A program made the position numbers and the translations under genes. The notes beneath the pieces are model-generated. The model was not told the origin of the DNA, ran no database searches, and saw only the letters and a program-made list of their open reading frames with translations. This document shows positions 1-64,000 of a stretch of DNA of 64,000 nucleotides, piece by piece. Origin of the DNA: Aminiphilus circumscriptus DSM 16581. Lineage in GTDB: Bacteria > Synergistota > Synergistia > Synergistales > Aminiphilaceae. How positions within the stretch are numbered: the stretch's first letter is position 1; every line of letters starts with the position of its first letter. The stretch is from the NCBI RefSeq assembly GCF_000526375.1, contig NZ_JAFY01000002.1, positions 744,001-808,000 on the forward strand, written 5' to 3'.

Positions 1-203
1 TATTCAGGGTTTTCCTAAAATTGAGTCTCAGGACCCATTCTACTCGCTCAAGGGCGATTGTGCCAGATCAAGAACACATCGCGACGGATCTTTTTCCGCA
101 AGGGCGTCATGAGTTCTCTCGAACGAGAGAGGCGCCGCAAACAACATTTCTCCTGTACGGATGCCCGCTCTGGTTTCTGCCGCGGCGGTCCGTTGCGGTG
201 CCG

Positions 204-2321
204 TCAAGGAAGATCGAACTTCCGAGAGGCGAAGCGGAGAAACCGTTCCGCCCATTCGGGATCGAACTGAGTGCCCGCGCAGCGCCGGATCTCCTCCCGT
301 GCCTCCCCGGGAGAAAGACGCGGTTTATAGAGTCGGTTCGTCATGGATTCGAAGGCGTCAACAAGGGTCATGATGCGGCTTTCCAGAGGAATCGACGTTT
401 CTCTTCCTCCAGCGGGGTACCCCTCACCATTCCACCACTGGTGGTGGCAGCGGATGCCCTCGGCGATGTCGAAAAGCGCGGGAACGGCGAGGGCGATGCG
501 ATGTCCGATCTCGGGATGCCGTCGGATCTCCACGAACTCCTCCTCGGAGAGCGGTTCCGTTTTGGCGAGCAGGCCCGGCTGAATGCCCACCATGCCGATG
601 TCGTGCCAGGCGGCGAGGCGGATCAGACGCTCTCGAAAAACAGGTTCAAACTCGGGTATGGTACTGATGAAATCCTCCATGATGACTGCGCAGTTCTTCA
701 TGTGGTCCTTTCGGTTTTTCTCCTCCTCGTGGATTCGGTAAAGAAAGAACTTCAGGATCGCCTCCCGAGCCTTTTTTCGGTGCTCATCCTTTTGAGCGTA
801 CATGATCTCGTCGGCATCCTTGAAAAGTTCCAGGATGCTTCGTTCCGCCGTTTTGCCCGTGCGCATTCCCCAGGAAAAGAGGACGGGCAGATGTCCCTCC
901 GGGGCGTTGTGGAGGGAGAGTGCTTCCTCAAGCCGGAGCATCATCCGCTTTTCCGTCTCGGGTGAACTGAAGGGAACGAGAACGGCGAATTCGTCGCCGC
1001 CGATGCGGGCGACCACGTCGGCGGCGCGAAACGTGTTCTGAAGTAGCGATGCAGCCTTGCGGATCAATTCGTCTCCCCAAGCATGTCCCAGGGTATCGTT
1101 CACGAGTTTGAGTCCATCCAGATCGCAGATCACCACCGTGACGGGGTCGAATCGTCCTGTGCCGTGGCGGTGCATCTCTTCTTCGAAGAGCGTACGGTTT
1201 GCAAGGCCGGTGAGAGAATCCTGGAGCGAGCGTTCTCGGAGTTGCTGCATGGCGACCTGAACCCGTTCTTTCAGGTCGTCCACGGCGAGGGCGACGGTGC
1301 CGAGTTCCTGGGGAAGCCGTTCGACGGTTTCGGAAGGATATTTGGTGTAGTTGCCCTCTCCCACGGCGGAGACTCCCGCGAGGAGTGTGGAAAGGGCGCG
1401 GGACATGCGGGAGAAAAGAAGCAGGAAGAAGAGAACTCCCAGTGCGGCGAAGAGCGTGACGGACAGAATACTGAAGCGGACCATACGAGTTGTGGACTGC
1501 TGGTACTCCCCCAGGGTCATTTCCGCGCCGAGAATCAGGTCCCGCCCCTCAAGAAAGGTGAGGAGTCTGTAATAGTGTTCTCCTCTTTCGTCTTTCCCCT
1601 GGAGGAGGAGGGAACCTTTTCGTCCTGTCAGGAGCGGGTGGGCTCGAGGATCCTCCGCGAGGTTTGTTCCGAATATCCGCTCGCTTGCCTTCGGGCCGGA
1701 CAGAAGATGACCCATTCCGTCATAGAGGAGAAAACGCCCTGTTTCACCGAAGTGCATTTTTCCGATAAGGTGGGCCAGATTTTCCAGGAGGGCCGAGCCC
1801 AAGACCAGCCCATCGAAAGTTCCCTGTCGGAAGACAGGAACGGAGAAGAGGATGAGCGTGTTACCGGAAACTCTTCCCACGAGAGGTGGTGTGATGAATT
1901 CCTCTCCCCTGTGGGCGGCCTGGAAATACTCCCGGTCCCGAAGATCCGGCGAATTTTCGGGACGTATGCCGAGACTGCTGTCGACCAGGAAACGCCCTTC
2001 CTCGTCGACATACGCCACGCCGGCCAAATCTTTCCGGCTCTCGGCGAAACGAAGGAAATCCCTGTACATCGCTTCCAAGTCTCTGTTTTCGACGGAGCTG
2101 ATCCCGGCAATGGCGCGGATTTCCTCGAGATTCGCGAGATACCAGCGGGAGAAAAAGGCAACCTGAAGGTTCAGAATACTCTCGAGGCGTTCCGTGAGAG
2201 AGACGTGCGTATGGTGGCGTTCGGTCAAAAAGAACGCCAAGGGAGAAAGGGCAACCACGAGGAGGAACAGTAGCAGAAAGACAATGAACATGCCGCGAAT
2301 GCTTTTCGGCGGAATCGTCAT
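204..2321 (-). CDS. Membrane-bound GGDEF / HD-GYP cyclic-di-GMP turnover protein
   Basis: This is a bifunctional cyclic-di-GMP enzyme. The N-terminus has a membrane segment (about residues 10-33), then a ~230-residue extracytoplasmic sensor region of Cache type, a second membrane helix near 282-304 and a HAMP-like linker. A GGDEF domain follows: it reads ARIGGDEF near residue 440 and keeps an RxxD inhibitory site (RAAD) five residues upstream. The C-terminal HD-GYP domain shows WHDIG near 573 and HHQWWNGEGYP near 632. Both active-site signatures look intact, so synthesis and hydrolysis are both possible, which is an inference. The start chosen (MTIPPKSIRGM) lies just before the first helix and has a GGGAG upstream. 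An in-frame ATG at 2414 would add 31 residues. It is a single-gene unit with no partner next to it. Confidence 0.9.
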   Translation of the reverse strand: MTIPPKSIRGMFIVFLLLFLLVVALSPLAFFLTERHHTHVSLTERLESILNLQVAFFSRWYLANLEEIRAIAGISSVENRDLEAMYRDFLRFAESRKDLAGVAYVDEEGRFLVDSSLGIRPENSPDLRDREYFQAAHRGEEFITPPLVGRVSGNTLILFSVPVFRQGTFDGLVLGSALLENLAHLIGKMHFGETGRFLLYDGMGHLLSGPKASERIFGTNLAEDPRAHPLLTGRKGSLLLQGKDERGEHYYRLLTFLEGRDLILGAEMTLGEYQQSTTRMVRFSILSVTLFAALGVLFFLLLFSRMSRALSTLLAGVSAVGEGNYTKYPSETVERLPQELGTVALAVDDLKERVQVAMQQLRERSLQDSLTGLANRTLFEEEMHRHGTGRFDPVTVVICDLDGLKLVNDTLGHAWGDELIRKAASLLQNTFRAADVVARIGGDEFAVLVPFSSPETEKRMMLRLEEALSLHNAPEGHLPVLFSWGMRTGKTAERSILELFKDADEIMYAQKDEHRKKAREAILKFFLYRIHEEEKNRKDHMKNCAVIMEDFISTIPEFEPVFRERLIRLAAWHDIGMVGIQPGLLAKTEPLSEEEFVEIRRHPEIGHRIALAVPALFDIAEGIRCHHQWWNGEGYPAGGRETSIPLESRIMTLVDAFESMTNRLYKPRLSPGEAREEIRRCAGTQFDPEWAERFLRFASRKFDLP

Positions 2322-2414
2322 AGCGGGAAGATTCTCCCTTTCACAGAAACGGATGTCGATCGCCATCGCCGAGTAGTGGCCGAGAAGACGACGAAGTCGT
2401 TTCATAGTCCTCAT

Positions 2415-2885
2415 GTCGATTGTACGCTCTCAAAGAGCGTTGACACAAGGTAGATCGAGGGTTTTCCCCGTGTGTCTTTTGCGGACTCTCCGTGAAGAAG
2501 GGGCCTGAAACTGGGATTCGCCTCCACCGCAAGGATGTGTCTTCTCCAAGGTGAGGAACATCGAATGGACTGTTGGAAAGACAACGGGATTGCCGACGTT
2601 GTGTAACACTTTTCCTGGTATTTTCCTGGTATTCTTGGAAGGTACAAAGGAGTGCTTTCTCCTTCTCCGACGCGTGGTCTTTGGAAAGTAAAAAACAATG
2701 GTCCGAGAGTCCTTCTGGAAGGTGAAAAACATGGAACGACAGTGACGAGCCGAACGGGGTCTGCGCATGCGAGAGCTTGAAGCGCTTACGGGAGAGACGA
2801 AGGCCACCATCCTCGGGAGTGAGAGGGTTGGCTGCGGATCCGCTTCCCTGAAAGCAGCCGACAGTGAAAGAGAAGAAAATCGAGG
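2415..2885. other. Intergenic region with short imperfect repeats
   Basis: This 470-bp stretch separates the cyclic-di-GMP gene from the TolC gene. It holds a tandem 11-bp repeat (TTTTCCTGGTA at 2610-2620 and 2621-2631). It also has three loose copies of a motif resembling TGGAAGGTGAAAAACATGGA near 2543-2568, 2679-2702 and 2714-2733. A possible regulator fragment begins at 2767. I see no clear promoter or RNA gene. Confidence 0.5.
2767..2811 (+). pseudogene. Possible remnant of a helix-turn-helix regulator N-terminus
   Basis: An ATG here opens MRELEALTGETKATI. That strongly resembles the first helices of MerR/TetR-like regulators, which often begin MRELExLTGxxRATI and continue into a winged helix. 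After residue 15 the match stops abruptly, and the frame ends after a short unrelated stretch. Such regulators commonly sit in front of TolC-containing efflux operons, and a TolC gene follows about 100 bp later. It may be the stub of a deleted regulator, but chance similarity over 15 residues is possible. Confidence 0.3.
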
Positions 2886-2906
2886 ATGCGAGAGAGAGGG
2901 ATTCGC

Positions 2907-4304
2907 ATGTCCGTGAGAAGAACCCATTCCGTGCCGTTGCGGTGTCCTCAGGTACATCGCCGTTTTTCGAAAGAGCGTTCCGCCTGGTGGACCCATGGGA
3001 TGGCCTGCCCCGAAACCTCAGGTCTTCGCGGCATTCTCGCGGTGTTTCTTTTCATCGTGGGCGTTCTGGTGGTGTCCTTTCCCGCAGTCGCTGCGGAGAT
3101 TTCCCTGCCGGAGTACCTGCACCTGGTTCTCGGGGAAAACAAGGAGGCCAAGGCGTCCCTCGCCAGGGTCGAGAGCGCCCGCGCCTCGGTGGCATTCACC
3201 GCGGCGGAACAGCGCATGAACGTGGGCGTCAAGGGGGAGACCGCCAGGGTTCTTCGGGAGGAGGAGGGGCAGTACGCGCTTTCCCTGGCTCTCAGCCAGC
3301 GCATCGATCTGTGGGGAAAGTACGACCTCCAGGAACGGGCAGCTCTTCTGGCCTTGGACGCTCGCAGGGCGACGCACGCCCAACTCGTGAACACCCTGCT
3401 CACCGATGCGGAGGGTGCCTACTGGACGGCTTTCATGGCCCGCAAGAATCTGGTTCTCTATGAGAGCCTCATCCATCAGCGCGAGGAGGATCTGCGTGTC
3501 GCGGAGGAACGCTATCGCGTGGGAGCCGCTCCCCGCCTCGACGTGATTCGTGCCTCGGTGCAGCTCGAAAAAGTTCGGGGTGAGGCGACCCGGGCCGAGG
3601 CGATCCATCGCGATGCCCTGGCCTCTCTCGCGAGACTCGCGGGAGGAACGGCGGTGGAACCTCCCGAGACGCAACTGGAGAAACCGGAGCTTTCGTTCCC
3701 CGTTGACCTTTCTCGGGCGGAGAGACAGCGCCCAGACCTGCAAGTCGCCCGCATCACGGAGGAGCTGGCTAAAGTGGAGAGGGATCTGGCCAAGCTTGGC
3801 ATGAAGCCCACGCTGGATGCGTCGCTTCAGTACACCATCCTCACCGATTCGTCCAAGGCGAGCGTTCCCCAGGAGGACGGCATGCTCTCCCTGGTGCTGG
3901 GAGTCACCCTGTACGACGGAGGCGCCACGAAGGCCGATACGGCACGAAAGGAACATCTCGTCGCCGCGGCGGGTTTCGACCGCGAGGACCGGCGGGATGC
4001 CCTTGTCAAGGAGCTTGCGTCAGCGACGCACCGGTGGGAGAAAGCTCTGGCGCTGGAACGGACCAAGGCCAAGGAAGTGGAGCTTGCGGTGGAGGAACTC
4101 CGCATTACCAGGCTCCGCTACGAGACCGGGGCCGGAACCCAGCTCGACCTTCTGGATTCCCAGGTGAACGAGCAGAGTGCCGCCACGGAATATCTGGATG
4201 CGGTGAAGGAGATGTACCTCGCGTTGGTGGATCTGCGGAGCGCCCTGGGGGAATACGCGGTGCAATACGCGCACGAGGCGGGATCGACCACGTCCATTCC
4301 CTGA
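2907..4304 (+). CDS. TolC-family outer-membrane channel protein
   Basis: The product (~465 residues) is a TolC/OEP-type channel that lets efflux or type I secretion systems cross the outer membrane. A signal peptide is clear (GILAVFLFIVGVLVVSFPAVAA, cleavage before EISL). After it come long alanine-, glutamate- and arginine-rich helices typical of the coiled-coil barrel. The usual internal repeat is visible: one half ends near LARLAGG and the second carries RYETGAGTQLDLLDSQ. The start at 2907 is preceded by GAGAGGG; ATGs at 2886 and 3000 are alternatives. No adaptor or inner-membrane pump gene accompanies it, so its partner must be elsewhere. Confidence 0.9.
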   Translation: MSVRRTHSVPLRCPQVHRRFSKERSAWWTHGMACPETSGLRGILAVFLFIVGVLVVSFPAVAAEISLPEYLHLVLGENKEAKASLARVESARASVAFTAAEQRMNVGVKGETARVLREEEGQYALSLALSQRIDLWGKYDLQERAALLALDARRATHAQLVNTLLTDAEGAYWTAFMARKNLVLYESLIHQREEDLRVAEERYRVGAAPRLDVIRASVQLEKVRGEATRAEAIHRDALASLARLAGGTAVEPPETQLEKPELSFPVDLSRAERQRPDLQVARITEELAKVERDLAKLGMKPTLDASLQYTILTDSSKASVPQEDGMLSLVLGVTLYDGGATKADTARKEHLVAAAGFDREDRRDALVKELASATHRWEKALALERTKAKEVELAVEELRITRLRYETGAGTQLDLLDSQVNEQSAATEYLDAVKEMYLALVDLRSALGEYAVQYAHEAGSTTSIP

Positions 4305-4332
4305 GCGTCGGTGGCGTACGAGTGGCCATGAG

Positions 4333-4356
4333 GGGTGCGACGAGGCGCCCTTTTTT
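4333..4356 (+). terminator. Intrinsic terminator after the TolC gene
   Basis: GGGTGC (4333-4338) pairs with GCGCCC (4345-4350) across a six-base loop and is followed by six T residues. It lies 29 bp beyond the stop codon of the channel gene. Confidence 0.65.
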
Positions 4357-4637
4357 CCGACCATCCTGGAGGAAGAATGATTATGGCGGGGAAATAGGCG
4401 AACATCTTCCGTCAGAGGCTCTCCGGAGCGAAAGATGCGCCGTGTCGTGGAGGTGAACAATCTCACCCGTACAACAACAACATGTGGCGTGATCCCGGGC
4501 GATGCACACGATTTCCGGAGGCTTTGTCCAGGGAAGGGATGGTTCATGCCGCATTTTGAGGCGACGTGTTGAAGAACAGCGCTTCCACGGGAGTGCGACG
4601 GCTTCTCTTAGAAAGGGAAGGTGTTTTGCACTCAAGA

Positions 4638-4682
4638 AAGCGGCGAAGACTCGGAGGTGTTCTTTCCGGGTTTTCGCCGCTT
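4638..4682 (-). terminator. Hairpin downstream of the GntR gene
   Basis: AAGCGGCGAA (4638-4647) and TTCGCCGCTT (4673-4682) form a perfect 10-bp inverted repeat. On the minus strand the stem is followed by a short T-rich stretch (TTTCTTG). It starts about 37 bp past the stop of the minus-strand regulator. The rest of 4357-4718 shows nothing else. Confidence 0.5.
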
Positions 4683-4718
4683 CTTTTGGAATGTTTCGCC
4701 GGAATTTCGCTGGAAAAC

Positions 4719-5462
4719 TCAGGCCAGGCGATCAGCAGGCGTTTTTTTGTTGGGAGAGATGAGGCTCTGAATGCGGTCCCTGGATTTTTCCAGGTGGCGT
4801 ATCGATGCGGCTTTTGCCGCTTCGGAATCCTGTCTCTCGATGGCCTCCACGAGATCCCGGTGCTCCGAGAGAACCGTGTCGGGCCATTTTTCGTAGGGAA
4901 GCTTCTCCCGCTCCTGATGGCCCACGGACGCGATGGCGTCCGTGTAGAGCTTCGACAGGCCCTCGTACACCCGAAGGAGCACCGCATTGTGCGCCGCCTT
5001 GACGATCAAGGAGTGGAGGATCGCATTGTAACGGGCTCCGAGGACGCCGATGTCCGGATGGTGTGTTCTCCAAAGGTTCTCCAGATAATCCAGGGCGTCC
5101 CGGATCTGTTCCATGTCCCGGTCGGTTCTGCGGAGTGCCGCGAAGGCCGCGGTGGGGCTTTCGATCATGACCCGCAGCTCGAAGACCTGGGCGATGGAAT
5201 CCACGGGCCAGGCAGTGAGGAGATTCAGGCTGTCCAGGATGCTGTTGGTGCCCTCCCCGCCGACGAACATGCCCTGGCGCTCCCGGATGTCGATGACGCC
5301 CAACGCCTCCAGGGCGATGAGTGCCTCCCGAAGATAGGAGCGCTTGACGTCAAAGTGTTCGGCCAGATCCCGCTCGGGGAGGAGCATGTCTCCCTTGGTG
5401 ATTTCTCCCGCCTGGAGAGCCAGGTAGATTTTTTGGATGAGTTGTCGTTTTCCTTCGTTCAT
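4719..5462 (-). CDS. FadR-type GntR transcriptional regulator (proposed sugar-acid repressor)
   Basis: A 247-residue regulator. The N-terminal winged helix-turn-helix shows KGDMLLPERDLAEHFDVKRS followed by LREALIALEALGVIDIRERQG, the classic GntR signature. The remaining ~160 residues are an all-helical FCD ligand-binding domain, with H at HSLIVKAAHN and H at SEHRDLVEAI as likely metal-site residues. The start at 5462 has GGGAG upstream; in-frame codons further upstream add an unlikely N-terminus. It is divergent from the uxaA operon, as UxuR/ExuR/LldR-type regulators often are. Two matching 28-bp operator candidates (5606-5633 and 19134-19161) lie just downstream of the promoters of the two catabolic operons. 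I infer that this protein represses both until a sugar acid or its breakdown product is bound. Confidence 0.9.
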   Translation of the reverse strand: MNEGKRQLIQKIYLALQAGEITKGDMLLPERDLAEHFDVKRSYLREALIALEALGVIDIRERQGMFVGGEGTNSILDSLNLLTAWPVDSIAQVFELRVMIESPTAAFAALRRTDRDMEQIRDALDYLENLWRTHHPDIGVLGARYNAILHSLIVKAAHNAVLLRVYEGLSKLYTDAIASVGHQEREKLPYEKWPDTVLSEHRDLVEAIERQDSEAAKAASIRHLEKSRDRIQSLISPNKKTPADRLA

Positions 5463-5568
5463 GTCTTTTTCGCTCCCGTCAATGTCGGCGTTTCCCGTTT
5501 TTGTCCGCGTCGTCGCGATCCAAACGTGAAGACAGTAGCACAGTTTTCCCCTCCTCTGCAATTTCCGT

Positions 5569-5597
5569 TTGCTCCGGGGCATTCCCTATGGTACGAT
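5569..5597 (+). promoter_or_regulatory. Promoter of the uxaA operon
   Basis: TTGCTC (5569-5574) and TACGAT (5592-5597) are separated by exactly 17 bp. This gives a moderate sigma-70-like promoter with a start expected near 5604. It is the only reasonable pair between the divergent regulator and uxaA. The operator at 5606-5633 begins at about the transcription start. Confidence 0.5.
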
Positions 5598-5605
5598 ATT
5601 TTGGA

Positions 5606-5633
5606 AATTTGGTCGAGCTTGGTCGATCAGAAA
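5606..5633 (+). promoter_or_regulatory. Operator copy A, candidate GntR site
   Basis: The 28-bp site begins AATTTGGTCGAGCT and ends TGGTCGATCAGAAA. It is an imperfect palindrome containing two TTGGTCGA direct repeats. It matches operator copy B (19134-19161) at 22 of 28 positions in the same orientation relative to transcription. Both copies lie immediately downstream of a promoter, which suits repression. Confidence 0.6.
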
Positions 5634-5745
5634 TTTCGTTCAACAGCGAACACGTGAGGAACACATTTCTCCGGAAGTGCTTTTCTCTGGAAAATTCCGG
5701 TACAGCATCTTGGACGGGTACATATGTTGCGAGGAGGATGGGTCC

Positions 5746-6012
5746 ATGGCCATGAAGGAAGCACTGCGCATCGCCGAAGGAGACAGCGTTGCGGTGGCTC
5801 TCACGCCCCTCGGCGAGGGAGAGGTGGTTACGGTGGGCTCGCACACTGTTCTGGTGTGCGAGCGGATCCCCGCGTATCACAAGTTCGCCCTGGAGGACAT
5901 TCGAGCCGGGGAGAAGGTCTTCAAATACGGGGAGATCATCGGAGAGGCCGTCACGGACATCACCAGGGGAAGTCACGTGCACGTCCACAATGTGAGAAGC
6001 CTGCGGGGGTAG
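5746..6012 (+). CDS. UxaA-family dehydratase, small SAF-domain subunit
   Basis: This 88-residue protein is the N-terminal (SAF domain) half of the altronate/galactarate/sulfolactate dehydratase family. Family hallmarks visible are the middle segment CERIPAYHKFALEDIRAGE, the motif YGEIIGEAVTDI and the closing GSHVHVHN. In relatives such as SuyA or split UxaA it pairs with the large subunit, which is the next gene five bases later. The start at 5746 has GAGGAGG eight bases upstream; the ATG two codons on is less well placed. It is the first gene of the operon controlled from 5569. The substrate is a sugar acid or hydroxy acid and cannot be named from sequence. Confidence 0.88.
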   Translation: MAMKEALRIAEGDSVAVALTPLGEGEVVTVGSHTVLVCERIPAYHKFALEDIRAGEKVFKYGEIIGEAVTDITRGSHVHVHNVRSLRG

Positions 6013-6017
6013 AGCGA

Positions 6018-7178
6018 ATGCGAACGATCAGGGCGTACAAGAGGACCGATGGTTCCGTGGGCATCCGCAACAAGGTGCTCGTCCTTCCCTCCGTGGTCTG
6101 CGCCGCGGAGACGGCGCGCATGATCGCCGGACAGGTCCAGGGGGCGGTGTCGCTGCAGAACCATCTCGGATGCGGGCAGATCGGCGAGGACGCGAAAATG
6201 ACCATCGACACGCTGGTGGGGCTGGGAAGAAACCCCAACGTGTTCGGCGTTCTCGTGGTGGGGCTCGGGTGCGAGACCGCAAGGCCCCACGCCGTTGCGG
6301 AGGCTATCGCCGCCTCGGGAAAACCTGTGGAGTGCGTGGTTATTCAGGAACTGGGGGGCACTCTCAACACCATCCGCGAAGGTGTCCGCCTTGCCATGGA
6401 TCTGGTCCAGCGGGCGAGCATGGAGGAACGCGTTCCCTGTGACGCGGCGGATCTTTGCGTGGCGGTGGAGTGCGGCGGTTCGGACCCCACGTCGGGCATC
6501 GCCGCCAATCCCTCCGTGGGCTCCGCCTGCGACCGGGTGGTCGCCGCAGGGGGGACGGTGATCCTCAGTGAGACCACGGAACTCATCGGCGCGGAACACC
6601 TTCTCGCCAAGAGGGCCGTCACGCCCGAGGTCGGCGAGGCCCTGAAGGCGATCTGCCGCAGGATGGAGCAGCGCGCCGCCGACATGGGAACGAGTCTGCG
6701 CGGGGGCAATCCCTCGCCGGGCAACATCGAGGGCGGTCTCACCACGCTGGAGGAAAAATCCCTGGGCTGCGTGCACAAGGCGGGAACCTCGCCGCTTCAG
6801 GAGGTGCTCCCCTACGGTGCCGCGCCCACGAAAAAGGGACTTGTCATGATGGACACGCCCGGATTCGACATCGACTCCGTCACGGGTATGGTGGCGGGCG
6901 GAGCACAGCTCTGTGTCTTCACCACGGGGCTCGGAACACCCGTGGGCAATCCCATTGCGCCGGTCATCAAGGTGACGGGCAATCCCGTCACGTACGGGCG
7001 CATGCGGGACAACCTCGACATCAACGCAGGGCGCATCCTGGAGGAGGGGCTTTCCATCGACGAGATGGGGGAGGAGATCTGGAGGGAGATCCTCGCCGTG
7101 GCGGAGGGAAAACAGACCCGCTCGGAAATCCTCGGTTACTGTGAATCGAGCTTTTGGCGCTGCGGCACCTGCGTGTGA
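6018..7178 (+). CDS. UxaA-family dehydratase, large catalytic subunit
   Basis: This 386-residue protein is the catalytic half of a UxaA/GarD/SuyB-type enzyme, an iron-dependent lyase that dehydrates aldonic acids to 2-keto-3-deoxy acids. Family motifs appear in order: RTDGSVGIRN near the start, LGCGQIGED, VGLGCET, QELGGT, ECGGSDPTSG, ETTELIGAEH and PSPGNIEGGLTTLEEKSLGC. The C-terminus is cysteine-rich (CESSFWRCGTCV), which could contribute metal ligands. It follows the SAF subunit with a five-base gap and precedes an IlvD/Edd dehydratase, so two unrelated dehydratase families share one operon. Altronate, galactarate and sulfolactate activities are all known in the family, so the substrate is left open. 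Confidence 0.9.
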   Translation: MRTIRAYKRTDGSVGIRNKVLVLPSVVCAAETARMIAGQVQGAVSLQNHLGCGQIGEDAKMTIDTLVGLGRNPNVFGVLVVGLGCETARPHAVAEAIAASGKPVECVVIQELGGTLNTIREGVRLAMDLVQRASMEERVPCDAADLCVAVECGGSDPTSGIAANPSVGSACDRVVAAGGTVILSETTELIGAEHLLAKRAVTPEVGEALKAICRRMEQRAADMGTSLRGGNPSPGNIEGGLTTLEEKSLGCVHKAGTSPLQEVLPYGAAPTKKGLVMMDTPGFDIDSVTGMVAGGAQLCVFTTGLGTPVGNPIAPVIKVTGNPVTYGRMRDNLDINAGRILEEGLSIDEMGEEIWREILAVAEGKQTRSEILGYCESSFWRCGTCV

Positions 7179-7247
7179 TTCGGAGACCAGCGACGTCGTC
7201 CCGGAGGGGATGGCGTCGGAGAGAACGCTGACTCTGGAAAGAAGTGG

Positions 7248-8930
7248 ATGAGGAACATGGCTGGACGAGGACAAGACGGGCGTGACATCACCGGAGCCTA
7301 TTACTTGGGGCTCATGCACGGCGCGGGATATCGGAGCGGTGATCTCCGCAAACCGCTCATCGGCATCGTCAATTCCTGGACGGATGTGAATCCAGGGCAC
7401 AGGCCGCTGCGAGAGTTGGCCGGATTCGTCAAGGAGGGCGTCTGGGCGGGGGGCGGCGCGCCGGGGGAGTTCACGGTTCCCGCTCCCTGTGACGGTATGG
7501 CCCAGGGGCATGGCATGCACTATGTGCTTCCCCAGAGGGATCTCATCGCCGCCTCCGTCGAGGCCATGGTGGAGGCCCACGGTTTCGACGGGCTGGTGAT
7601 GCTCGCCTCGTGCGACAAGATCATTCCGGGTATGCTCATGGCGGCGGCGCGGCTGAATCTGCCCACCCTCTTTCTCACCGCGGGGGCCATGCTTCCCTTT
7701 TCCGAGGGAGGAAGAACCTTCGTGACCTCGGATCTCAAGGAGGCCATCGGAAAAAGGAACAGCGGCGCTATCGACGACGAGACCTTCCAGCGCTGGACCT
7801 GCGGTTTCTGCGCCTCCGGCGGCACCTGTTCCATGTTCGGAACGGCCAACACCATGGGCACCTTTCTGGAGGCGACGGGGGTGGCGCCCTTCGGCTCCGC
7901 CACCATGCTCTTCTGCGATGCCGCCAAGGTGCGACAGGCCCGGGACGTGGGAGAACGGATCGTCGCCCTGGTTCGGGAGAAGCGCCCGCTCTCGCTCTTT
8001 CTCAACGCCGCGTCCATGACGAACGGCATCAAATACGTTTCGGCCACGGGGGGATCGACGAACGCCGTGCTCCACACGCTGGCTCTGGCGAAGGTGCTCG
8101 GAATGGACCTCGACCTAAGGCGTTTCGATGCCATTCAGGAATCCGTTCCCGTCGTGGCCAAGTTCAAGCCCTCGGCGGAGCCCAACATCGACGACTATCA
8201 TCGTGCGGGAGGAGTGCGGGGCGTGCTCGCCACCATCCGGGAACATCTGGACACCACGGTGTCCCTCGCCATGGGCGGAACGCTGGCGGAGAGCCTTGAC
8301 ATTCCGGGAACGCCCGTGGATCGTCAAGTCATCCGCTCCCTCGCGGAACCGCTTCACGAGAAGGGGTGTTTCTCCATTCTCTCGGGAAATCTGGCTCCCC
8401 TCGGGGCGGTGGTGAAGAAGAGCGGCGTGGATCCCCGCATGTTCCATCACGTGGGGTCCGCGGTGGTGTTCGACTCCGAGGAGGATGTCCGGACCTTCCT
8501 TCTCTCGAAAAAGGTTGAGCCCGGTTCGGTTCTGGTGGTACGCTACGAAGGACCCAAGGGAGGTCCCGGCATGCGGGAACTCTCCATACCGGCGGCCATG
8601 CTCGTGGGTATGGGACTCGCCTCGTCGGTCGCCATGGTTACGGACGGACGCTTTTCCGGTGCCACCCGAGGTCCCTGCGTGGGGCACGTGGCTCCCGAGG
8701 CGTGGGTGGGTGGTCCCCTGGCGCTCGTCCGCGACGGTGACCGTATCGAAATCGATCTGGAGCGCAAGCTCCTCCAGCTTCATGTGAGCGAGGCCGAACT
8801 GGAACACCGCCGCGGCGGGGTGAGACGTCCGGAACGGCCCCTTCGCGGCATGCTCGCCGCCTATCGCGCCGGAGTCGGATCCGCTCATGAGGGTGCGCTC
8901 TGGCTCTACCGGGAGAATTCCGAGAAATAG
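7248..8930 (+). CDS. IlvD/Edd-family sugar-acid dehydratase
   Basis: A 560-residue member of the dihydroxy-acid / phosphogluconate dehydratase family, which uses an Fe-S cluster to dehydrate 2,3-dihydroxy acids. Visible motifs are [10 protein letters not shown] near residue 123, [17 protein letters not shown] near 186 (both with cluster cysteines), [15 protein letters not shown] and the C-terminal [18 protein letters not shown] followed by [13 protein letters not shown]. No ilvB/ilvC neighbours exist, whereas sugar-acid genes surround it. A catabolic aldonate dehydratase (arabonate, xylonate or gluconate type) is therefore more likely than branched-chain amino-acid synthesis. An ATG three codons downstream is an alternative start. 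Confidence 0.9.
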
Positions 8931-8971
8931 GACACGGACGCTACCAGGAAACGAAAAGGAGAGGACGACAA

Positions 8972-9847
8972 ATGCGTTTGGCGACGATCCGCCTTGAAGG
9001 TTGTGAAGAAGCGGCGGTGCTGGTGGGGAGCGTTCCCGTTCCCCTGACTTCGGTGAACCGGAATCTGGGAACGAGCTGGATTCCCTCGGTCTTCGATCTT
9101 ATCGTGTCAGGCGAGTTGTTTCGCATGACCGAGTGGTATCGTGCCGAGGGTGCGGCGGATCTCGAATCTCTCGCGGAGGAATGCGGCGTGAAGGACGTCA
9201 CCTATGCCCCGCTCTACCGGACGCCCGGAAAGATCTGGGGTATCGGGCTCAACTACGTGGACCACGCCGCCGATCTGGCGGAAAAGGCGCCTCAGTCCGA
9301 ACCGGCGAGTTTTATGCGCCCCGCGAGTACCGTCGTCGGATACGGTGATCCCGTGCGGATTCCCCTGCAGTCCGAGAATACCACCGGTGAGGCCGAACTT
9401 GGCGTGGTGTTCGGGAAATATGCCCGGAATGTTTCCCGGGAGCGCTGGCTCGACGTGGTGGCGGGGTTCGTGTGCATCCTCGACATGACCGCCGAGGACA
9501 TCCTGCGGCGCAATCCCCGCTATCTCACCCGGAGCAAGAGTTTCGACACCTTCTTCAGCTTTGGTCCCCATCTCGTCACGCCGGACGAGATTTCCGACGT
9601 GGCGGCTCTCCGGGTGGCCACGGTGAAGAACGGAGAGGTTTGGGCGGAGAACACGCCGAAGAACATGATGTTTCCTCCGGACGAACTGGTGGCCTTTCAC
9701 AGCCGGGTTTTTCCCTGGTGCCCCGGGGACATCCTCTCCACGGGAACACCCCGGGCGGTGTCCTTGGAGCACGGGGATCTTCTCGAATGCCGTATCACCG
9801 GCTTCGAGCCGCTGCGAAATCCCGTGGAGGACCTGAAGCGCCTCTGA
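8972..9847 (+). CDS. Fumarylacetoacetate hydrolase (FAH) family protein
   Basis: This 291-residue protein has a short N-terminal domain and the FAH fold from about residue 85. Signatures are KIWGIGLNYVDHAAD, ASFMRPASTVVGYGDPVRIP, the metal-binding acidic segment TGEAELGVVFGKYARNV, CILDMTAEDI, KSFDTFFSFGPHLV and the closing PGDILSTGTPRAV. Relatives hydrolyse or decarboxylate diketo acids, for example 2,4-diketo-3-deoxy sugar acids to pyruvate and a hydroxy acid. It ends an operon that would make 2-keto-3-deoxy acids, and a zinc dehydrogenase belongs to the same proposed regulon. A dehydrate-oxidise-hydrolyse route is therefore plausible, though inferred. AGGAG precedes the start. Confidence 0.88.
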   Translation: MRLATIRLEGCEEAAVLVGSVPVPLTSVNRNLGTSWIPSVFDLIVSGELFRMTEWYRAEGAADLESLAEECGVKDVTYAPLYRTPGKIWGIGLNYVDHAADLAEKAPQSEPASFMRPASTVVGYGDPVRIPLQSENTTGEAELGVVFGKYARNVSRERWLDVVAGFVCILDMTAEDILRRNPRYLTRSKSFDTFFSFGPHLVTPDEISDVAALRVATVKNGEVWAENTPKNMMFPPDELVAFHSRVFPWCPGDILSTGTPRAVSLEHGDLLECRITGFEPLRNPVEDLKRL

Positions 9848-9938
9848 GGCGAGAAAGAATGCCGGGGATTCCGGGAACTCGATTCCACGGGAACGTCCGG
9901 TCGGTGTCCTTGGAGCACTGAGATTGTATCAAATACAG

Positions 9939-10039
9939 GGAAGCTCTGAATAAAGGCCTTTCGTTTTCCCTTGACCTCGGACCGCATCAGGCTCTGCGAG
10001 GCGCCCTGCGGGGCTGATGCAGCCTTATTCAGAGATTCC
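9939..10039 (+). mobile_element. MITE-like element, copy 1
   Basis: A 101-bp non-coding element. The left terminal repeat GGAAGCTCTGAATAAAGGC (9939-9957) matches, inverted, GCCTTATTCAGAGATTCC (10022-10039). An inner stem pairs GCATCAG (9984-9990) with CTGATGC (10014-10020). It is flanked by a perfect 4-bp duplication, ACAG (9935-9938 and 10040-10043). Three further copies are at 19014, 33614 and 46639. It lies between the FAH gene and the nitroreductase gene and carries no open reading frame of its own. Confidence 0.85.
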
Positions 10040-10185
10040 ACAGTATCATCGTCTTTCGCCGGAAGGGCTGTCGGAATGGGGAAACGCGCCCGCTCGCGGG
10101 CTTTCCTTGCGAAGGGTTTCCGGAATCGAACGCCCTTTCCCGAAGCTTCGTCGTGCGGCGGGGATAATGCGGAAGGAGGAGCGGC

Positions 10186-10728
10186 ATGGCGTTTCTCGAT
10201 CTTGTGCGACGTCGCGGGAGCGTTCGGGCCTACGCGCCCGATCCGGTTCCGCGGGAGATACTCGACCGATGCGTGGAGGCGGCGCGTCTCGCGCCGAGCG
10301 CCTGTAATTCGCAGCCCTGGACCTTTCTTTTGGTGGATGACCCGGAGCGCCGGAGGTGTCTTGCCGAGGCCGCCTTCGACGGGGTCTACCGCATGAACTC
10401 CTTCGCAGCCCAGGCTCCGGTGCTCGTGGCGGTGCTCACCGAGCGCTCTCGTTTTGCCGCTCTACTGGGGGGATTCTTCCGAGGGGTTCAGTACAGTCTT
10501 CTCGATGTGGGCATCGCAGTGGAGCATTTCGTGCTCCAGGCCGCGGAGGAGGGGCTGGGTACCTGTTGGCTCGGATGGTTCGACGAAAGAGGCGTCAAGC
10601 GCGCGCTCGACCTTCCCGCCGGGGCGAGGGTGGACGTGTTGCTTTCCGTGGGATTTCCCCTTTCCGCCGAGGGGGCGAAGCCCCGGGCCTCCCGAAAGCC
10701 CCTGGAGGAGATGCGGCGCTATTGCTGA
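10186..10728 (+). CDS. Nitroreductase-family flavoprotein
   Basis: A 180-residue FMN-dependent oxidoreductase of the nitroreductase superfamily. It has the N-terminal RRRGSVRAYAPDPVP with flavin-contacting arginines, then EAARLAPSACNSQPW, and GLGTCWLGWF near residue 124, all standard family positions. The start is preceded by GGAAGGAGG. It is tail-to-tail with the kinase gene at 10858 and is separated from the uxaA operon by a MITE, so it may not be co-regulated with sugar-acid use. The physiological electron acceptor cannot be deduced. Confidence 0.87.
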   Translation: MAFLDLVRRRGSVRAYAPDPVPREILDRCVEAARLAPSACNSQPWTFLLVDDPERRRCLAEAAFDGVYRMNSFAAQAPVLVAVLTERSRFAALLGGFFRGVQYSLLDVGIAVEHFVLQAAEEGLGTCWLGWFDERGVKRALDLPAGARVDVLLSVGFPLSAEGAKPRASRKPLEEMRRYC

Positions 10729-10857
10729 GGTGCCGCTTCCGGTTTCTTCCTCGTACCGCCCCGTGCTCTTTTTTTCGGGAGGGCTTTCTTTTGCTGCGCC
10801 CAGTACTGGAACTGAATGCCCCCGACTCTCGACTCTCTCCGGCGCACGGTTTGCGTT

Positions 10858-12090
10858 TCAGCCGCGCAGGCGGAGAATGGCCGCGACGATGCTTCGAGGG
10901 GTCCCGAAGGCCCCCGCCTTGGTGACGAGAGGAAGGCCGTTCAGGTCGCCACCCTGGACGCGGAGCAGGGGGATGCCCGGCTCGATCTCCTCGGTCACTA
11001 CCGTTTCAACCACGGAAAGCCGCTTGAGAATCTTTGCCGCCACGTCGCCGCCGGAGAGAAAGAGGCCGCCCAGCCGGTGGCGCCGGGCCAGGGCGCACGC
11101 GAGATCGCCGAGAAAGGTGGCGATGCGGATGGCGTCGTTGCCGCGGTGGGTTGTCGAAGAGGGATCCTCCGGGCGCGAGCTGGCGATGAGAACGTTTTTA
11201 CCCTGGAGGAGCAGGGGACTCACGGTCTCGACGGCCCCTTCCAGGGCTCCCGGAGCATTTTGGAGAAAGGCGCTCATGTCGGGAATGTAGCCCATTGCGG
11301 TACCGCTGTTCAGAACCTGTTTCACCTGTTCGATGCTCCTTGGGTGAACGCTTCCCACCACGGCCAGAACAGGGAGGTCTCGCCTGACGAGGGCTTCCGC
11401 CAGGCCGGCGGAACCTGCCCACAGCACCGTCTCTGGAGCGACGGAGGCGGTCACCGCCCGGACGAGACGCCGCAAGTCCTCGTCGGTCTCGGCATCGAAG
11501 GTGTAGCACCCTTCTTCCCGCAGATTCCCGCATCGTGCTCCCCGAGGCGGAAGAAGAAATCCGCCCCGGAGTTCCTCCAGGCGGACGTGGCGGGGAGAGC
11601 ACGCTCCCGTTCCGCAAAGGAGCAGGGAAATGTCCGAGGTTGTCACGGGCTTGAGGGGATCTCTGGCCATGGCCGTCTGGGAGACTGGGATTCCCTCCAC
11701 GGAGAGAATCGCATTCTTCACAGTGCGTCCCATCTTGGGGAACGCCGGAGCGAAGACCACCGTTGAAAGTCCGAGACCCCGCTGTAGCGCCTCGACCTCG
11801 ACCGCCGTGTTGCCCCGGAGCGTGGAATCCGTCTTCAGATAGAAGATGGTGGTGCCGACGAAACGATGCAGCTCCGCGGCAAGGGCGGCGATTCTGGAAA
11901 AGGCCTCCTCCGCGGGCAGGTTCCGCGTTTCCGTGTCCACCACTAGAACGTTCGAGGCTCCTGCGATCCCCAGGAGGTTTTCCGGGTCGAGAAGAATCCT
12001 GGGGAGGTCATTGCGGGAACGGAGGAACTGTAGGGCCGTGTCGCAGGCGCCGGTGAAGTCGTCCGCGAGGACGACGTAACGAGAGGACAT
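10858..12090 (-). CDS. Four-carbon acid sugar kinase (DUF1537 family)
   Basis: This 410-residue protein belongs to the DUF1537 family, in which DtnK/DenK/OtnK enzymes phosphorylate D-threonate, D-erythronate or 3-oxo-tetronates. It opens with VVLADDFTGACDTALQF, the conserved substrate-binding motif, and has FYLKTDSTLRGNTAVEVEA near residue 93. It ends with the nucleotide-binding segment LFLSGGDVAAKIL followed by LVTKAGAFG. It starts four bases after the stop of a pdxA2-like gene, the usual partner that oxidatively decarboxylates the phospho-tetronate to dihydroxyacetone phosphate. It is the last gene of the operon starting with tctC. Confidence 0.9.
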   Translation of the reverse strand: MSSRYVVLADDFTGACDTALQFLRSRNDLPRILLDPENLLGIAGASNVLVVDTETRNLPAEEAFSRIAALAAELHRFVGTTIFYLKTDSTLRGNTAVEVEALQRGLGLSTVVFAPAFPKMGRTVKNAILSVEGIPVSQTAMARDPLKPVTTSDISLLLCGTGACSPRHVRLEELRGGFLLPPRGARCGNLREEGCYTFDAETDEDLRRLVRAVTASVAPETVLWAGSAGLAEALVRRDLPVLAVVGSVHPRSIEQVKQVLNSGTAMGYIPDMSAFLQNAPGALEGAVETVSPLLLQGKNVLIASSRPEDPSSTTHRGNDAIRIATFLGDLACALARRHRLGGLFLSGGDVAAKILKRLSVVETVVTEEIEPGIPLLRVQGGDLNGLPLVTKAGAFGTPRSIVAAILRLRG

Positions 12091-12094
12091 GCCG

Positions 12095-13099
12095 TCAGGC
12101 GGCGCCGTGTCGACCGGCGATGCGGTGTCGGGCGAACCGCACGGCGAACTCGATGGCCGTGCGAAGGCTCGTGGGATCCGCGGTTCCCTTTCCGGCCTTG
12201 CCGAAGACCGTTCCGTGGTCCACGGAGGTGCGGATGATGGGCAGTCCCACGGTGATGTTCACGCCTCCCATGAAATCGAGCAGTTTGAGCGGGATGTGTC
12301 CCTGATCATGGTACATGACCACCGCAATGTCGTACCTGCCGTTTTTGCAATGAAGGAACGCCGTATCCGGCGGAAGGGGGCCGGTCACGTCAAACCCCTC
12401 GTCAAGGGCGGCCTCGATGGCGGGGACAATGTGATCCGTTTCCTCCGTGCCGAAGAGACCGTGTTCGCCCGAGTGGGGATTGAGGCCGAGCACGGCGATG
12501 CGGGGGTTTTCGATGTCCAGCCCGCGCATGGCGCCGTCGGCGAGACGGATCACGTGGAGGACTCGTTCCTTCGTCACCCGGTCGCAGGCTTCGCGGAGAG
12601 AGACGTGAGTGCTCACGTGAATCACCCGGAGCGGTCCTCCCACGAGAAGCATGGCGGTTCCCCTGGACCTGGTGAGATCCGTAAAGATCTCCGTGTGTCC
12701 CGCGTAGTCGTGTCCTGCCAGGTTGAGGGCTTCCTTGTGCAGCGGTCCCGTCACCGTGGCGTCCACCTTGTCCGCCAGTGCCAGTTCGATGGCGCGCTTC
12801 ACGTAGGCGTAGGCGGCTTCGCCGCAGGAAGCCTGAATTTTCGCGAAGGAGTAGTCCTCTTTCAGGGAACCGCACTCCACCAGATTGATGCATCCGGGAG
12901 CGTAGTCGTCGGGATCCTCCAGAATGTGAAGTTTCCTCGTGGAGCCCACGATGGGCTTTACCTTTTCCACCACCAGTGCGTCGCCCACGAGAATGGGGCG
13001 ACAGGTCTCCTCGAAACGCCCTTCCTCGATGACCATGAGAGCGATTTCGGGACCCGCTCCGGAAGGATCTCCAAGAGTTATTGCCACTTTCGGCTTCAT
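12095..13099 (-). CDS. PdxA2-like 4-phospho-tetronate dehydrogenase
   Basis: A 334-residue PdxA-family dehydrogenase. Clear motifs are ITLGDPSGAGPEI at the start, the metal-site histidine regions LAGHDYAGHTE and VVMYHDQGHIPLKLL, and RTSVDHGTVFGKAGKGTAD near the end. PdxA itself works in vitamin B6 synthesis. The PdxA2 branch, always found next to DUF1537 kinases, oxidises 4-phospho-D-threonate or -erythronate, and the neighbouring kinase makes that assignment much more likely here. The start at 13099 has AAAGGA eight bases upstream. An upstream in-frame extension to 13279 overlaps the previous gene and looks spurious. Confidence 0.9.
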   Translation of the reverse strand: MKPKVAITLGDPSGAGPEIALMVIEEGRFEETCRPILVGDALVVEKVKPIVGSTRKLHILEDPDDYAPGCINLVECGSLKEDYSFAKIQASCGEAAYAYVKRAIELALADKVDATVTGPLHKEALNLAGHDYAGHTEIFTDLTRSRGTAMLLVGGPLRVIHVSTHVSLREACDRVTKERVLHVIRLADGAMRGLDIENPRIAVLGLNPHSGEHGLFGTEETDHIVPAIEAALDEGFDVTGPLPPDTAFLHCKNGRYDIAVVMYHDQGHIPLKLLDFMGGVNITVGLPIIRTSVDHGTVFGKAGKGTADPTSLRTAIEFAVRFARHRIAGRHGAA

Positions 13100-13199
13100 G
13101 GGGAACAGTCCTTTCGCGTCGAGTGAAAAAAGTCCGACGGCCCGGAAGAGGGGGAGGCTTTGGGTACGGGCCGCCGGAAGAGGTTTGGTGGACGGAGGA

Positions 13200-14468
13200 T
13201 CAGAAGAGATTGCCCTCCTCGTTGAAGGGCAACTCCCGAGGTTCGCCCAGAACTTCCAGGTTCGGATGTGCTTCCGCATAGGGGATGAGGTTTTCGGAGA
13301 TCGCTATCTCCTCCAGGCTCACCGTGTTTTTGATGCGCACGAGACGGACGGCGTCACGATCGGCAACGTTGCTCATCTTCACTGCCGCCTGGATGGCCTG
13401 GCGGTCGTTTCTGAGAACCATGGGAATCTTGACGCTCATGGGTACCGTGGAGGTCAGGGCGTTTGGATAGGTCTGTTCGAAGTCGAACTTTCGGTAGGCC
13501 CGAATGGTGGTGAGGTCCAGAATGCCCAGACCATTTCCGTTGCCGCCGGATTTATCGGTGATGTCCAGCACCGCCACACGAGTGATCCTGGGTCCCCCCG
13601 ATGCGTAGGGGGTGTGGTAACGCCCGACGATGTTCGTGTCGAAGCCGGTGCCGCAGATGTCCTTGCCGATCTCGTCGATGACCAGCACGTCCAGCTCGTC
13701 GAAGAAAATTCGTGGATAGAGTTTCCAGGCCTCCTGCAGCAGCTCAGGCTCGCGAAGTTCGATGCGATCCTTGGGAAGAACCTCCAGAAGCGCCGTCTCG
13801 TGGAAGGCATTCTCCACGACGCCGACGGCGCAGAGAACGTTCTTCTTGGCCAGCGTCACCCGTGCGACGGAGGGAATGTTCGCCGCCATTTCGCCGAAAC
13901 CGAGGCGATGTGCGTGATCCGCGCCACGCTGTTTTCCCATGCCGATGGTGACCATCTTCATGAGGCCGCTCTCGTAGGAGCCCCGAAAAGCAGGGTGAGG
14001 TTTGACGCGGTTGACGATCACGATGGCGTCCGCTTCGTCGGCGTATTTATCGAGGTAGACGGGGCATCCCGTGTCGGACGTGCCGAGCTGGACCGTCTCC
14101 ATGGTGGCCCGGATAGGGGCTCCCACGGACTCCTCGGTGATACCCATCTTGGCGAGGAGATGAGTCTGTCCCTCGGCGGTGGCGCCGCCGTGGCTCCCCA
14201 TGGCGGGGAAGAGAAACGGCTCTCCCCCCGCGGCGCGGATCTCCCGCACGAGCACCTTGAGCATGAGCGCCAGGTTCGTCACGCCACGGCTTCCCGCGGT
14301 GACCGCCACGGTCTGTCCCGGGCGGATCGCCTGCAGGGTTCCGCTCTCTCGGAGTTTCGCGGTGAGTATCGCCTCCACATCGTCTATCCGCGGTCGGGGA
14401 AAGATCTGGCGCACCTTCACGACTCGAGGAAGCGGTATGGGTGCCAACAGAGTGTCGATGGCCGACAT
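13200..14468 (-). CDS. LarA-like nickel-pincer hydroxyacid racemase/epimerase family protein (DUF2088)
   Basis: A 422-residue member of the lactate racemase (LarA/DUF2088) superfamily. Residues expected for cofactor or nickel binding appear in order: FPAMGSHGGAT, VNRVKPHPAFRGSYESGLMKM with a His and a Lys, and GADHAHRLG. The spacing is that of the LarA-homologue subgroup rather than classical lactate racemase. Some homologues racemise or epimerise other 2-hydroxy acids. In an operon for sugar-acid uptake and breakdown, a C2 epimerase for an aldonic acid is a reasonable inference. The cofactor genes larB, larC and larE are not in the window. It is separated from the upstream dehydrogenase by a 35-bp gap. 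Confidence 0.82.
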   Translation of the reverse strand: MSAIDTLLAPIPLPRVVKVRQIFPRPRIDDVEAILTAKLRESGTLQAIRPGQTVAVTAGSRGVTNLALMLKVLVREIRAAGGEPFLFPAMGSHGGATAEGQTHLLAKMGITEESVGAPIRATMETVQLGTSDTGCPVYLDKYADEADAIVIVNRVKPHPAFRGSYESGLMKMVTIGMGKQRGADHAHRLGFGEMAANIPSVARVTLAKKNVLCAVGVVENAFHETALLEVLPKDRIELREPELLQEAWKLYPRIFFDELDVLVIDEIGKDICGTGFDTNIVGRYHTPYASGGPRITRVAVLDITDKSGGNGNGLGILDLTTIRAYRKFDFEQTYPNALTSTVPMSVKIPMVLRNDRQAIQAAVKMSNVADRDAVRLVRIKNTVSLEEIAISENLIPYAEAHPNLEVLGEPRELPFNEEGNLF

Positions 14469-14503
14469 GGGCTTGCGCCTCCTTGCAGAACTAGATACGA
14501 CGA

Positions 14504-15601
14504 TCAGGGTTTCAGAGCTACCCGGAGACAGTCGTGACTCGTCGCGGCGAGGTTGAATCCGTCCTCCCACTGGGACAAGGGGAAGGCGTGCGTCACGAGG
14601 GGGTCGAGAACCACGTCGCCGGTGCCAACGAGATGGATGGCGGTCTTCCAGTCGTAGGGAATCTGGGAGATTTCGCCCTTCACGTCGATTTCCTTGACGA
14701 TGATTTTGTGGGTGTCCACGGGAGCCGTGATGCCTCCCCGAATGCCGCCGCCCGCCCAGAGAACCTTGCCACCCTTGCGGACGATGTCGAGGGATTCCGC
14801 GATGGGCTCCACGGAACCGGTGTTCTCGAGGACCACATCCACGCCGATGCCGCCGGTCAGTTCGGCGATGCGCTTTCGAATGTCCTCTTTGTCCACATTG
14901 ATCACCACGTCGGCACCGAGCTTTTTCGCCATGACGAGCCGGAAATCCGCGTCGCGGTCGAGGCCGCTCATGAAGATGGGGCCGGCACCGATGGCCTTGC
15001 AGACCTGCATGAGCAGGATCCCCCGTGCGCCGGGACCGAGAATGGCCACGGACTCTCCTGCCCGGACACCCATGCGGCTGATGATGCTGTGTATCGATCC
15101 CGCCGTGGGTTCGAGCAGCACGGCGCTCTTGGAATCCACGTTGTCGGGCAGGACATGGAGCTGGAACTCGGGCCACACAGTGTACTTGGCGAAGCCGCCG
15201 CCCGTGACGTAGTGGGCACGTCCGTCCATGGGGCGCAAAGTGTTGCAGATGTTGAAGCGCCCTTCGAGACAGGCGGGACAGTGGCCGCAGTAGAAAGTGA
15301 CGATCTCACAGACCACGCGGTCTCCGGACTTCACGCGGGTGACTTCTGGACCGGTCGCGATGACCCTGGCCACGATCTCGTGCCCTTGCACCACCTTGCG
15401 GGGCGGGTGCAGAACGGCGGCCTTCTCCGCCTCGCTGGCGGTCCATTTGTGAATGTCGCTGCCGCAGATTCCGCAGTATTCCACTTCGAGCAGCACGTCG
15501 TGGGGGGCGTAGGGGTTCTCTCCCAGCTTCGGTACGGGGACTTCCTCAAGTCGCACATCCCCGTTCGGATAGGTCACAAGTCCGAGCATCGTTTTCTCCA
15601 T
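14504..15601 (-). CDS. Zinc-dependent medium-chain alcohol/polyol dehydrogenase
   Basis: This 365-residue protein is a medium-chain dehydrogenase. The catalytic zinc cysteine lies in EYCGICGSDIHKW, with its partner histidine in VVQGHEIVARV. A structural zinc site is formed by CGHCPACLEGRFNIC, and the NAD(P)-binding loop reads VAILGPGARGILLMQ. The family includes threonine, sorbitol and galactitol dehydrogenases, so it most likely oxidises a hydroxyl of the imported sugar acid or a derivative. It starts 27 bp after the stop of tctA, which supports co-transcription. Confidence 0.9.
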   Translation of the reverse strand: MEKTMLGLVTYPNGDVRLEEVPVPKLGENPYAPHDVLLEVEYCGICGSDIHKWTASEAEKAAVLHPPRKVVQGHEIVARVIATGPEVTRVKSGDRVVCEIVTFYCGHCPACLEGRFNICNTLRPMDGRAHYVTGGGFAKYTVWPEFQLHVLPDNVDSKSAVLLEPTAGSIHSIISRMGVRAGESVAILGPGARGILLMQVCKAIGAGPIFMSGLDRDADFRLVMAKKLGADVVINVDKEDIRKRIAELTGGIGVDVVLENTGSVEPIAESLDIVRKGGKVLWAGGGIRGGITAPVDTHKIIVKEIDVKGEISQIPYDWKTAIHLVGTGDVVLDPLVTHAFPLSQWEDGFNLAATSHDCLRVALKP

Positions 15602-15627
15602 GGTACGGTTCTCTCTCCCTTCGTGGA

Positions 15628-17145
15628 TCATACGGGCGATGTGCCCGATGGGTCCTTCTTCCGCGAGGCCCTCCAGCGTTCGTACATGGGTGTGGACTGA
15701 ACGAGCGAGAGAAGGGCGAGAAACAGCAGTGTGGCCGAAATGGGATTCGTGAGAAAAACCGTCCACGATCCCTGGCTGATGAGCAGGGACTGGTGCAGGC
15801 TCACGTCGAGCATTCTGCCCAGGATCAGCCCCACCACGAGGGGGGCCACGGGAATTTTTAGTTTGTCCATGAAGTAGCCCAGGATGCCGAAGGCGAACAT
15901 GAGCCCCACTTCGAAGAGATTGTTGTTGATGGCGAAGGCCCCGATGACGCAGAGGACCACGATGGCCACGGACAGCACCCTGTTGCTGATGCGAGTGACG
16001 AAGATGCATGCCTTGGTGAAGAGCAATCCCTCCGCGAACATGAAGAAATTGGACAGGAGGATCGCCCAGAGGAGTGTATAGGTCACGCCCGCGTATTCCG
16101 TCATCAGGGTGGGGCCGGGCATGATGCCGTGGATCATGAGCCCTCCGAGAAGGATGGCCGTGGCGGAACTGCCGGGAATGCCCAGAGAGATGGTGGGAAT
16201 GAGCGCTCCACCCACCACGGCGTTGTTGGCCGCTTCGGGAGCGGCGATGCCGTAGGGGTTTCCCTTGCCGAAGGATTCCTTGTCCTTGGAGAACCGTTTC
16301 GCCTCGTTGTAGGCGAACCAGCAGGCCGTGTCGCCGCCCGTGCCGGGAATGATGCCCGTGAAGACGCCGATGAGTCCCGAGCGAATGAAGGTGGGAATGA
16401 GGGGACGGATCTCTTTCCAGGGGCGAAGGATGCGGTCCTTGATGGAGTTCACCCGCTCCGTCACCACCTCATCGCTTTCGACGAGCCGCAGGGCCTGGGG
16501 AATGGAGAAGAGGCCGATGAGAGCCACCGTGAAGGGAATGCCCGAGAAGAGGTTGATGTTTCCCAGGGTGAACCGGGGAATACCCGTGATGGAATCCATG
16601 CCTACCGTGGAGAAGAGAAGCCCGAGCATGCCCGCGAGCAATCCCTTGACGGTAGATCCCTGAGAGAGAGAAGCGATGATGGTCATGCCCAGCACCGCCA
16701 CGGCGAAGAGTTCCACCGGCCCGAACATGAGGGCGACGCGCCCGAGAATGGGAGCGATGGTGAGGAGAAAGAGGCTGCTCACCGTGCCGCCAACGAAGGA
16801 GGCGGTGAGGGAAATTCCCAGAGCGCGTCCTGCCTCGCCGCGCTGGGCCATGGGATATCCGTCGAGTACCGTGGCCGCCGCGGAGGGTGTTCCCGGGGTC
16901 CGCACCAGGATGGCCGCGATGGAGCCGCCGTACATGGCCCCCATGTAGATGGCGGCGAGCATACTGATGCCCGTTTCCGGGCGGAGCACGAAGGTGACGG
17001 GCACCAGGAGGGCGATGGCCATGGTGGCGGAGAGTCCCGGCATGGCCCCCACCAGGAGGCCGAGACCGGTTCCGAAGGCGACGGCGAGGAGATTCGCCGG
17101 AGCCAGAACGGAAGTGAAGCCGAGAAGAATGTTTTCGAGAATCAT
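15628..17145 (-). CDS. tctA: Tripartite tricarboxylate transporter, large membrane subunit TctA
   Basis: A 505-residue membrane protein with about twelve hydrophobic segments and the TctA signatures GLLVGAMPGLSATMAIALLVP and YGGSIAAILVRTPGTPSAAATVLDGYPMA (given here as adjoining motifs), with a second conserved region at GIIPGTGGDTACWFAY. TctA forms the transport pathway of the binding-protein-dependent TTT system and works with the small subunit TctB and the periplasmic TctC, both directly upstream here. Substrates of the wider family include citrate and other organic acids; here a sugar acid is inferred from the neighbouring catabolic genes. Confidence 0.93.
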   Translation of the reverse strand: MILENILLGFTSVLAPANLLAVAFGTGLGLLVGAMPGLSATMAIALLVPVTFVLRPETGISMLAAIYMGAMYGGSIAAILVRTPGTPSAAATVLDGYPMAQRGEAGRALGISLTASFVGGTVSSLFLLTIAPILGRVALMFGPVELFAVAVLGMTIIASLSQGSTVKGLLAGMLGLLFSTVGMDSITGIPRFTLGNINLFSGIPFTVALIGLFSIPQALRLVESDEVVTERVNSIKDRILRPWKEIRPLIPTFIRSGLIGVFTGIIPGTGGDTACWFAYNEAKRFSKDKESFGKGNPYGIAAPEAANNAVVGGALIPTISLGIPGSSATAILLGGLMIHGIMPGPTLMTEYAGVTYTLLWAILLSNFFMFAEGLLFTKACIFVTRISNRVLSVAIVVLCVIGAFAINNNLFEVGLMFAFGILGYFMDKLKIPVAPLVVGLILGRMLDVSLHQSLLISQGSWTVFLTNPISATLLFLALLSLVQSTPMYERWRASRKKDPSGTSPV

Positions 17146-17169
17146 GACGGAAGCACTCCTTTCCCGGGC

Positions 17170-17649
17170 CTAGCTTCCCAGAAGAGATTCCAGGCAACCC
17201 ATGGGAATGGGGAGCTTCAGGAACCACACGAAAAGGAAATAAATGAAGATCGAGAACCCGACTCCCACCAGGATCGCCCTGACGAGGCCCATGGCGCGTA
17301 GAAAGACGTAGCCGAGAATCATGAAGAGCGGTGTGGCGACGAAATAGCCGATGCGTGGAATGGCGTAGATGTAGGTAATGATTGCAACGACGTAGGCGAC
17401 GACGGTTCCTTTATTGATTCGCTTCTCCGGGGAAGCGGGTTCTCTTTCTTCGTTGTTTCCGGCGGTGGACTGTCGTTGTTCCCTGATGGCCATAAGGACC
17501 ATGGCGCCGGAGAGGATGAAGACGAGAATGGACACGAGCTTTGGAAAGAGGCCCGCCGAGGCGGGCATTGAGGATGCCTTGACGAAGAAATAGGCCCCGA
17601 GGCCGGTGGTGGCCAACGCGAAAAGGCTATGATCGAGAACCTGTCTCAA
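17170..17649 (-). CDS. tctB: Tripartite tricarboxylate transporter, small membrane subunit TctB
   Basis: A 159-residue protein with four predicted membrane helices and a charged central loop (REQRQSTAGNNEEREPASPEKR), as expected for TctB. The start codon is TTG at 17649, preceded by AGGAGG with eight-base spacing; no ATG fits better. It lies between tctC and tctA, with a strong hairpin (17758-17804) separating it from tctC. Confidence 0.85.
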   Translation of the reverse strand: MRQVLDHSLFALATTGLGAYFFVKASSMPASAGLFPKLVSILVFILSGAMVLMAIREQRQSTAGNNEEREPASPEKRINKGTVVAYVVAIITYIYAIPRIGYFVATPLFMILGYVFLRAMGLVRAILVGVGFSIFIYFLFVWFLKLPIPMGCLESLLGS

Positions 17650-17757
17650 GATTTGTACCTCCTGTACTGCTTGATCAGAAACGTCCCGGTCAGAGTTGTT
17701 CGGAGCATCCCGCAGAAAGACGTTGTCCGAGAGGAAACGTGTTTCGCTGCGAGAACT

Positions 17758-17804
17758 TTCGCGGAAGGCCGGACGCCGTGACGGCGTTCCGGGCCTTCCG
17801 CGAA
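17758..17804 (-). repeat. Strong intercistronic hairpin between tctC and tctB
   Basis: TTCGCGGAAGGCC (17758-17770) is exactly complementary to GGCCTTCCGCGAA (17792-17804). Inside, ACGCCGT (17773-17779) pairs with ACGGCGT (17781-17787). No T-run follows on the minus strand. It more likely protects or processes the abundant tctC transcript than ends it. Confidence 0.7.
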
Positions 17805-17812
17805 AAGGGTTT

Positions 17813-18790
17813 CTATTTCCCCTGGTACTGTTCCTTCACTTCATTCCAGATAGCCTTGAAGGCCGTTTCCTGCTCCGCGAGCATGGCGGCGTATTCGTCG
17901 CCGTACTTCATGTCGATGATGGAGGCTCGGTCGTTGCAGGCCTTCACGAATTCAGGCATCTCCGCCATCTTCTTGAATGCCTCGATAAGCGTGTCCCGGG
18001 CTTCGGCGGGAATGCCCTTGGGAGCGCTGTAGCCACGGGACGAACCGGAGACGACATCGTAGCCGAGTTCCTTCATGGTTGGCACGTCGGGCAGCATGTC
18101 CACGCGCTTCTCCGCGAAGATCACCAGAGCGCGGAGGTTGCCCGCTTTGATCTGCGGATAGGTGATGCCGAGATTGTTGAAACTGGCGTTGATCTTGCCG
18201 CCCATCGCGGCCTGCCAGGAAGGGCCGTCCCCTTCGAAGGGAACCATCTGGAACTTCAGTCCCGTGGCCTTCTCCACGATGAGGGTGGTGAAGAAATCGT
18301 CGCCGCCCACACCGGAATTGCCCACGGTGATCTTTCCGGGGTTCTCTTTTGCGGCATTCATGAATTCTTCCATGGTCTGGTAGGGGCTGTCCTTTGCCAC
18401 CACCACGATTCCGGGATCGGTGATGACATTCGCGATGGGCTCGAGTTCGGCGATGGTGTAGGTGATCTCGGGGTTCATGATGTAGTTCGTCTGGAGCATC
18501 GGAGTGTTGGTGATGCTCAGGGTGTACCCGTCCTTCTTGGCGGTCTTCGCGAGCTGTGTCCATGCGATGGCGCCGGTGGCTCCGGGAATGTACTGGTTGA
18601 TGAAGGATTGACCGAGGACCTTTTCCAGATAGGGTTGCGTGAGCTGCGCAAGAGTGTCGCTGCCGCCGCCGGGCTTGAAGCCCTGAAGAACCGTGATCTG
18701 CTTCTCCGGATACGCCGCGAACGCTGCCTGTCCCAACAATGCGAACAGAACAACCGCCAGGATTCCCACTACCCACTTGGATTTTCTCAT
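17813..18790 (-). CDS. tctC: Tripartite tricarboxylate transporter, periplasmic binding protein TctC
   Basis: A 325-residue extracytoplasmic binding protein with a signal peptide (MRKSKWVVGILAVVLFALLG, cleaved after AAFA). TctC-family motifs are YPEKQITVLQGFKPGGGSD, the ligand-loop PGATGAIAWTQLAK, and GVGGDDFFTTLIVEK followed by PFEGDGPSWQAAMGG. It captures a carboxylate ligand and delivers it to TctAB. It is the first gene of the seven-gene minus-strand operon. Its promoter lies at 19179-19207, an operator at 19134-19161, and a MITE occupies its leader. Confidence 0.93.
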   Translation of the reverse strand: MRKSKWVVGILAVVLFALLGQAAFAAYPEKQITVLQGFKPGGGSDTLAQLTQPYLEKVLGQSFINQYIPGATGAIAWTQLAKTAKKDGYTLSITNTPMLQTNYIMNPEITYTIAELEPIANVITDPGIVVVAKDSPYQTMEEFMNAAKENPGKITVGNSGVGGDDFFTTLIVEKATGLKFQMVPFEGDGPSWQAAMGGKINASFNNLGITYPQIKAGNLRALVIFAEKRVDMLPDVPTMKELGYDVVSGSSRGYSAPKGIPAEARDTLIEAFKKMAEMPEFVKACNDRASIIDMKYGDEYAAMLAEQETAFKAIWNEVKEQYQGK

Positions 18791-19013
18791 AACGCGTTCC
18801 CCCCCTGAAATATGATGGAATCGGTGAAGCCGACCAGCGAAGCCTTCCGGCCCGGAAGGGCCTTCCGCTTCGCGTACGTCCCGCGCATGTCGCTCCGGAA
18901 CGGTTCCCGCTCCGGAGGAACCCCATCCTCTCCTGGTTGTGACGAAAAGCCCCGTGAAAATGTGGTTTTGCGTTGTCCTGATGCGATAATTTGGCGTTGC
19001 TAGAATAGCATAA

Positions 19014-19113
19014 GGGATCTCTGAATAAGGCTACGCCAGCCCCGCAGGGCGCCTCGCAGAGCCTGATGCGACCCGAGTCAAGGGAAAGCGAAAGGTTTTT
19101 ACTCAGAGCTTCC
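19014..19113 (-). mobile_element. MITE-like element, copy 2, in the tctC leader
   Basis: A 100-bp copy of the element family, reading GGGATCTCTGAATAAGG on the plus strand and ending CAGAGCTTCC. It is flanked by the perfect duplication ATAA (19010-19013 and 19114-19117). It is inserted between the promoter/operator of the tct operon and tctC itself, so the long leader RNA should include its whole fold. The left end has one base change (GGGA for GGAA) relative to the other copies. Confidence 0.83.
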
Positions 19114-19133
19114 ATAACATAAAAGGAAAGAAT

Positions 19134-19161
19134 TTTCTGCTCGACCAAGATCAACCAGAAA
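19134..19161 (-). promoter_or_regulatory. Operator copy B, candidate GntR site
   Basis: A 28-bp imperfect palindrome whose ends read TTTCTG and CAGAAA, with centre TCGACCAAGATCAACC. It matches operator copy A (5606-5633) at 22 of 28 positions. It starts about 18 bp downstream of the -10 box of the tct promoter, where a bound repressor would block early transcription. Confidence 0.6.
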
Positions 19162-19178
19162 TGTTCCGAAACATCGAC

Positions 19179-19207
19179 AGAATAGCCGGGAAACACACGC
19201 TTGTCAA
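19179..19207 (-). promoter_or_regulatory. Sigma-70-type promoter of the tct operon
   Basis: On the minus strand TTGACA (19207-19202) and TATTCT (19184-19179) are 17 bp apart, a near-consensus promoter. The -35 box is overlapped by one arm of an inverted repeat CTTGTCA / TGACAAG (19200-19206 and 19228-19234) that could be a further protein site. Elsewhere in 18791-19408 there is a 15-bp direct repeat GACAGGGAGAACGTC (19234-19248 and 19356-19370) and nothing else recognisable. Confidence 0.65.
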
Positions 19208-19408
19208 TCCTGACTTTTGCCTTTGTGTGACAAGACAGGGAGAACGTCATCCCTTAAACGGGAGGGAACTCTGATCAAGTAGGAATCACCCTCTCTCAAT
19301 CTCGATCGCATCGCGTTTTTCCGAGATCGGCGTGGCATTTCTCAGAGGTTTCCGGGACAGGGAGAACGTCGTCTGTCCTTCTCCAGAGATGATGAGGAGC
19401 GATGTTCT

Positions 19409-20218
19409 TCAGAGCCGGGGATGCCAGACGACGCCGTCTTCGCCGGCGTAACGGGCGAAGGAGACGCCGTAGGCTTTTCGGAGGAGATCCTCCCGGAGTA
19501 CCGCTGTCACGGAACCGGCGGCGAGGAGTTCGCCGTCCAACAGGACCCAGACATCGTCGCACCAGCGGGCGGCGAGGTTGACGTCGTGCACGGAGGCGAC
19601 GACCGTTCGCCCCTCCAGGGCGGTCTCCCGGAGAAGCGCGAAGAGTTCCGCTCCGTGGCGGGGATCGAGAGAGGACGATGGCTCGTCCAGGAGGAGCACT
19701 TGCGGATTCTGGGCGAGAATCTGCGCGACGGCCACGCGCTGTCGTTCTCCGCCGGAGAGTTCCGCCACGCTTCGGGAGAGAAGGTCTCCAAGGCCGAGGC
19801 GGGATGCCGCCGATGCGGCCATTCGGCGGTCCTCTTCCGCATATCCCGCAAGAGAGCGCACATGAGGAAGGCGCCCGAGGAGGATGACCTCGTACACCGC
19901 GAAGGGATAGCGCAGCAGGGGGTCCTGGGGAACGAAGCCGATGCGGAGTCCGAGTTCCCTTCTGGAGAGCTTGCGGACGCGATGTTCCGAAGGAGGTGGG
20001 GCGGCTTGACCGGTCTCTTTCTTTTTCGGAATGTCCCGGAGAAAGAGGTTGCCCTCGTGGGGGAGGAGGCCCGCGAGGCAGCCGAGAAGCGTGCTTTTGC
20101 CGCTGCCGTTGGGACCGAGAAGCGCGGTGATGCGTCCTGGCTTGATCTCTCCCGAGAGGTTTCGGAGCACTGGACGTGCCCTGTAGCCGGCGAAGAGGTT
20201 TTCCAGACGGTAGCTCAC
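19409..20218 (-). CDS. BtuD/FecE-type ABC transporter ATPase
   Basis: A 269-residue ATPase of the iron-siderophore/cobalamin/haem importer class. The Walker A motif is LLGPNGSGKSTLLG near residue 36, the Q-loop is FVPQD, the signature is AELSGGERQRVAVAQIL and Walker B is VLLLDEPSSSLD, with the switch His in ASVHDVN. The start is GTG at 20218, overlapping the permease stop codon (GTGA), which implies translational coupling. It is the last gene of the riboswitch-controlled operon, so cobalt, cobinamide or a related tetrapyrrole is the likely cargo. Confidence 0.9.
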   Translation of the reverse strand: MSYRLENLFAGYRARPVLRNLSGEIKPGRITALLGPNGSGKSTLLGCLAGLLPHEGNLFLRDIPKKKETGQAAPPPSEHRVRKLSRRELGLRIGFVPQDPLLRYPFAVYEVILLGRLPHVRSLAGYAEEDRRMAASAASRLGLGDLLSRSVAELSGGERQRVAVAQILAQNPQVLLLDEPSSSLDPRHGAELFALLRETALEGRTVVASVHDVNLAARWCDDVWVLLDGELLAAGSVTAVLREDLLRKAYGVSFARYAGEDGVVWHPRL

Positions 20219-21318
20219 GAGGAGGCGCGCCCCCGGGTGCGCAGAAGAATCCAACAGAAGACGGGGCCTCCCGCAAGGGCCGTCACGACTCCCACGGGAA
20301 GTTCGCCGAGCTGTTGGGCTGCTCCGTCCGCGCCGGCGAGGAGGAGACATCCCGCGACGAAGGCGAGGGGGAGGAGGGTGCGATGGGCAGGGCCTGCGAG
20401 AAGGCGCAGGAGGTGGGGACCCACGAGACCGACGAAGCCGATGATGCCGAAATGAGCCACCACCAGGGAAGCCGCCAGGGATGCCGCTCCCAGGAGAACG
20501 AGGCGGAGCCGCTTTTCGTTCACGCCGAGGAGCGCCGCCCGTCCTTCTCCGAGGGACATGGCGTCCAGCTCCCGCCCCCACCACCAGGCGGGAAGCGTCA
20601 CGGCGGCCGCGCCGATCCAGGCGGAGCCCGCCGCGGAGGCGGAAGCGCCGGAGAATCCTCCCATGAGCCAGAGGACGATGGCGGCCATGCGCTCCTCCGA
20701 GATGGCTTTGAGGAGTGTCACTCCCGCGGAAAGGATGGCGCTTACCACGATGCCCGCCAGGACGAGATGCACGGGAGAATTACCGCCGGATCTCCAGGCG
20801 AGGGTGAAGGCGAGGGAAAGGGCGAGGGCGGCGCCGCAAAAGGCTGCGGCGGGCACCCAGATACCGCCGAGGAAGATTCCGAGGGAAGCTCCCAGGGCAG
20901 CTCCCGCGGCGATGCCCAGGGTGTAGGGCTCCGCAAGCGGATTGCCCAGCAGCGCCTGGAGGACGACGCCCGAGACGGAGAGGGCCGCCCCCGATGCGGT
21001 GGCCGCCAGAAGACGGGGGAGGCGGACGGTGCGCACCACCAGGGCCTGCTGCTGTGGCAGGGTTGTTACGTCGGCGAAGGGGTTCAGGAGAGAGAGCACT
21101 GCTCCGGGAGGGACGTCCATGGGGCCCGCGAGGAGCCGCCAGGTTCCCACCAGGAGGAGGCCGACAAGGAGCAGTGCTCCGAGCTGCAGCGCTCTTCTCC
21201 GGCGGGATGCCTCCAGAGCGGTCATGCGGCTGAGGGTGTCATCACCGGCGGAAAGAGAACCGCCCTGGGAATGTTCGGGACCGGTACTGGTGCCGGTGGC
21301 GGATTCCGATAGGGGCAC
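20215..21318 (-). CDS. BtuC/FecCD-type ABC transporter permease
   Basis: A ~367-residue permease with about ten membrane helices and the family motifs VRLPRLLAATASGAALSVSG, LGNPLAEPYTLGIAAGAALGA and GFVGLVGPHLLRLLAG. I choose a GTG start at 21318 because GGGAGGA lies seven bases upstream. The ATG at 21348 has no ribosome site and adds a polar leader of ten residues. No periplasmic binding protein gene accompanies permease and ATPase. The gene upstream instead encodes a secreted cobaltochelatase. Confidence 0.9.
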   Translation of the reverse strand: MPLSESATGTSTGPEHSQGGSLSAGDDTLSRMTALEASRRRRALQLGALLLVGLLLVGTWRLLAGPMDVPPGAVLSLLNPFADVTTLPQQQALVVRTVRLPRLLAATASGAALSVSGVVLQALLGNPLAEPYTLGIAAGAALGASLGIFLGGIWVPAAAFCGAALALSLAFTLAWRSGGNSPVHLVLAGIVVSAILSAGVTLLKAISEERMAAIVLWLMGGFSGASASAAGSAWIGAAAVTLPAWWWGRELDAMSLGEGRAALLGVNEKRLRLVLLGAASLAASLVVAHFGIIGFVGLVGPHLLRLLAGPAHRTLLPLAFVAGCLLLAGADGAAQQLGELPVGVVTALAGGPVFCWILLRTRGRASS

Positions 21319-21365
21319 GGAGCATTCCTCCCTGGGGTGTGTCGCCATGAAAAAAGCCGAATCTG

Positions 21366-21400
21366 TCGGGGCTCCAGGAAAAAGAGTCCGGGAGCCCCGA
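21366..21400. repeat. Hairpin between cbiK and the permease gene
   Basis: TCGGGGCTCC (21366-21375) pairs perfectly with GGAGCCCCGA (21391-21400). In the minus direction it follows the cbiK stop by 25 bp and has T-rich sequence only ten bases further on. It could be a partial terminator or an mRNA stability element. On the plus strand it is followed directly by TTTCTTTT, but no plus-strand gene precedes it. Confidence 0.6.
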
Positions 21401-21424
21401 TTTCTTTTGCGTGTCCTGGTGTTT

Positions 21425-22324
21425 CTAGAAGATGTGCTGCGCCGTGACGCGGAGATGTTCCACGAAGAGAGCCGCCACCTCGGGATTGCTTCCGAGCCCT
21501 TCGATGACGGGGTTCACCCGGTATCCTTTCGACTCCAGAACGCTGCGCCAGGATTCGGGATCCTCCGGATCCGCCATGTCGTTCCGGGCGTGGTCTCCCG
21601 CGACGATCATGAAGGGCACCAGGGTCACCCGCTTTGCCCCCATGGTCTCAAGGCGTTCCAGAACCATGTCGAGGGAGGGGAACCCCTCGACGGTACCGAG
21701 GGCGAAGCGTAATCCCCGCTCGTCGAAGAGAAGCTGCATCTGCGAGTAGGCGGCGTTCGCCGGATGGGGTGAACCGTGTCCCATGAAGACCACCGCGCCG
21801 TCGCCCTTCGCTCGGTCTCCGTAGGTTCTCTGGAGAATGGAGACCATCTTGCCGTAGTCCTCGAAGGAGGAGAGGAAAGGATCGCCCATGGCGACGGCCC
21901 TGAAGGAGTATTTTCGCTCCAGGCGGGCCAGGGCGTCCGTCACTTCCGCGAGATCGTCGAATTCCTCGCCGCGGATCACGTGGGTGGGCTGTACCACCAC
22001 GTGGGTGAAGCCCTCGTCCTGCATGCGGGCCAGGGCGATCAGCGGAGAGTCGATGATCTTGCCCTCTTCGGCGAGGACTTTTCTGCGGATGATGTTGGAC
22101 GTATAGGCCGTGCGGACCTCCGCGTCGGGGAAAGCCTTCCGTGCGGCGTCCACGAGGGTGTCGATGGCGTTCCGCGCCTCGGGTACGGAGGTGCCGAAGG
22201 CGACGACGAGAATTCCCTTTTTCTCGGGGGCCGCCTTGCCGTGTCCCATGGCGAAGGCCTCGCCGGAAGAAAAGGCCGCGAGGAAAAGAGCGCAGCAGAG
22301 AAGTATCAATCCGGAACGGGTCAT
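21425..22324 (-). CDS. cbiK: Periplasmic sirohydrochlorin cobaltochelatase (CbiK family)
   Basis: A 299-residue type II chelatase that inserts Co(2+) into sirohydrochlorin. An export signal is obvious (residues 1-25, ending GEAFA before MGHGK), as in the periplasmic CbiK of Desulfovibrio. Chelatase motifs are ILVVAFGTSVPEARNAID, VVVQPTHVIRGEEFDDL with a catalytic His, VVFMGHGSPHPANAAYS with the second His, and LVPFMIVAGDHARNDMA. AGGAGG precedes the ATG. It is the first gene after a cobalamin riboswitch and precedes a BtuCD-like transporter, so repression by B12 is expected. Confidence 0.93.
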   Translation of the reverse strand: MTRSGLILLCCALFLAAFSSGEAFAMGHGKAAPEKKGILVVAFGTSVPEARNAIDTLVDAARKAFPDAEVRTAYTSNIIRRKVLAEEGKIIDSPLIALARMQDEGFTHVVVQPTHVIRGEEFDDLAEVTDALARLERKYSFRAVAMGDPFLSSFEDYGKMVSILQRTYGDRAKGDGAVVFMGHGSPHPANAAYSQMQLLFDERGLRFALGTVEGFPSLDMVLERLETMGAKRVTLVPFMIVAGDHARNDMADPEDPESWRSVLESKGYRVNPVIEGLGSNPEVAALFVEHLRVTAQHIF

Positions 22325-22438
22325 GTCTGCTTCCTCCTGTTCGAGAGTCTTGTTTTCCGGGGGAAAAGATTTCGATGAACGAACGAATCCGTTCTCTCGA
22401 AGCGCATTTTTCGATCCGTTCGCGTCGAGAGATGGCCG

Positions 22439-22517
22439 AAACGGACGGTGAGGCGTCCGTTTGCCTTTTCTCACGAGCGATTCAACAGGACGGGACCGCG
22501 GCGTACACCGCGGTCCC
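22439..22517 (-). promoter_or_regulatory. Candidate expression platform: two hairpins between riboswitch and cbiK
   Basis: GGGACCGCGG (22492-22501) pairs with CCGCGGTCCC (22508-22517), and AAACGGACG (22439-22447) pairs with CGTCCGTTT (22454-22462). They lie between the aptamer and the cbiK ribosome site. The second stem ends in TTT on the minus strand, so it may be a weak terminator or an element controlling access to the leader. Which it is cannot be told by eye. Confidence 0.4.
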
Positions 22518-22571
22518 CAAGACGAGCTTGGGAGCGCGTCCGCCCACGCAGACATCACCTCCTCACCCGTT

Positions 22572-22745
22572 TCCGGCCGGTCTCCTGACTCGCGGTCTTT
22601 CTTCGCCGCCCCTTCCCGAAACCTGGGGTTTCAGTGGTTCCATGCGGCGTCGTCGCGCTTACAGTGGCGGGGCCGTGCCGGCTTTGCACCGGCTTCCCGT
22701 TCGGAAAACTTCTGTGACGCCACCGAAGGGCACGGCGGCGGTTCT
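22572..22745 (-). ncRNA. Cobalamin (AdoCbl) riboswitch
   Basis: Read on the minus strand, the region holds the conserved core GCCACTG (near 22669-22663), the GGTGCAAAGCC-type stem just before it, and the B12 box AGTCAGGAGACCGGCC at 22590-22575. These are the hallmark parts of the class I cobalamin aptamer in correct order and spacing. It lies ~250 bp upstream of cbiK and should switch off the chelatase-transporter operon when cobalamin is plentiful. Confidence 0.93.
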
Positions 22746-22779
22746 CCGAAAACCGGAAACGTTTCCTTTCGAGTTGTGG

Positions 22780-22808
22780 GGTGTCGCCCAAAGAGCTGGG
22801 GCGACACC
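22780..22808. repeat. Perfect 10-bp hairpin between the large membrane protein gene and the riboswitch
   Basis: GGTGTCGCCC (22780-22789) pairs with GGGCGACACC (22799-22808). No T-run follows on the minus strand, so it is not a standard terminator. A separate 12-bp palindrome GGAAACGTTTCC lies at 22755-22766, just upstream of the aptamer, and could be a protein site. A possible minus-strand -10 box (TATACT) is at 22862-22857. Confidence 0.45.
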
Positions 22809-22897
22809 GGAAAGACCCGATGCCGAAGTTCCCTTCAGAGGGTCTCATCAGGGAAAAGTATACGCGAAAACGGGACGAGGGGAACCCCCTCCCGTTC

Positions 22898-25159
22898 TCA
22901 ATGTCCGGAGGTTTCCTCCTGAGCGATGCTCCGGGTGAGCGTCTCCGTCACGAAATCCAGTGCCTTTCGGAATCCTCCGGCGGAATCGCCCGCGAGCGCT
23001 GTTCTTTGAGCGGAGAGAGATTCCGCAAAAGCCCGACGAAGAACGGGCATTTCCACCAGAGGGCTCCGCCCCGAGGCGAGGGATTCCATCACGATATATC
23101 CCGCGTCCGTAAGCGACGGCAGAAGCGGGCCGCCGACTCGTTCGGCCACGAGTGCCCCTCGTGCCAGGGCGGCACGCCGGTACCATGAAGGTTCTCCGCT
23201 ACGGTGCACAAGGCGGAAGGTTTCTCCCGGAAGCTCCGGGGAGGAGCGCGTTGTTTCCCCGTCTTGTCCCTTCAGAAGAGATTTCAGGGATGCTTCAAGG
23301 AAGGGGACGAGCCCTTGCCCGTCGTCGAGGAGATTTCCGAGAGACACGCTTTCGGTTCTTCCGTCGGGGAAAACCAGGAGGACGAAGTGCCCCTCCAGAA
23401 GACGCCCCCAGGTCGGATCGTCCACCTCCGCCGCCTGTTTTATCGGGAGAAGGGCCGCGTCCAGGGTGGTTCCAAAGGTTTGGGCAATGCGTTCCACCAT
23501 GGTTTTCCATTCCGAGGACGTGGCATGCAGCCGCAGCACTCGGAGGGCGAAGGCCTCCTGCACCAGTTCTCCCGTATCGGCCACGAGTTCCCCGTCCGAG
23601 GGAAGAAGAGGAGCGGTGCGAACAAACCAGCGCTGCCAGGCCATGGTGAGCCAGGGAAGAAAATCCGCGTCCAGACGTCGGGTTTGTGCGTCAAGCCAAG
23701 CGTCGGCAAGGGTCGTGACGGTATTTCCCGTCCGCGTTGCCGACGTCGCGACGGCCTCGGAGAACGCTTTTCCGGAAAAAGCGGAGAGCGCTCCGGTGAT
23801 GTGCCGTTCCCTGCTTTCCCGGAAATGGGGCGACGGTTGGAAAAGCCTGTTCCGCAGGACAAAGTGACCGCCTCCAGCAGCGAGGACGACGAGGACGAGA
23901 AAGGCCAGTCCGAGGCCGAGCCGTTTTCCGGCACCACTTCCTCGCTTCGGAGGAGAACTGCGTCTTTCCGTTTCGACGGCATCCTCCGACATGTTCATCT
24001 TCGGACCGTTTTCCTCGACGAGATCCTCCTCATCGGTCCTCCGTCTGGAAGAGACGAGGGAAAGAAAGATCCAGAGCAGCAGGAGGCTTCCTGCGCCGAG
24101 AAAGACCGAGGGTGTCCCCCAGGGAGGAAGCAGGTTCAGAAGCATGGCGGGAAGCAGGAACAGGCGACCCGCGGGAACCATGAGGCGGGCGATGCCGGGT
24201 GACACCGCTCCGAGCGAGGCGAGTCGGGTATCGCCCTCGCGGAGAGCCAGATAGGCCGCAAGACCGAAGGCTCCCTTGGGATTTCTCCGCAAGCCCTCGA
24301 GAAACGCCTGAGGTGCTTTGATTTCTCCGAAACGGCGGGAGGCGGCGAGTCCCCACTCCCGGGTGATCTCCAGAAATGCCCGATTTTCCGGGCCGAGACG
24401 TTCCAGCATGGCCGACGCGTCGGCGAGGTCCTCCCAAGAGGCGGCCATGCTCAGAATGGACCACACCGACGCGGCGTGCCACCCTGCATTGCCGTAGAGC
24501 GTCCACAAGAGGGTTGTCGCCTCTGGAGAGGATGCCGTCAGAAGCGCTCGCCCCGCCTCACCGGGCGAGGCGATGCCGCTCGTATTCGAGCCTTTGGTCG
24601 AAAGAGTTTTTTCGGCAGTTGCAAGAAGCGTTGCGAGCTCCTTGCCGGCGGAAACGATCGTCGGAGCGCCATCGCTGCCTACCGAGGCAAGAACCTGCTC
24701 CACCCGGAGAAGGTCTCCCGGCCCGTAGGCGTGCACCGTTCCGGTCGTTGCCCCGCTTTCCCGGGTACCGGTGAGCCATGTTCCGGGGAAGACGGACCAC
24801 CCCAGAGAGGTATCCAGACCAAGGCGTCGTACCAGTGCCCCCCGAAGGACGTCCTCGTCAAGCGATGCTTCTCCGGAAGGAACGAACGTCCGCAATGCTC
24901 GCTCCGCCGGAGGAGGCACGAGGCGCTCCCGGAGAATTTCCAGTGATTCCACGTCGCCGATTTCCTGGGCTTGGCAGAAATCGACGAGACTGAGCGCCGC
25001 GGCAGGCCGTCCCTCCCGGGAGGTGGCGATGGCGAGGGAGACGAAATCCGACGGCGCCAGTGCGCTCAGGAAAAGTCCGAAGAAGGACGCGCCGAAGAGT
25101 CCCGCGAGAAGCAGAAAGGAAAACGCCCCCCAGAGAAGGCGCACGATTGTGCCGATCAT
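22898..25159 (-). CDS. Large membrane protein of unknown function
   Basis: A 753-residue protein I do not recognise. It begins with a strong hydrophobic segment (residues ~8-35), followed by ~330 mostly helical residues that would lie outside the cytoplasm. Next come a second hydrophobic pair near 365-405, an acidic and basic cytoplasmic-looking loop (SSRRRTDEEDLVEENG), another helix (GLGLAFLVLVVLAAGGGHFVL) and a ~300-residue C-terminal domain. No catalytic motif stands out. The start at 25159 has GGAGGTGACC upstream. It is divergent from the DUF4403 gene across a 656-bp gap and ends ~150 bp before the riboswitch. Confidence 0.8.
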   Translation of the reverse strand: MIGTIVRLLWGAFSFLLLAGLFGASFFGLFLSALAPSDFVSLAIATSREGRPAAALSLVDFCQAQEIGDVESLEILRERLVPPPAERALRTFVPSGEASLDEDVLRGALVRRLGLDTSLGWSVFPGTWLTGTRESGATTGTVHAYGPGDLLRVEQVLASVGSDGAPTIVSAGKELATLLATAEKTLSTKGSNTSGIASPGEAGRALLTASSPEATTLLWTLYGNAGWHAASVWSILSMAASWEDLADASAMLERLGPENRAFLEITREWGLAASRRFGEIKAPQAFLEGLRRNPKGAFGLAAYLALREGDTRLASLGAVSPGIARLMVPAGRLFLLPAMLLNLLPPWGTPSVFLGAGSLLLLWIFLSLVSSRRRTDEEDLVEENGPKMNMSEDAVETERRSSPPKRGSGAGKRLGLGLAFLVLVVLAAGGGHFVLRNRLFQPSPHFRESRERHITGALSAFSGKAFSEAVATSATRTGNTVTTLADAWLDAQTRRLDADFLPWLTMAWQRWFVRTAPLLPSDGELVADTGELVQEAFALRVLRLHATSSEWKTMVERIAQTFGTTLDAALLPIKQAAEVDDPTWGRLLEGHFVLLVFPDGRTESVSLGNLLDDGQGLVPFLEASLKSLLKGQDGETTRSSPELPGETFRLVHRSGEPSWYRRAALARGALVAERVGGPLLPSLTDAGYIVMESLASGRSPLVEMPVLRRAFAESLSAQRTALAGDSAGGFRKALDFVTETLTRSIAQEETSGH

Positions 25160-25815
25160 GAAGGTCACCTCCGGTATAGCGGGCCGGGCTGAAGTCCCCC
25201 ACCCTTTTCGGCAAGTATAGCCCAACTCCGCAATGCCGTCCTCGGCAAAAGCCCCCGGGCGAAGGTCCTTTGTGCAGAAATCGGTTCTGGACTTCCGCTC
25301 TTCCGTGAAAGATCCCGGGAATGTGCGGCTGTCTCGGGTACGCAGATCTGAACGTTCGGGAACGTTTCTTGACGCTTCTTTACCTTCCTTGACCGCGTCG
25401 TTGCATACTCAGGGCTACACTTTCGTCGTGGAACGCGAAGCGTGGCGGTCCGGGTCAGGACGGAGGGACCGCATCGGGTGCGACAGTATCTGGTTACAAA
25501 AGATCCTCGGATTCCGGTGATGTGCGCAAAAGAGAAGGAACGGAGACGCCTTCTCCGGGCGCGGGAGGATGCCTACGTCCGGGGGTGTGGCGCATCTCCT
25601 TCATCGATTGCCAAGGTTCCCTTGCCCTTCCGGCGCAGCGACGTGCGCCGGAAGTAGAGTACCGCTCATCGTGAAGGACAAGCGACGGAGAATTCCGAAT
25701 TCCCGCGGACGCGACGCACGAGGTGAAGCCGGTCGGGGAACTGGTATGATTGATTGGAGAAACTCGAGACGTTTCTCGCCCGAGGAACGATCAACGATCA
25801 AGGAAGGTGTTTTCC
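25160..25815. other. Divergent intergenic region with one strong hairpin
   Basis: These 656 bp separate two divergent genes and should hold both promoters, but no pair of boxes is convincing. A perfect 11-bp inverted repeat, CTTCCGGCGCA (25627-25637) with TGCGCCGGAAG (25644-25654), is present without a T-run. Short open frames in the region have no ribosome sites or coding character that I trust. Confidence 0.5.
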
Positions 25816-27267
25816 GTGAAGATCTTCTCGAAAGTGCTGGTGGTGGCTCTCTGCTGCCTTGTGGGAGGAGCGGCCTGGTATGTGGCCTCGGCGGAACGGG
25901 GCGACATCACGATTCCGGAGCCAGAGGCGCGTCCCTTCGAAACGCCTCCGCCCGTGCCGGATTCCACCGTGGGGGTTCTCCTCGAAGTGCCCCTGGCGGA
26001 ACTCCAGACCGTGGTGAGTCGGGAGCTTGCCTCGGATCTGGACGGAACGAGCCCCGTGAACGAGGGGGCGCTCAGGGGAACACTCGCGTACCGTGTCCGC
26101 GCCGACGGAACGCCCAAAGTTTCGGGCCAGGACGGACGACTCCGGATCGATCTCCCCATTGCCTTCTCCTTGCGCCTGGACGGGACGGCCAGCGGGCTCG
26201 GGTTGTCCCTTCCCATCCGTACCGGAACGGAGGGGGCCCTCACCGTGACGGTTTCGCTGGCACCCCGGGTGGACGAGGAATGGAACGTCCGGAGCGACCC
26301 GAAGCTCTCCTTCCGATGGCGCCGCTCGCCCCAGGTAGAGGTGCTCGGAGCACGGATTTCCATCGAAAGCGTCGCCACGGAGTATCTGGAGGGACGCATG
26401 CAGGACGTGCTTCCCCGTATCGAAGAGGCCCTGTCGGACTCGTTGCGTTTGCGGGAACGCGCCGAGGAGGTCTGGAAGGACCTTTGCGAGCCACGGCTTT
26501 TGGCGGAATCGCCGGATCTCCGGCTCTTCGTCGAGCCGAGGGCGATCTTTCTCGCCAGGCCTGAGGTAGACGGGCAGTCCCTGCGTTTCCGCCTTTCCGT
26601 GACGGCGGGGCTCTCTCTCCGCGGCGGAACTCCCTCCGGAGAACCCCTTTCCGCGCCCCCCTTGCCGCCTCTTGTTCCGTCCGGCGCACACCTGGAGGGC
26701 ATCTTCCTGCGCTTCCCCGTGGCGGTTTCCTGGGAGGAACTTTCCGACTGGGCGCAGTCCGAGGCGGCGGGACGGCCCATGGATCTCGGGGACGGTACGA
26801 AGGTGATCATTCGGAAGGTGCGGGTCTTCGGAAACGGAGACCGCCTCGCCGCCGCGGTGGACGTGGAGGCGGAGCGACAGGGAGGACTTCTGGGGAGACG
26901 CGCCTCGGGGCGGATCTATCTCGAAGGGAGGCCGGACTATGATCCCGCATCGCGGGTACTGGGCCTTCGGGAGTTCGATTTCGACGAGAACACCACCTCG
27001 GGACTCGCCAGGGCCGCGGCGTGGCTCGCGAAGCCCCTTCTCGTGCGCCGCATGGAGGACTCCCTTCGTTTTCCTCTGGCGGAGAAGACCGACGAGGCGA
27101 AGGAACTTCTCCGCCGGGCTCTGGAGAATCTGACGAACGAGGAGATGTCCGTCTCCGGGGATGTGTACGATGTGACGGTGGAGGGACTTTTCGTCACGCC
27201 CCAGGCGCTTGAGGTGGTACTCGCGGTGAGCGGCGACGCCCGGATGGTGTTCCATGTCGGGCCCTAG
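25816..27267 (+). CDS. DUF4403-type secreted or membrane-anchored protein
   Basis: A 483-residue protein with an N-terminal hydrophobic segment (KVLVVALCCLVGGAAWYVA) and a body of beta-rich repeats resembling the DUF4403 family. An example is DSTVGVLLEVPLAELQTVVS near residue 55, recurring as LEGIFLRFPVAVSWEELSDW near 300, which suggests duplicated tubular-lipid-binding-like domains. Function is unknown, and the family is found in Gram-negative envelopes. The GTG start at 25816 is supported by AAGGAAGG eight bases upstream; a TTG at 25750 is the upstream alternative. The cca-like gene follows 60 bp later and may be co-transcribed. Confidence 0.75.
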   Translation: MKIFSKVLVVALCCLVGGAAWYVASAERGDITIPEPEARPFETPPPVPDSTVGVLLEVPLAELQTVVSRELASDLDGTSPVNEGALRGTLAYRVRADGTPKVSGQDGRLRIDLPIAFSLRLDGTASGLGLSLPIRTGTEGALTVTVSLAPRVDEEWNVRSDPKLSFRWRRSPQVEVLGARISIESVATEYLEGRMQDVLPRIEEALSDSLRLRERAEEVWKDLCEPRLLAESPDLRLFVEPRAIFLARPEVDGQSLRFRLSVTAGLSLRGGTPSGEPLSAPPLPPLVPSGAHLEGIFLRFPVAVSWEELSDWAQSEAAGRPMDLGDGTKVIIRKVRVFGNGDRLAAAVDVEAERQGGLLGRRASGRIYLEGRPDYDPASRVLGLREFDFDENTTSGLARAAAWLAKPLLVRRMEDSLRFPLAEKTDEAKELLRRALENLTNEEMSVSGDVYDVTVEGLFVTPQALEVVLAVSGDARMVFHVGP

Positions 27268-27327
27268 CCTCCGGGCGGCGATGACGGTGGTTCTCCGATG
27301 AAGAACGAGGCGGACAGTGGAGCGCGA

Positions 27328-28728
27328 ATGAAGGAGCGGTTGCCTTCGGCAGTTCACGCTCTATGGGGTTTCTTTGCCGCGGCAGGCATACCTGCTTGGA
27401 TTGTGGGCGGATGCGTTCGGGATCTCCTTCTCGGGCGTTCCTTCGCGGATGTGGATTTCGTGGCGGACGCGCCGGCGGAGGCGATCCTCGCCCTTGTGGA
27501 ACACTGGGGGAAAAATCGCTTCGGTCGCTTTGAAGGAACTCTCGTCGGCAAGCCTCCCGCCGCGACGGTGCTTCTCGCGGTGGAAGGAACGGGCGTGGAG
27601 ATCGCACCGCTCGTCGGGGGCTCCCTGGAGGCGGATCTGGGCCGAAGGGATTTCACGGTGAACGCCATGGCGCTGGACCTGAAGGGCGCTCTGTGGGATC
27701 CCTTCGGAGGGCGGAGGGATCTCGAGGAGAAACGGCTTCGTTTCACCGGAAGCGCCGCGGATCGCCTCGCCGAGGACCCGATTCGGGCCCTCCGTCTCTG
27801 CCGGTTTGCCGCGGAACTGGCCTTTCATCCCGATTCGCCGGGGCAGGAGGCCGTGCGCGCTCTGGCGCCCTTGGCACGAGGAAGAGAGAATTTCTTCGTC
27901 GCCTCGGAACGCGTCGGTCGGGAGGTCCTGAAGGCGCTGTCCGGGCTTTCGGTCTTTCTTGAGCTGGCGGACGCTCTGGGGGTGCTTCCTTTTTTTCTGC
28001 CCTTCCTGGAGCGCCTCAAGGGGGTGGAGCAATCCCCGGACTATCACCCGGAGGGAGATGTGTTCGTTCATACGCTCCGCACCGTCCGGGCCGCCGAGGA
28101 ATACGGCGTATCCTCCGTGACGGCGGCGGCGCTGCTGCACGATCTGGGCAAGCCCGAGACGTTTTTCCGCGATGGGAGTGGGCGAATTCGTTTTTTCCGC
28201 CACGAGGAGCGGAGCGCCGAACAGGCCCGGCGTATTCTCACCGCCTGGGCCTGGCCCGGCGTGCTCGCGGAGGAGACGGTCTTTCTCGTGGCGCGTCACG
28301 ACATTCTGCGTCATCCCCTTTCCCTCCGGGGAGCGGTGCGTCTTCTCCGGGAACTGGAGACTGTGCCGCGCCTCTCTGCTGCGGAGTGCTCCGGAAGGGC
28401 GGCGTGGCAGATGCCTCTCGAACACCTCGTGGCCCTCACCAGGGCGGACATCGCCGGAGGGAACGGCAACGATGCGGTTCTCAAGGAAAATCTGCGGCTT
28501 CTGGACGAGGCGGCTATTCGCCTGGAGACGGTTGTTTCGCCGGGAAAGAGGCGACTTCTCTCTGGGCACGACGTCATGAAAGTGCTCTGTCTGCCGCCGG
28601 GACCGAAGATCGGGGAGCTTCTGGAGGAGCTCGATCTGGGTGTCGCCAAGGGGAGAGTGCGCACGAGAGAAGACGCTCTCGCCTGGCTGGACTCTCTGAA
28701 GCAAGAGTCAACAAGCACCCCTTCCTGA
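27328..28728 (+). CDS. CCA tRNA nucleotidyltransferase / poly(A) polymerase family protein with HD domain
   Basis: A ~466-residue class II nucleotidyltransferase. The head contains IVGGCVRDLLLG and the catalytic pair in FADVDFVAD, then LGRRDFTVNAMAL, followed by DPFGGRRDLEEKRLRF and the NTP-pocket segment EDPIRALRLCRFAAEL. An HD phosphohydrolase domain begins near residue 250 (HTLRTV, then ALLHDLGKPETF). The domain order fits enzymes that add or repair the 3' CCA of tRNA and remove cyclic phosphates. Whether it is a full CCA-, A- or CC-adding enzyme cannot be told. An ATG at 27298 is an alternative start. Confidence 0.9.
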   Translation: MKERLPSAVHALWGFFAAAGIPAWIVGGCVRDLLLGRSFADVDFVADAPAEAILALVEHWGKNRFGRFEGTLVGKPPAATVLLAVEGTGVEIAPLVGGSLEADLGRRDFTVNAMALDLKGALWDPFGGRRDLEEKRLRFTGSAADRLAEDPIRALRLCRFAAELAFHPDSPGQEAVRALAPLARGRENFFVASERVGREVLKALSGLSVFLELADALGVLPFFLPFLERLKGVEQSPDYHPEGDVFVHTLRTVRAAEEYGVSSVTAAALLHDLGKPETFFRDGSGRIRFFRHEERSAEQARRILTAWAWPGVLAEETVFLVARHDILRHPLSLRGAVRLLRELETVPRLSAAECSGRAAWQMPLEHLVALTRADIAGGNGNDAVLKENLRLLDEAAIRLETVVSPGKRRLLSGHDVMKVLCLPPGPKIGELLEELDLGVAKGRVRTREDALAWLDSLKQESTSTPS

Positions 28729-28873
28729 GCCTGCCCAGGGGGTGCTGCGGCGTCCACGAGAACGCTTCCGCACGAGCGCCTTTGCTTCTTCTCGCTTCGG
28801 CACGTTGCGTTGGAAGCGAAACCGGGAAAATCGGCGTGGCTCTTCCGGAAGCGTCGAGCGGGAGAGTGTCTTT

Positions 28874-30394
28874 TCAGACCAGGGGAATCTCCTTTTCCGC
28901 ATCGCCGCTCTCCATCTTGTGCGACGAATGCCTCGAAACGGAACGCAGGCTCAGCAGGGCGCAGAGGGCTCCGGCGCCGCACAGGACCGCCGCGGTGAAC
29001 CATACCGTCCGGAATGCCGCAGCCATGGCCTCGGTGGCGATGCTCCCTCCGAGGCATTGAACGTAAAGTGCCTCGAAGAGGCTGACGCCGATGGTCAGGC
29101 TGAGGCGGCTCGAGGTGCTGAAAATGCCCGAGGCGCCGCCGCGTTTTCCCCCCGGAACGCTGCTCATGACGAAGGCGTTGTTCGGGGAGAGAAACAGACC
29201 GAACGAGGCGGCGATGCCCACGAGGAAAAGGATGACATGTCCCATTCCGGGAGAGGAGAGGGTTGTGGCGATGAAAAGGCACGCTCCCGTGGCGAGGGCC
29301 ATGCCTCCGAAGCAGACGAGCTTGGGGGAGAGGCGGTCTGCGAGGCGTCCCGCGAGATAGGCCGTGCTCATGTACGTGAGGGAGTAGAGGAGGAGAACGG
29401 TTCCTGCTTGCTGAGGAGAAAGTCCCTTATAATTCTGCAGGAGGAAGGGCATGAGAATGCCCACGGCGCCGAAGACCAGATAGGCGGGGACGCCTCCCGC
29501 GATGGCGAGGGAGAAATCCCGATTCCGGAAGAGGGAGAGATCCATGAGGGGAACGGGTGTGCGGACCTCCCGGAGTGTGAAAAGCGCGAGAAGGATCGCC
29601 GCCGCGAGAAAGGCCCCCAGGATGGACGGTGACGACCAACCCAGCTGACTTCCTCTGTTCAGAGCGATCAGGAGGGCGAGGAAACCGAGAAAGCTCGCGA
29701 CACTGCCCGGAAGGTCGAGTTCGCCTATGCGATGCCGCAGTGTCCGGAAGGGGTGCCGTTCCTCGTCCGCGGGAAGAAGGCGCAGGGCGGCGAAGGTGGC
29801 CAGGGCTCCCACGGGAAGGTTGATGAGAAAGATCCACCGCCATGACAGTGTGCCGGTCAGGAACCCTCCGAGAGGAGCGCCGATGATGGTGCCCGCCGAT
29901 GCCATCATGGCGAGCAGGCCGAAGGCCTCCCCCCGGCGTTCCCGCGGGGCGACAAAGGGAACGAGGGCGAAGGCGGTGACGGTGAGCATGGCGCCACCCA
30001 CTCCCTGGATCGCTCGGGAGAGAACGAGCATGTTCAGCGAAAGCGCGGCACCGCACAAGAGCGATGCGCAGGAGAAGAGAAGCATTCCCCAGCGGAAGAT
30101 CCGGGAGGCGCCGACAATGTCGGCGAGGCGTCCGAAGAAGAGCAGCATCCCCGAGAGGAAGAGGAGATACGCCAGCACCACCTCCGAACCCAGCGCTCCC
30201 TGCACGCCGAAGGATCGGGCCACCGTGGGGAGCGAGACGTTCACGATGGAGCTGTCCAGGGCGGAGACGAAGGCGGCGGTGCTCACGCAGAGGAGCGCCG
30301 GAAAGTAGGGACGTTTCAGGATGCCGACGGTGCCTGCGGAATCCTCTCCGGCGGGGTGCTTCCGAGACGGCGCGCTTTCGGGGGATTTCCTCAC
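28874..30394 (-). CDS. MFS transporter, DHA2 (EmrB/QacA-type) drug exporter
   Basis: A ~506-residue protein with about fourteen membrane segments. Motif A is GRLADIVGASRIFRWG, motif C is the region SAGTIIGAPLGGFLTGTLSWRWIFLINLPVG, and the first helix holds ALDSSIVNVSLPTVARSFG, the classic DHA2 start. These proteins export drugs or cations using the proton gradient. The start is GTG at 30394, preceded by GGAGGAG at eight bases; an ATG at 30427 has no ribosome site. The gene is tail-to-tail with the cca-like gene. Confidence 0.9.
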   Translation of the reverse strand: MRKSPESAPSRKHPAGEDSAGTVGILKRPYFPALLCVSTAAFVSALDSSIVNVSLPTVARSFGVQGALGSEVVLAYLLFLSGMLLFFGRLADIVGASRIFRWGMLLFSCASLLCGAALSLNMLVLSRAIQGVGGAMLTVTAFALVPFVAPRERRGEAFGLLAMMASAGTIIGAPLGGFLTGTLSWRWIFLINLPVGALATFAALRLLPADEERHPFRTLRHRIGELDLPGSVASFLGFLALLIALNRGSQLGWSSPSILGAFLAAAILLALFTLREVRTPVPLMDLSLFRNRDFSLAIAGGVPAYLVFGAVGILMPFLLQNYKGLSPQQAGTVLLLYSLTYMSTAYLAGRLADRLSPKLVCFGGMALATGACLFIATTLSSPGMGHVILFLVGIAASFGLFLSPNNAFVMSSVPGGKRGGASGIFSTSSRLSLTIGVSLFEALYVQCLGGSIATEAMAAAFRTVWFTAAVLCGAGALCALLSLRSVSRHSSHKMESGDAEKEIPLV

Positions 30395-30533
30395 GGATGC
30401 CACTCCTCCTTCTGCGTGAAGGCGCATGTGGGAATATGGAATGACTTGCCTGCTCAAAAAGATGACATCCTCATTGTAGCAGAGACATCCTGTCGCCTCG
30501 CAAGAGACGGCGATGTGGAAACGGAGGCGGATC

Positions 30534-31256
30534 ATGGAGAGGAAACGGGCGATGCCGTCGCGTCGGACTTTCCGGGAACGACCGTCCTCACCCCGTCCGT
30601 CGGCGGTGAGGTGGGGGTGGCTGTTGCTCGGTCTTTCCTTTCTCGGAGGCGTTGTTCTCGGGGTGCGTTCCCTCCGTACCGGCGGAGGTGTTCCGGAAGA
30701 AGGCACCGTTATCGTCCGGGAAGCGCCGACAGTGCCCAGGGAGGACAGCGCGTCTCCTCCTTCGGCGGGTTCGGAGACGACTTCTTCCGGAACAGAAGCG
30801 CCTCGGAACGGAACACCGGTCAAGGGTGTCCCCCGGGTTCAGGAAAAAAGTGCGCCCTCTCCGTCCCTCTCGGACACGCGTCCTCTGCGCATCACCGCAC
30901 CTCCCGGTTTCGATGTGGGACCGGCGGGACGGACGGATCTCCGGGGCGTCGCGGCGGATGTGAACGGGGGCGGGAAGGAGGAAGGCTACACGCCTCCCCG
31001 CATCGTCGCGGACGTGGCGGAACAGCTTCGGAAGATCGTGGAGGAAGTGGATGCCTCCACGCTTCGGATCGCCCGGGACGTATTGGAGGAAGCGCCTTTC
31101 CTGAATCTGACGCCGGAGAAAGCGGAGCTTCGTCCGGCGGGAGACGGCGTGAACCTCAAGGTGGTCATTCCGGCGGACACGATCACCCTCAAGGGGAAGA
31201 CAAAACCGGTTTCGTCGGAGCAGGTCCTCTCGAAGGACGAAAAAAAGGGGAAGTGA
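30534..31256 (+). CDS. Small single-pass membrane protein, function unknown
   Basis: A 240-residue protein with a basic N-terminus, one membrane helix (WGWLLLGLSFLGGVVLGV) and a proline/serine/threonine-rich linker of ~90 residues. A conserved-looking C-terminal part begins at PPRIVADVAEQLRKIVEEVDAS and ends in KVVIPADTITLKGK. I recognise no family. GGAGG lies seven bases before the ATG at 30534. It is divergent from the MFS exporter and convergent with the helicase gene. Confidence 0.7.
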   Translation: MERKRAMPSRRTFRERPSSPRPSAVRWGWLLLGLSFLGGVVLGVRSLRTGGGVPEEGTVIVREAPTVPREDSASPPSAGSETTSSGTEAPRNGTPVKGVPRVQEKSAPSPSLSDTRPLRITAPPGFDVGPAGRTDLRGVAADVNGGGKEEGYTPPRIVADVAEQLRKIVEEVDASTLRIARDVLEEAPFLNLTPEKAELRPAGDGVNLKVVIPADTITLKGKTKPVSSEQVLSKDEKKGK

Positions 31257-31366
31257 GGCATTCACCAACGCCTCGTGTGTGCGTGCCCGGAACGATGCCC
31301 GGTGTCGCCTGCCGTGGTTTCGGAAACATGCGACGATTCCGGCGACGTGCCCGGGGAGGAGAAACA

Positions 31367-31456
31367 CAGGGCCTCTTCCGAAAGGAAGAAGCCCTGGAAG
31401 CGCCGGAGGCGCGGATGCTTTCGAGGGAACGCCCGTTTTCCCCCTGGGGAAAACGG
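31367..31456. terminator. Two hairpins between convergent genes
   Basis: CAGGGCCTCTTCC (31367-31379) and GGAAGAAGCCCTG (31384-31396) form a 13-bp stem with one mismatch and a GAAA loop. CCGTTTTCCCC (31433-31443) and GGGGAAAACGG (31446-31456) form a second perfect stem. They lie between the stop codons of the small membrane protein and the helicase, where bidirectional termination is expected. Confidence 0.55.
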
Positions 31457-31476
31457 TCTGAAACACGGGTGCGATT

Positions 31477-33234
31477 TTAGGCCCGTCTGTCCCATTCCCG
31501 GCGGTTTCCCGTCGTGCCTCTGCTTCGGGATGCTCCGGAGGAGCGCACGAGACCGCGGCGCTCGAACTCGGTGATCTCTTTCTCAAAAGCTTTCTCGGCG
31601 AGGGGGGAGAGTTCCACGAGCACATGGTCCTCCCGGAGACGGATCGAGCCCACTTCCTCGCGGTTCACGCGGAGCCCGATGCAGACTTCCCGCAGAACGC
31701 GCCCCACATCCCATCCGTCGGATCGTCCCTTTTCGAGGCGCATCACCGCGCCGCGCATCTCCGTTCGTCCGCCGCTCCGCCCGGAGGAGTAGGTTCCAAT
31801 CTCCCGTTTTCCGAAGGAGCGTCCGTTTCTCGAATCGGGACGATCCTCGAATCGGCGGTTCTTCTCGCGGTTCGTCTCCCGCTCGAGCTCCTCGGCAAGA
31901 GAATAGCCGCTCCGCCGAAGATGGGTCGTGCGTCCGAGAAGGGCCGCCACGAGAGACGCGGGATCGTCGGATTTGCCGAGCAGTTCTTCGGCCCAGGCGA
32001 TCATGGCCGCATCGGGATTCTCCGCCAGAAGCGTTTCCTCGAAGGCGGTCTTTCCCACGCGACCGATTTCTTCCGCGTCGGGAACGGGAAGCCACTCCAC
32101 CTGCACGTCCGTGCCGCGCAGCATGGACCGGAACCGTCCCGCTTCCCTGGGAGAAAGGATGACCACGTTGCGTCCCTCGTGTCCGGCCCGGCCGGTGCGG
32201 CCACTTCGGTGCACGAAGGTGTCCAGACCGTCGGGAAGGCCCATCTGGATCACGTGCGTGACGCCCGCGACGTCAAGGCCGCGGGCGGCTACGTTGGTGG
32301 CTACGAGGACGGCGGTTCTCCCCTGCCGGAAGGATCCGAGCACGGTGTTCCGCTCCCGCTGCGTCATTTCGCCGTGGAGCGTTCCCGCGGCGAATCCCTC
32401 TTCGGCCAGTTTTTCCGCGCAGGTCATGGTGTCACTCCGAGTGGGGCAGAAAACGAGGGTTCTCTGGGGGCGCTCCCAGAGGAGGACATTCACCAGACCG
32501 TCGATTCGCCGCCGCTCGGGAGCCAGATAGACCCGATGTGCGATGTCCTCGTGCTGGACTCGCTCGGAGCAGAGAGAGATGCGCGTGGGTGTCTTCATGT
32601 AGTTCTTGGCCAGAGAGAGCACCTCGTCGGGCATGGTGGCGGAGAAGAGCCACGTGCGCGTCCGGTTCGTCGCGGCGTTGAGGATCGCCTCCAGCTCCTC
32701 CCGGAAGCCGAGGTCAAGCATGTGGTCCCCCTCGTCGAGGACCACCGTGTGGACCTGGGACATGTCCAAGGTCCCCCTTCTGATGTGATCGAGGGTCCGT
32801 CCGGGAGTGCCCACGATGATGGCACTTCCCTGACGCAGGTCGTTCGTCTGGGTTTCCATGCTCATGCCGCCTACGAGAGAGGCGGCGCGGATGCCGAGAT
32901 CACGGCCGAACCACTGGGCTTCCCGGGCGATCTGGAGGGCGAGTTCCCTGGTGGGAGAAAGAACGAGCACCCGGGGGCGCCGCTCTCCCTGAGTCATGTC
33001 GTCAAAGAGGGGCAGTACGAACGCGAGGGTCTTTCCCGATCCCGTCTTGGCCTGAACGACCAGGTTGCCGCTGCGGTCTTCGAGGCTCAGCACTTCCGCC
33101 TGAACCGGCGTGGGTTCCGTGAAACCTCTTCTGTCAAGGGTTCGGAGCAGTTCGGATCTCAGGCCGAAGCGGCTCCAGTTCTTCGCGGTGCTTTCCACGG
33201 TGTTCTTCACTTCCGTCTGTTGCGTGCAGTTCAT
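31477..33234 (-). CDS. DEAD-box ATP-dependent RNA helicase with DbpA-like RNA-binding domain
   Basis: A 585-residue RNA helicase. Core motifs are the Q-motif (GFTEPTPVQAEVL), Walker A AKTGSGKTLAF near residue 64, PTRELALQ, motif II VVLDEGDHMLD near 168, FSATMPD near 200 and HRSGRTGRAG near 345. Motif II is DEGD instead of the usual DEAD, a known but minor variant. After an arginine/glycine-rich linker (FEDRPDSRNGRSFGKREIG) there is a C-terminal DbpA/CsdA-type RNA-binding domain, suggesting a role in ribosome assembly or RNA decay. Its leader contains a structured region followed by a U-run at 33271-33347. Confidence 0.92.
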   Translation of the reverse strand: MNCTQQTEVKNTVESTAKNWSRFGLRSELLRTLDRRGFTEPTPVQAEVLSLEDRSGNLVVQAKTGSGKTLAFVLPLFDDMTQGERRPRVLVLSPTRELALQIAREAQWFGRDLGIRAASLVGGMSMETQTNDLRQGSAIIVGTPGRTLDHIRRGTLDMSQVHTVVLDEGDHMLDLGFREELEAILNAATNRTRTWLFSATMPDEVLSLAKNYMKTPTRISLCSERVQHEDIAHRVYLAPERRRIDGLVNVLLWERPQRTLVFCPTRSDTMTCAEKLAEEGFAAGTLHGEMTQRERNTVLGSFRQGRTAVLVATNVAARGLDVAGVTHVIQMGLPDGLDTFVHRSGRTGRAGHEGRNVVILSPREAGRFRSMLRGTDVQVEWLPVPDAEEIGRVGKTAFEETLLAENPDAAMIAWAEELLGKSDDPASLVAALLGRTTHLRRSGYSLAEELERETNREKNRRFEDRPDSRNGRSFGKREIGTYSSGRSGGRTEMRGAVMRLEKGRSDGWDVGRVLREVCIGLRVNREEVGSIRLREDHVLVELSPLAEKAFEKEITEFERRGLVRSSGASRSRGTTGNRREWDRRA

Positions 33235-33270
33235 AGGTTGTCAGTTTTCCTCCCCGCGGCGTTCGCCGCA

Positions 33271-33347
33271 CAAAAAATGGCTCCTTCCGCGGGACGGAAA
33301 CAGTCCGAACCTTCAGGCGGACAGATCCGCATCTGGGAGCAGCCATT
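33271..33347 (-). promoter_or_regulatory. Structured 5' leader (possible attenuator) of the helicase gene
   Basis: Read on the minus strand, AATGGCTGCTCC (33347-33336) pairs with GGAGCCATT (33284-33276) around a two-base bulge. The second arm runs directly into six U residues, as in a terminator. Enclosed are smaller stems, including GTCCG/CGGAC and TTCCG/CGGAA, giving a multi-branched fold. Downstream, GCGGCG pairs with CGCCGC (33270-33257), just before GGGGAGG and the start codon. A leader of this shape suggests regulated transcription, though no known RNA family is recognised. Confidence 0.45.
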
Positions 33348-33613
33348 CTGCCAAACTCTCCTCGAAAGCCGTTCCATTATCCCGTTGTTTCGCCTTTTGT
33401 CAAGATACCCCTGGCGGAATTGTTCGAGAAAATGTTCCACGGTGTTTTCCGGCGGCGAAAGTGTGCGGCGGAGAAAGAGAACGGAGGTGTGCTTGTGACG
33501 ATCCGCAATGAAGAGTGGAGGGGTTTTTTACCCGGGAGGGCCGGTGTGTGAAGGAGATCCGCAAGAGGGGACGGCGGCGGGAGTTTCTCGGCGGAAGAAA
33601 AGCGTAGTATTAT

Positions 33614-33713
33614 GGAATCTCTGAATAAGGCTGCGTCAGCCCCGCAGGGTGCCTCGCAGAGCCTGATGCGACCCGAGTCAAGGGAAAGCGAAAGGCCTTT
33701 ATTCAGAGCTTCC
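33614..33713 (-). mobile_element. MITE-like element, copy 3, at the manC promoter
   Basis: A 100-bp copy reading GGAATCTCTGAATAAGG on the plus strand and ending TTATTCAGAGCTTCC, flanked by the perfect duplication TTAT (33610-33613 and 33714-33717). The left duplication is the end of a TATTAT box (33608-33613), so the element landed at the -10 region of the likely manC promoter. It is nearly identical to copy 2. The remaining part of 33235-33759 apart from the helicase leader shows nothing recognisable. Confidence 0.85.
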
Positions 33714-33759
33714 TTATAGTAAAAACGGATTCATGATGCATGCCGGGGAGGAACGACTC

Positions 33760-35184
33760 ATGGTTGCGTACAACCTGCAGGTGCTCATTCTGGCCGGAGG
33801 TTCGGGAACACGTCTCTGGCCTCTTTCGCGGGAGGAAATGCCCAAACAGTTTCTGACCCTTTTCTCGAATCGAAGCCTGTTGCAGGACACGATCTCCCGG
33901 ATGTTACGGGTGGCTCCGGCGGAGGCGCTCACCGTCGTGACCGGTGAAGAGTGGAAGGCTCTCGTGGCACATCAGGGGAGAGATGTGTGTTCCCTTGCGC
34001 CGGAGCAGGTGGTGGTGGAGCCGATTTCCCGGAACACCTGCCCCGCCATCGCTCTCGGCGCGGTGTCTCTTCTGGAGACGAAGCGCGCCTCCGAGGAGGA
34101 TCTGCTCTTCGTCGCTCCCAGTGACCATATCGTGGTGGACGGAGCTGCTTTTTCCGCTGCGGTGGAACTTGCCGCTTCCGCCGCGATGCGGGGTGACCTG
34201 GTGCTCTTCGGCGTACCGCCTCTTTATGGGGAGACGGGATACGGGTATGTGGAGGCGACGGAATGTGCCGGTACTTTCCCCGGTGGTGCCCTTCCGGTGC
34301 GGCGTTTCGTGGAGAAACCCTCCCGTGAAAAGGCCGAGGAGTATGTCGCCTCGGGGAATTTCTATTGGAACAGCGGCATGTTTTGCTTCCGGATCGGGGA
34401 GTTTCTGCACGCCCTGGAAGAATACATCCCCGAAATCGGTCTTCCCGCCCGCAAGGGCGTGGCGGCGCTGCTCGAGGCGTTCCCTCGCCTTCCAAGCCTT
34501 TCCGTGGACTACGCCGTGATGGAAAAGGCCCGAAACGTCGCCATGGTGCCCCTTCGGGCTGGCTGGTCCGACGTGGGGAGTTGGGATGCCGTCTACGACG
34601 TGCTTCCCAAGGACGATTCCGGCAACGTGGTCCTCGGTGATTGCGTCCTCGACGATGCGTCGGGAAATCTCGTCTTCGCCGCGGATCATCTTGTGGCCCT
34701 CCAGGGAGTGCGGGACAGCATCGTGGTGAGCACCTCCGATGCCGTTGCAGTGCTTCCCCGGGGCGCCTCCCAGGGGATACGGAACATCGTGGCCGCCCTG
34801 CGGGGGAAGGGACGGAAAGAGGTCTCCCAGACGCCGAACAGCGTCCGTCCCTGGGGGAGTTACCACATTCTGGACGAGTCGGAGCGCTATAAAATCAAAC
34901 GCATCGTCATTGCTCCGGGAAAACGGTTGAGCCTTCAGTACCACCTGCACCGGAGTGAGCACTGGATTGTGGTCCGCGGTACCGCCTGGGTTCGGATCGG
35001 TGACACGGATCGTTTCGTCCACGAGGGCGAAAGCATCTTCGTCCCCAAGGGGTCCATACACCGCCTGGGAAACCAGGGAAAGATTCCCCTGGAACTCATC
35101 GAGGTTCAGTGCGGGGAGTACGTGGGTGAGGACGACATCGTTCGCGTGGCGGACGACTTCCGAAGGCGTCCGGAACAAGAATAA
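33760..35184 (+). CDS. manC: Bifunctional mannose-1-phosphate guanylyltransferase / mannose-6-phosphate isomerase
   Basis: A 474-residue type II PMI/GMP enzyme (AlgA/ManC/XanB group) making GDP-mannose for surface polysaccharides. The pyrophosphorylase signature LILAGGSGTRLWPLSREEMPKQF (two adjoining motifs) is at the N-terminus, and FVEKPSREKAEEYVASGNFYWNSGMF lies near residue 190. The cupin isomerase domain from about 360 has RPWGSYHILDE, LSLQYHLHRSEHWIVV and FVPKGSIHRLGN with zinc-site His and Glu residues. GGGGAGG precedes the ATG at 33760; an ATG at 33733 is less likely. No other polysaccharide genes are nearby. Confidence 0.93.
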   Translation: MVAYNLQVLILAGGSGTRLWPLSREEMPKQFLTLFSNRSLLQDTISRMLRVAPAEALTVVTGEEWKALVAHQGRDVCSLAPEQVVVEPISRNTCPAIALGAVSLLETKRASEEDLLFVAPSDHIVVDGAAFSAAVELAASAAMRGDLVLFGVPPLYGETGYGYVEATECAGTFPGGALPVRRFVEKPSREKAEEYVASGNFYWNSGMFCFRIGEFLHALEEYIPEIGLPARKGVAALLEAFPRLPSLSVDYAVMEKARNVAMVPLRAGWSDVGSWDAVYDVLPKDDSGNVVLGDCVLDDASGNLVFAADHLVALQGVRDSIVVSTSDAVAVLPRGASQGIRNIVAALRGKGRKEVSQTPNSVRPWGSYHILDESERYKIKRIVIAPGKRLSLQYHLHRSEHWIVVRGTAWVRIGDTDRFVHEGESIFVPKGSIHRLGNQGKIPLELIEVQCGEYVGEDDIVRVADDFRRRPEQE

Positions 35185-35216
35185 ATGAAGAACGTTCAGG
35201 AGAAACCTCACGGCAT

Positions 35217-35657
35217 TCAGAGCGGGTTTGCGTTCCACACGAGCCAGTAGTAGCCGAGAACTTTCATCAGTTCAAGGAACTGAGAGAAGTCCACGGGTTT
35301 CACCAGATAGCTGTTCGCATGGTTCGCATAGGCACGAACCATGTCGCTCTCCGCTGCGGAGGTGGTGAGGACCACCACGGGGATGGACTGCAGATCCGGG
35401 TCCTCCTTGATACTCTGGAGTACCTCCAACCCGTCCACCCGTGGAAGTCTGAGGTCCAAAAGAATGAGTCCGGGACGGGGTGCGGTTTCCTGGTCCGTGT
35501 AACGCCCCTGCCGGTGGAGGTAATCCAGCGCCTCCTGTCCGTCCTCCACGTGTTCCAGGCGGTTGGCCATGCGAAACTCCCGGAAGTTCCGCCGGACGAT
35601 CTCCGCGTGGGCGGGGTCATCCTCCACGAGAAGAATGACGATGGGCTCACCTTTCAT
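35217..35657 (-). CDS. Response regulator, single receiver domain (Rcp1-like)
   Basis: A 146-residue stand-alone receiver. Acidic residues for Mg(2+) are in LLVEDDPAHAEIV, the phospho-accepting Asp is in LILLDLRLPRVDGLEVL near residue 68, the Thr is in VVVLTTSAAESD and the Lys in SYLVKPVDFSQF. The long insert between beta-2 and the phosphorylated strand is typical of Rcp1-type regulators that pair with phytochrome-like or PAS kinases. There is no output domain, so it must act through protein contact. It overlaps the kinase gene by 11 bp, so the two are surely co-expressed. Confidence 0.93.
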   Translation of the reverse strand: MKGEPIVILLVEDDPAHAEIVRRNFREFRMANRLEHVEDGQEALDYLHRQGRYTDQETAPRPGLILLDLRLPRVDGLEVLQSIKEDPDLQSIPVVVLTTSAAESDMVRAYANHANSYLVKPVDFSQFLELMKVLGYYWLVWNANPL

Positions 35658-37794
35658 GATTTTCTCCCCCCTTCTTCGAGGAATGTTGCAATGCTCCGGG
35701 AAGGGTGAAGCGGAAGCATGTTCCGCGTCCTATCCCCTCCGATTCTACCCAGACTTTTCCGCCGTAGAGTTCCACGATGCGCTTCACGATGGCGAGCCCG
35801 AGACCGGATCCCTCGCTCTTGCCGTCGAGCTTCTCGAAGAGTCCGAAGATCTTCGCGGCGAAGCGGGGGTCGATGCCCATGCCGTTGTCGCACACGAAGA
35901 AGACCACGTCCTTTCCGTGTCCTCCCACACCGAGATGGACCAGCGGAACCGGCTGGTCGCCCATGTACTTCACCGCGTTCTCCAGCAGGTTCTGCCAGAT
36001 CTCCACAAGGCGCCGCCGGTCTCCGCGCAGGGTGAGCAGGACCGGATCTACCCGGACGGCCACGCCACGCTGCGCGATGGCCCCCGCGACGGCGTCGAGG
36101 GCTTCACGGACCAGCTCGTCCCACGGAACGGTCTCGGGTTCGTGCAGCATGCGTCCGATGCGGGAGATCTGGAGCAGTTCGTCCAGAAGCTTTCCCATCT
36201 TGTCCGCGGCGTTCCGGAGAAAGGTCATGTCCTGGGCGGCTTGGTCCGTCTCGCCTCGGGCCACGTCCTGTTCCAGGTAGCCGAGAAAGGTCTTGATGGT
36301 CACGAGAGGGCTCTTGAGATCGTGGGAGACGAGATAGACGAAGCGCTCCAGTTCGGCATTCTTCTCCTCCAGCTCCCGTTCCTTTCGGCGCAGGTCCGTT
36401 ACGTCCTGAACCACGCCGGAGACCTTCTCGGGCTCTCCCCGTTCGTTGCGGTGGAGAATGCCCTGAGCCGCCACGATGCGCTCGCGTCCTCCGTCGGCGG
36501 AGAGAACGGGAAATTCCACTTCGTAGCTGTTGCCCGTGATGACGAGATCCATCAGGGATGCGCGCACCCGCTCCCGCTCCCTGTCCGGAATGCGCGCCGC
36601 GATCTCGTCGAAGGGCACCTTCCCCGATGGGGGCGCTTCCATTCCCCAGATGCGGAAAGTTTCCGCGGATCCCCAGATGGCATCCTCCGATGGCAGATAT
36701 TCCCAGCTTCCCGCATGGGCGATGGCCTGGGCCATCTCCAGCCGTTCCTGGTGAATGCCGAGCAGTGCTGCTGCGGCCAGACGCTCCCGATCGAATCTTC
36801 CCCGGAGATGCTTCAGGAGGAGCAGAACCCCCGCGCCGGAAGCGCCCAGAAGGCTCCCGACCAGGAGATAGACGATCCAGACCTGTTCCCGCAGAGGTGC
36901 GTCTCTTTCCGCCAGATCCATGCGGGCTACGAGGAACCAGGGTGACTCGGGAACGGGCCGCGTTGCAGCGAGGACCGGCTCGCCTCGGTAATCCACGCCC
37001 TCTTCGACGCCGAATTTTCCCAGTACGGCCTTGGTGGCGGGAAGGTCCGTCTTTGTCAGCGGTTGACGCAGGGTCAACGCCGTACCCGCTTGAAAGCGGA
37101 GTTCGTTGAGGAAGACCAGCGAGTCCGCCTCCCTGCGGACGATGAGCGTTTCCCCTGTGGCGCTGGGAACGGGCCATCGGCTGATGAAGGGGTAGAGGTA
37201 TTGCTCCGGGTCGATGCGCAGGGCAAGTACCGCTCCGCTCGCGCCTCCGGGGCCGGGCTCCCGGAACGGAAGTGGCGCCAGGACGGTGAGATAGATGCGA
37301 CGGTCGTGTTCGTCGCGGTAGAAATCCTGGAAGGTCACCTTGCCGGAGTGGAGCGCCTCGCGGGCACCTTCCGCGACGATCCGGGAACCCGGATAGAGCG
37401 AAGCCGGGATGGAGAAGCGTTCGTTTCCCTCGGCGTCGAGGAGAAAGACCCTGTCGTACCCATAGGCGCTCCAGGTTCTCAGGAGCCAGATGCGGATTCG
37501 CTCCCTGTTCTCTTCGTTCCCGGGGTCGAAGAGAAAACGCTGCACCAAGTTGCAGAAATTCGCGTTTCCCGAGAAGAGGGAGCCGTCTCCCAGACGCTCC
37601 GTCCGCCACTGGAGGAGTTCTCCTGCCTTGAGATCCGCGATGGCGGAGAGGGAAAACGCCACCTCCTCGCGGTAGTGGAGGGCATGATGGTCGTAGTAGA
37701 CTTTCGCGGCGACGATGATGCCTCCCGCGAGGACGAGAAAGAGGGCGAAAACGATCCATGAGGCGTGTTTTTCGCGGATGTCGACGGATGTCAT
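35647..37794 (-). CDS. Membrane sensor histidine kinase with PAS domain
   Basis: A 715-residue kinase. It has a first membrane helix ([21 protein letters not shown]), a large periplasmic sensor domain of Cache-like character to about residue 300, and a second helix ([23 protein letters not shown]). A PAS domain with its PAC tail ([15 protein letters not shown]) follows. The phospho-accepting His is in [15 protein letters not shown] near 490. The ATP-binding part shows the N-box ENAVKYM, then [22 protein letters not shown] and [18 protein letters not shown]. The start at 37794 follows GGAGGGAG. Phosphotransfer to the adjoining receiver is inferred. Confidence 0.92.
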
Positions 37795-37951
37795 CTTCGC
37801 TCCCTCCGATGCATACTGCCTCGGTAGCAGTCTACACGATTTGGGAAGGAAAAGACAGAGAAAGGAAAGAAGTCCGCGGTATGGGGCGAAAGGGGATTTC
37901 GGAGAAGGTCCTTTCCGATCCGCGGCGCTCGGAAAGGAACATTCCATGTGG

Positions 37952-38692
37952 TCAGCGGTTGAGGATTTTTCCCAGGAAATCCCTTGCCCGCTCGGTTTTC
38001 GGAGCGGAGAAGAATTCCCCGGGCGATGCCGTTTCCAGGATCTGTGCGTTGGCCATGAAGACGATCCGGTCGCAGATTTCCCGGGCGAAGTTCATCTCAT
38101 GGGTGACCACCACCATGGTGATGCCCGTCTCGGCGAGGCTTCGGATGGCGTCCAACACTTCCTTGATGAGTTCGGGATCGAGCGCCGATGTCGGCTCGTC
38201 GAAGAGCATGAGCTTGGGTTCCATGGCCAGGGCGCGGGCGATGGCGACGCGCTGCTGCTGTCCGCCCGACAACTGGGCCGGAAAAGCGGAGACCTTGTCG
38301 GCGAGGCCGAGGGAGGCGAGGATCGCCGTACCCTTTTCCTCCGCTTCCGCTTTGGACATCTTTTTCACGTGCAGCGGGGCGAGGGTGACGTTGTCCAGGA
38401 CCCGAAGGTGGGGATAGAGGTTGAAGGACTGGGCCACGAAGCCGATGTTCGCCCGAAGGGCGTTGATGTCCGTTTTGGGGTCCGCGACGGAAATGCCGTC
38501 CACGAGGATCTCCCCCGCCTGGATGCCCTCGAGAGCGTTGATGGTCCGCACGAGGGTGCTCTTTCCCGCGCCGCTCGGGCCGATGAAGGCGAACACCTGG
38601 GAGCGGGGGATGTCGAGGGAGACGTCCTTCAGCACCTCGAGGGTGCCGAAACGCTTGGACACGTTGCGGATGGAGACCATGACGTCGTTCAT
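37952..38692 (-). CDS. Polar amino-acid ABC transporter ATPase (GlnQ type)
   Basis: A 246-residue ATPase of the polar amino-acid uptake family. Walker A is [14 protein letters not shown], the Q-loop [18 protein letters not shown] is the GlnQ/HisP type, the signature is [17 protein letters not shown] and Walker B is [14 protein letters not shown], with the switch His in [16 protein letters not shown] lies eight bases before the ATG. It is the last gene of the three-gene transporter operon beginning at 40421. The ligand could be glutamine, glutamate, arginine or a similar amino acid. Confidence 0.93.
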
Positions 38693-38730
38693 GGGAGGAA
38701 CTCCTTCTTTCGGGGATGACTTCGGCGCGG

Positions 38731-39390
38731 TCATTGCCATTCCGCCCGGAATTTTCGCTCCAAAAGGGCGATGATCTTGGAAAGCCCGAAGGTCATGACG
38801 AAATAGAGCAGAGCGATGAAGCTCCACACCTCGAGAGAGCGGAAGGTGGTGGCCACCAGATTTTTCCCGATGAGGGTGAGATCCACCACGGAGATCACCG
38901 ACACGAGGGAGGAATCCTTGATGAGGATGATGAACTGAGATGCCAGGGGTGGCAGGACTTTTCGGATCGCCTGGGGAAGGATAACCAGTTTCATGGCCTG
39001 AATGTAAGTCATGCCAGAGGCCCGGGCTGCCTCCATCTGTCCCTTGGGAACGGCCTGAATGCCCGCCCGGACCACTTCGGCCACGAATGCGCCGGAAAAG
39101 ATCGCCAGTCCCACGATGGCGGACCAATAGGCGCCAAGACGCAAAAAGCGCCCCAAAACGAAGAAGATCCAGATGAGGAGCACCAGCAGGGGAACGCCGC
39201 GGAAAAACTCCACGTAGCAGGCGGAGAAAAAGGCAATGACCCTGTTGCGGGACACCCGGCACAGTCCGGCGAAGATTCCGATGGGAAGGCTCAGGACGAG
39301 CGACAGGGCCGAGATGGTGAGGGTGAGGCGCACTCCTTCCAGAAAAAGGGGCAGATTTTGGGGAATAACGCTCCAGTTTGTAGTGTACAA
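38731..39390 (-). CDS. Polar amino-acid ABC transporter permease (HisM/GlnP type)
   Basis: A 219-residue inner-membrane permease with five predicted helices. It carries the family EAA loop GAFVAEVVRAGIQAVPKGQMEAARASGM (read as two adjoining motifs) and the C-terminal FIILIKDSSLVSVISVVDLT. Only one permease gene is present, so the transporter is presumably a homodimer in the membrane. It lies between the binding-protein gene and the ATPase gene, with a strong hairpin upstream at 39525-39557. Confidence 0.92.
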   Translation of the reverse strand: MYTTNWSVIPQNLPLFLEGVRLTLTISALSLVLSLPIGIFAGLCRVSRNRVIAFFSACYVEFFRGVPLLVLLIWIFFVLGRFLRLGAYWSAIVGLAIFSGAFVAEVVRAGIQAVPKGQMEAARASGMTYIQAMKLVILPQAIRKVLPPLASQFIILIKDSSLVSVISVVDLTLIGKNLVATTFRSLEVWSFIALLYFVMTFGLSKIIALLERKFRAEWQ

Positions 39391-39524
39391 AAAATCGCCT
39401 CCTTAAATTCGTGGCGTGTTCGCGGAGGTTCATTGCCTCTTGGTGACGCACGTTACTGACTGAAGATGACGCGGTTCCCTTTGGCGTCGCAGAGAACGTC
39501 GGGGCTCGTTCCCGCTGCGACGGC

Positions 39525-39557
39525 TCCGGAGGAGGAAGCGGTTCTTCCTCCTCCGGA
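39525..39557. repeat. Strong hairpin between amino-acid binding protein and permease genes
   Basis: TCCGGAGGAGGAA (39525-39537) is exactly complementary to TTCCTCCTCCGGA (39545-39557). No T-run follows on the minus strand. It sits in the 221-bp gap after the binding-protein gene, the same position as the hairpin after tctC, and probably stabilises the upstream transcript. Confidence 0.7.
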
Positions 39558-39611
39558 AGGTTCTTTCCTCCCAACGAGCAACGCGGGCGGAAGGGCGTGC
39601 GATGGGTGCCT

Positions 39612-40421
39612 CTACTGAGCCATCTCCTGCATCCATTCGGTGGAATTGAACCATTTTTCCCGGGATTCCAGTTCCTGGGGACTTCCCAGATAGTGGAAGA
39701 GGAAGGAGTTCAGCCACTGAATGAAGGCGAAATCGTTCAGGCGGACCGCCATGCCGAGATTCTCGCTGCTGATTAGGTCGTAGATGCCGCGCACGCCTTC
39801 CTTGTGCATGATCTCGTACATGCGGATTCCCGGTTCGTCGTAGACGATGCCATCCGCCTCTCCCTGGACCAGGGCTGCCGATGCCTCGGGAAAGGTGGGG
39901 AAATCGAGCACCGTGGCTTCCTTGTAGATTTGTTTTGCCAGAAGCGCTCCCGTGGTTCCCTGGGAGACGGCGATCTTTTTGCCCTTCTTGTCCAGGTCGC
40001 TCCAGATCGTTGTTTCCGTGTCCTTTGCGGGAACCATGAGCACCTGTCCCGTGGAGTAATAGGGGTTGGGGAAGCTCACGGCAAGGGCGCGGTCGCCCCG
40101 GATGGTCATTCCGGCGATGAGAATGTCGATCTCGCCCGTCTGGAGCGCGGGAATAAGCCCGGAGAACTCGAACTGCTTGAATTCCACCTCCACGTTCAGC
40201 GCTTTTGCCACAGCTTTGCCCAGATCGATGTCGTAGCCGATGAAGTTCCCCTTCTTGTCCTTCATCTCGAAGGGAAGGTATCCCGGCGCGGTGCCGATGA
40301 CGATTTTCTTTGCCGCAAGGATCTTGTCCAGCGTGGACGGAGTGTCCGCGGCGAACGCGACGGATGCGGCGAGGATCACCGCCAGGAACAGGACGAGGCA
40401 GAGCAGCGCGAATTTCTTCAT
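39612..40421 (-). CDS. Polar amino-acid periplasmic binding protein (family 3)
   Basis: A 269-residue periplasmic binding protein. The signal peptide ends SVAFA before ADTPST. Family 3 motifs are IVIGTAPGYLPFEMKDKKGNFIGYDIDLGKA (start of mature domain, two adjoining motifs), GEIDILIAGMTIRGDRALAVSFPNPYYST and KIAVSQGTTGALLA. The substrate-contact Arg in the segment MTIRGDRA agrees with an amino-acid ligand. The start at 40421 has GGGAGGTG upstream. It heads the operon with the permease and the ATPase. Confidence 0.92.
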   Translation of the reverse strand: MKKFALLCLVLFLAVILAASVAFAADTPSTLDKILAAKKIVIGTAPGYLPFEMKDKKGNFIGYDIDLGKAVAKALNVEVEFKQFEFSGLIPALQTGEIDILIAGMTIRGDRALAVSFPNPYYSTGQVLMVPAKDTETTIWSDLDKKGKKIAVSQGTTGALLAKQIYKEATVLDFPTFPEASAALVQGEADGIVYDEPGIRMYEIMHKEGVRGIYDLISSENLGMAVRLNDFAFIQWLNSFLFHYLGSPQELESREKWFNSTEWMQEMAQ

Positions 40422-40459
40422 TACACACACCTCCCGATGATGGAAAGCACCGTTACATT

Positions 40460-40510
40460 CCGTATTTCTCCATCCCGCCGAAGGCGGTTCGGCGGGATGG
40501 AGAAATGCGG
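40460..40510. repeat. Long near-perfect inverted repeat upstream of the amino-acid binding protein gene
   Basis: A 23-base arm starting CCGTATTTCTCC (40460-40482) pairs with an arm ending GGAGAAATGCGG (40488-40510) with a single mismatch across a five-base GGCGG loop. It is 39 bp upstream of the minus-strand start codon, so it lies in the leader or just beyond the promoter. Its role is unknown. Confidence 0.7.
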
Positions 40511-40551
40511 ATGGCGCTCCCGTTATGGAACGAAATTTTAGCAGGCGATCT

Positions 40552-40574
40552 AAAAGGGAACAAGAGTCCCTTTT
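40552..40574 (-). terminator. Intrinsic terminator after the metallo-beta-lactamase gene
   Basis: AAAAGGGA (40552-40559) pairs with TCCCTTTT (40567-40574) across a seven-base loop. Read on the minus strand the stem runs into TTTT. It is about 120 bp downstream of the hydrolase stop codon and separates it from the amino-acid transporter operon. Confidence 0.6.
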
Positions 40575-40694
40575 TTCGGAAAAAGTGAGGTTTTCCCCTT
40601 TCCGGTGGTTTTGTTCGGATTTTCAAAGACCTTCTTTCGGAACGCGTCGGTTCCCCTTCCGAGCGAGTGTGCCGGAGAGATGCCGCGCTCATCG

Positions 40695-41612
40695 TCACTG
40701 ATCGGGGCCAAGGATGAGGGCAAAGCGCCCGAAATCGTACTTCCGCATACCTCCCTTGCCGACCGTGAAGGGAGTTTGCCCCTTCCGGATTCCTTCCGCG
40801 GCGGCGAGAACGTCTTTGAGGATCTCCTTGTCCAGCCAGGGTTCGTTGTGGCTCGGCATGATCTTGTCGTAGAGAGGGAAGAGGTCGATAAGTTTTCGGT
40901 AGCTTGCGAGAAACTGGTCGAAATCGCCACCGGGAAGAAAGGTGTAGATCGATCCGGTGTAGAAGAGATCGCCCACCCAGAGCAGGCGCGCCGTCCGGTC
41001 GAGGAGGGAGACGGAGTCCGGCGAGTGCCCGGGAGTCCAGATGACCTCCAGGACGCGGTTGCCCAGGTCGATGGTGTCTCCATCCTTGAGCCAGCGCGTG
41101 ACCGAAAAGGGCGGCATATGGTACGTCGCGGGATCGAACCCTTCGGGATAAGGTTTCCACACGTTGCCGGGAGCGATGAGATCCAGAGCCTCCTCGTGAG
41201 AAAAGCCCTCCGCGGCGGCTTTTCTCGCCAGACCGAGAGGGTCGTCGAAGAGAGCCACGTCGTCGAAAAGGTAGTTCTGGGCGACATGGTCGATGTGGTG
41301 GTGGGTGTTCACCACCGAGACGGGGAGGGACGTGAGTTCCTCCGCGAGGGTGCGGATGTTTCCGATGCCGTCCCCGGTATCGATGAGGACCGCCCGTTCT
41401 TCGCCGGGGACGAGATAGCTCAGGGTTTCCTCGAACTGCCCGTCCTCGTAGATAGCGAACACATTTCCGGGAGTACGGTAGACCTCGAACCAGGGTATGC
41501 CGGTGGTCACCCTTTCCAGATTGCGGTAGGCCGCCCTGGGAAGGGCGCTCTCCCACCCCTTGGCCCTGACCACGTCCTGGTTTTGGGTTGTGTCGCTGCT
41601 GCACTCGGTCAC
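40695..41612 (-). CDS. Metallo-beta-lactamase-fold hydrolase
   Basis: A 305-residue metallohydrolase. The metal motif is NTHHHIDHVAQ near residue 110, a further histidine is in IWTPGHSPDSVSLL, and the catalytic aspartate and last histidine positions fit WVGDLFYTGSIY and IMPSHNEPW. The family covers many thioester, lactone and phosphodiester hydrolases, so the substrate is unknown. The start is GTG at 41612 with GAGGAGG upstream. It follows a LivK-type binding protein on the same strand and may act on an amino-acid derivative, which is only contextual inference. Confidence 0.85.
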   Translation of the reverse strand: MTECSSDTTQNQDVVRAKGWESALPRAAYRNLERVTTGIPWFEVYRTPGNVFAIYEDGQFEETLSYLVPGEERAVLIDTGDGIGNIRTLAEELTSLPVSVVNTHHHIDHVAQNYLFDDVALFDDPLGLARKAAAEGFSHEEALDLIAPGNVWKPYPEGFDPATYHMPPFSVTRWLKDGDTIDLGNRVLEVIWTPGHSPDSVSLLDRTARLLWVGDLFYTGSIYTFLPGGDFDQFLASYRKLIDLFPLYDKIMPSHNEPWLDKEILKDVLAAAEGIRKGQTPFTVGKGGMRKYDFGRFALILGPDQ

Positions 41613-41752
41613 GGAAATCCTCCTCTCGCGGTTTGCGGCCAGTCTCTGAGGTGGCCGGTCCTTCTCTGGACGAGTCGCGCTGCGGAAAGGTGAACCGGAA
41701 GGAGCGAACGCGGGCTCCGGTTCGCCTTTCCGCAGCGATGGAATGAAAATTC

Positions 41753-42901
41753 TCAATCCTGAGGAATCACCTTCTGGTACAGTTTTTCCACGCTGCCCTC
41801 GAAGACCAGGATTGCCGTGGGCTTGTTGTGGGGCGTGTTCGTGGCGGGATCCACCGTGAGGACGAAGTCGGGAAGCTGCAGTCCCTGCGTGTTCGCCAGG
41901 GCGTCCCGGATCTTCGCTCCGTCGTACTCGCCGGCCCGTTTGATGGCATCGGCGATCCACATGATGGTGTCATAGGCGAGGGTGCAGCTCACGATCTCCA
42001 CGGGCTTCTTGTTGAAGCGCTTTTCGTATTTCTTGACGAGGGGTTGCACGTCCGGATCATCCGTGGCGATGTGGGTGAGCCAGTAGGTCCCGTTCATGGC
42101 GTCTCCGGCGATCTCCGTCATGGCTGGGCTGTAGCCGTCGCCGCCGATGAACACGGGTTTCCAGTCCATCTCCGCGGCCTGCTTGATGATGAGGGCCATT
42201 TCCTTGTACATGCCGGGCAGGAAGACCGCTTCCGCGCCGGTCGCCTTTGCCTGGGTGATCTGGGCCCGGAAGTCCACGTCGCCGTCGCGGTAGCCGTAGG
42301 TGCCGACCACCTTGCCGCCCACCTTGGGGAAGTGATCCTCGAAGAACTGCTTCATGCCTTCCGAGTAGTCGCTGCCCACGTCGTGGAAAATGACGGCGGT
42401 CTTGAGGTTCAGCGTGGTGCCGAGAAATTCCGCGATGGCCTTTCCCTGGTAGGGATCGGTGAAGCAGACCCGGAACGAGTAGGGGCGCACCTTACCGGTC
42501 TGGGGATCCACGGTGACCGCCGGGTTCGTGGCGGAGAAGGAGACGATGGGAACCTTGTGCTGTTCGCTGATGGGAACGATGGCGATCTGGCAGCCGCTGA
42601 AGTTGGTTCCCGCGATGACCTGGACTTTGTCCTCGAGAATCAGACGTCGTGCGGCGTTCACCGCATCTTCCTGGCGACCGCGGAAGTCGTAGATCACCAG
42701 TTCGACGGGGCGTCCCAGAAGGCCTCCCGCGGCGTTGATCTCTTCCACGGCGATGATGGACATGTCTCGATGGTGCTCTCCCCAGGTTGCGCCGGATCCC
42801 GTGAGTTGAACCAGGCAGCCGATTTTGATGGGTTCGGCTCCTTCGGCCACGGTTCCGACCAGGAGTACAAGAGCGCACAAAACAAGCAGCACCTTCTTCA
42901 T
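41753..42901 (-). CDS. Branched-chain amino-acid-type periplasmic binding protein (LivK family)
   Basis: A 382-residue type I periplasmic binding protein. The signal peptide ends VAEGA before EPIKIG. Signatures are IKIGCLVQLTGSGATWGEHH, INAAGGLLGRPVELVIYDFRG, ARRLILEDKVQVIAGTNFSG and AVIFHDVGSDYSEGMKQFF. No LivH, LivM, LivG or LivF genes are nearby, so it is an orphan that must use a transporter encoded elsewhere or act as a sensor. The start at 42901 is the third methionine, with GGAGGGG upstream. Amino acids and amides such as urea are all possible ligands. Confidence 0.9.
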   Translation of the reverse strand: MKKVLLVLCALVLLVGTVAEGAEPIKIGCLVQLTGSGATWGEHHRDMSIIAVEEINAAGGLLGRPVELVIYDFRGRQEDAVNAARRLILEDKVQVIAGTNFSGCQIAIVPISEQHKVPIVSFSATNPAVTVDPQTGKVRPYSFRVCFTDPYQGKAIAEFLGTTLNLKTAVIFHDVGSDYSEGMKQFFEDHFPKVGGKVVGTYGYRDGDVDFRAQITQAKATGAEAVFLPGMYKEMALIIKQAAEMDWKPVFIGGDGYSPAMTEIAGDAMNGTYWLTHIATDDPDVQPLVKKYEKRFNKKPVEIVSCTLAYDTIMWIADAIKRAGEYDGAKIRDALANTQGLQLPDFVLTVDPATNTPHNKPTAILVFEGSVEKLYQKVIPQD

Positions 42902-43081
42902 CCCGTTACCCCTCCCCTTCTTCATCTCTTCCGACTCATCGGAGCGCTTCGGCCTCCAATCCCTTCCGGAGACCTCGGTGCCGCCGTCCCGACTTTTCCC
43001 CCGAGCGCCGGTGCTTCGCATTACCCTTCCGACCGTCCCACCTCCTCGTTTTCCGCACGATCAGGGATCGTCTCCCTACCG

Positions 43082-44392
43082 CTACAGAGACATTTCCTTC
43101 TCTTCGAAGACGATGCCGTTGCGTTCCAATTCCGCCAGAGTCGGTTCGTAGATCTGGGGATACACGGGGGCGACGACGCCACGCAGGGTGATCGTTCCCT
43201 TCAGAATGAGATCCGCGCCGATTGCGGGGGGAAATCCCGTGGTCACGGCGATGGCGCTGTCGCCGCCCGCCTCTCCGTAATGGACGAGCGTGGAGAGGAT
43301 GCGTCGCGTCTTCGCTCCGAAGACCACCTCGTATTCGTGACGCATGATGAGCAGGTCCCGTTCATCCTTGTCGAAGCCGAGCTTGCGGGAGAAAAGATCG
43401 AAGACCACATCCCGGTTGCACCGGATTTTATCCGAGAGGAGTTCGTCACTGAAAAGGCCGAGCCATTCCAGCCGCTTGAGAGGCATTGCGAAGGCGGGCA
43501 TGCCGAGAAACGCCGCCAGGGCTTGGATGAGGTCGCTTTTTTCATCGGCGCCGCAAAGCCCGGCGGTGAACTGGCGCAGCGTCTTTCCCGCGAGCGGGCG
43601 GGATGTGGTGTCGAAAAGCCCAAGCATCTGCATGGCCCGAATGGTCTCACACCAGCCGGGGAAACGCAGCGTCGCCCGGTAGATGTTTGGAGTGTTCGGG
43701 ATGCCGTACAGTTCAGCGTAGGGAAGGGAATTTGCGTTGGCATACTCTTCGAACCAACCCACCCCCTCGATTTCTTTGAGGGTGGAACGCTGGAAGACCT
43801 CCTCCGCGGGGACGAAAATTTCTTTTCCGTTCCGGAGATAGTGCGAGGGGCGGACGCAGGCGTGGAGAAGGTCTCCGGGAGACCAGGAAAGCTTGTAGCC
43901 CCAGGGGTTGGTGTTCGCCTCCAGGGAGGGGAGTGCGCCGCACCAGGAGCTGAAGGACTTCACGAAACCGCCCCGCTTTTCCACTTCCCGGATGGTTCGC
44001 ACCGCCGTCATGTGGTCGATGCCCGGATCGCATCCCATCTCGGCGAGGAAGGTCAGCCCCTGTCGCTCGGCATCCTTGGAGAACGCCTTCATCTCGTCGT
44101 TCATGTACGAGGCGTTGATGAAGTGCTTGTTCTCCCGAAGACAGAAGGGCGCGACGTCCTTGTGAAAGACCCAGGGCAGAAGGGAGATCACCAGGTCCGC
44201 CTGAGGAACGAGCCGGGCCGCTTCCTTCAGTCCGTCTCCGACGACGGGAATACCATTCTCGTGTCCGCCGAGAACGTGCTCCACGCGCTCGCGGACGGTG
44301 TCCACCACGGTGACGCGATGACCCTGTTTCAAAAGGTACTGCACGCAGGGGCGGGCTACCATGCCCGCGCCGAGAACGAGAACATGTTTCAC
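43082..44392 (-). CDS. Saccharopine dehydrogenase family protein
   Basis: A 436-residue NAD(P)-dependent enzyme. It opens with the nucleotide-binding fold VLVLGAGMVARPCVQYL and has NASYMNDEMKAF, then LAEMGCDPGIDHMTAVRTI near residue 125, the saccharopine reductase/dehydrogenase core. The C-terminal part keeps VTTGFPPAIGADLILKG. Family members interconvert lysine or other diamino acids with glutamate conjugates, or form carboxynorspermidine. The start is GTG at 44392 with AAAGGAGG upstream. It lies next to an amidinotransferase-family gene, which suggests breakdown of a basic amino acid. Confidence 0.9.
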   Translation of the reverse strand: MKHVLVLGAGMVARPCVQYLLKQGHRVTVVDTVRERVEHVLGGHENGIPVVGDGLKEAARLVPQADLVISLLPWVFHKDVAPFCLRENKHFINASYMNDEMKAFSKDAERQGLTFLAEMGCDPGIDHMTAVRTIREVEKRGGFVKSFSSWCGALPSLEANTNPWGYKLSWSPGDLLHACVRPSHYLRNGKEIFVPAEEVFQRSTLKEIEGVGWFEEYANANSLPYAELYGIPNTPNIYRATLRFPGWCETIRAMQMLGLFDTTSRPLAGKTLRQFTAGLCGADEKSDLIQALAAFLGMPAFAMPLKRLEWLGLFSDELLSDKIRCNRDVVFDLFSRKLGFDKDERDLLIMRHEYEVVFGAKTRRILSTLVHYGEAGGDSAIAVTTGFPPAIGADLILKGTITLRGVVAPVYPQIYEPTLAELERNGIVFEEKEMSL

Positions 44393-44537
44393 GAAAACAC
44401 AGCCTCCTTTATGAGGGATTGAGGTAGTCCAAAGATCGATGTCCCCACGGATCGCCGCGTCCATTTCCGGAGCTTTCGCCGGCCTTGCGGAAAGGCGGCA
44501 CCGTCCGAGAAACAGAAACGGGGGTCGTTGGAGACGA

Positions 44538-45557
44538 TCACGAACGTTCGCGCACCAGGGGAAGCGTGCTGCAGTGAATGCCTCCGCCGTGTTTCGAGAT
44601 CTCCTCCCAGGGAATGAGGATCGTCTCCATGCCGAAAGACGCGAGTCGCTCCGCCGTGTACACCGCCCGGTCGTCCATGATCACCTTTCCAGGGGAAAGG
44701 GTGAGACAGTTCACGGCCATGGATCCTTCGCGGTAGTCCGCGGGGATTTTCTGGATGCCCAGTTCGTCAAGCGTGTCGAGAAACCAGTAGGGAAGGCGCT
44801 CCACGTTGAGAAGAGCCTTGTCGTGGTCCACCATGACGATGCCGCCGTCCAGATGCATGGCGTACCCCGGCAGGGGAACCTGGATCAGTTCGACCTCCTG
44901 ATACTGGAGAACGTGCCGGAGTTGTTCCGCACCGCTTGGATTGCCGCGGAAACTCAGGCCGATGGCGGCGTGTTTCTCGTCGAGGAAACAGAAACTTCCG
45001 CCTTCGAGCAGGCCGTCGCCGGCGATGGTGCGGAGGATGGGCATGCCGATCTCGGCGAGCTTCTGGAGCACGAAGCGCTCTTCGCCGCGGCGTCCCGTGC
45101 CGTGGGCCTTGCCCACGGGACCCATGCGGGAGATGATCGCTCCACCCTTGACCACCATGCCGCAGTCCCGGACGAACATCGCGTTGGGATCGCGCGGTGC
45201 GCCGCCGACGGTCACGATTTCCACTCCGTGTGTTTCGAGGACCCTCACAAGGGCGGCGAACTCATCCTGCATCTTCACAAGGTCCGGCCCCCTGTCGTCC
45301 CGGAAGTACCACTGCTCCGCGTCGTCGATGAGGGCATCGATCTCGGGGTCGTACTTGTCCGATGTCATGACGAGGATTTCTTCTCCGGGCGGATGAAGGA
45401 GGATGGTCCGGAGCGTGCCGACATCGTTGTAGACACCCCAGCGACGTCCCCAGACCCGGCGTTGCATCTCCTCCTCGTGAAAGACCGGAGTGGCTCTCGG
45501 AGGAATGCGCGAGAGTACGACATGGTAGTATTGAGAACTGCTGCGAAGAGTACCCAT
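44538..45557 (-). CDS. Amidinotransferase-superfamily hydrolase (DDAH / arginine deiminase type)
   Basis: A 339-residue member of the guanidino-group-modifying superfamily. The likely catalytic Cys is in GGGIHCSTLPL near the C-terminus, the general-base His is in GYAMHLDGGIVMV near 220, and acidic residues for the guanidinium lie in MFVRDCGMVVKGG near 135 and GDGLLEGGSFCFL near 190. Family members hydrolyse arginine, agmatine or methylated arginines to citrulline-like products and ammonia or an amine. The exact substrate is not resolved. It follows the GntR gene and may start its target operon. Confidence 0.85.
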   Translation of the reverse strand: MGTLRSSSQYYHVVLSRIPPRATPVFHEEEMQRRVWGRRWGVYNDVGTLRTILLHPPGEEILVMTSDKYDPEIDALIDDAEQWYFRDDRGPDLVKMQDEFAALVRVLETHGVEIVTVGGAPRDPNAMFVRDCGMVVKGGAIISRMGPVGKAHGTGRRGEERFVLQKLAEIGMPILRTIAGDGLLEGGSFCFLDEKHAAIGLSFRGNPSGAEQLRHVLQYQEVELIQVPLPGYAMHLDGGIVMVDHDKALLNVERLPYWFLDTLDELGIQKIPADYREGSMAVNCLTLSPGKVIMDDRAVYTAERLASFGMETILIPWEEISKHGGGIHCSTLPLVRERS

Positions 45558-45928
45558 GGAACACCTCTTTCCGTCGCTTTGCGGTCCTGCCCCCGAGGCC
45601 CTTTCCTCGGTGCCGTTCCGTCGTCTCAACCCTCATCCCCGGTCCGGGAAGACGGACATGCGGTGAGGGATCCGACATCTTTCCGAGCGTGTTCGCCACG
45701 TCCGTCTCGGTAACTTTCCCGCTGTTTTTGCAGCGTCTGTCCTGTTTCGAACCCCGCGTTTCTTTATCTTTATCGAGCGGATGTCGTCGTTTCGTTCCTC
45801 TGGGAGGGCGCTGTTTTGTTGTGTTGGTTGTATAGGCGATGTTTTATGATGCACTCTTTTTCGGATCAAAATCGAAAAAAGAACATTTCTTTTAGTAGAG
45901 AGGGTTTTTCGGAAATGTGCGAAAACCG
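45558..45928. other. AT-rich intergenic region, probable promoter of the amino-acid operon
   Basis: This 371-bp gap lies between the GntR gene and the amidinotransferase gene, both on the minus strand. Its upper part (about 45800-45920) is far more AT-rich than its surroundings and contains TTGATC with TAAAAC 17 bp downstream on the minus strand, a weak promoter candidate. I see no convincing operator or terminator. Confidence 0.4.
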
Positions 45929-46609
45929 TTACCGTCTGGAATTGGTGAGCCACTTGTAGGTGGAGAGAACATGCTTTTCCATGGCGTTCCGTGCTCGTTG
46001 CCCGTCCCGATTGCGGAGTGCCTCGAGGATGTCGTTATGTTCTGCGAAGGAGTATCCGTAGACAGGTTCGGGATCCATGGCGGAGTCGAACCCGTGGAGG
46101 AAGAAGGAGTCGAAGAAGAAAACGTAGATCTGGGAGCGCCAATAGCTCTGAAGAATGTATTTTTCCAGATAGGGATTGCCGCTCATGCGGCAGATGCAGT
46201 GGTGGAACTCCTGACTGTTCCTGGTGAAATTCTCCGTGTTCCAGTTGCGGTAGATCCGCTCCTCCTCTTCCTGGAGAACTTCGATCTGTCTGAGGGAGGT
46301 GGAGTAGCAGGGCTCTGGGCTTTCCGCCGCGAGGGCCGCCGCCATCCCTTCGAGTTTCTGTCGGATCTGGAAGACCTGGAGCATGTCCGGAGGCGTGAGA
46401 GGAGGAATGACATATCCCTTGGGTTCGTCCCGCTCGAGAATTCCCTCGGCGATGAGTTCCCGGAGGGCCGTTCTCACGGGGGTGCGACTCACTTCGCACA
46501 GTTCCGCGAGGCTTTTCTCCGTGATTCGTTGTCCCGGAACGAGTCGCCTCTTGAGGATGAGAAGCAGAATTTCCTCGCGGGCCTTGCTTTCCGCCTGACT
46601 TCTCGACAT
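45929..46609 (-). CDS. FCD-type GntR transcriptional regulator
   Basis: A 226-residue regulator. The helix-turn-helix part reads LVPGQRITEKSLAELCEVSRTPVRTALRELIAEGILERD (two adjoining motifs). The FCD domain has His residues in EFHHCICRMSGNPYLEKY, HNDILEALRNRDGQRA and MEKHVLSTYKWL that should bind a metal and a carboxylate ligand. It is the first minus-strand gene before the amidinotransferase/saccharopine-dehydrogenase group, so control of those genes is the natural inference. A MITE lies 29 bp upstream of its start codon. Confidence 0.9.
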   Translation of the reverse strand: MSRSQAESKAREEILLLILKRRLVPGQRITEKSLAELCEVSRTPVRTALRELIAEGILERDEPKGYVIPPLTPPDMLQVFQIRQKLEGMAAALAAESPEPCYSTSLRQIEVLQEEEERIYRNWNTENFTRNSQEFHHCICRMSGNPYLEKYILQSYWRSQIYVFFFDSFFLHGFDSAMDPEPVYGYSFAEHNDILEALRNRDGQRARNAMEKHVLSTYKWLTNSRR

Positions 46610-46638
46610 GATTCGTTCCCTCCGGCAGATGAGCTTGT

Positions 46639-46738
46639 GGAAGCTCTGAATAAAGGCCTTTCGCTTTCCCTTGACTCGAGTCGCATCAAGCTCTGCGAGG
46701 CGCCCTGCGGAGCTGACGCAGCCTTATTGAGAGATTCC
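46639..46738 (+). mobile_element. MITE-like element, copy 4, in front of the GntR gene
   Basis: A 100-bp copy, GGAAGCTCTGAATAAAGGC at the left and TTATTGAGAGATTCC at the right (one change, C to G, in the right repeat). It is flanked by the perfect duplication TTGT (46635-46638 and 46739-46742). It is immediately upstream of the second GntR gene and should be in its leader or promoter. The rest of 46610-47161 has one small hairpin, GGGTTT/AAACCC near 46880, and the htpG promoter. Confidence 0.85.
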
Positions 46739-47020
46739 TTGTACATGTGTTGCGGGAGTGTGGAAAACGAATGCAAAGAAGAATACTCTTTGGGATCCCA
46801 AAATGGATATATCAAGAGAAGCCCTTTTCGTCAACCTGGAAAATGAAGCTCGAAACCGCGGGGTTTTCTCTGCGAGGGGTTTGAGTAAACCCTTCCCACA
46901 AGGGCTTTTCGGAGAACATAGTTCCGCCCGGCGAGTTTCGGAGTGAAAGGAGAATACGTCGTGTTTGCAAGGAGGCAAAGGTGTTTGCGAACATGTCTGC
47001 GGATGAAGTAAAGAAGACTC

Positions 47021-47049
47021 TTTATCTTTGATCTATCTTGATCTATACT
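47021..47049 (+). promoter_or_regulatory. Probable htpG promoter with tandem repeat
   Basis: TATACT (47044-47049) is a good -10 box, with TTTATC (47021-47026) 17 bp upstream as a weak -35. The spacer consists of a tandem 10-bp repeat, TTGATCTATC then TTGATCTATA (47028-47047), a possible protein site. No CIRCE heat-shock element was found. Confidence 0.45.
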
Positions 47050-47161
47050 TCCTTTCCGGGAAGGATGCCCTGTTGTCGAGGCTAGGGCCGGGGGTGCCTT
47101 CGGAGTGGAGGTACTCCACATCTGCGGTTTTTTAAAACATCAAAGGAGGCTTGGTGCGATC

Positions 47162-49111
47162 ATGGCTGCGCGAGAGACCTTTGCATTTCAGAGTGAGGGA
47201 AAGCAACTCCTGGACCTCATGGTTCACTCCGTCTATTCCAACCGAGAAATTTTCCTGCGGGAGCTCGTGTCCAACGCGTCGGACGCCCTGGACAAACTGC
47301 GTGTCGCCTCCCTCACGAACGAGGCGTTGCGGTCCTCTTTTTCGGATCCCCATATTCGCATTGCCGTGGACAAAGACGCGAGGATTTTGCGCGTATCTGA
47401 CAACGGCATTGGCATGAACCGGGAGGATCTTGTGACCTACCTCGGCACCATCGCCAAGTCGGGAACGAAAGAATTTCTGCAGTACATGGCGGAGCGGAAG
47501 GAGGCGCTGACGCCGGAGCTCATCGGCCAGTTCGGCGTGGGCTTCTATTCGTCCTTCATGGTGGCCGATTTGGTGGAAGTGTTGACCCGAAAGGCCGGAG
47601 AGGAAACGGCGTGGCTCTGGAGATCCTCCGGGGACGGCACGTACACCATCGAGGAAGGATACCGCGACACCTGCGGCACCACAGTGACGCTTCATCTCAA
47701 GCCTGTCGCGAGCGAGGGAGACGACGACGAGGGGCGCCGCCCCTGGGAGCGCACATCCGGCGAGGACGTCGCCGACGAGTGGACGATTCGCAGGATTGTC
47801 CGCAAGTATTCGGATTTCGTGGCCTATCCGATCCGCATGGAAGTGCGGCATTTCGATAAGGATGGCAAAGAGGTGGGCACGAAGGACGAAGTGCTCAACT
47901 CCATGAAAGCCATCTGGTCCCGCCCTGAGGCAGAGGTCACCGAAGAGGAATACAGGGAATTCTACACCCACGTGAGCAAGGACTGGGCGGAGCCGCTGAC
48001 GCACATCGTCTACAGCGCCGAGGGGGCGACTACCTTCCGGGCGTTGCTCTATCTTCCCTCGAAGGCGCCTATGGATCTCTTTCTCCGCGAGGGAGACCGG
48101 GGCATTCAGCTCTACGTGAAACGGGTTTTCATCATGCAGGACTGCAAGGAGTTGATCCCCGAGTATCTGCGCTTTCTCAGAGGTGTGGTGGACGCGGAGG
48201 ACCTTCCCCTCAACATCTCCCGGGAGATTCTCCAGCAGGACCGACGGATCGCGGTGATCCGAAAGAGCCTCACGAGAAAAGTCCTGGACGAACTGAAGCG
48301 TCTTCGAGACGGAAAGCGCGAGACTTACGTCGCTTTTTGGAGGGAATTCGGTAAGGTCCTCAAGGAGGGCATTTTTGCCGACGAGCGGAACCGGGAGACC
48401 TTGCTTTCCCTGGCGCTCTTTCGCACCACCACCCGAGAGTGGATCACCCTCGATGACTACCTGGAGGGCATGAAACCCGAACAGAAGGCGGTGTATTTCC
48501 TCTCGGGAGGCACCCTGGAGACATTGCGCAACTCACCACACCTCGAAGCCTTCCGTGATCGGGGATACGAGGTGCTCCTCCTCGACGATCCCGTGGACGA
48601 CTTCTGGACCGGTGTGGTGGAAAGCTATCGAGACAAGCCTCTGACATCCGTGGCGAAGGGCGCGGCCGACCTGGATGCTCCGAAAGAACAGGAGAAGAAC
48701 CTGGAGGAGAAGGAGCGGGAAGAGGCCTTCGAACCGCTTTTAAAGGCCCTTGCGGAACGCTTGAAGGACGAGGTTTCATCGGTGCGCCTGTCGAGACGCC
48801 TCACGACCTCGCCGGCGTGTCTGGTGGGGGAGACGCACTCCATGACGCCCCAGATGGAGCAGCTCCTGCGGCAGATGGGGCAGGAGGTCCCCAAGCTGAA
48901 GCGCATCCTGGAGGTGAATCCGTCCCATCCCGTTCTGGAGCGGCTCCAGCGGCGTTTCGCCGAAGGCGGATCTTTGGGGGATGTTCCGGAGCTGCTCTAC
49001 GGGCAGGCACTTCTTGCCGAAGGGGGGACGCTCTCGGATCCGGCGCGTTTCGCCCGCCTCGTGGCGGAACTGCTCGCCCGGGATCTGGAGGAGGCGCGTC
49101 GGGAAGCGTAA
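47162..49111 (+). CDS. htpG: Molecular chaperone HtpG (Hsp90)
   Basis: A 649-residue bacterial Hsp90. The ATPase domain shows [54 protein letters not shown] and [15 protein letters not shown], the full set of Hsp90 nucleotide-site motifs. The middle domain carries [22 protein letters not shown] with the conserved arginine-containing segment that follows, and LSGG. The C-terminal dimer domain ends with [13 protein letters not shown]. Length matches the family. AAAGGAGG lies eleven bases before the ATG. It is a single-gene unit. Confidence 0.97.
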
Positions 49112-49348
49112 TCCTTTTCCGTCGCTCCGGAGGCGCTTGTGCGGCGGTGATTCCCGATGGGGCGTTTGTCTCCGTCCTGCCGAAGAATCTCCGCCGCGCC
49201 GCTTTTTTCGGGGGCGGCTCACGGAGATGCGATGTTCATACTCTTGTTCCGGAGGGAGCCTTCGGGCGTTCCCCCTTCAGCCGGATGTCCCGAGGGGATG
49301 ATGCCCGGGCGTTGGGAAAAAGGATGCTCCGGCGGAGGATGTTTCCGG

Positions 49349-50350
49349 TCATGGAGGAGGCGCCGTGGAGGAGCGGAGTACCAGACGTGTTTCGAGCACG
49401 AGGTGGCGGGGGGAAAGTGTGGAGTCGGCCATGCGCTCCAGCAGAAGTCGTACCGCCAGTGCGCCCATTTCCTGGCGGGGTTGGGCCACGGTGGTGAGGG
49501 GCGGATTGAAGAACGAGGCCAGCCGGATGTCGTCGAATCCGAGGACGGAGAGATCGTCCGGAACGCGCTTGCCCAGGTCCGCGGCGGCTCGTACGGCGCC
49601 GAAGGCCATGAGGTCGTTGCAGGCAAAGATCGCCGTGAGGCGGGAATCCTCTTCGAGGAAGCGCCGGGTAATGTCATACCCGCTCTCGGGCTGAAAGGTT
49701 CCTCGGCGGATTCGTTCCTCCGGAAGGAAGAAGCCCTGCTCGCGAAGCTCTTCCCGGAAGCCCGTCACGCGCTCCCCGCTGGGAGTCACGTGGGACGGGC
49801 CGGCAATGCAGGCCAGATGCCGGTGCCCCAGATCCAGAAGATGTCGTGCGGCCCGGCGTCCTCCCAGAGCGTTGTCGATGCGCACCGAATCCACGTTCGC
49901 ACCGGGAAGGGAGCGATCCACGGTCACCAGGGGCAGATCGCCGTTTTCGAGAGCCGAAGCATCGCCTCTCGGAGGTCCCGTCTCGATGAGGACCACCCCA
50001 TCGGCACGTTTTTCCGACAGCATGCCCAGAAAGGCATCCTCGCTGTTCCGTCTGCCGTCGGAGTTGCAGACGATCACCGAATATCCTTCGCTTTCCGCCG
50101 CGTCGGCGATGCTGCGGGCGATCTCCGCGAAAAAAGGATTCGTCACGTCGGGAAGAATCAGGCCGATGGTGGAGGATCGTTTTTTCCGAAGACTCCGTGC
50201 GAGGGCGTTCCGTCTGTAGGCGAGTGCTTCCAGCGCGTCCAGGACGCGACGGCGCACTTCCTCCCGAACGGGACGGCTCCCGTTGACCACGTGGGAGACG
50301 GTGGTCACCGAGACTCCGGCTCGGCGAGCCACGTCCTTCATGGTTACCAT
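49349..50350 (-). CDS. LacI-family transcriptional regulator (RbsR-like)
   Basis: A 333-residue repressor. The N-terminal helix-turn-helix reads VTMKDVARRAGVSVTTVSHV with the hinge helix RRNALARSLRKK. The ribose-binding-protein-like core begins GLILPDVTNPFFAEIARSI and includes FACNDLMAFGAVRAAADLG and LSVLGFDDIRLASFFNPPLTTV (near the dimer and ligand sites). It is divergent from the sugar kinase/transporter operon, and a perfect 32-bp palindrome (50450-50481) lies between them, so autoregulation and control of that operon are expected. The inducer is probably a pentose or related sugar. Confidence 0.93.
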   Translation of the reverse strand: MVTMKDVARRAGVSVTTVSHVVNGSRPVREEVRRRVLDALEALAYRRNALARSLRKKRSSTIGLILPDVTNPFFAEIARSIADAAESEGYSVIVCNSDGRRNSEDAFLGMLSEKRADGVVLIETGPPRGDASALENGDLPLVTVDRSLPGANVDSVRIDNALGGRRAARHLLDLGHRHLACIAGPSHVTPSGERVTGFREELREQGFFLPEERIRRGTFQPESGYDITRRFLEEDSRLTAIFACNDLMAFGAVRAAADLGKRVPDDLSVLGFDDIRLASFFNPPLTTVAQPRQEMGALAVRLLLERMADSTLSPRHLVLETRLVLRSSTAPPP

Positions 50351-50449
50351 ACAGTGTCTTCTCCCTTTGCGTGGAGATCGGTTCCTTCGGTTTTCATTTC
50401 TATTCCGTTTCCTCCCTTTTTCTTTTCTTGCGAAAGAGAGTGTTTTTCG

Positions 50450-50481
50450 GAGCGCAAACGTTTGCGCAAACGTTTGCGCTC
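50450..50481. promoter_or_regulatory. Double LacI-type operator, perfect 32-bp palindrome
   Basis: The site is two abutting 16-bp units, GAGCGCAAACGTTTGC and GCAAACGTTTGCGCTC, that together form one perfect palindrome. Each unit has the AAACGTTT core with a central CG typical of LacI-family operators. It overlaps the promoter of the sugar operon: a -10 TACAAT is at 50486-50491. Two dimers or a tetramer could bind side by side. Confidence 0.85.
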
Positions 50482-50572
50482 ATGCTACAATTCGCAAAAC
50501 GATTCGTCAAACTCCGGTGTTCTTTTCCGCGGCGGCTTTGTGGCGGCAAAGGGCGCGAAGGAAGTGAGTCCC

Positions 50573-51523
50573 ATGTCCCGTATCGTGGTCGTCGGTTCGG
50601 TCAACATGGATCTGGTCATGCAGGCGCCCCGCCTGCCCGTCCTCGGAGAGACGCTCGCCGCGGGTCCCTTCGTCACCGCCTCCGGAGGCAAGGGGGCGAA
50701 CCAGGCGGTCGCCGCGGCTCGTCTCGGCGCCTCCGTCGGCATGGTGGGCCGCGTGGGCGACGATGCCTTCGGAGGGGCGCTTCGCCTCGCCCTGGAGCAG
50801 GAGGGCATCCACGTGGAGCACCTTCTCGTCTCTTCCGGTTCCTCCACGGGGGTCGCCTCCATTTTCGTCGTCGAAGGTGACAACGCCATCGCCATCGCTC
50901 CGGGAGCCAACGCTCTGCTTTCCCCGTCGGACGTGCGGAACGCCGCACCTCTTTTCTCCGATGCCTCCTGTGCACTCTTCCAGCTCGAAGTTCCTCCCGA
51001 AACAGTCCTCGAAGGACTTCGCCTCGCCCGCGAGAAGGGCGTGCGTACCATTCTCAACCCAGCTCCCTGGACAACGCTTTCCGAGGAAGTCCTGACGCTG
51101 ACGGATCTTTTCGTGCCGAACCGCATCGAACTGGCCCAGTTTTCCGGAACGGAGGATCTCCTGGAAGGCGCCCTTGCCGCACTCGACAGAGGCGTGGGCG
51201 CCGTGGTGGTCACCGCCGGAAAGGACGGGGCCTTTCTCTTCGAGAGAGTCGGCTACGGAGAGCGTCCGGCCCATCTTGCCATTGCACCGCCGAGGATCAC
51301 CGCCGTGGACAGTACCGGAGCGGGAGATGCCTTCGTGGCGGCCCTCGCGGTGACGCTCGCCGAGGGCGGGTCGCTCGCCGAGGCCGTTCGTTTCGGAACG
51401 GGCGCGGGAGCCTGTGCATGTCTTCGTCTCGGTGCCCAACCGAGCCTGCCTCGCCGTGAAGAGGTGGAACGGCTTCTGGTAGACGCCGCCGGCGAAACGG
51501 CGTGGACTTCCGCCGGAAAATGA
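50573..51523 (+). CDS. rbsK: Ribokinase (PfkB family)
   Basis: A 316-residue PfkB-family sugar kinase. It has the substrate-binding start VVVGSVNMDLVMQAPRLPVLGET, the signature GGKGANQAVAAARLGASVGMVGRVGDD (PfkB motif 1, two adjoining parts) and motif 2 AVDSTGAGDAFVAALAV with the catalytic Asp in GAGD. Together with the RbsD mutarotase gene just downstream this fits phosphorylation of ribose or a similar pentose at C5. It is the first gene of the operon under the palindromic operator. Confidence 0.92.
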   Translation: MSRIVVVGSVNMDLVMQAPRLPVLGETLAAGPFVTASGGKGANQAVAAARLGASVGMVGRVGDDAFGGALRLALEQEGIHVEHLLVSSGSSTGVASIFVVEGDNAIAIAPGANALLSPSDVRNAAPLFSDASCALFQLEVPPETVLEGLRLAREKGVRTILNPAPWTTLSEEVLTLTDLFVPNRIELAQFSGTEDLLEGALAALDRGVGAVVVTAGKDGAFLFERVGYGERPAHLAIAPPRITAVDSTGAGDAFVAALAVTLAEGGSLAEAVRFGTGAGACACLRLGAQPSLPRREEVERLLVDAAGETAWTSAGK

Positions 51524-51622
51524 GTCCTTGCAATCCTTTCGGGCGAGGAGTCGGCGGCGCCTCCGAGGATGGATGCAGGCTCGGTTGCGACGAAGGCTTC
51601 GGGGCGAGAGCGGAGAGGGAAC

Positions 51623-52039
51623 ATGGAGGAGGAAAAGAAGAAGATGAAGTCTGGTGGTCTGCTCCATCCGGAACTGGCGTTTCAGATCGCGTCCTGCGGT
51701 CATCGCGATCTGATCTGCATCGCCGATGCGGGGCTTCCCCTTCCCCGGAATGTGCCGAGGATCGACCTGGCCTATGCGCCGGGCAAGCCCCCCTTTTTCG
51801 ACGTGCTGAAGACAGTGCTCCAGGAGATTGCCCTGGAAGAGGTCTGTTGGGCCGAGGAGGCGGAGGAAAAGAGTCCGCATCTGGTGCAGCGTTTCGAGGA
51901 TCTTTTCCGGGAGCTTCCTCAGGAACGCATTCCTCACGAGGAGTTCAAAGCCCGTCTCGAAGCGGTGCGCTTCGTGGTCCGCACCGGAGAGTTCACTCCC
52001 TACGCGAACGTGCTTCTCCGCTGCGGCGTTCCCTTCTGA
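51623..52039 (+). CDS. rbsD: RbsD/FucU-type sugar mutarotase (D-ribose pyranase)
   Basis: A 138-residue protein of the RbsD/FucU family, which speeds conversion between pyranose and furanose forms of a sugar. Family motifs are GLLHPELAFQIASCGHRDLI with the catalytic His, ADAGLPLPRNVPRIDLAY, and RTGEFTPYANVLLRCGV at the end. An ATG at 51644 would match the usual RbsD start better and has GGAGG eleven bases upstream, so the start is uncertain by seven residues. The gene is separated from rbsK by 99 bp. Confidence 0.88.
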   Translation: MEEEKKKMKSGGLLHPELAFQIASCGHRDLICIADAGLPLPRNVPRIDLAYAPGKPPFFDVLKTVLQEIALEEVCWAEEAEEKSPHLVQRFEDLFRELPQERIPHEEFKARLEAVRFVVRTGEFTPYANVLLRCGVPF

Positions 52040-52054
52040 GGCCCCGCGGAAACC

Positions 52055-53005
52055 ATGCTCTCCCTGCCGTGGCGCCCCGGATCGCGAACGCTGCTTCTCC
52101 TGCTCCTCGGCGGCATCATGCTCGCCGTCGGAGCCATGGAACCGCGCTTTTTCACGGGGACGAACCTGTTGAACGTGCTGCGTCAGTCCTCCATCATCGG
52201 CATCATCTCCCTGGGAATGACCGTGGTGATTCTCACGGGGGGAATCGACCTCTCCGTGGGGAGCATCCTCGCCCTGTCGGTCCTTTTCGCCGCGTCGGCG
52301 GCAAAGGCGGGAGTCGCAGCGCCGCTCGCCTGGTGCTGTGCCCTCGCGGGAGGAGCCGGCCTGGGGTGGTGCAACGGTTTCGGAATCGCCCGGCTCCGTC
52401 TGCCGCCTTTCATCGTCACCCTGGGAATGATGGGGTGTGCCCGGGGACTCGCTCTTCTCTACACGGGAGGTGCGCCTCTCACCGGTTTCAGCGCTCTGTT
52501 TCGGTTTCCCGGAACGGGGCGTTTCGGAGGCATACCCGTGCCGGTCCTGCTTTTTGCGCTCGCCTTTCTCGCGGTTTTCGTCCTTTTGGAGCGTTGTCCC
52601 TGGGGTGAGCGCGTGCGCAGCGTGGGGTCCAATTCCGCCGCCGCCTGGGGATCGGGCATCGATGTGCCCGGAACGGTAGCAAAGGCCTATGTCCTGAGCG
52701 GCACACTCGCGGCGCTCGCGGGCCTCGTGCTCATGGGCCGTCTGGATTCGGCCCAGCCCAGCGCCGGCCTCGGCTATGAGTTCGGCGCCATTGCCGGGGT
52801 GGTCCTCGGGGGCACGAGCTTTTCCGGGGGGCAGGGGACACTCGCCGGAACGATCGTGGGTGTGCTCATCATGGGTGTGCTGGAGAACGGAATGAATCTC
52901 CTCAACGTCAATCCCTTCTCCGAGCAGGTCGTGAAGGGGGTGGTCATCGCGGTGGCCCTCGTGGCCTATGGAAGCCTGGGACGAAGGAGCCGGGTTGCGG
53001 GATGA
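52055..53005 (+). CDS. Ribose-type ABC transporter permease RbsC (first copy)
   Basis: A 316-residue permease of the ribose/xylose/AI-2 class with eight to ten helices. Motifs are LGMTVVILTGGIDLSVGSILAL, RLPPFIVTLGMMGCARGLALL and the C-terminal GLGYEFGAIAGVVLGGTSFSGG. It starts 15 bp after the RbsD gene. It is the only one of three such permeases in the window without an ATPase gene directly upstream, so it must share an ATPase with another permease or pair as a heterodimer. Confidence 0.93.
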   Translation: MLSLPWRPGSRTLLLLLLGGIMLAVGAMEPRFFTGTNLLNVLRQSSIIGIISLGMTVVILTGGIDLSVGSILALSVLFAASAAKAGVAAPLAWCCALAGGAGLGWCNGFGIARLRLPPFIVTLGMMGCARGLALLYTGGAPLTGFSALFRFPGTGRFGGIPVPVLLFALAFLAVFVLLERCPWGERVRSVGSNSAAAWGSGIDVPGTVAKAYVLSGTLAALAGLVLMGRLDSAQPSAGLGYEFGAIAGVVLGGTSFSGGQGTLAGTIVGVLIMGVLENGMNLLNVNPFSEQVVKGVVIAVALVAYGSLGRRSRVAG

Positions 53006-53124
53006 CGGAACTCCGGAGGGAAGGAGTGATGCGGCGCGTCTTGCGTCGAGCGCGTCCGGAAGGTTTTTCGGGCGGAGTGGCGCGGACGGAGGCAATGTCC
53101 GCGAAAGTCTTTGAGGAGGTGTCG

Positions 53125-54012
53125 ATGATGTTCAGGAAACTTCTCGCGGTGTTCGTGGTGGTTCTACTCGCCGCGCTGCCTGCTGCTGCGGCGGAGAAAA
53201 CGATAGGTCTCGTGATTTCCACGTTGAACAATCCCTTCTTTGTGAGCCTCAAGCAGGGTGCCGAGGGGGCGGCGGGGACGGCGGGAGTGAAACTTGTGGT
53301 TCTCGATGCCCAGGACGACTCGGCGAAGATGACCGCCGCCATGGAGGATCTGATCCAGAAGAAGGTGGACGCCATTCTCGTCAACCCCACCGATTCCGAT
53401 GCGGTGACGCCCTCGATTCTCAAGGCGAACGAGGCGGGTATTCCCGTGTTCACCATCGACCGAGGCGCTTCGGGAGGCAAGGTCGTCTGCCATATCGCGA
53501 GCGACAATGAGGCTGGGGGAAAGATGGCCGGGGAATTCCTCGCCAAGACCCTTGGAGAAAAGGGTAACGTGGTGGAACTCGTGGGCATTCCCGGAACCTC
53601 CGCGGCCCGCGATCGAGGCAAGGGATTCAACGACGCCGTTGCAGCCTTCCCGGGCATCAAGATCGTCGCTGCCCAGGCGGCGGATTTCAGTCGCGACAAG
53701 GGGCTCAAGGTCTTCGAAAACGTTCTGCAGGCTCAGCCGGACATTGCGGGTGTCTTCGCTCACAATGACGAGATGATCCTCGGCGCCATCGCCGCCGCGG
53801 AGGCTGCTGGACGGAAGGGAATCGTCTTCGTCGGTTTCGATGCGGTGGACGATGCCGTGGCGGCGGTGAAGGACGGCAAACTCGCCGCCACGGTGGCGCA
53901 GCAACCTGCCCTCATGGGTGCCATGGGTGTGGAGAAGGCCGTGGCGTTCCTCGGAGGAGAGGCGCTTCCGGAGTTCATTCCCGTTCCCCTGCAGCTTGTC
54001 GTGAAGGAATAG
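53125..54012 (+). CDS. Ribose-type periplasmic sugar-binding protein RbsB (first copy)
   Basis: A ~295-residue periplasmic binding protein with a signal peptide (LLAVFVVVLLAALPAAAA, cleaved before EKTIGL). Ribose-family features are TIGLVISTLNNPFFVSLKQG, DALQDD-like QDDSAKMTAAMEDLIQKKVDAILVNPTDSDAV (as separate segments), VFTIDRGASGGKVVCHIASDN and GVFAHNDEMILGAI. GAGGAGG lies just before the ATG at 53125; a second ATG follows directly. The protein should deliver a pentose-like sugar to an RbsAC complex. Confidence 0.92.
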   Translation: MMFRKLLAVFVVVLLAALPAAAAEKTIGLVISTLNNPFFVSLKQGAEGAAGTAGVKLVVLDAQDDSAKMTAAMEDLIQKKVDAILVNPTDSDAVTPSILKANEAGIPVFTIDRGASGGKVVCHIASDNEAGGKMAGEFLAKTLGEKGNVVELVGIPGTSAARDRGKGFNDAVAAFPGIKIVAAQAADFSRDKGLKVFENVLQAQPDIAGVFAHNDEMILGAIAAAEAAGRKGIVFVGFDAVDDAVAAVKDGKLAATVAQQPALMGAMGVEKAVAFLGGEALPEFIPVPLQLVVKE

Positions 54013-54153
54013 GCTTCGCCTGAGGTCCTTCCGGAGGAGAGACGGCGTCCGCGGGCCGCGGGGAGTGCTGTCCCGCTCCCTGCGGTCAGCGGCAGGGCTG
54101 TCGCGGCTCGGAAGGACATGTCGGACGATGCCGCGACGCGGAAGGAGGCACCT

Positions 54154-55278
54154 ATGGAAAAGACACTTACCTACGGCATGGTGGGGGGAGGCGAAGGCGC
54201 CTTTATCGGCGATGTGCATCGCCGGGCCATCGCCCTGGAGGGGGGGGCCCGGCTCGTTGCGGGGTGCTTTTCCCGCAACCCCGCTATTACCCGGTCGAGA
54301 GGACTTTCGCTGGGGCTCGACGAGGAGCGGCTCTACGAAACTCCCGCGGCCATGGCAGGCGGCGAGGCGGCCCGGAAGGATCGGATCGATTTCGTGGTGG
54401 TGGTGACTCCGAATGCATCGCACCATGCCATCGCTGCGGCGTTTCTCGACGCGGGCATTCCCGTGGTCTGCGACAAGCCGCTGGTCACGAACTCCCGGGA
54501 TGCGGCGGACCTGGTGCGTCGTGTGGCAGCGAAGAAGCTCCCCTTCTGCGTCACCTACACCTATTCGGGATATCCCATGGTGAAGGAGGCCCGGGCGCTT
54601 CTCCGGTCGGGGGAACTCGGTTCCGTGCGTTTCGTGAACGCCGAATACGCCCAGGAATGGCTGACCCTTCCTCTGGAGCGGGAGGGGAACCGTCAGGCCT
54701 CGTGGCGGACGGACCCGTCCCAGGCCGGAGCGGGAAGCACTGGGGACATCGGTACCCACGTGGAACATCTGGTATCCTATGTCACAGGATTGGAGATGCG
54801 CAGCCTCAGCGCGCGGCTGGACACGTTCGTGGAGGGGCGTGCCGTGGACGACAACGCCACGGTGCTCGTCGAGTACGCGGGGGGTGCGAAGGGGCTCTAT
54901 TGGTTCTCCCAGGTCGCGGTGGGCAGCGCGAACGGATTGAAGCTCCGGGTTCTCTGCGAAAAGGGATCGCTCGCCTGGGAACAGGAAAATCCCAATGTCC
55001 TTCAGGTGGCTCGTCTGGGACAGCCCGTGCAGCTTCTCTCCCGGGGCCGGGACTCCCTTTCGGCGGAGGCCCTGGGTTTCTCACGGATTCCCGGGGGACA
55101 CCCCGAGGGGTATTACGAAGCCTTCGCCAACATCTATCGGGCTTTTCTGGCGCATCTGCGAGATCCTTCCGAGCCCACCCCGGACTATCCGGGCATCGCC
55201 GAGGGGGCCCGGGGTGTCCGCTTCGTGGAAAGGTGTCTCGAGAGCAGTGCTGGAGGCGGTCTCCGGCTCGATTTTTAG
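54154..55278 (+). CDS. Gfo/Idh/MocA-family NAD(P)-dependent oxidoreductase
   Basis: A 374-residue oxidoreductase with an N-terminal Rossmann fold (TYGMVGGGEGAFIGDVHRRAI). The family motif is VVCDKPLVTNSRDAADLV near residue 106, with the catalytic Lys in CDKP, and GDIGTHVEHLVSYVTG near 200 carries the catalytic-region His and Asp. Relatives oxidise inositols, glucose or other sugars and polyols. It is next to a TIM-barrel isomerase, as in inositol-type operons. The start at 54154 follows GGAAGGAGG; an ATG at 54118 is unlikely. Confidence 0.9.
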   Translation: MEKTLTYGMVGGGEGAFIGDVHRRAIALEGGARLVAGCFSRNPAITRSRGLSLGLDEERLYETPAAMAGGEAARKDRIDFVVVVTPNASHHAIAAAFLDAGIPVVCDKPLVTNSRDAADLVRRVAAKKLPFCVTYTYSGYPMVKEARALLRSGELGSVRFVNAEYAQEWLTLPLEREGNRQASWRTDPSQAGAGSTGDIGTHVEHLVSYVTGLEMRSLSARLDTFVEGRAVDDNATVLVEYAGGAKGLYWFSQVAVGSANGLKLRVLCEKGSLAWEQENPNVLQVARLGQPVQLLSRGRDSLSAEALGFSRIPGGHPEGYYEAFANIYRAFLAHLRDPSEPTPDYPGIAEGARGVRFVERCLESSAGGGLRLDF

Positions 55279-55307
55279 CGTTTGCGAAAGAGGGAGGTGG
55301 CGCACAC

Positions 55308-56297
55308 ATGGCGAGACCGGTAACCATCTTCACGGGACAGTGGGCGGATCTTTCCTTCAGCGTCCTCTGCACCAAAATGGCGGAGATCGGCTACGATGGG
55401 CTCGAAATCGCCTGCTGGGGAGATCATCTCGATGTGCGGCAGGCCGCGGAGAATGGAGCGTATCTGCGACGGCACAGGGAGATTCTCGAAGAGCACAAGC
55501 TCGGTTGCTGGGCCCTCGGCGCCCATCTGACGGGGCAGTGCGTGGGAGATGCATGGGACGAGCGGCTCGACACCTTCGCGCCCGCATCCTGTAAAGGAGA
55601 CCCGGAAAAGATCCGGGCCTGGGCGGTGGAGGAGATGAAGATCGTCCCCTGGGCGGCGAAGGCCATGGGGTGTGGCGTGGTGACCTGTTTCATGGGGTCC
55701 CCCGTCTGGCGCTACTGGTATTCCTTTCCTCCCACCACGGAGAGGATGCTCGAGGAGGGGTACCGGACGATTCTGGAGCGCTGGACGCCCATCCTCGACG
55801 AATTCGACCGGGCGGGTGTGCGCTTCGCCCTCGAGGTGCATCCCACGGAGATCGCCTTCGATTTCTACACCGCAAAAAGACTGCTGGAGGTCTTCGGCGA
55901 GCGGCCCACCCTGGGTTTCAACTTCGATCCGAGTCATCTCTTCTGGCAGGGCATGCGCCCGGAGCTTTTTCTCCGCGACTTCGCCTCCCGCATCTACCAC
56001 GTGCACATGAAGGACGTGGCGATCACCCTGGATGGCAGGAGCGGCATCCTCGGTTCCCATCTTCCCTTCGGCGATCTGCGGCGGGGGTGGAACTTCCGCT
56101 CCCTCGGGCACGGTCATGTGGATTTCGACGCCGTCATCCGGGAGCTGAACGCCGTGGGCTATCAGGGGCCTCTTTCGGTGGAATGGGAGGACAACGGCAT
56201 GGAGCGGGAGTTCGGTGCCCGGGAGTCCCTTGCCTTTGTCCGCAGAATGAATTTCGCCCCCTCTTCGGTGGCCTTCGACGGGAGCATGGAAAACTGA
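55308..56297 (+). CDS. Sugar phosphate isomerase/epimerase, xylose-isomerase-like TIM barrel
   Basis: A 329-residue TIM-barrel protein of the AP-endonuclease-2 / IolE-IolH superfamily. Metal-site residues are seen as Glu in GYDGLEIACWGDHL, Glu and His in FALEVHPTEIAFD, Asp and His in GFNFDPSHLFW, His in IYHVHMKDV and Glu in PLSVEWEDNGME. These proteins isomerise, epimerise or dehydrate sugars and inosose compounds. It pairs with the Gfo/Idh/MocA enzyme 29 bp upstream. GGGAGG precedes the start. Confidence 0.9.
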   Translation: MARPVTIFTGQWADLSFSVLCTKMAEIGYDGLEIACWGDHLDVRQAAENGAYLRRHREILEEHKLGCWALGAHLTGQCVGDAWDERLDTFAPASCKGDPEKIRAWAVEEMKIVPWAAKAMGCGVVTCFMGSPVWRYWYSFPPTTERMLEEGYRTILERWTPILDEFDRAGVRFALEVHPTEIAFDFYTAKRLLEVFGERPTLGFNFDPSHLFWQGMRPELFLRDFASRIYHVHMKDVAITLDGRSGILGSHLPFGDLRRGWNFRSLGHGHVDFDAVIRELNAVGYQGPLSVEWEDNGMEREFGARESLAFVRRMNFAPSSVAFDGSMEN

Positions 56298-56320
56298 ACC
56301 TCGTGAAAGGCGGGAGCGTC

Positions 56321-57862
56321 GTGGACGACGGCTTTCTCGAAATGCGGGGAATCTGCAAATCCTTTTCCTCCGTGCCGGTGCTCCGGAACATCGATCTCTC
56401 TCTCCGGCGAGGGGAAATCCTGGCCGTCATCGGGGAAAACGGCGCGGGCAAGTCCACCCTCATGAAGATCCTCGGAGGAATCCATCAGCCCACCTCGGGG
56501 GAGATCCGTTCACGGGGACAAAGGGTCTGCTTCCGGACTCCCGCGGAGGCCCGGAGCGGAGGGATCAGTCTCATCCCCCAGGAGTTCAACCTGGTGAAAG
56601 ACCTTTGCGTCTACGACAACGTTTTTCTCGGGGCGGAACTGCACGGTCCCCTGGGCATGCTCTCCAAGAAGCAGATGCAGCGCCGCACGGCGGAACTTCT
56701 GGCGGAGCTGGGAGCGGACATCTCCCCGACGGAGCGCATTGCGAATCTCTCCGCGGCGCAGAAACAGCTCGTGGAGATCGCCAAGGCCCTCGCCTTCGAG
56801 GCGGAGTTGCTCATCATGGACGAGCCCACCACGGTGCTCACTTCCCACGAGGTGCAGATTCTCTTCCGGCTCATGCGGCGCCTGAAGGAAAGGGGCATGA
56901 GCATCATCTACATCTCCCACAAGCTCAAGGAGATCAAGGCCATCTGCGATCGTGTTCTCATCCTCCGCGACGGGGAGTTCGTCTGCGAGAAGCCCGCCGC
57001 GGAGATGTCCCTCGAGGAAATGGCCTCCCGCATGGTGGGGCGTGAGCTGTCCCAGATTTTCCCCCCGAAGCGCCTCCCCCACCCCGATCAGGTGCCCGCT
57101 CTGGAGGTGCGCAACCTGTCCGTGCGAGGCCTGCTGAGGAACGTGTCCTTCTCCCTCGCCCCCGGCGAGGTGCTCGGGTTCGGAGGTCTCGTCGGCGCGG
57201 GGCGCACCGAGGTGGCGGAGACCATCATGGGGTTGCGGAGGGCCGACGAGGGGGAGGTCCTCCTCGGCGGCACGCCGCTGAAGGTTCGCTCCCCCGAGGA
57301 TGCGGTGAGGGCCGGTGTGAGTTATCTCTCCGAGGACCGGCAGGGAAGCGGCATCCTCACGGGTTTTTCCGTCACGGAGAACGTGACGCTCGTCTCTCTG
57401 GGGAACTACGTGCGGCCTCTTCTCGGGGGTGCCGGGAGCTTCTTCGGCCTGCTCGACAAGAGCAGGGAGCGCCGGAGCGCCTCTCACTACCGGGATCTGT
57501 TCAACATCCGCGCCCCTTCTCTCGACGCCCGGCTGGAGTTCCTGAGCGGCGGCAATCAGCAGAAGGTCTCCATGGCGAAGAGTCTCGACACCCATCCGAG
57601 GGTGCTCATCGCCGACGAGCCGACCCGGGGCATCGACGTCTCGGCGAAGCAGGAAATGTACCGTTTCATCGCTGACCTCGCTGCATCGGGTGTTTCCTGC
57701 ATCGTCATCTCGTCGGAGCAGGAAGAGTTGCTCGGGCTGTGTCATCGCGTGGTGGTCATGCGGGACGGACGGATTGCGGGCGTTCTCGAAGGAGAGTCCC
57801 TCACCGAGGAAGAGATCATGTTCCATGCCACGGGCATTCGCGAGGAGGCGAGGACAGGATGA
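56321..57862 (+). CDS. Ribose-type ABC transporter ATPase RbsA (first copy)
   Basis: A 513-residue double ATPase with two nucleotide-binding domains. The first has GENGAGKSTLMKILGG, ANLSAAQKQLVEIAKAL (signature-like) and LLIMDEPTTVL. The second starts near residue 265 and has FGGLVGAGRTEVAETIMG, a degenerate Walker A as usual in RbsA, LSGGNQQKVSMAKSL and VLIADEPTRGIDV. The start chosen is GTG at 56321 with GGGAG upstream; a GTG at 56303 is possible. It begins 23 bp after the isomerase gene and overlaps the next permease gene by four bases (ATGA). Confidence 0.93.
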   Translation: MDDGFLEMRGICKSFSSVPVLRNIDLSLRRGEILAVIGENGAGKSTLMKILGGIHQPTSGEIRSRGQRVCFRTPAEARSGGISLIPQEFNLVKDLCVYDNVFLGAELHGPLGMLSKKQMQRRTAELLAELGADISPTERIANLSAAQKQLVEIAKALAFEAELLIMDEPTTVLTSHEVQILFRLMRRLKERGMSIIYISHKLKEIKAICDRVLILRDGEFVCEKPAAEMSLEEMASRMVGRELSQIFPPKRLPHPDQVPALEVRNLSVRGLLRNVSFSLAPGEVLGFGGLVGAGRTEVAETIMGLRRADEGEVLLGGTPLKVRSPEDAVRAGVSYLSEDRQGSGILTGFSVTENVTLVSLGNYVRPLLGGAGSFFGLLDKSRERRSASHYRDLFNIRAPSLDARLEFLSGGNQQKVSMAKSLDTHPRVLIADEPTRGIDVSAKQEMYRFIADLAASGVSCIVISSEQEELLGLCHRVVVMRDGRIAGVLEGESLTEEEIMFHATGIREEARTG

Positions 57863-58866
57863 ACGACGGGACACGGCAGAATCCGCCGCAGGAGGCGCCC
57901 GCAAACTGGATCCAGCGACTGAAACGGATTGAGTTCCAGCGTTACGCGCCGCTTTTTGCCCTGCTGCTTCTGGGAACCATCTCCGCCTTTCTCAGCCCTT
58001 ATTTTCTCCAGGTGCAGAACCTGGTGAATATTTTCCGTCAGGTCTCGTACACGGGAATCATCGCCCTGGGCATGACCTTGGTCATCATCTCCGGCGGCAT
58101 CGATCTCTCCGTGGGCTCTGTGGTGGCCTTCGTTGGCGCCTTGGCGATTCTCACGGTGAACACCCCGGCCGTCCAGGCCCTCGGTGCGGGGACCGCGGTG
58201 CTCCTTGCCTGTGTCGTCGCCGTGGGGGCGGGGTTCCTTGCCGGGGCGGTGAACGGCCTCCTCATCACCAAGGGGCGTATCGCTCCCTTCATCGTCACGC
58301 TGGGTACGATGGCGCTCTTTCGTTCCCTTACGCTCTACATGGGAAACGCAGGGGAATTCTCCTCGCGGAACGCGCTCTTCGGAGATTTCGCCGCCGGCTC
58401 CTTTCTGCTTCTTCCCGTTCCCGTGTGGGTTTTCCTGATTCTGGCGGCTTTCCTGAGCGTCCTCCTGAACGACACGAAGTACGGGCGTCACCTCCGCGCC
58501 GTGGGAGGCAACGAAAAAGTGGCTCTCTACTCCGCCATCGACGTGGACAGAATTCGCTTTTTCGCCTATGCGATCAACGGTGCCATGGTGGGCATCTCCT
58601 CAGCGCTTCTCGCGAGCCGTTTCAACGCGGTGAGTTCCTCCAACACGGGGCTCGGTTTTGAACTCGACGCGATCGCCGCGGTCATCATCGGTGGCACGGC
58701 GATGACGGGAGGGCGGGGCACCGTGTGGGGAACCGTGGTGGGGGCGGTGACCCTGGGAGTCATCAACAACATGCTGAACATGGTGGGCATCTCCCCCTAT
58801 CTTCAGGGAACCGTGAAGGGGCTGGTGATCATCGCCGCCGTGTACATCCAGAGACAGAAAAACTGA
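57859..58866 (+). CDS. Ribose-type ABC transporter permease RbsC (second copy)
   Basis: A 335-residue permease with motifs LGMTLVIISGGIDLSVGSVVAF, GRIAPFIVTLGTMALFRSLTL and the C-terminal GLGFELDAIAAVIIGGTAMTGGRGT. Its start codon overlaps the stop of the ATPase gene (ATGA), showing translational coupling, so it pairs with the RbsA directly upstream. A cytoplasmic N-terminus of ~35 residues precedes the first helix. A 214-bp gap without clear signals separates it from the second rbsB. Confidence 0.93.
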   Translation: MNDGTRQNPPQEAPANWIQRLKRIEFQRYAPLFALLLLGTISAFLSPYFLQVQNLVNIFRQVSYTGIIALGMTLVIISGGIDLSVGSVVAFVGALAILTVNTPAVQALGAGTAVLLACVVAVGAGFLAGAVNGLLITKGRIAPFIVTLGTMALFRSLTLYMGNAGEFSSRNALFGDFAAGSFLLLPVPVWVFLILAAFLSVLLNDTKYGRHLRAVGGNEKVALYSAIDVDRIRFFAYAINGAMVGISSALLASRFNAVSSSNTGLGFELDAIAAVIIGGTAMTGGRGTVWGTVVGAVTLGVINNMLNMVGISPYLQGTVKGLVIIAAVYIQRQKN

Positions 58867-59080
58867 GGGGACGCGTCGTCTTGCCGATGCCGCCCGATAC
58901 GCGGGGGAAAGCGGGTGTTTTTCCGAGGAACATGTACGGCGAAGGAGGTGTGGCCCGGCACGGAGACGAGAGGAAATACACGATGTGCTTCGGGGATTCG
59001 GATCTTCGCCCCGTCGGGCGTGTCCGGAGACGTTCCGCAGGGAACGAAACGCGTTTTCTTACGGAAGGAGGAAGAGACTC

Positions 59081-60043
59081 ATGAGAAAGACTCTGCTCGC
59101 GGCAGTCCTCGTGGTCGTCATGCTTCTGGGGAGTGTGGCCTTCGCCGACGCGGCCATCAAGATCGGCGTCACCATGCCCACCGCCACCCACGGCTTCATG
59201 GGCGGTGCGAACTGGTGGGCCAAGAAGGCCATCGAGGACTGGCAGAAGAAGGATCCCAATCTGGAATTTCTCTTCGTCACCGCCGACAATGTGACGAAAC
59301 AGGCCGCGGACATCGAGGACCTGATCGTCAAGGGTGTGGATGCCCTTGTGGTGTTTCCCTTCGACGCCTCCGTCACCAGCGCCGTCGAGAAAGCCTACGA
59401 GAAGGGCATCTACGTGGTCGTCCTCGACCGGGGCGTCTCCAAGCCCGTGTACGACGTCTATCTCTCCAACGATGACGAGGGATATGCCCGGACCGGCATG
59501 GAGTGGATCTGCAAGGAGCTGGGCTACAAGGGGAACATCGTCCTCATCGAGGGTATTCCCACGCCCATCAACACGGTCCGCGTCGAGACCATGAAGCAGG
59601 TCGCCGCAAAGTATCCCGACATCAAGATCCTCGACAGCCAGCCCGGTCACTGGAACCAGCAGAAGGCCCTGGAGGTCATGGAGAACTATCTCCAGAAGTA
59701 TCCCAAGATCGATGCGGTCTACACCGCCGACGATGACATGCTGAAGGGAGCCCTTCAGGCCTACAAGGAATCCGGCCGCAAGGACATCAGCATTTTCCTC
59801 GGCGGCGCCTGCGCCAAGGACATCGTGAAGCGGATCATGGACGGGGATCCCCTCGTCCGGGCCAATGTGACCTATCCTCCCGACGTGTGCGCCACCGCGG
59901 TCTCCCTGGGTGTGCTCGGTGTGCAGGGGAAGACCTTCGAGGGGTTCTACCAGAAGAAGCTTCCCGTGCGGATCGTTCTCGCGGCGGAGCTGGTGACGAA
60001 GGAAAACGCGGCGGACTACTACCACCCTGATTCCGTGTTCTAG
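59081..60043 (+). CDS. Ribose-type periplasmic sugar-binding protein RbsB (second copy)
   Basis: A 320-residue binding protein with a signal peptide (TLLAAVLVVVMLLGSVAFADA). Unlike the first copy it opens IKIGVTMPTATHGFMGGANWWAK, which carries aromatic and Trp residues typical of the xylitol/inositol/erythritol-binding branch of the family. Further features are VDALVVFPFDASVTSAVEKA, VVVLDRGVSKPVYDVYLSND and DAVYTADDDMLKGAL. The two binding proteins are therefore not simple duplicates and probably take different sugars or polyols. GGAAGGAGG precedes the start. Confidence 0.9.
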   Translation: MRKTLLAAVLVVVMLLGSVAFADAAIKIGVTMPTATHGFMGGANWWAKKAIEDWQKKDPNLEFLFVTADNVTKQAADIEDLIVKGVDALVVFPFDASVTSAVEKAYEKGIYVVVLDRGVSKPVYDVYLSNDDEGYARTGMEWICKELGYKGNIVLIEGIPTPINTVRVETMKQVAAKYPDIKILDSQPGHWNQQKALEVMENYLQKYPKIDAVYTADDDMLKGALQAYKESGRKDISIFLGGACAKDIVKRIMDGDPLVRANVTYPPDVCATAVSLGVLGVQGKTFEGFYQKKLPVRIVLAAELVTKENAADYYHPDSVF

Positions 60044-60194
60044 AACGCGTTCTTTCCAAGAGTAAAGCGTTCTTTCGCCCTTTGCCCCGCGTGTTTGCAC
60101 CGTGCCCCAGGGCGCACGCGGGGCGCCTTCTGCGAAGAGCCGCCGAGAAGATCGGAAGCCGGAGCGAGACGTCCGGAAACCTGGAGGCGATGGT

Positions 60195-61695
<1,501 letters not shown>

Positions 61696-61703
<8 letters not shown>

Positions 61704-62676
61704 AGGAAAAAACTCCATTCTGTTCCGCCTTCGGGAACAGGGAGTGGGGAGCGTGCTGCTCCTTCTTGCGGTGGTGCTCCTTCTCGCGGCTTTTCAACCC
61801 GGTGTGCTCCAAGGGCGGAACATGGCGAACGTACTCGCCCAGTCCGCCATCGTGGGTGTCTGTGCCGTGGGCATGACCTTCGTCCTTCTCTCCGGCGGAA
61901 TCGATCTTTCTGTGGGGAGCGTCCTCGCCCTGGCGGGCGCGGTGGGTGCCTGGTCCTGCAAGGTGCTGGGACTTCCCGTTCCCCTCGCCTGGAGCGTCGC
62001 GATGCTCACCGGTACGGTCTGCGGGATGCTCTCGGGAGCGCTCGTGGCCTTCGGCGGCGTGCCGCCCTTCATGGCCACCCTGGCCATGCTCGCCGCGGCC
62101 CGGGGAACCACGCTGCTTCTCACCCAGGGATATCCCCTTTCCGGCCTCCCTCCGGCCTTCTACACCCCCGGCTGGGCTTCCGTGGGACCATTTCCTCTGT
62201 CCGGGCTGATCTTTCTCGCCCTCGCCCTCGCTGCCTGGGTGCTGCTCCGACGAACCCCCTTCGGCATTCATCTTCGAGCCCTGGGAGACAATCCCGAGAC
62301 GGCCCGCCTTGCGGGGCTTTCCGCGCCACGCCTGACGCTCGCCGTGTACGGTATCTCCGGAACGCTTGCGGGTCTTGCGGGGGTGCTCATGGTGGGGCGG
62401 CTCTGGAGCGCTCAGCCCAGCGTGGGGATAGGGCTGGAGCTGGACGTCATCGCCGCGGTGGTGTTGGGCGGGACGAGTCTCTTCGGCGGTGTGGGAGGAA
62501 TGGGAGGGACCGTGGCAGGGGTCCTCGTCATGGGCTTTCTCGACAACGGCCTGCGACTTTTGGAACTCTCCAGCTACGTGCAGCAGTCTCTGAAAGGGCT
62601 CATCTTCATTGGGGCGGTGCTCCTCGACCTGGCGCTGAAGGGGTACTACCGCAAGGGGCGGAGCCGGGACGCCTGA
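61696..62676 (+). CDS. Ribose-type ABC transporter permease RbsC (third copy)
   Basis: A 326-residue permease with motifs VGMTFVLLSGGIDLSVGSVLAL, GGVPPFMATLAMLAAARGTTLL and GIGLELDVIAAVVLGGTSLFGG. Its start lies eight bases inside the end of the second rbsA gene, with GGGAGG upstream, so the two are coupled. It ends the sugar operon; 48 bp separate its stop codon from that of the convergent secreted-protein gene. Confidence 0.93.
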
Positions 62677-62724
62677 CGGGAGCTTTTTTTCGGCGAATCT
62701 CCGAAAAGAGCGGACGGGGAACCG

Positions 62725-63501
62725 TCAATAGGGAACGCCCGAGCCGGAGGAGAACCAGAGCATTCCCTTGTCCACCCGAATTTCCCGAATCCGCTGTTTC
62801 ACGAAGAAGGACGACAGGGAGATTTTCGGGGACTTGGAGGAAAGCGCTTTCGCCACGTCCGCCTTGGACACGAGAGCGTTGTCTCCCGTGGCTTCGGTGA
62901 TCTCGTAATGCGCCGTTCCTGTTGCGGGGTCGATCCGATAGGACCCCGTGAAGCGCATGAGGGAACGGAGCTTCACGAGCCCTCCTTCCCTGGAATAGAC
63001 GCCCTTCACCGTCACTTTTCCTCCTTCCAGCACAACCTCCGGTTCCTTCAGATTCGGAAAGGACGCGGCGACGCTGCGGGCGAAATCCTCCACGAGAAGG
63101 CTCCCCGTGACGAGGGCCTTCTCGAAGGAGTCGATCCGTAGCCCCTTCCCGTCGGGAACATAGCGAACTCCCTCCAGGTTCACCAGAAGCTTGTCGATGC
63201 GCGTTCCCTCCATGCGTATTCCCGTGAGACACAGATAGAGCTTGGGTGCGTAGCCTTTGCGGATCCGTGCGTCTCCGCCCTCGAGCACCACCGTCACGTC
63301 CTCGGCCCCGGTTCGGGACTTCAGGTGTGCCTCAAGGAGTCGCTCCACCGGAGCTTCCGTTCCGTCTCCGAGCGCGGGCATCGCGGAGAGAAGAAGTGCC
63401 GGGCCGAGGAGGACCGGAAGAAAGAAGCAACGGAGAAAACAGCGAAAAAAAACGAGGAGCGGAAGAAGTGGCGAACATGAAAGAAATTCAGTGCGGTTCA
63501 T
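62725..63501 (-). CDS. Secreted DUF2993-like protein
   Basis: A 258-residue protein with a hydrophobic N-terminal signal (FFLPVLLGPALLLSAMPALG) and a body of alternating strands resembling LmeA/DUF2993 lipid-binding-type proteins. The segment VERLLEAHLKSRTGAEDVTVVLEGG is a typical start of the fold, and RIDKLLVNLEGVRYVPDGKGL continues it. Function is unknown; related proteins act in the cell envelope. GGGAGG lies before the ATG at 63501. Confidence 0.7.
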   Translation of the reverse strand: MNRTEFLSCSPLLPLLVFFRCFLRCFFLPVLLGPALLLSAMPALGDGTEAPVERLLEAHLKSRTGAEDVTVVLEGGDARIRKGYAPKLYLCLTGIRMEGTRIDKLLVNLEGVRYVPDGKGLRIDSFEKALVTGSLLVEDFARSVAASFPNLKEPEVVLEGGKVTVKGVYSREGGLVKLRSLMRFTGSYRIDPATGTAHYEITEATGDNALVSKADVAKALSSKSPKISLSSFFVKQRIREIRVDKGMLWFSSGSGVPY

Positions 63502-63864
63502 GGAGAAGATCCTCCCTTGAAAAGGGTATCGCATCGCGCTCCGAAATGTGGACACGAAGAGGACGGCGAAACGCCCGCACAGGAGAATCGCGGGGAGGGC
63601 GTTTTTTGAAGTATAGCGCAGTTCGCTCTGAGGGAAAACGGTGAGTCATGGACATCGGAGTGTTCGAAAAGGCCGCTGTGGCGTTCGAGTGAGTTGTGTC
63701 CGTCAAATTCTGCTTGGATTGTCACGTCAAACGCAACGGAAATGGAGCCAGCTCCCGATAGACCTCCGCCGAAGTGCGCTATCCGAGGCACTTTTCTGGG
63801 AGTGTTTTTTTGTGTTCGATCGACAGGCCTATGTTTCTATGTTGAAGTAGCGGCCGGATTCCGT
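63502..63864. other. Intergenic region without recognised genes
   Basis: About 360 bp between the secreted-protein gene and a possible partial gene at the window edge. It is somewhat poorer in G+C than the surroundings and has short open frames without ribosome sites. I see no tRNA, terminator or repeat that I would defend. Confidence 0.4.
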
Positions 63865-63999
63865 CTATGCCTTGTGGATTTCGACATGTATGTCCCTGCC
63901 GGTCGTCGATGTGGTGCGAGACGGAACTTGACGGACGATCCGATTCCCTTCCTGCCGGGCCGACACGGAAGCGCCTTTGGACTGGCCCGACAGGAGAGA
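63865..63999 (-). CDS. Possible 3' end of a gene cut by the window edge
   Basis: A minus-strand frame is open from the window edge for 44 codons and ends in TAG at 63865. The peptide ends GRDIHVEIHKA. Codon third positions are only moderately G/C rich, and I recognise no family. It may be the C-terminus of a gene lying mostly outside the window, or chance. Confidence 0.25.
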   Translation of the reverse strand, partial: SLLSGQSKGASVSARQEGNRIVRQVPSRTTSTTGRDIHVEIHKA

Positions 64000-64000
64000 A

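Follow-up and report, generated by a model that had tools for sequence, protein, structure and literature searches.

The ~100-bp repeats described here are copies of a transposed MITE family (MITE-1; ~120 copies in the genome), and their termini indicate that they were probably moved in trans by the transposase of a 1236-bp IS5-family element, a reading to which we assign a probability of roughly 0.85. They are transposed MITEs and not a conserved RNA, because 61 of the 89 copies read with flanks have perfect 4-bp target duplications (TSDs) and seven insertion sites are empty in a sibling species. MITE-1 has been active recently and is tied to an element of the IS5 family; it is a new and well-documented family, though of a familiar type.

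The window, i.e. the whole 64-kb stretch of DNA analyzed (G000:C2:744001-808000), belongs to a genome of 3.22 Mb (G000) and contains the following elements, in window coordinates:

1-14, plus strand: fifth MITE-1 copy, right end only, TSD CTAA at 15-18; the element is C2:743915-744014
9939-10039 (101 bp), minus strand: MITE-1 copy 1, TSD ACAG at 9935-9938 and 10040-10043; span 9935..10043
19014-19113 (100 bp), plus strand: MITE-1 copy 2, TSD ATAA on both flanks; span 19010..19117
19264-19353 (90 bp), plus strand: copy of a second family, MITE-2, TSD GGGA, its right end read with one extra base; span 19260..19357
33614-33713 (100 bp), plus strand: MITE-1 copy 3, TSD TTAT on both flanks; span 33610..33717
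46639-46738 (100 bp), minus strand: MITE-1 copy 4, TSD TTGT on both flanks; span 46635..46742

The first-pass annotation had reported copies 1-4 as ~100-bp elements bounded by terminal inverted repeats (TIRs), with ACAG, ATAA, TTAT and TTGT duplicated at their flanks; alignment and flank reading found all four in place, with copies 1 and 4 oriented opposite to copies 2 and 3. The fifth MITE-1 copy, which spans window base 1, and the MITE-2 copy were absent from that annotation. MITE-1 is 100 bp long with TIRs of ~15-19 bp, and has no transposase gene and no room for a protein gene. The TIR decamer CTCTGAATAA (at most one mismatch) was observed 10 times in the window, with 1.26 occurrences expected. 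Judged by their Pfam-identified neighbors, copies 1-4 are all intergenic, some of them beside promoters, and an influence on the expression of neighboring genes is possible. Copy 1 sits between FAA-hydrolase and nitroreductase genes, copy 2 between genes for a TctC-like protein and an ABC transporter, copy 3 immediately upstream of a manC-like gene (PF00483/PF01050), and copy 4 lies ~30 bp 5' of a minus-strand gene of the GntR family and also 5' of hsp90. An Rfam search of the window matched MITE-1 to no curated family; the sole match was a cobalamin riboswitch elsewhere (RF00174; 22572-22727, minus strand), located 5' of FecCD and ABC transporter genes.

Genome-wide, a pattern for the MITE-1 core, which leaves out the TIR, gave 120 matches (control, 0), and a pattern for the TIR gave 296 (reversed-pattern control, 1). 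The core occurs five times in the sibling species (G001), where a search with the 100-bp element gave seven copies, and gave no match in eight further genomes belonging to that order; among 60 relatives searched with the 100-bp element, G001 alone matched. Neither an exact 29-base pattern in viral contigs nor a search of plasmids for MITE-1 gave a match. In the 89 copies read with their flanks (the other ~30 of the 120, which enter the count only, lie in large part on the latter half of contig C7), a 3-bp duplication would fit seven and a 5-bp duplication three, while shuffled, re-paired flanks gave a mean of 2.8 and a maximum of 10 perfect 4-bp TSDs against the 61 observed. Copies picked by core alone, a choice that avoids TIR selection, have a perfect TSD in 52 of 85 cases. 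The median pairwise identity of the copies is 0.91, and per-column conservation shows no clear difference between TIR and core in an anchored alignment, where TIR variation is mostly low except at a few polymorphic columns.

The sibling species is close enough for a comparison of orthologous sites (aligned sequence around manC is 98 and 93% identical). Ten insertion sites were joined in silico with one TSD and searched in G001, and copy 3 was searched separately, giving eleven in total, seven of which are empty with a single, unduplicated target. The alignment runs straight over the junction at six of these: window copy 4 (GAGCTTGGACATG vs GAGCTTGTACATG), C7:139405, C7:511765, C5:541287, C5:269818 and C2:104664. 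The seventh, C2:331790, is empty at the junction but has other sequence alongside. A single flank aligned at C2:429191, window copy 2 gave a short flank match only, and the orthologous intergenic region of window copy 3 has no element, its leader being too diverged for a base-exact site. Together with the genome-wide TSDs, the empty sites bear out the earlier suggestion that the copies stem from separate transposition events. The site of window copy 1 is occupied in G001 by a reversed element (G001:C38:40733-40831; L223) with the duplication CTGT instead of ACAG. Element and TSD look flipped together within TAC...GTA, an arrangement that suggests an in-place inversion. The amplification of MITE-1 most likely postdates the divergence of the two species, since the draft of the sibling has only ~5-7 copies and broken IS pieces, as opposed to 120 cores in G000.

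Searches with PF01609, PF13586 and PF13359 gave no match in the window, in keeping with the first-pass annotation, which had seen no transposase there. Outside the window, the PF01609 search of the genome identified a 1236-bp element with four intact, 100% identical copies and several decayed ones. It encodes a 320-aa transposase of the IS5 family (NF033581, 364.6 bits, cut-off 140; also PF01609 and PF05598). The element has the ends GGAAACCCTGAACAAG and GGAATCTCTGAAAAAC, and its four intact copies have the TSDs TTAA, TTAA, AAAG and CTAG/TTAG. The first 15 bases of its right end agree with the MITE-1 T-end at 14 positions and, more weakly, with the B-end at 13, and the match declines beyond ~15 bp. 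The likeness to IS5-group ends noted earlier is thus matched by a full-length, near-matching element with a transposase gene in the same genome. The parent transposon, which the first-pass annotation could not name, now has an intact candidate with near-identical termini and 4-bp TSDs, though one from which the core of the MITE does not seem to derive. Based on the shared termini, the 1236-bp IS transposase is likely the mobilizer of MITE-1. Acting in trans, the DDE transposase would recognize GGAANCYCTGAANAA, the end common to both, and insert MITE-1 at staggered cuts 4 bp apart; it would prefer YTAR and accept A/T-rich variants, as YTAR is very rare in the genome.

The closest relatives of the transposase are found mostly in Synergistaceae and Thermovirgaceae MAGs and in strain L-13 (Synergistota, same order; CP074691.1), where a related IS has the TSD CTAG. 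Going by these relatives and by genome G025 (listed in the same order), whose terminal repeats coincide exactly in position with those of L-13 locus L084, the host lineage is probably Synergistota. Only broken IS fragments were seen in the draft of G001, which is 81% complete and from which an intact IS could escape. A 347-bp derivative of the IS in G000 (C2:597279-597625; L167) has kept both ends and lost most of the transposase gene, and is flanked by the TSD TTGT. It shows that non-autonomous IS derivatives transpose, and is an intermediate in MITE birth. A second PF01609 element of 2152 bp (L074-L078), with a 615-aa transposase and at least six copies, was rejected as a partner on account of its unrelated ends, CCCGACTTCGCC.

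Direct descent of MITE-1 from the IS is unproven because none of the IS elements identified matches its ~70-bp core. Aligned with seven IS loci, the core scored no better than shuffled controls, and an origin as a direct internal deletion of the resident IS is unsupported. The lack of core homology would also fit a different parent, i.e. a lost or unsampled IS5-group element with the ends GGAATCTCTGAATAAGGC and GGAAGCTCTGAATAAAGGCC, with the resident IS at most an occasional mobilizer, as would position 13 of the TIR, which is T in MITE-1 and A or C in the IS. However, no IS with closer ends was found in the genome (searched with PF01609, PF13586 and PF13359) or in the transposase-matched loci of 60 relatives, the PF13586 and PF13359 searches re-finding the same IS copies only. 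The low divergence among the MITEs and the identity of the IS copies fit co-activity of the two. We consider a different parent a rather doubtful alternative to mobilization by the resident transposase.

MITE-2 is ~90 bp long, with ~14 copies in G000 and three in G001, and its core is unrelated to that of MITE-1. Its ends, GGAAACCCTGATCAAG and GGARCCTCTGAAAAATGCCG, are nearer to the IS than those of MITE-1 (14/15 left, 24/35 right). Most copies with both ends recognized have perfect 4-bp TSDs, and a related subfamily in G001 has the TSDs TCAA, CTGA, TTGA and CTAA. Two copies are nested in MITE-1, one at C7:13437 (TSD GAAA) and one in a MITE-1 end at C1:20623 (TSD GAAG), and in these cases the MITE-1 sequence itself supplies the empty site. 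The existence of two families with unrelated cores raises the speculative and on balance improbable idea that the transposase amplifies unrelated short sequences bearing its ~15-bp ends, so that MITEs would be born by end capture, not by internal deletion; the inverted ortholog of window copy 1 adds to this the notion that elements flip in place.

The repeats are palindromic, and the inner stem described by the first-pass annotation is present, although its fold strength varies between copies (z-scores of -1.3 to -3.8). Stable folds in some copies, and the intergenic position of the window copies, some near promoters, are what might be expected of a conserved structured RNA, an attenuator or a REP-like extragenic palindrome spread by means other than transposition. 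Such an explanation is very improbable, and as the main one it is ruled out by the exact TSDs and the seven empty orthologous sites; the equal orientation counts (57/63 on the two strands) and the lack of an Rfam match also speak against it. A secondary role of MITE-1 in the transcription of its neighbors is possible. Spread by recombination or segmental duplication along with flanks has a single case in its favor, two copies at C5:390010-390253 in a 144-bp tandem duplication including flank (L025; C5:389950-390260), and is next to impossible as a general account, the flanks otherwise differing and every perfect-TSD copy having its own duplication, which rules it out for the window copies.

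The commonest TSDs of MITE-1 are TTAG, CTAA and GAAA, with T at position 2 in 59% and A at position 3 in 75%. According to the first-pass annotation, the duplications do not follow YTAR. At the family level this does not hold: YTAR makes up 15 of 61 TSDs (25%), compared with 0.7% of the words directly flanking the TSD (6 of 890) and 0.036% of window words. The window, with a GC content of 62% and a TA dinucleotide frequency of 1.2%, has only 23 YTAR words in 64 kb. Because of this excess over adjacent words and background, the target preference of MITE-1 is YTAR in a relaxed form, with YTAR itself a minority of the TSDs. The family thereby offers a case of a YTAR preference masked where the genome has almost no YTAR words.

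MITE-1 resembles the NF033581 group of the IS5 family (IS5_4; e.g. E. coli IS5) in that the transposase of its partner IS fits the profile and the duplication is 4 bp. The GGAA-type ends seen here presumably match the ends of IS5 itself. A preference for YTAR, shared by MITE-1, is reported for IS5 (PMC10359306). Unlike IS5, MITE-1 has a relaxed YTAR preference, encodes nothing and has a core that does not match its partner IS. Among bacterial MITEs, the Chunjie element of Geobacter uraniireducens is likewise multi-copy with TIRs and direct repeats and is mostly intergenic, but it is another element from another phylum, set apart by its description (178-235 bp, 38 TIR-bearing copies; PMC10969869). 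The Correia elements of Neisseria and the QMITEs of Coxiella are high-copy intergenic miniature transposons, the former 204 bp long and QMITE2 with duplications of 7-9 bp (PMC10969869); as described, they differ from MITE-1 with its 100 bp and 4-bp duplications. A literature search limited to open-licence papers found no paper on MITEs in Synergistetes. The intact IS with identical copies, its internal-deletion derivative, two MITE families, nested insertions and a sibling with mostly empty sites make up a usable natural system; beyond this value and the masked YTAR preference, MITE-1 is an ordinary MITE family.

Some elements stand in tandem, exactly one common 4-bp duplication apart, as at C5:479456-479660 (479556/479561; L185) and C2:410990-411183 (411089/411094; L249). 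At C5:502768/502773 (C5:502768-502883; L069), an IS and a MITE are 4 bp apart with a TSD common to both. Such shared TSDs suggest that a good target was used again.
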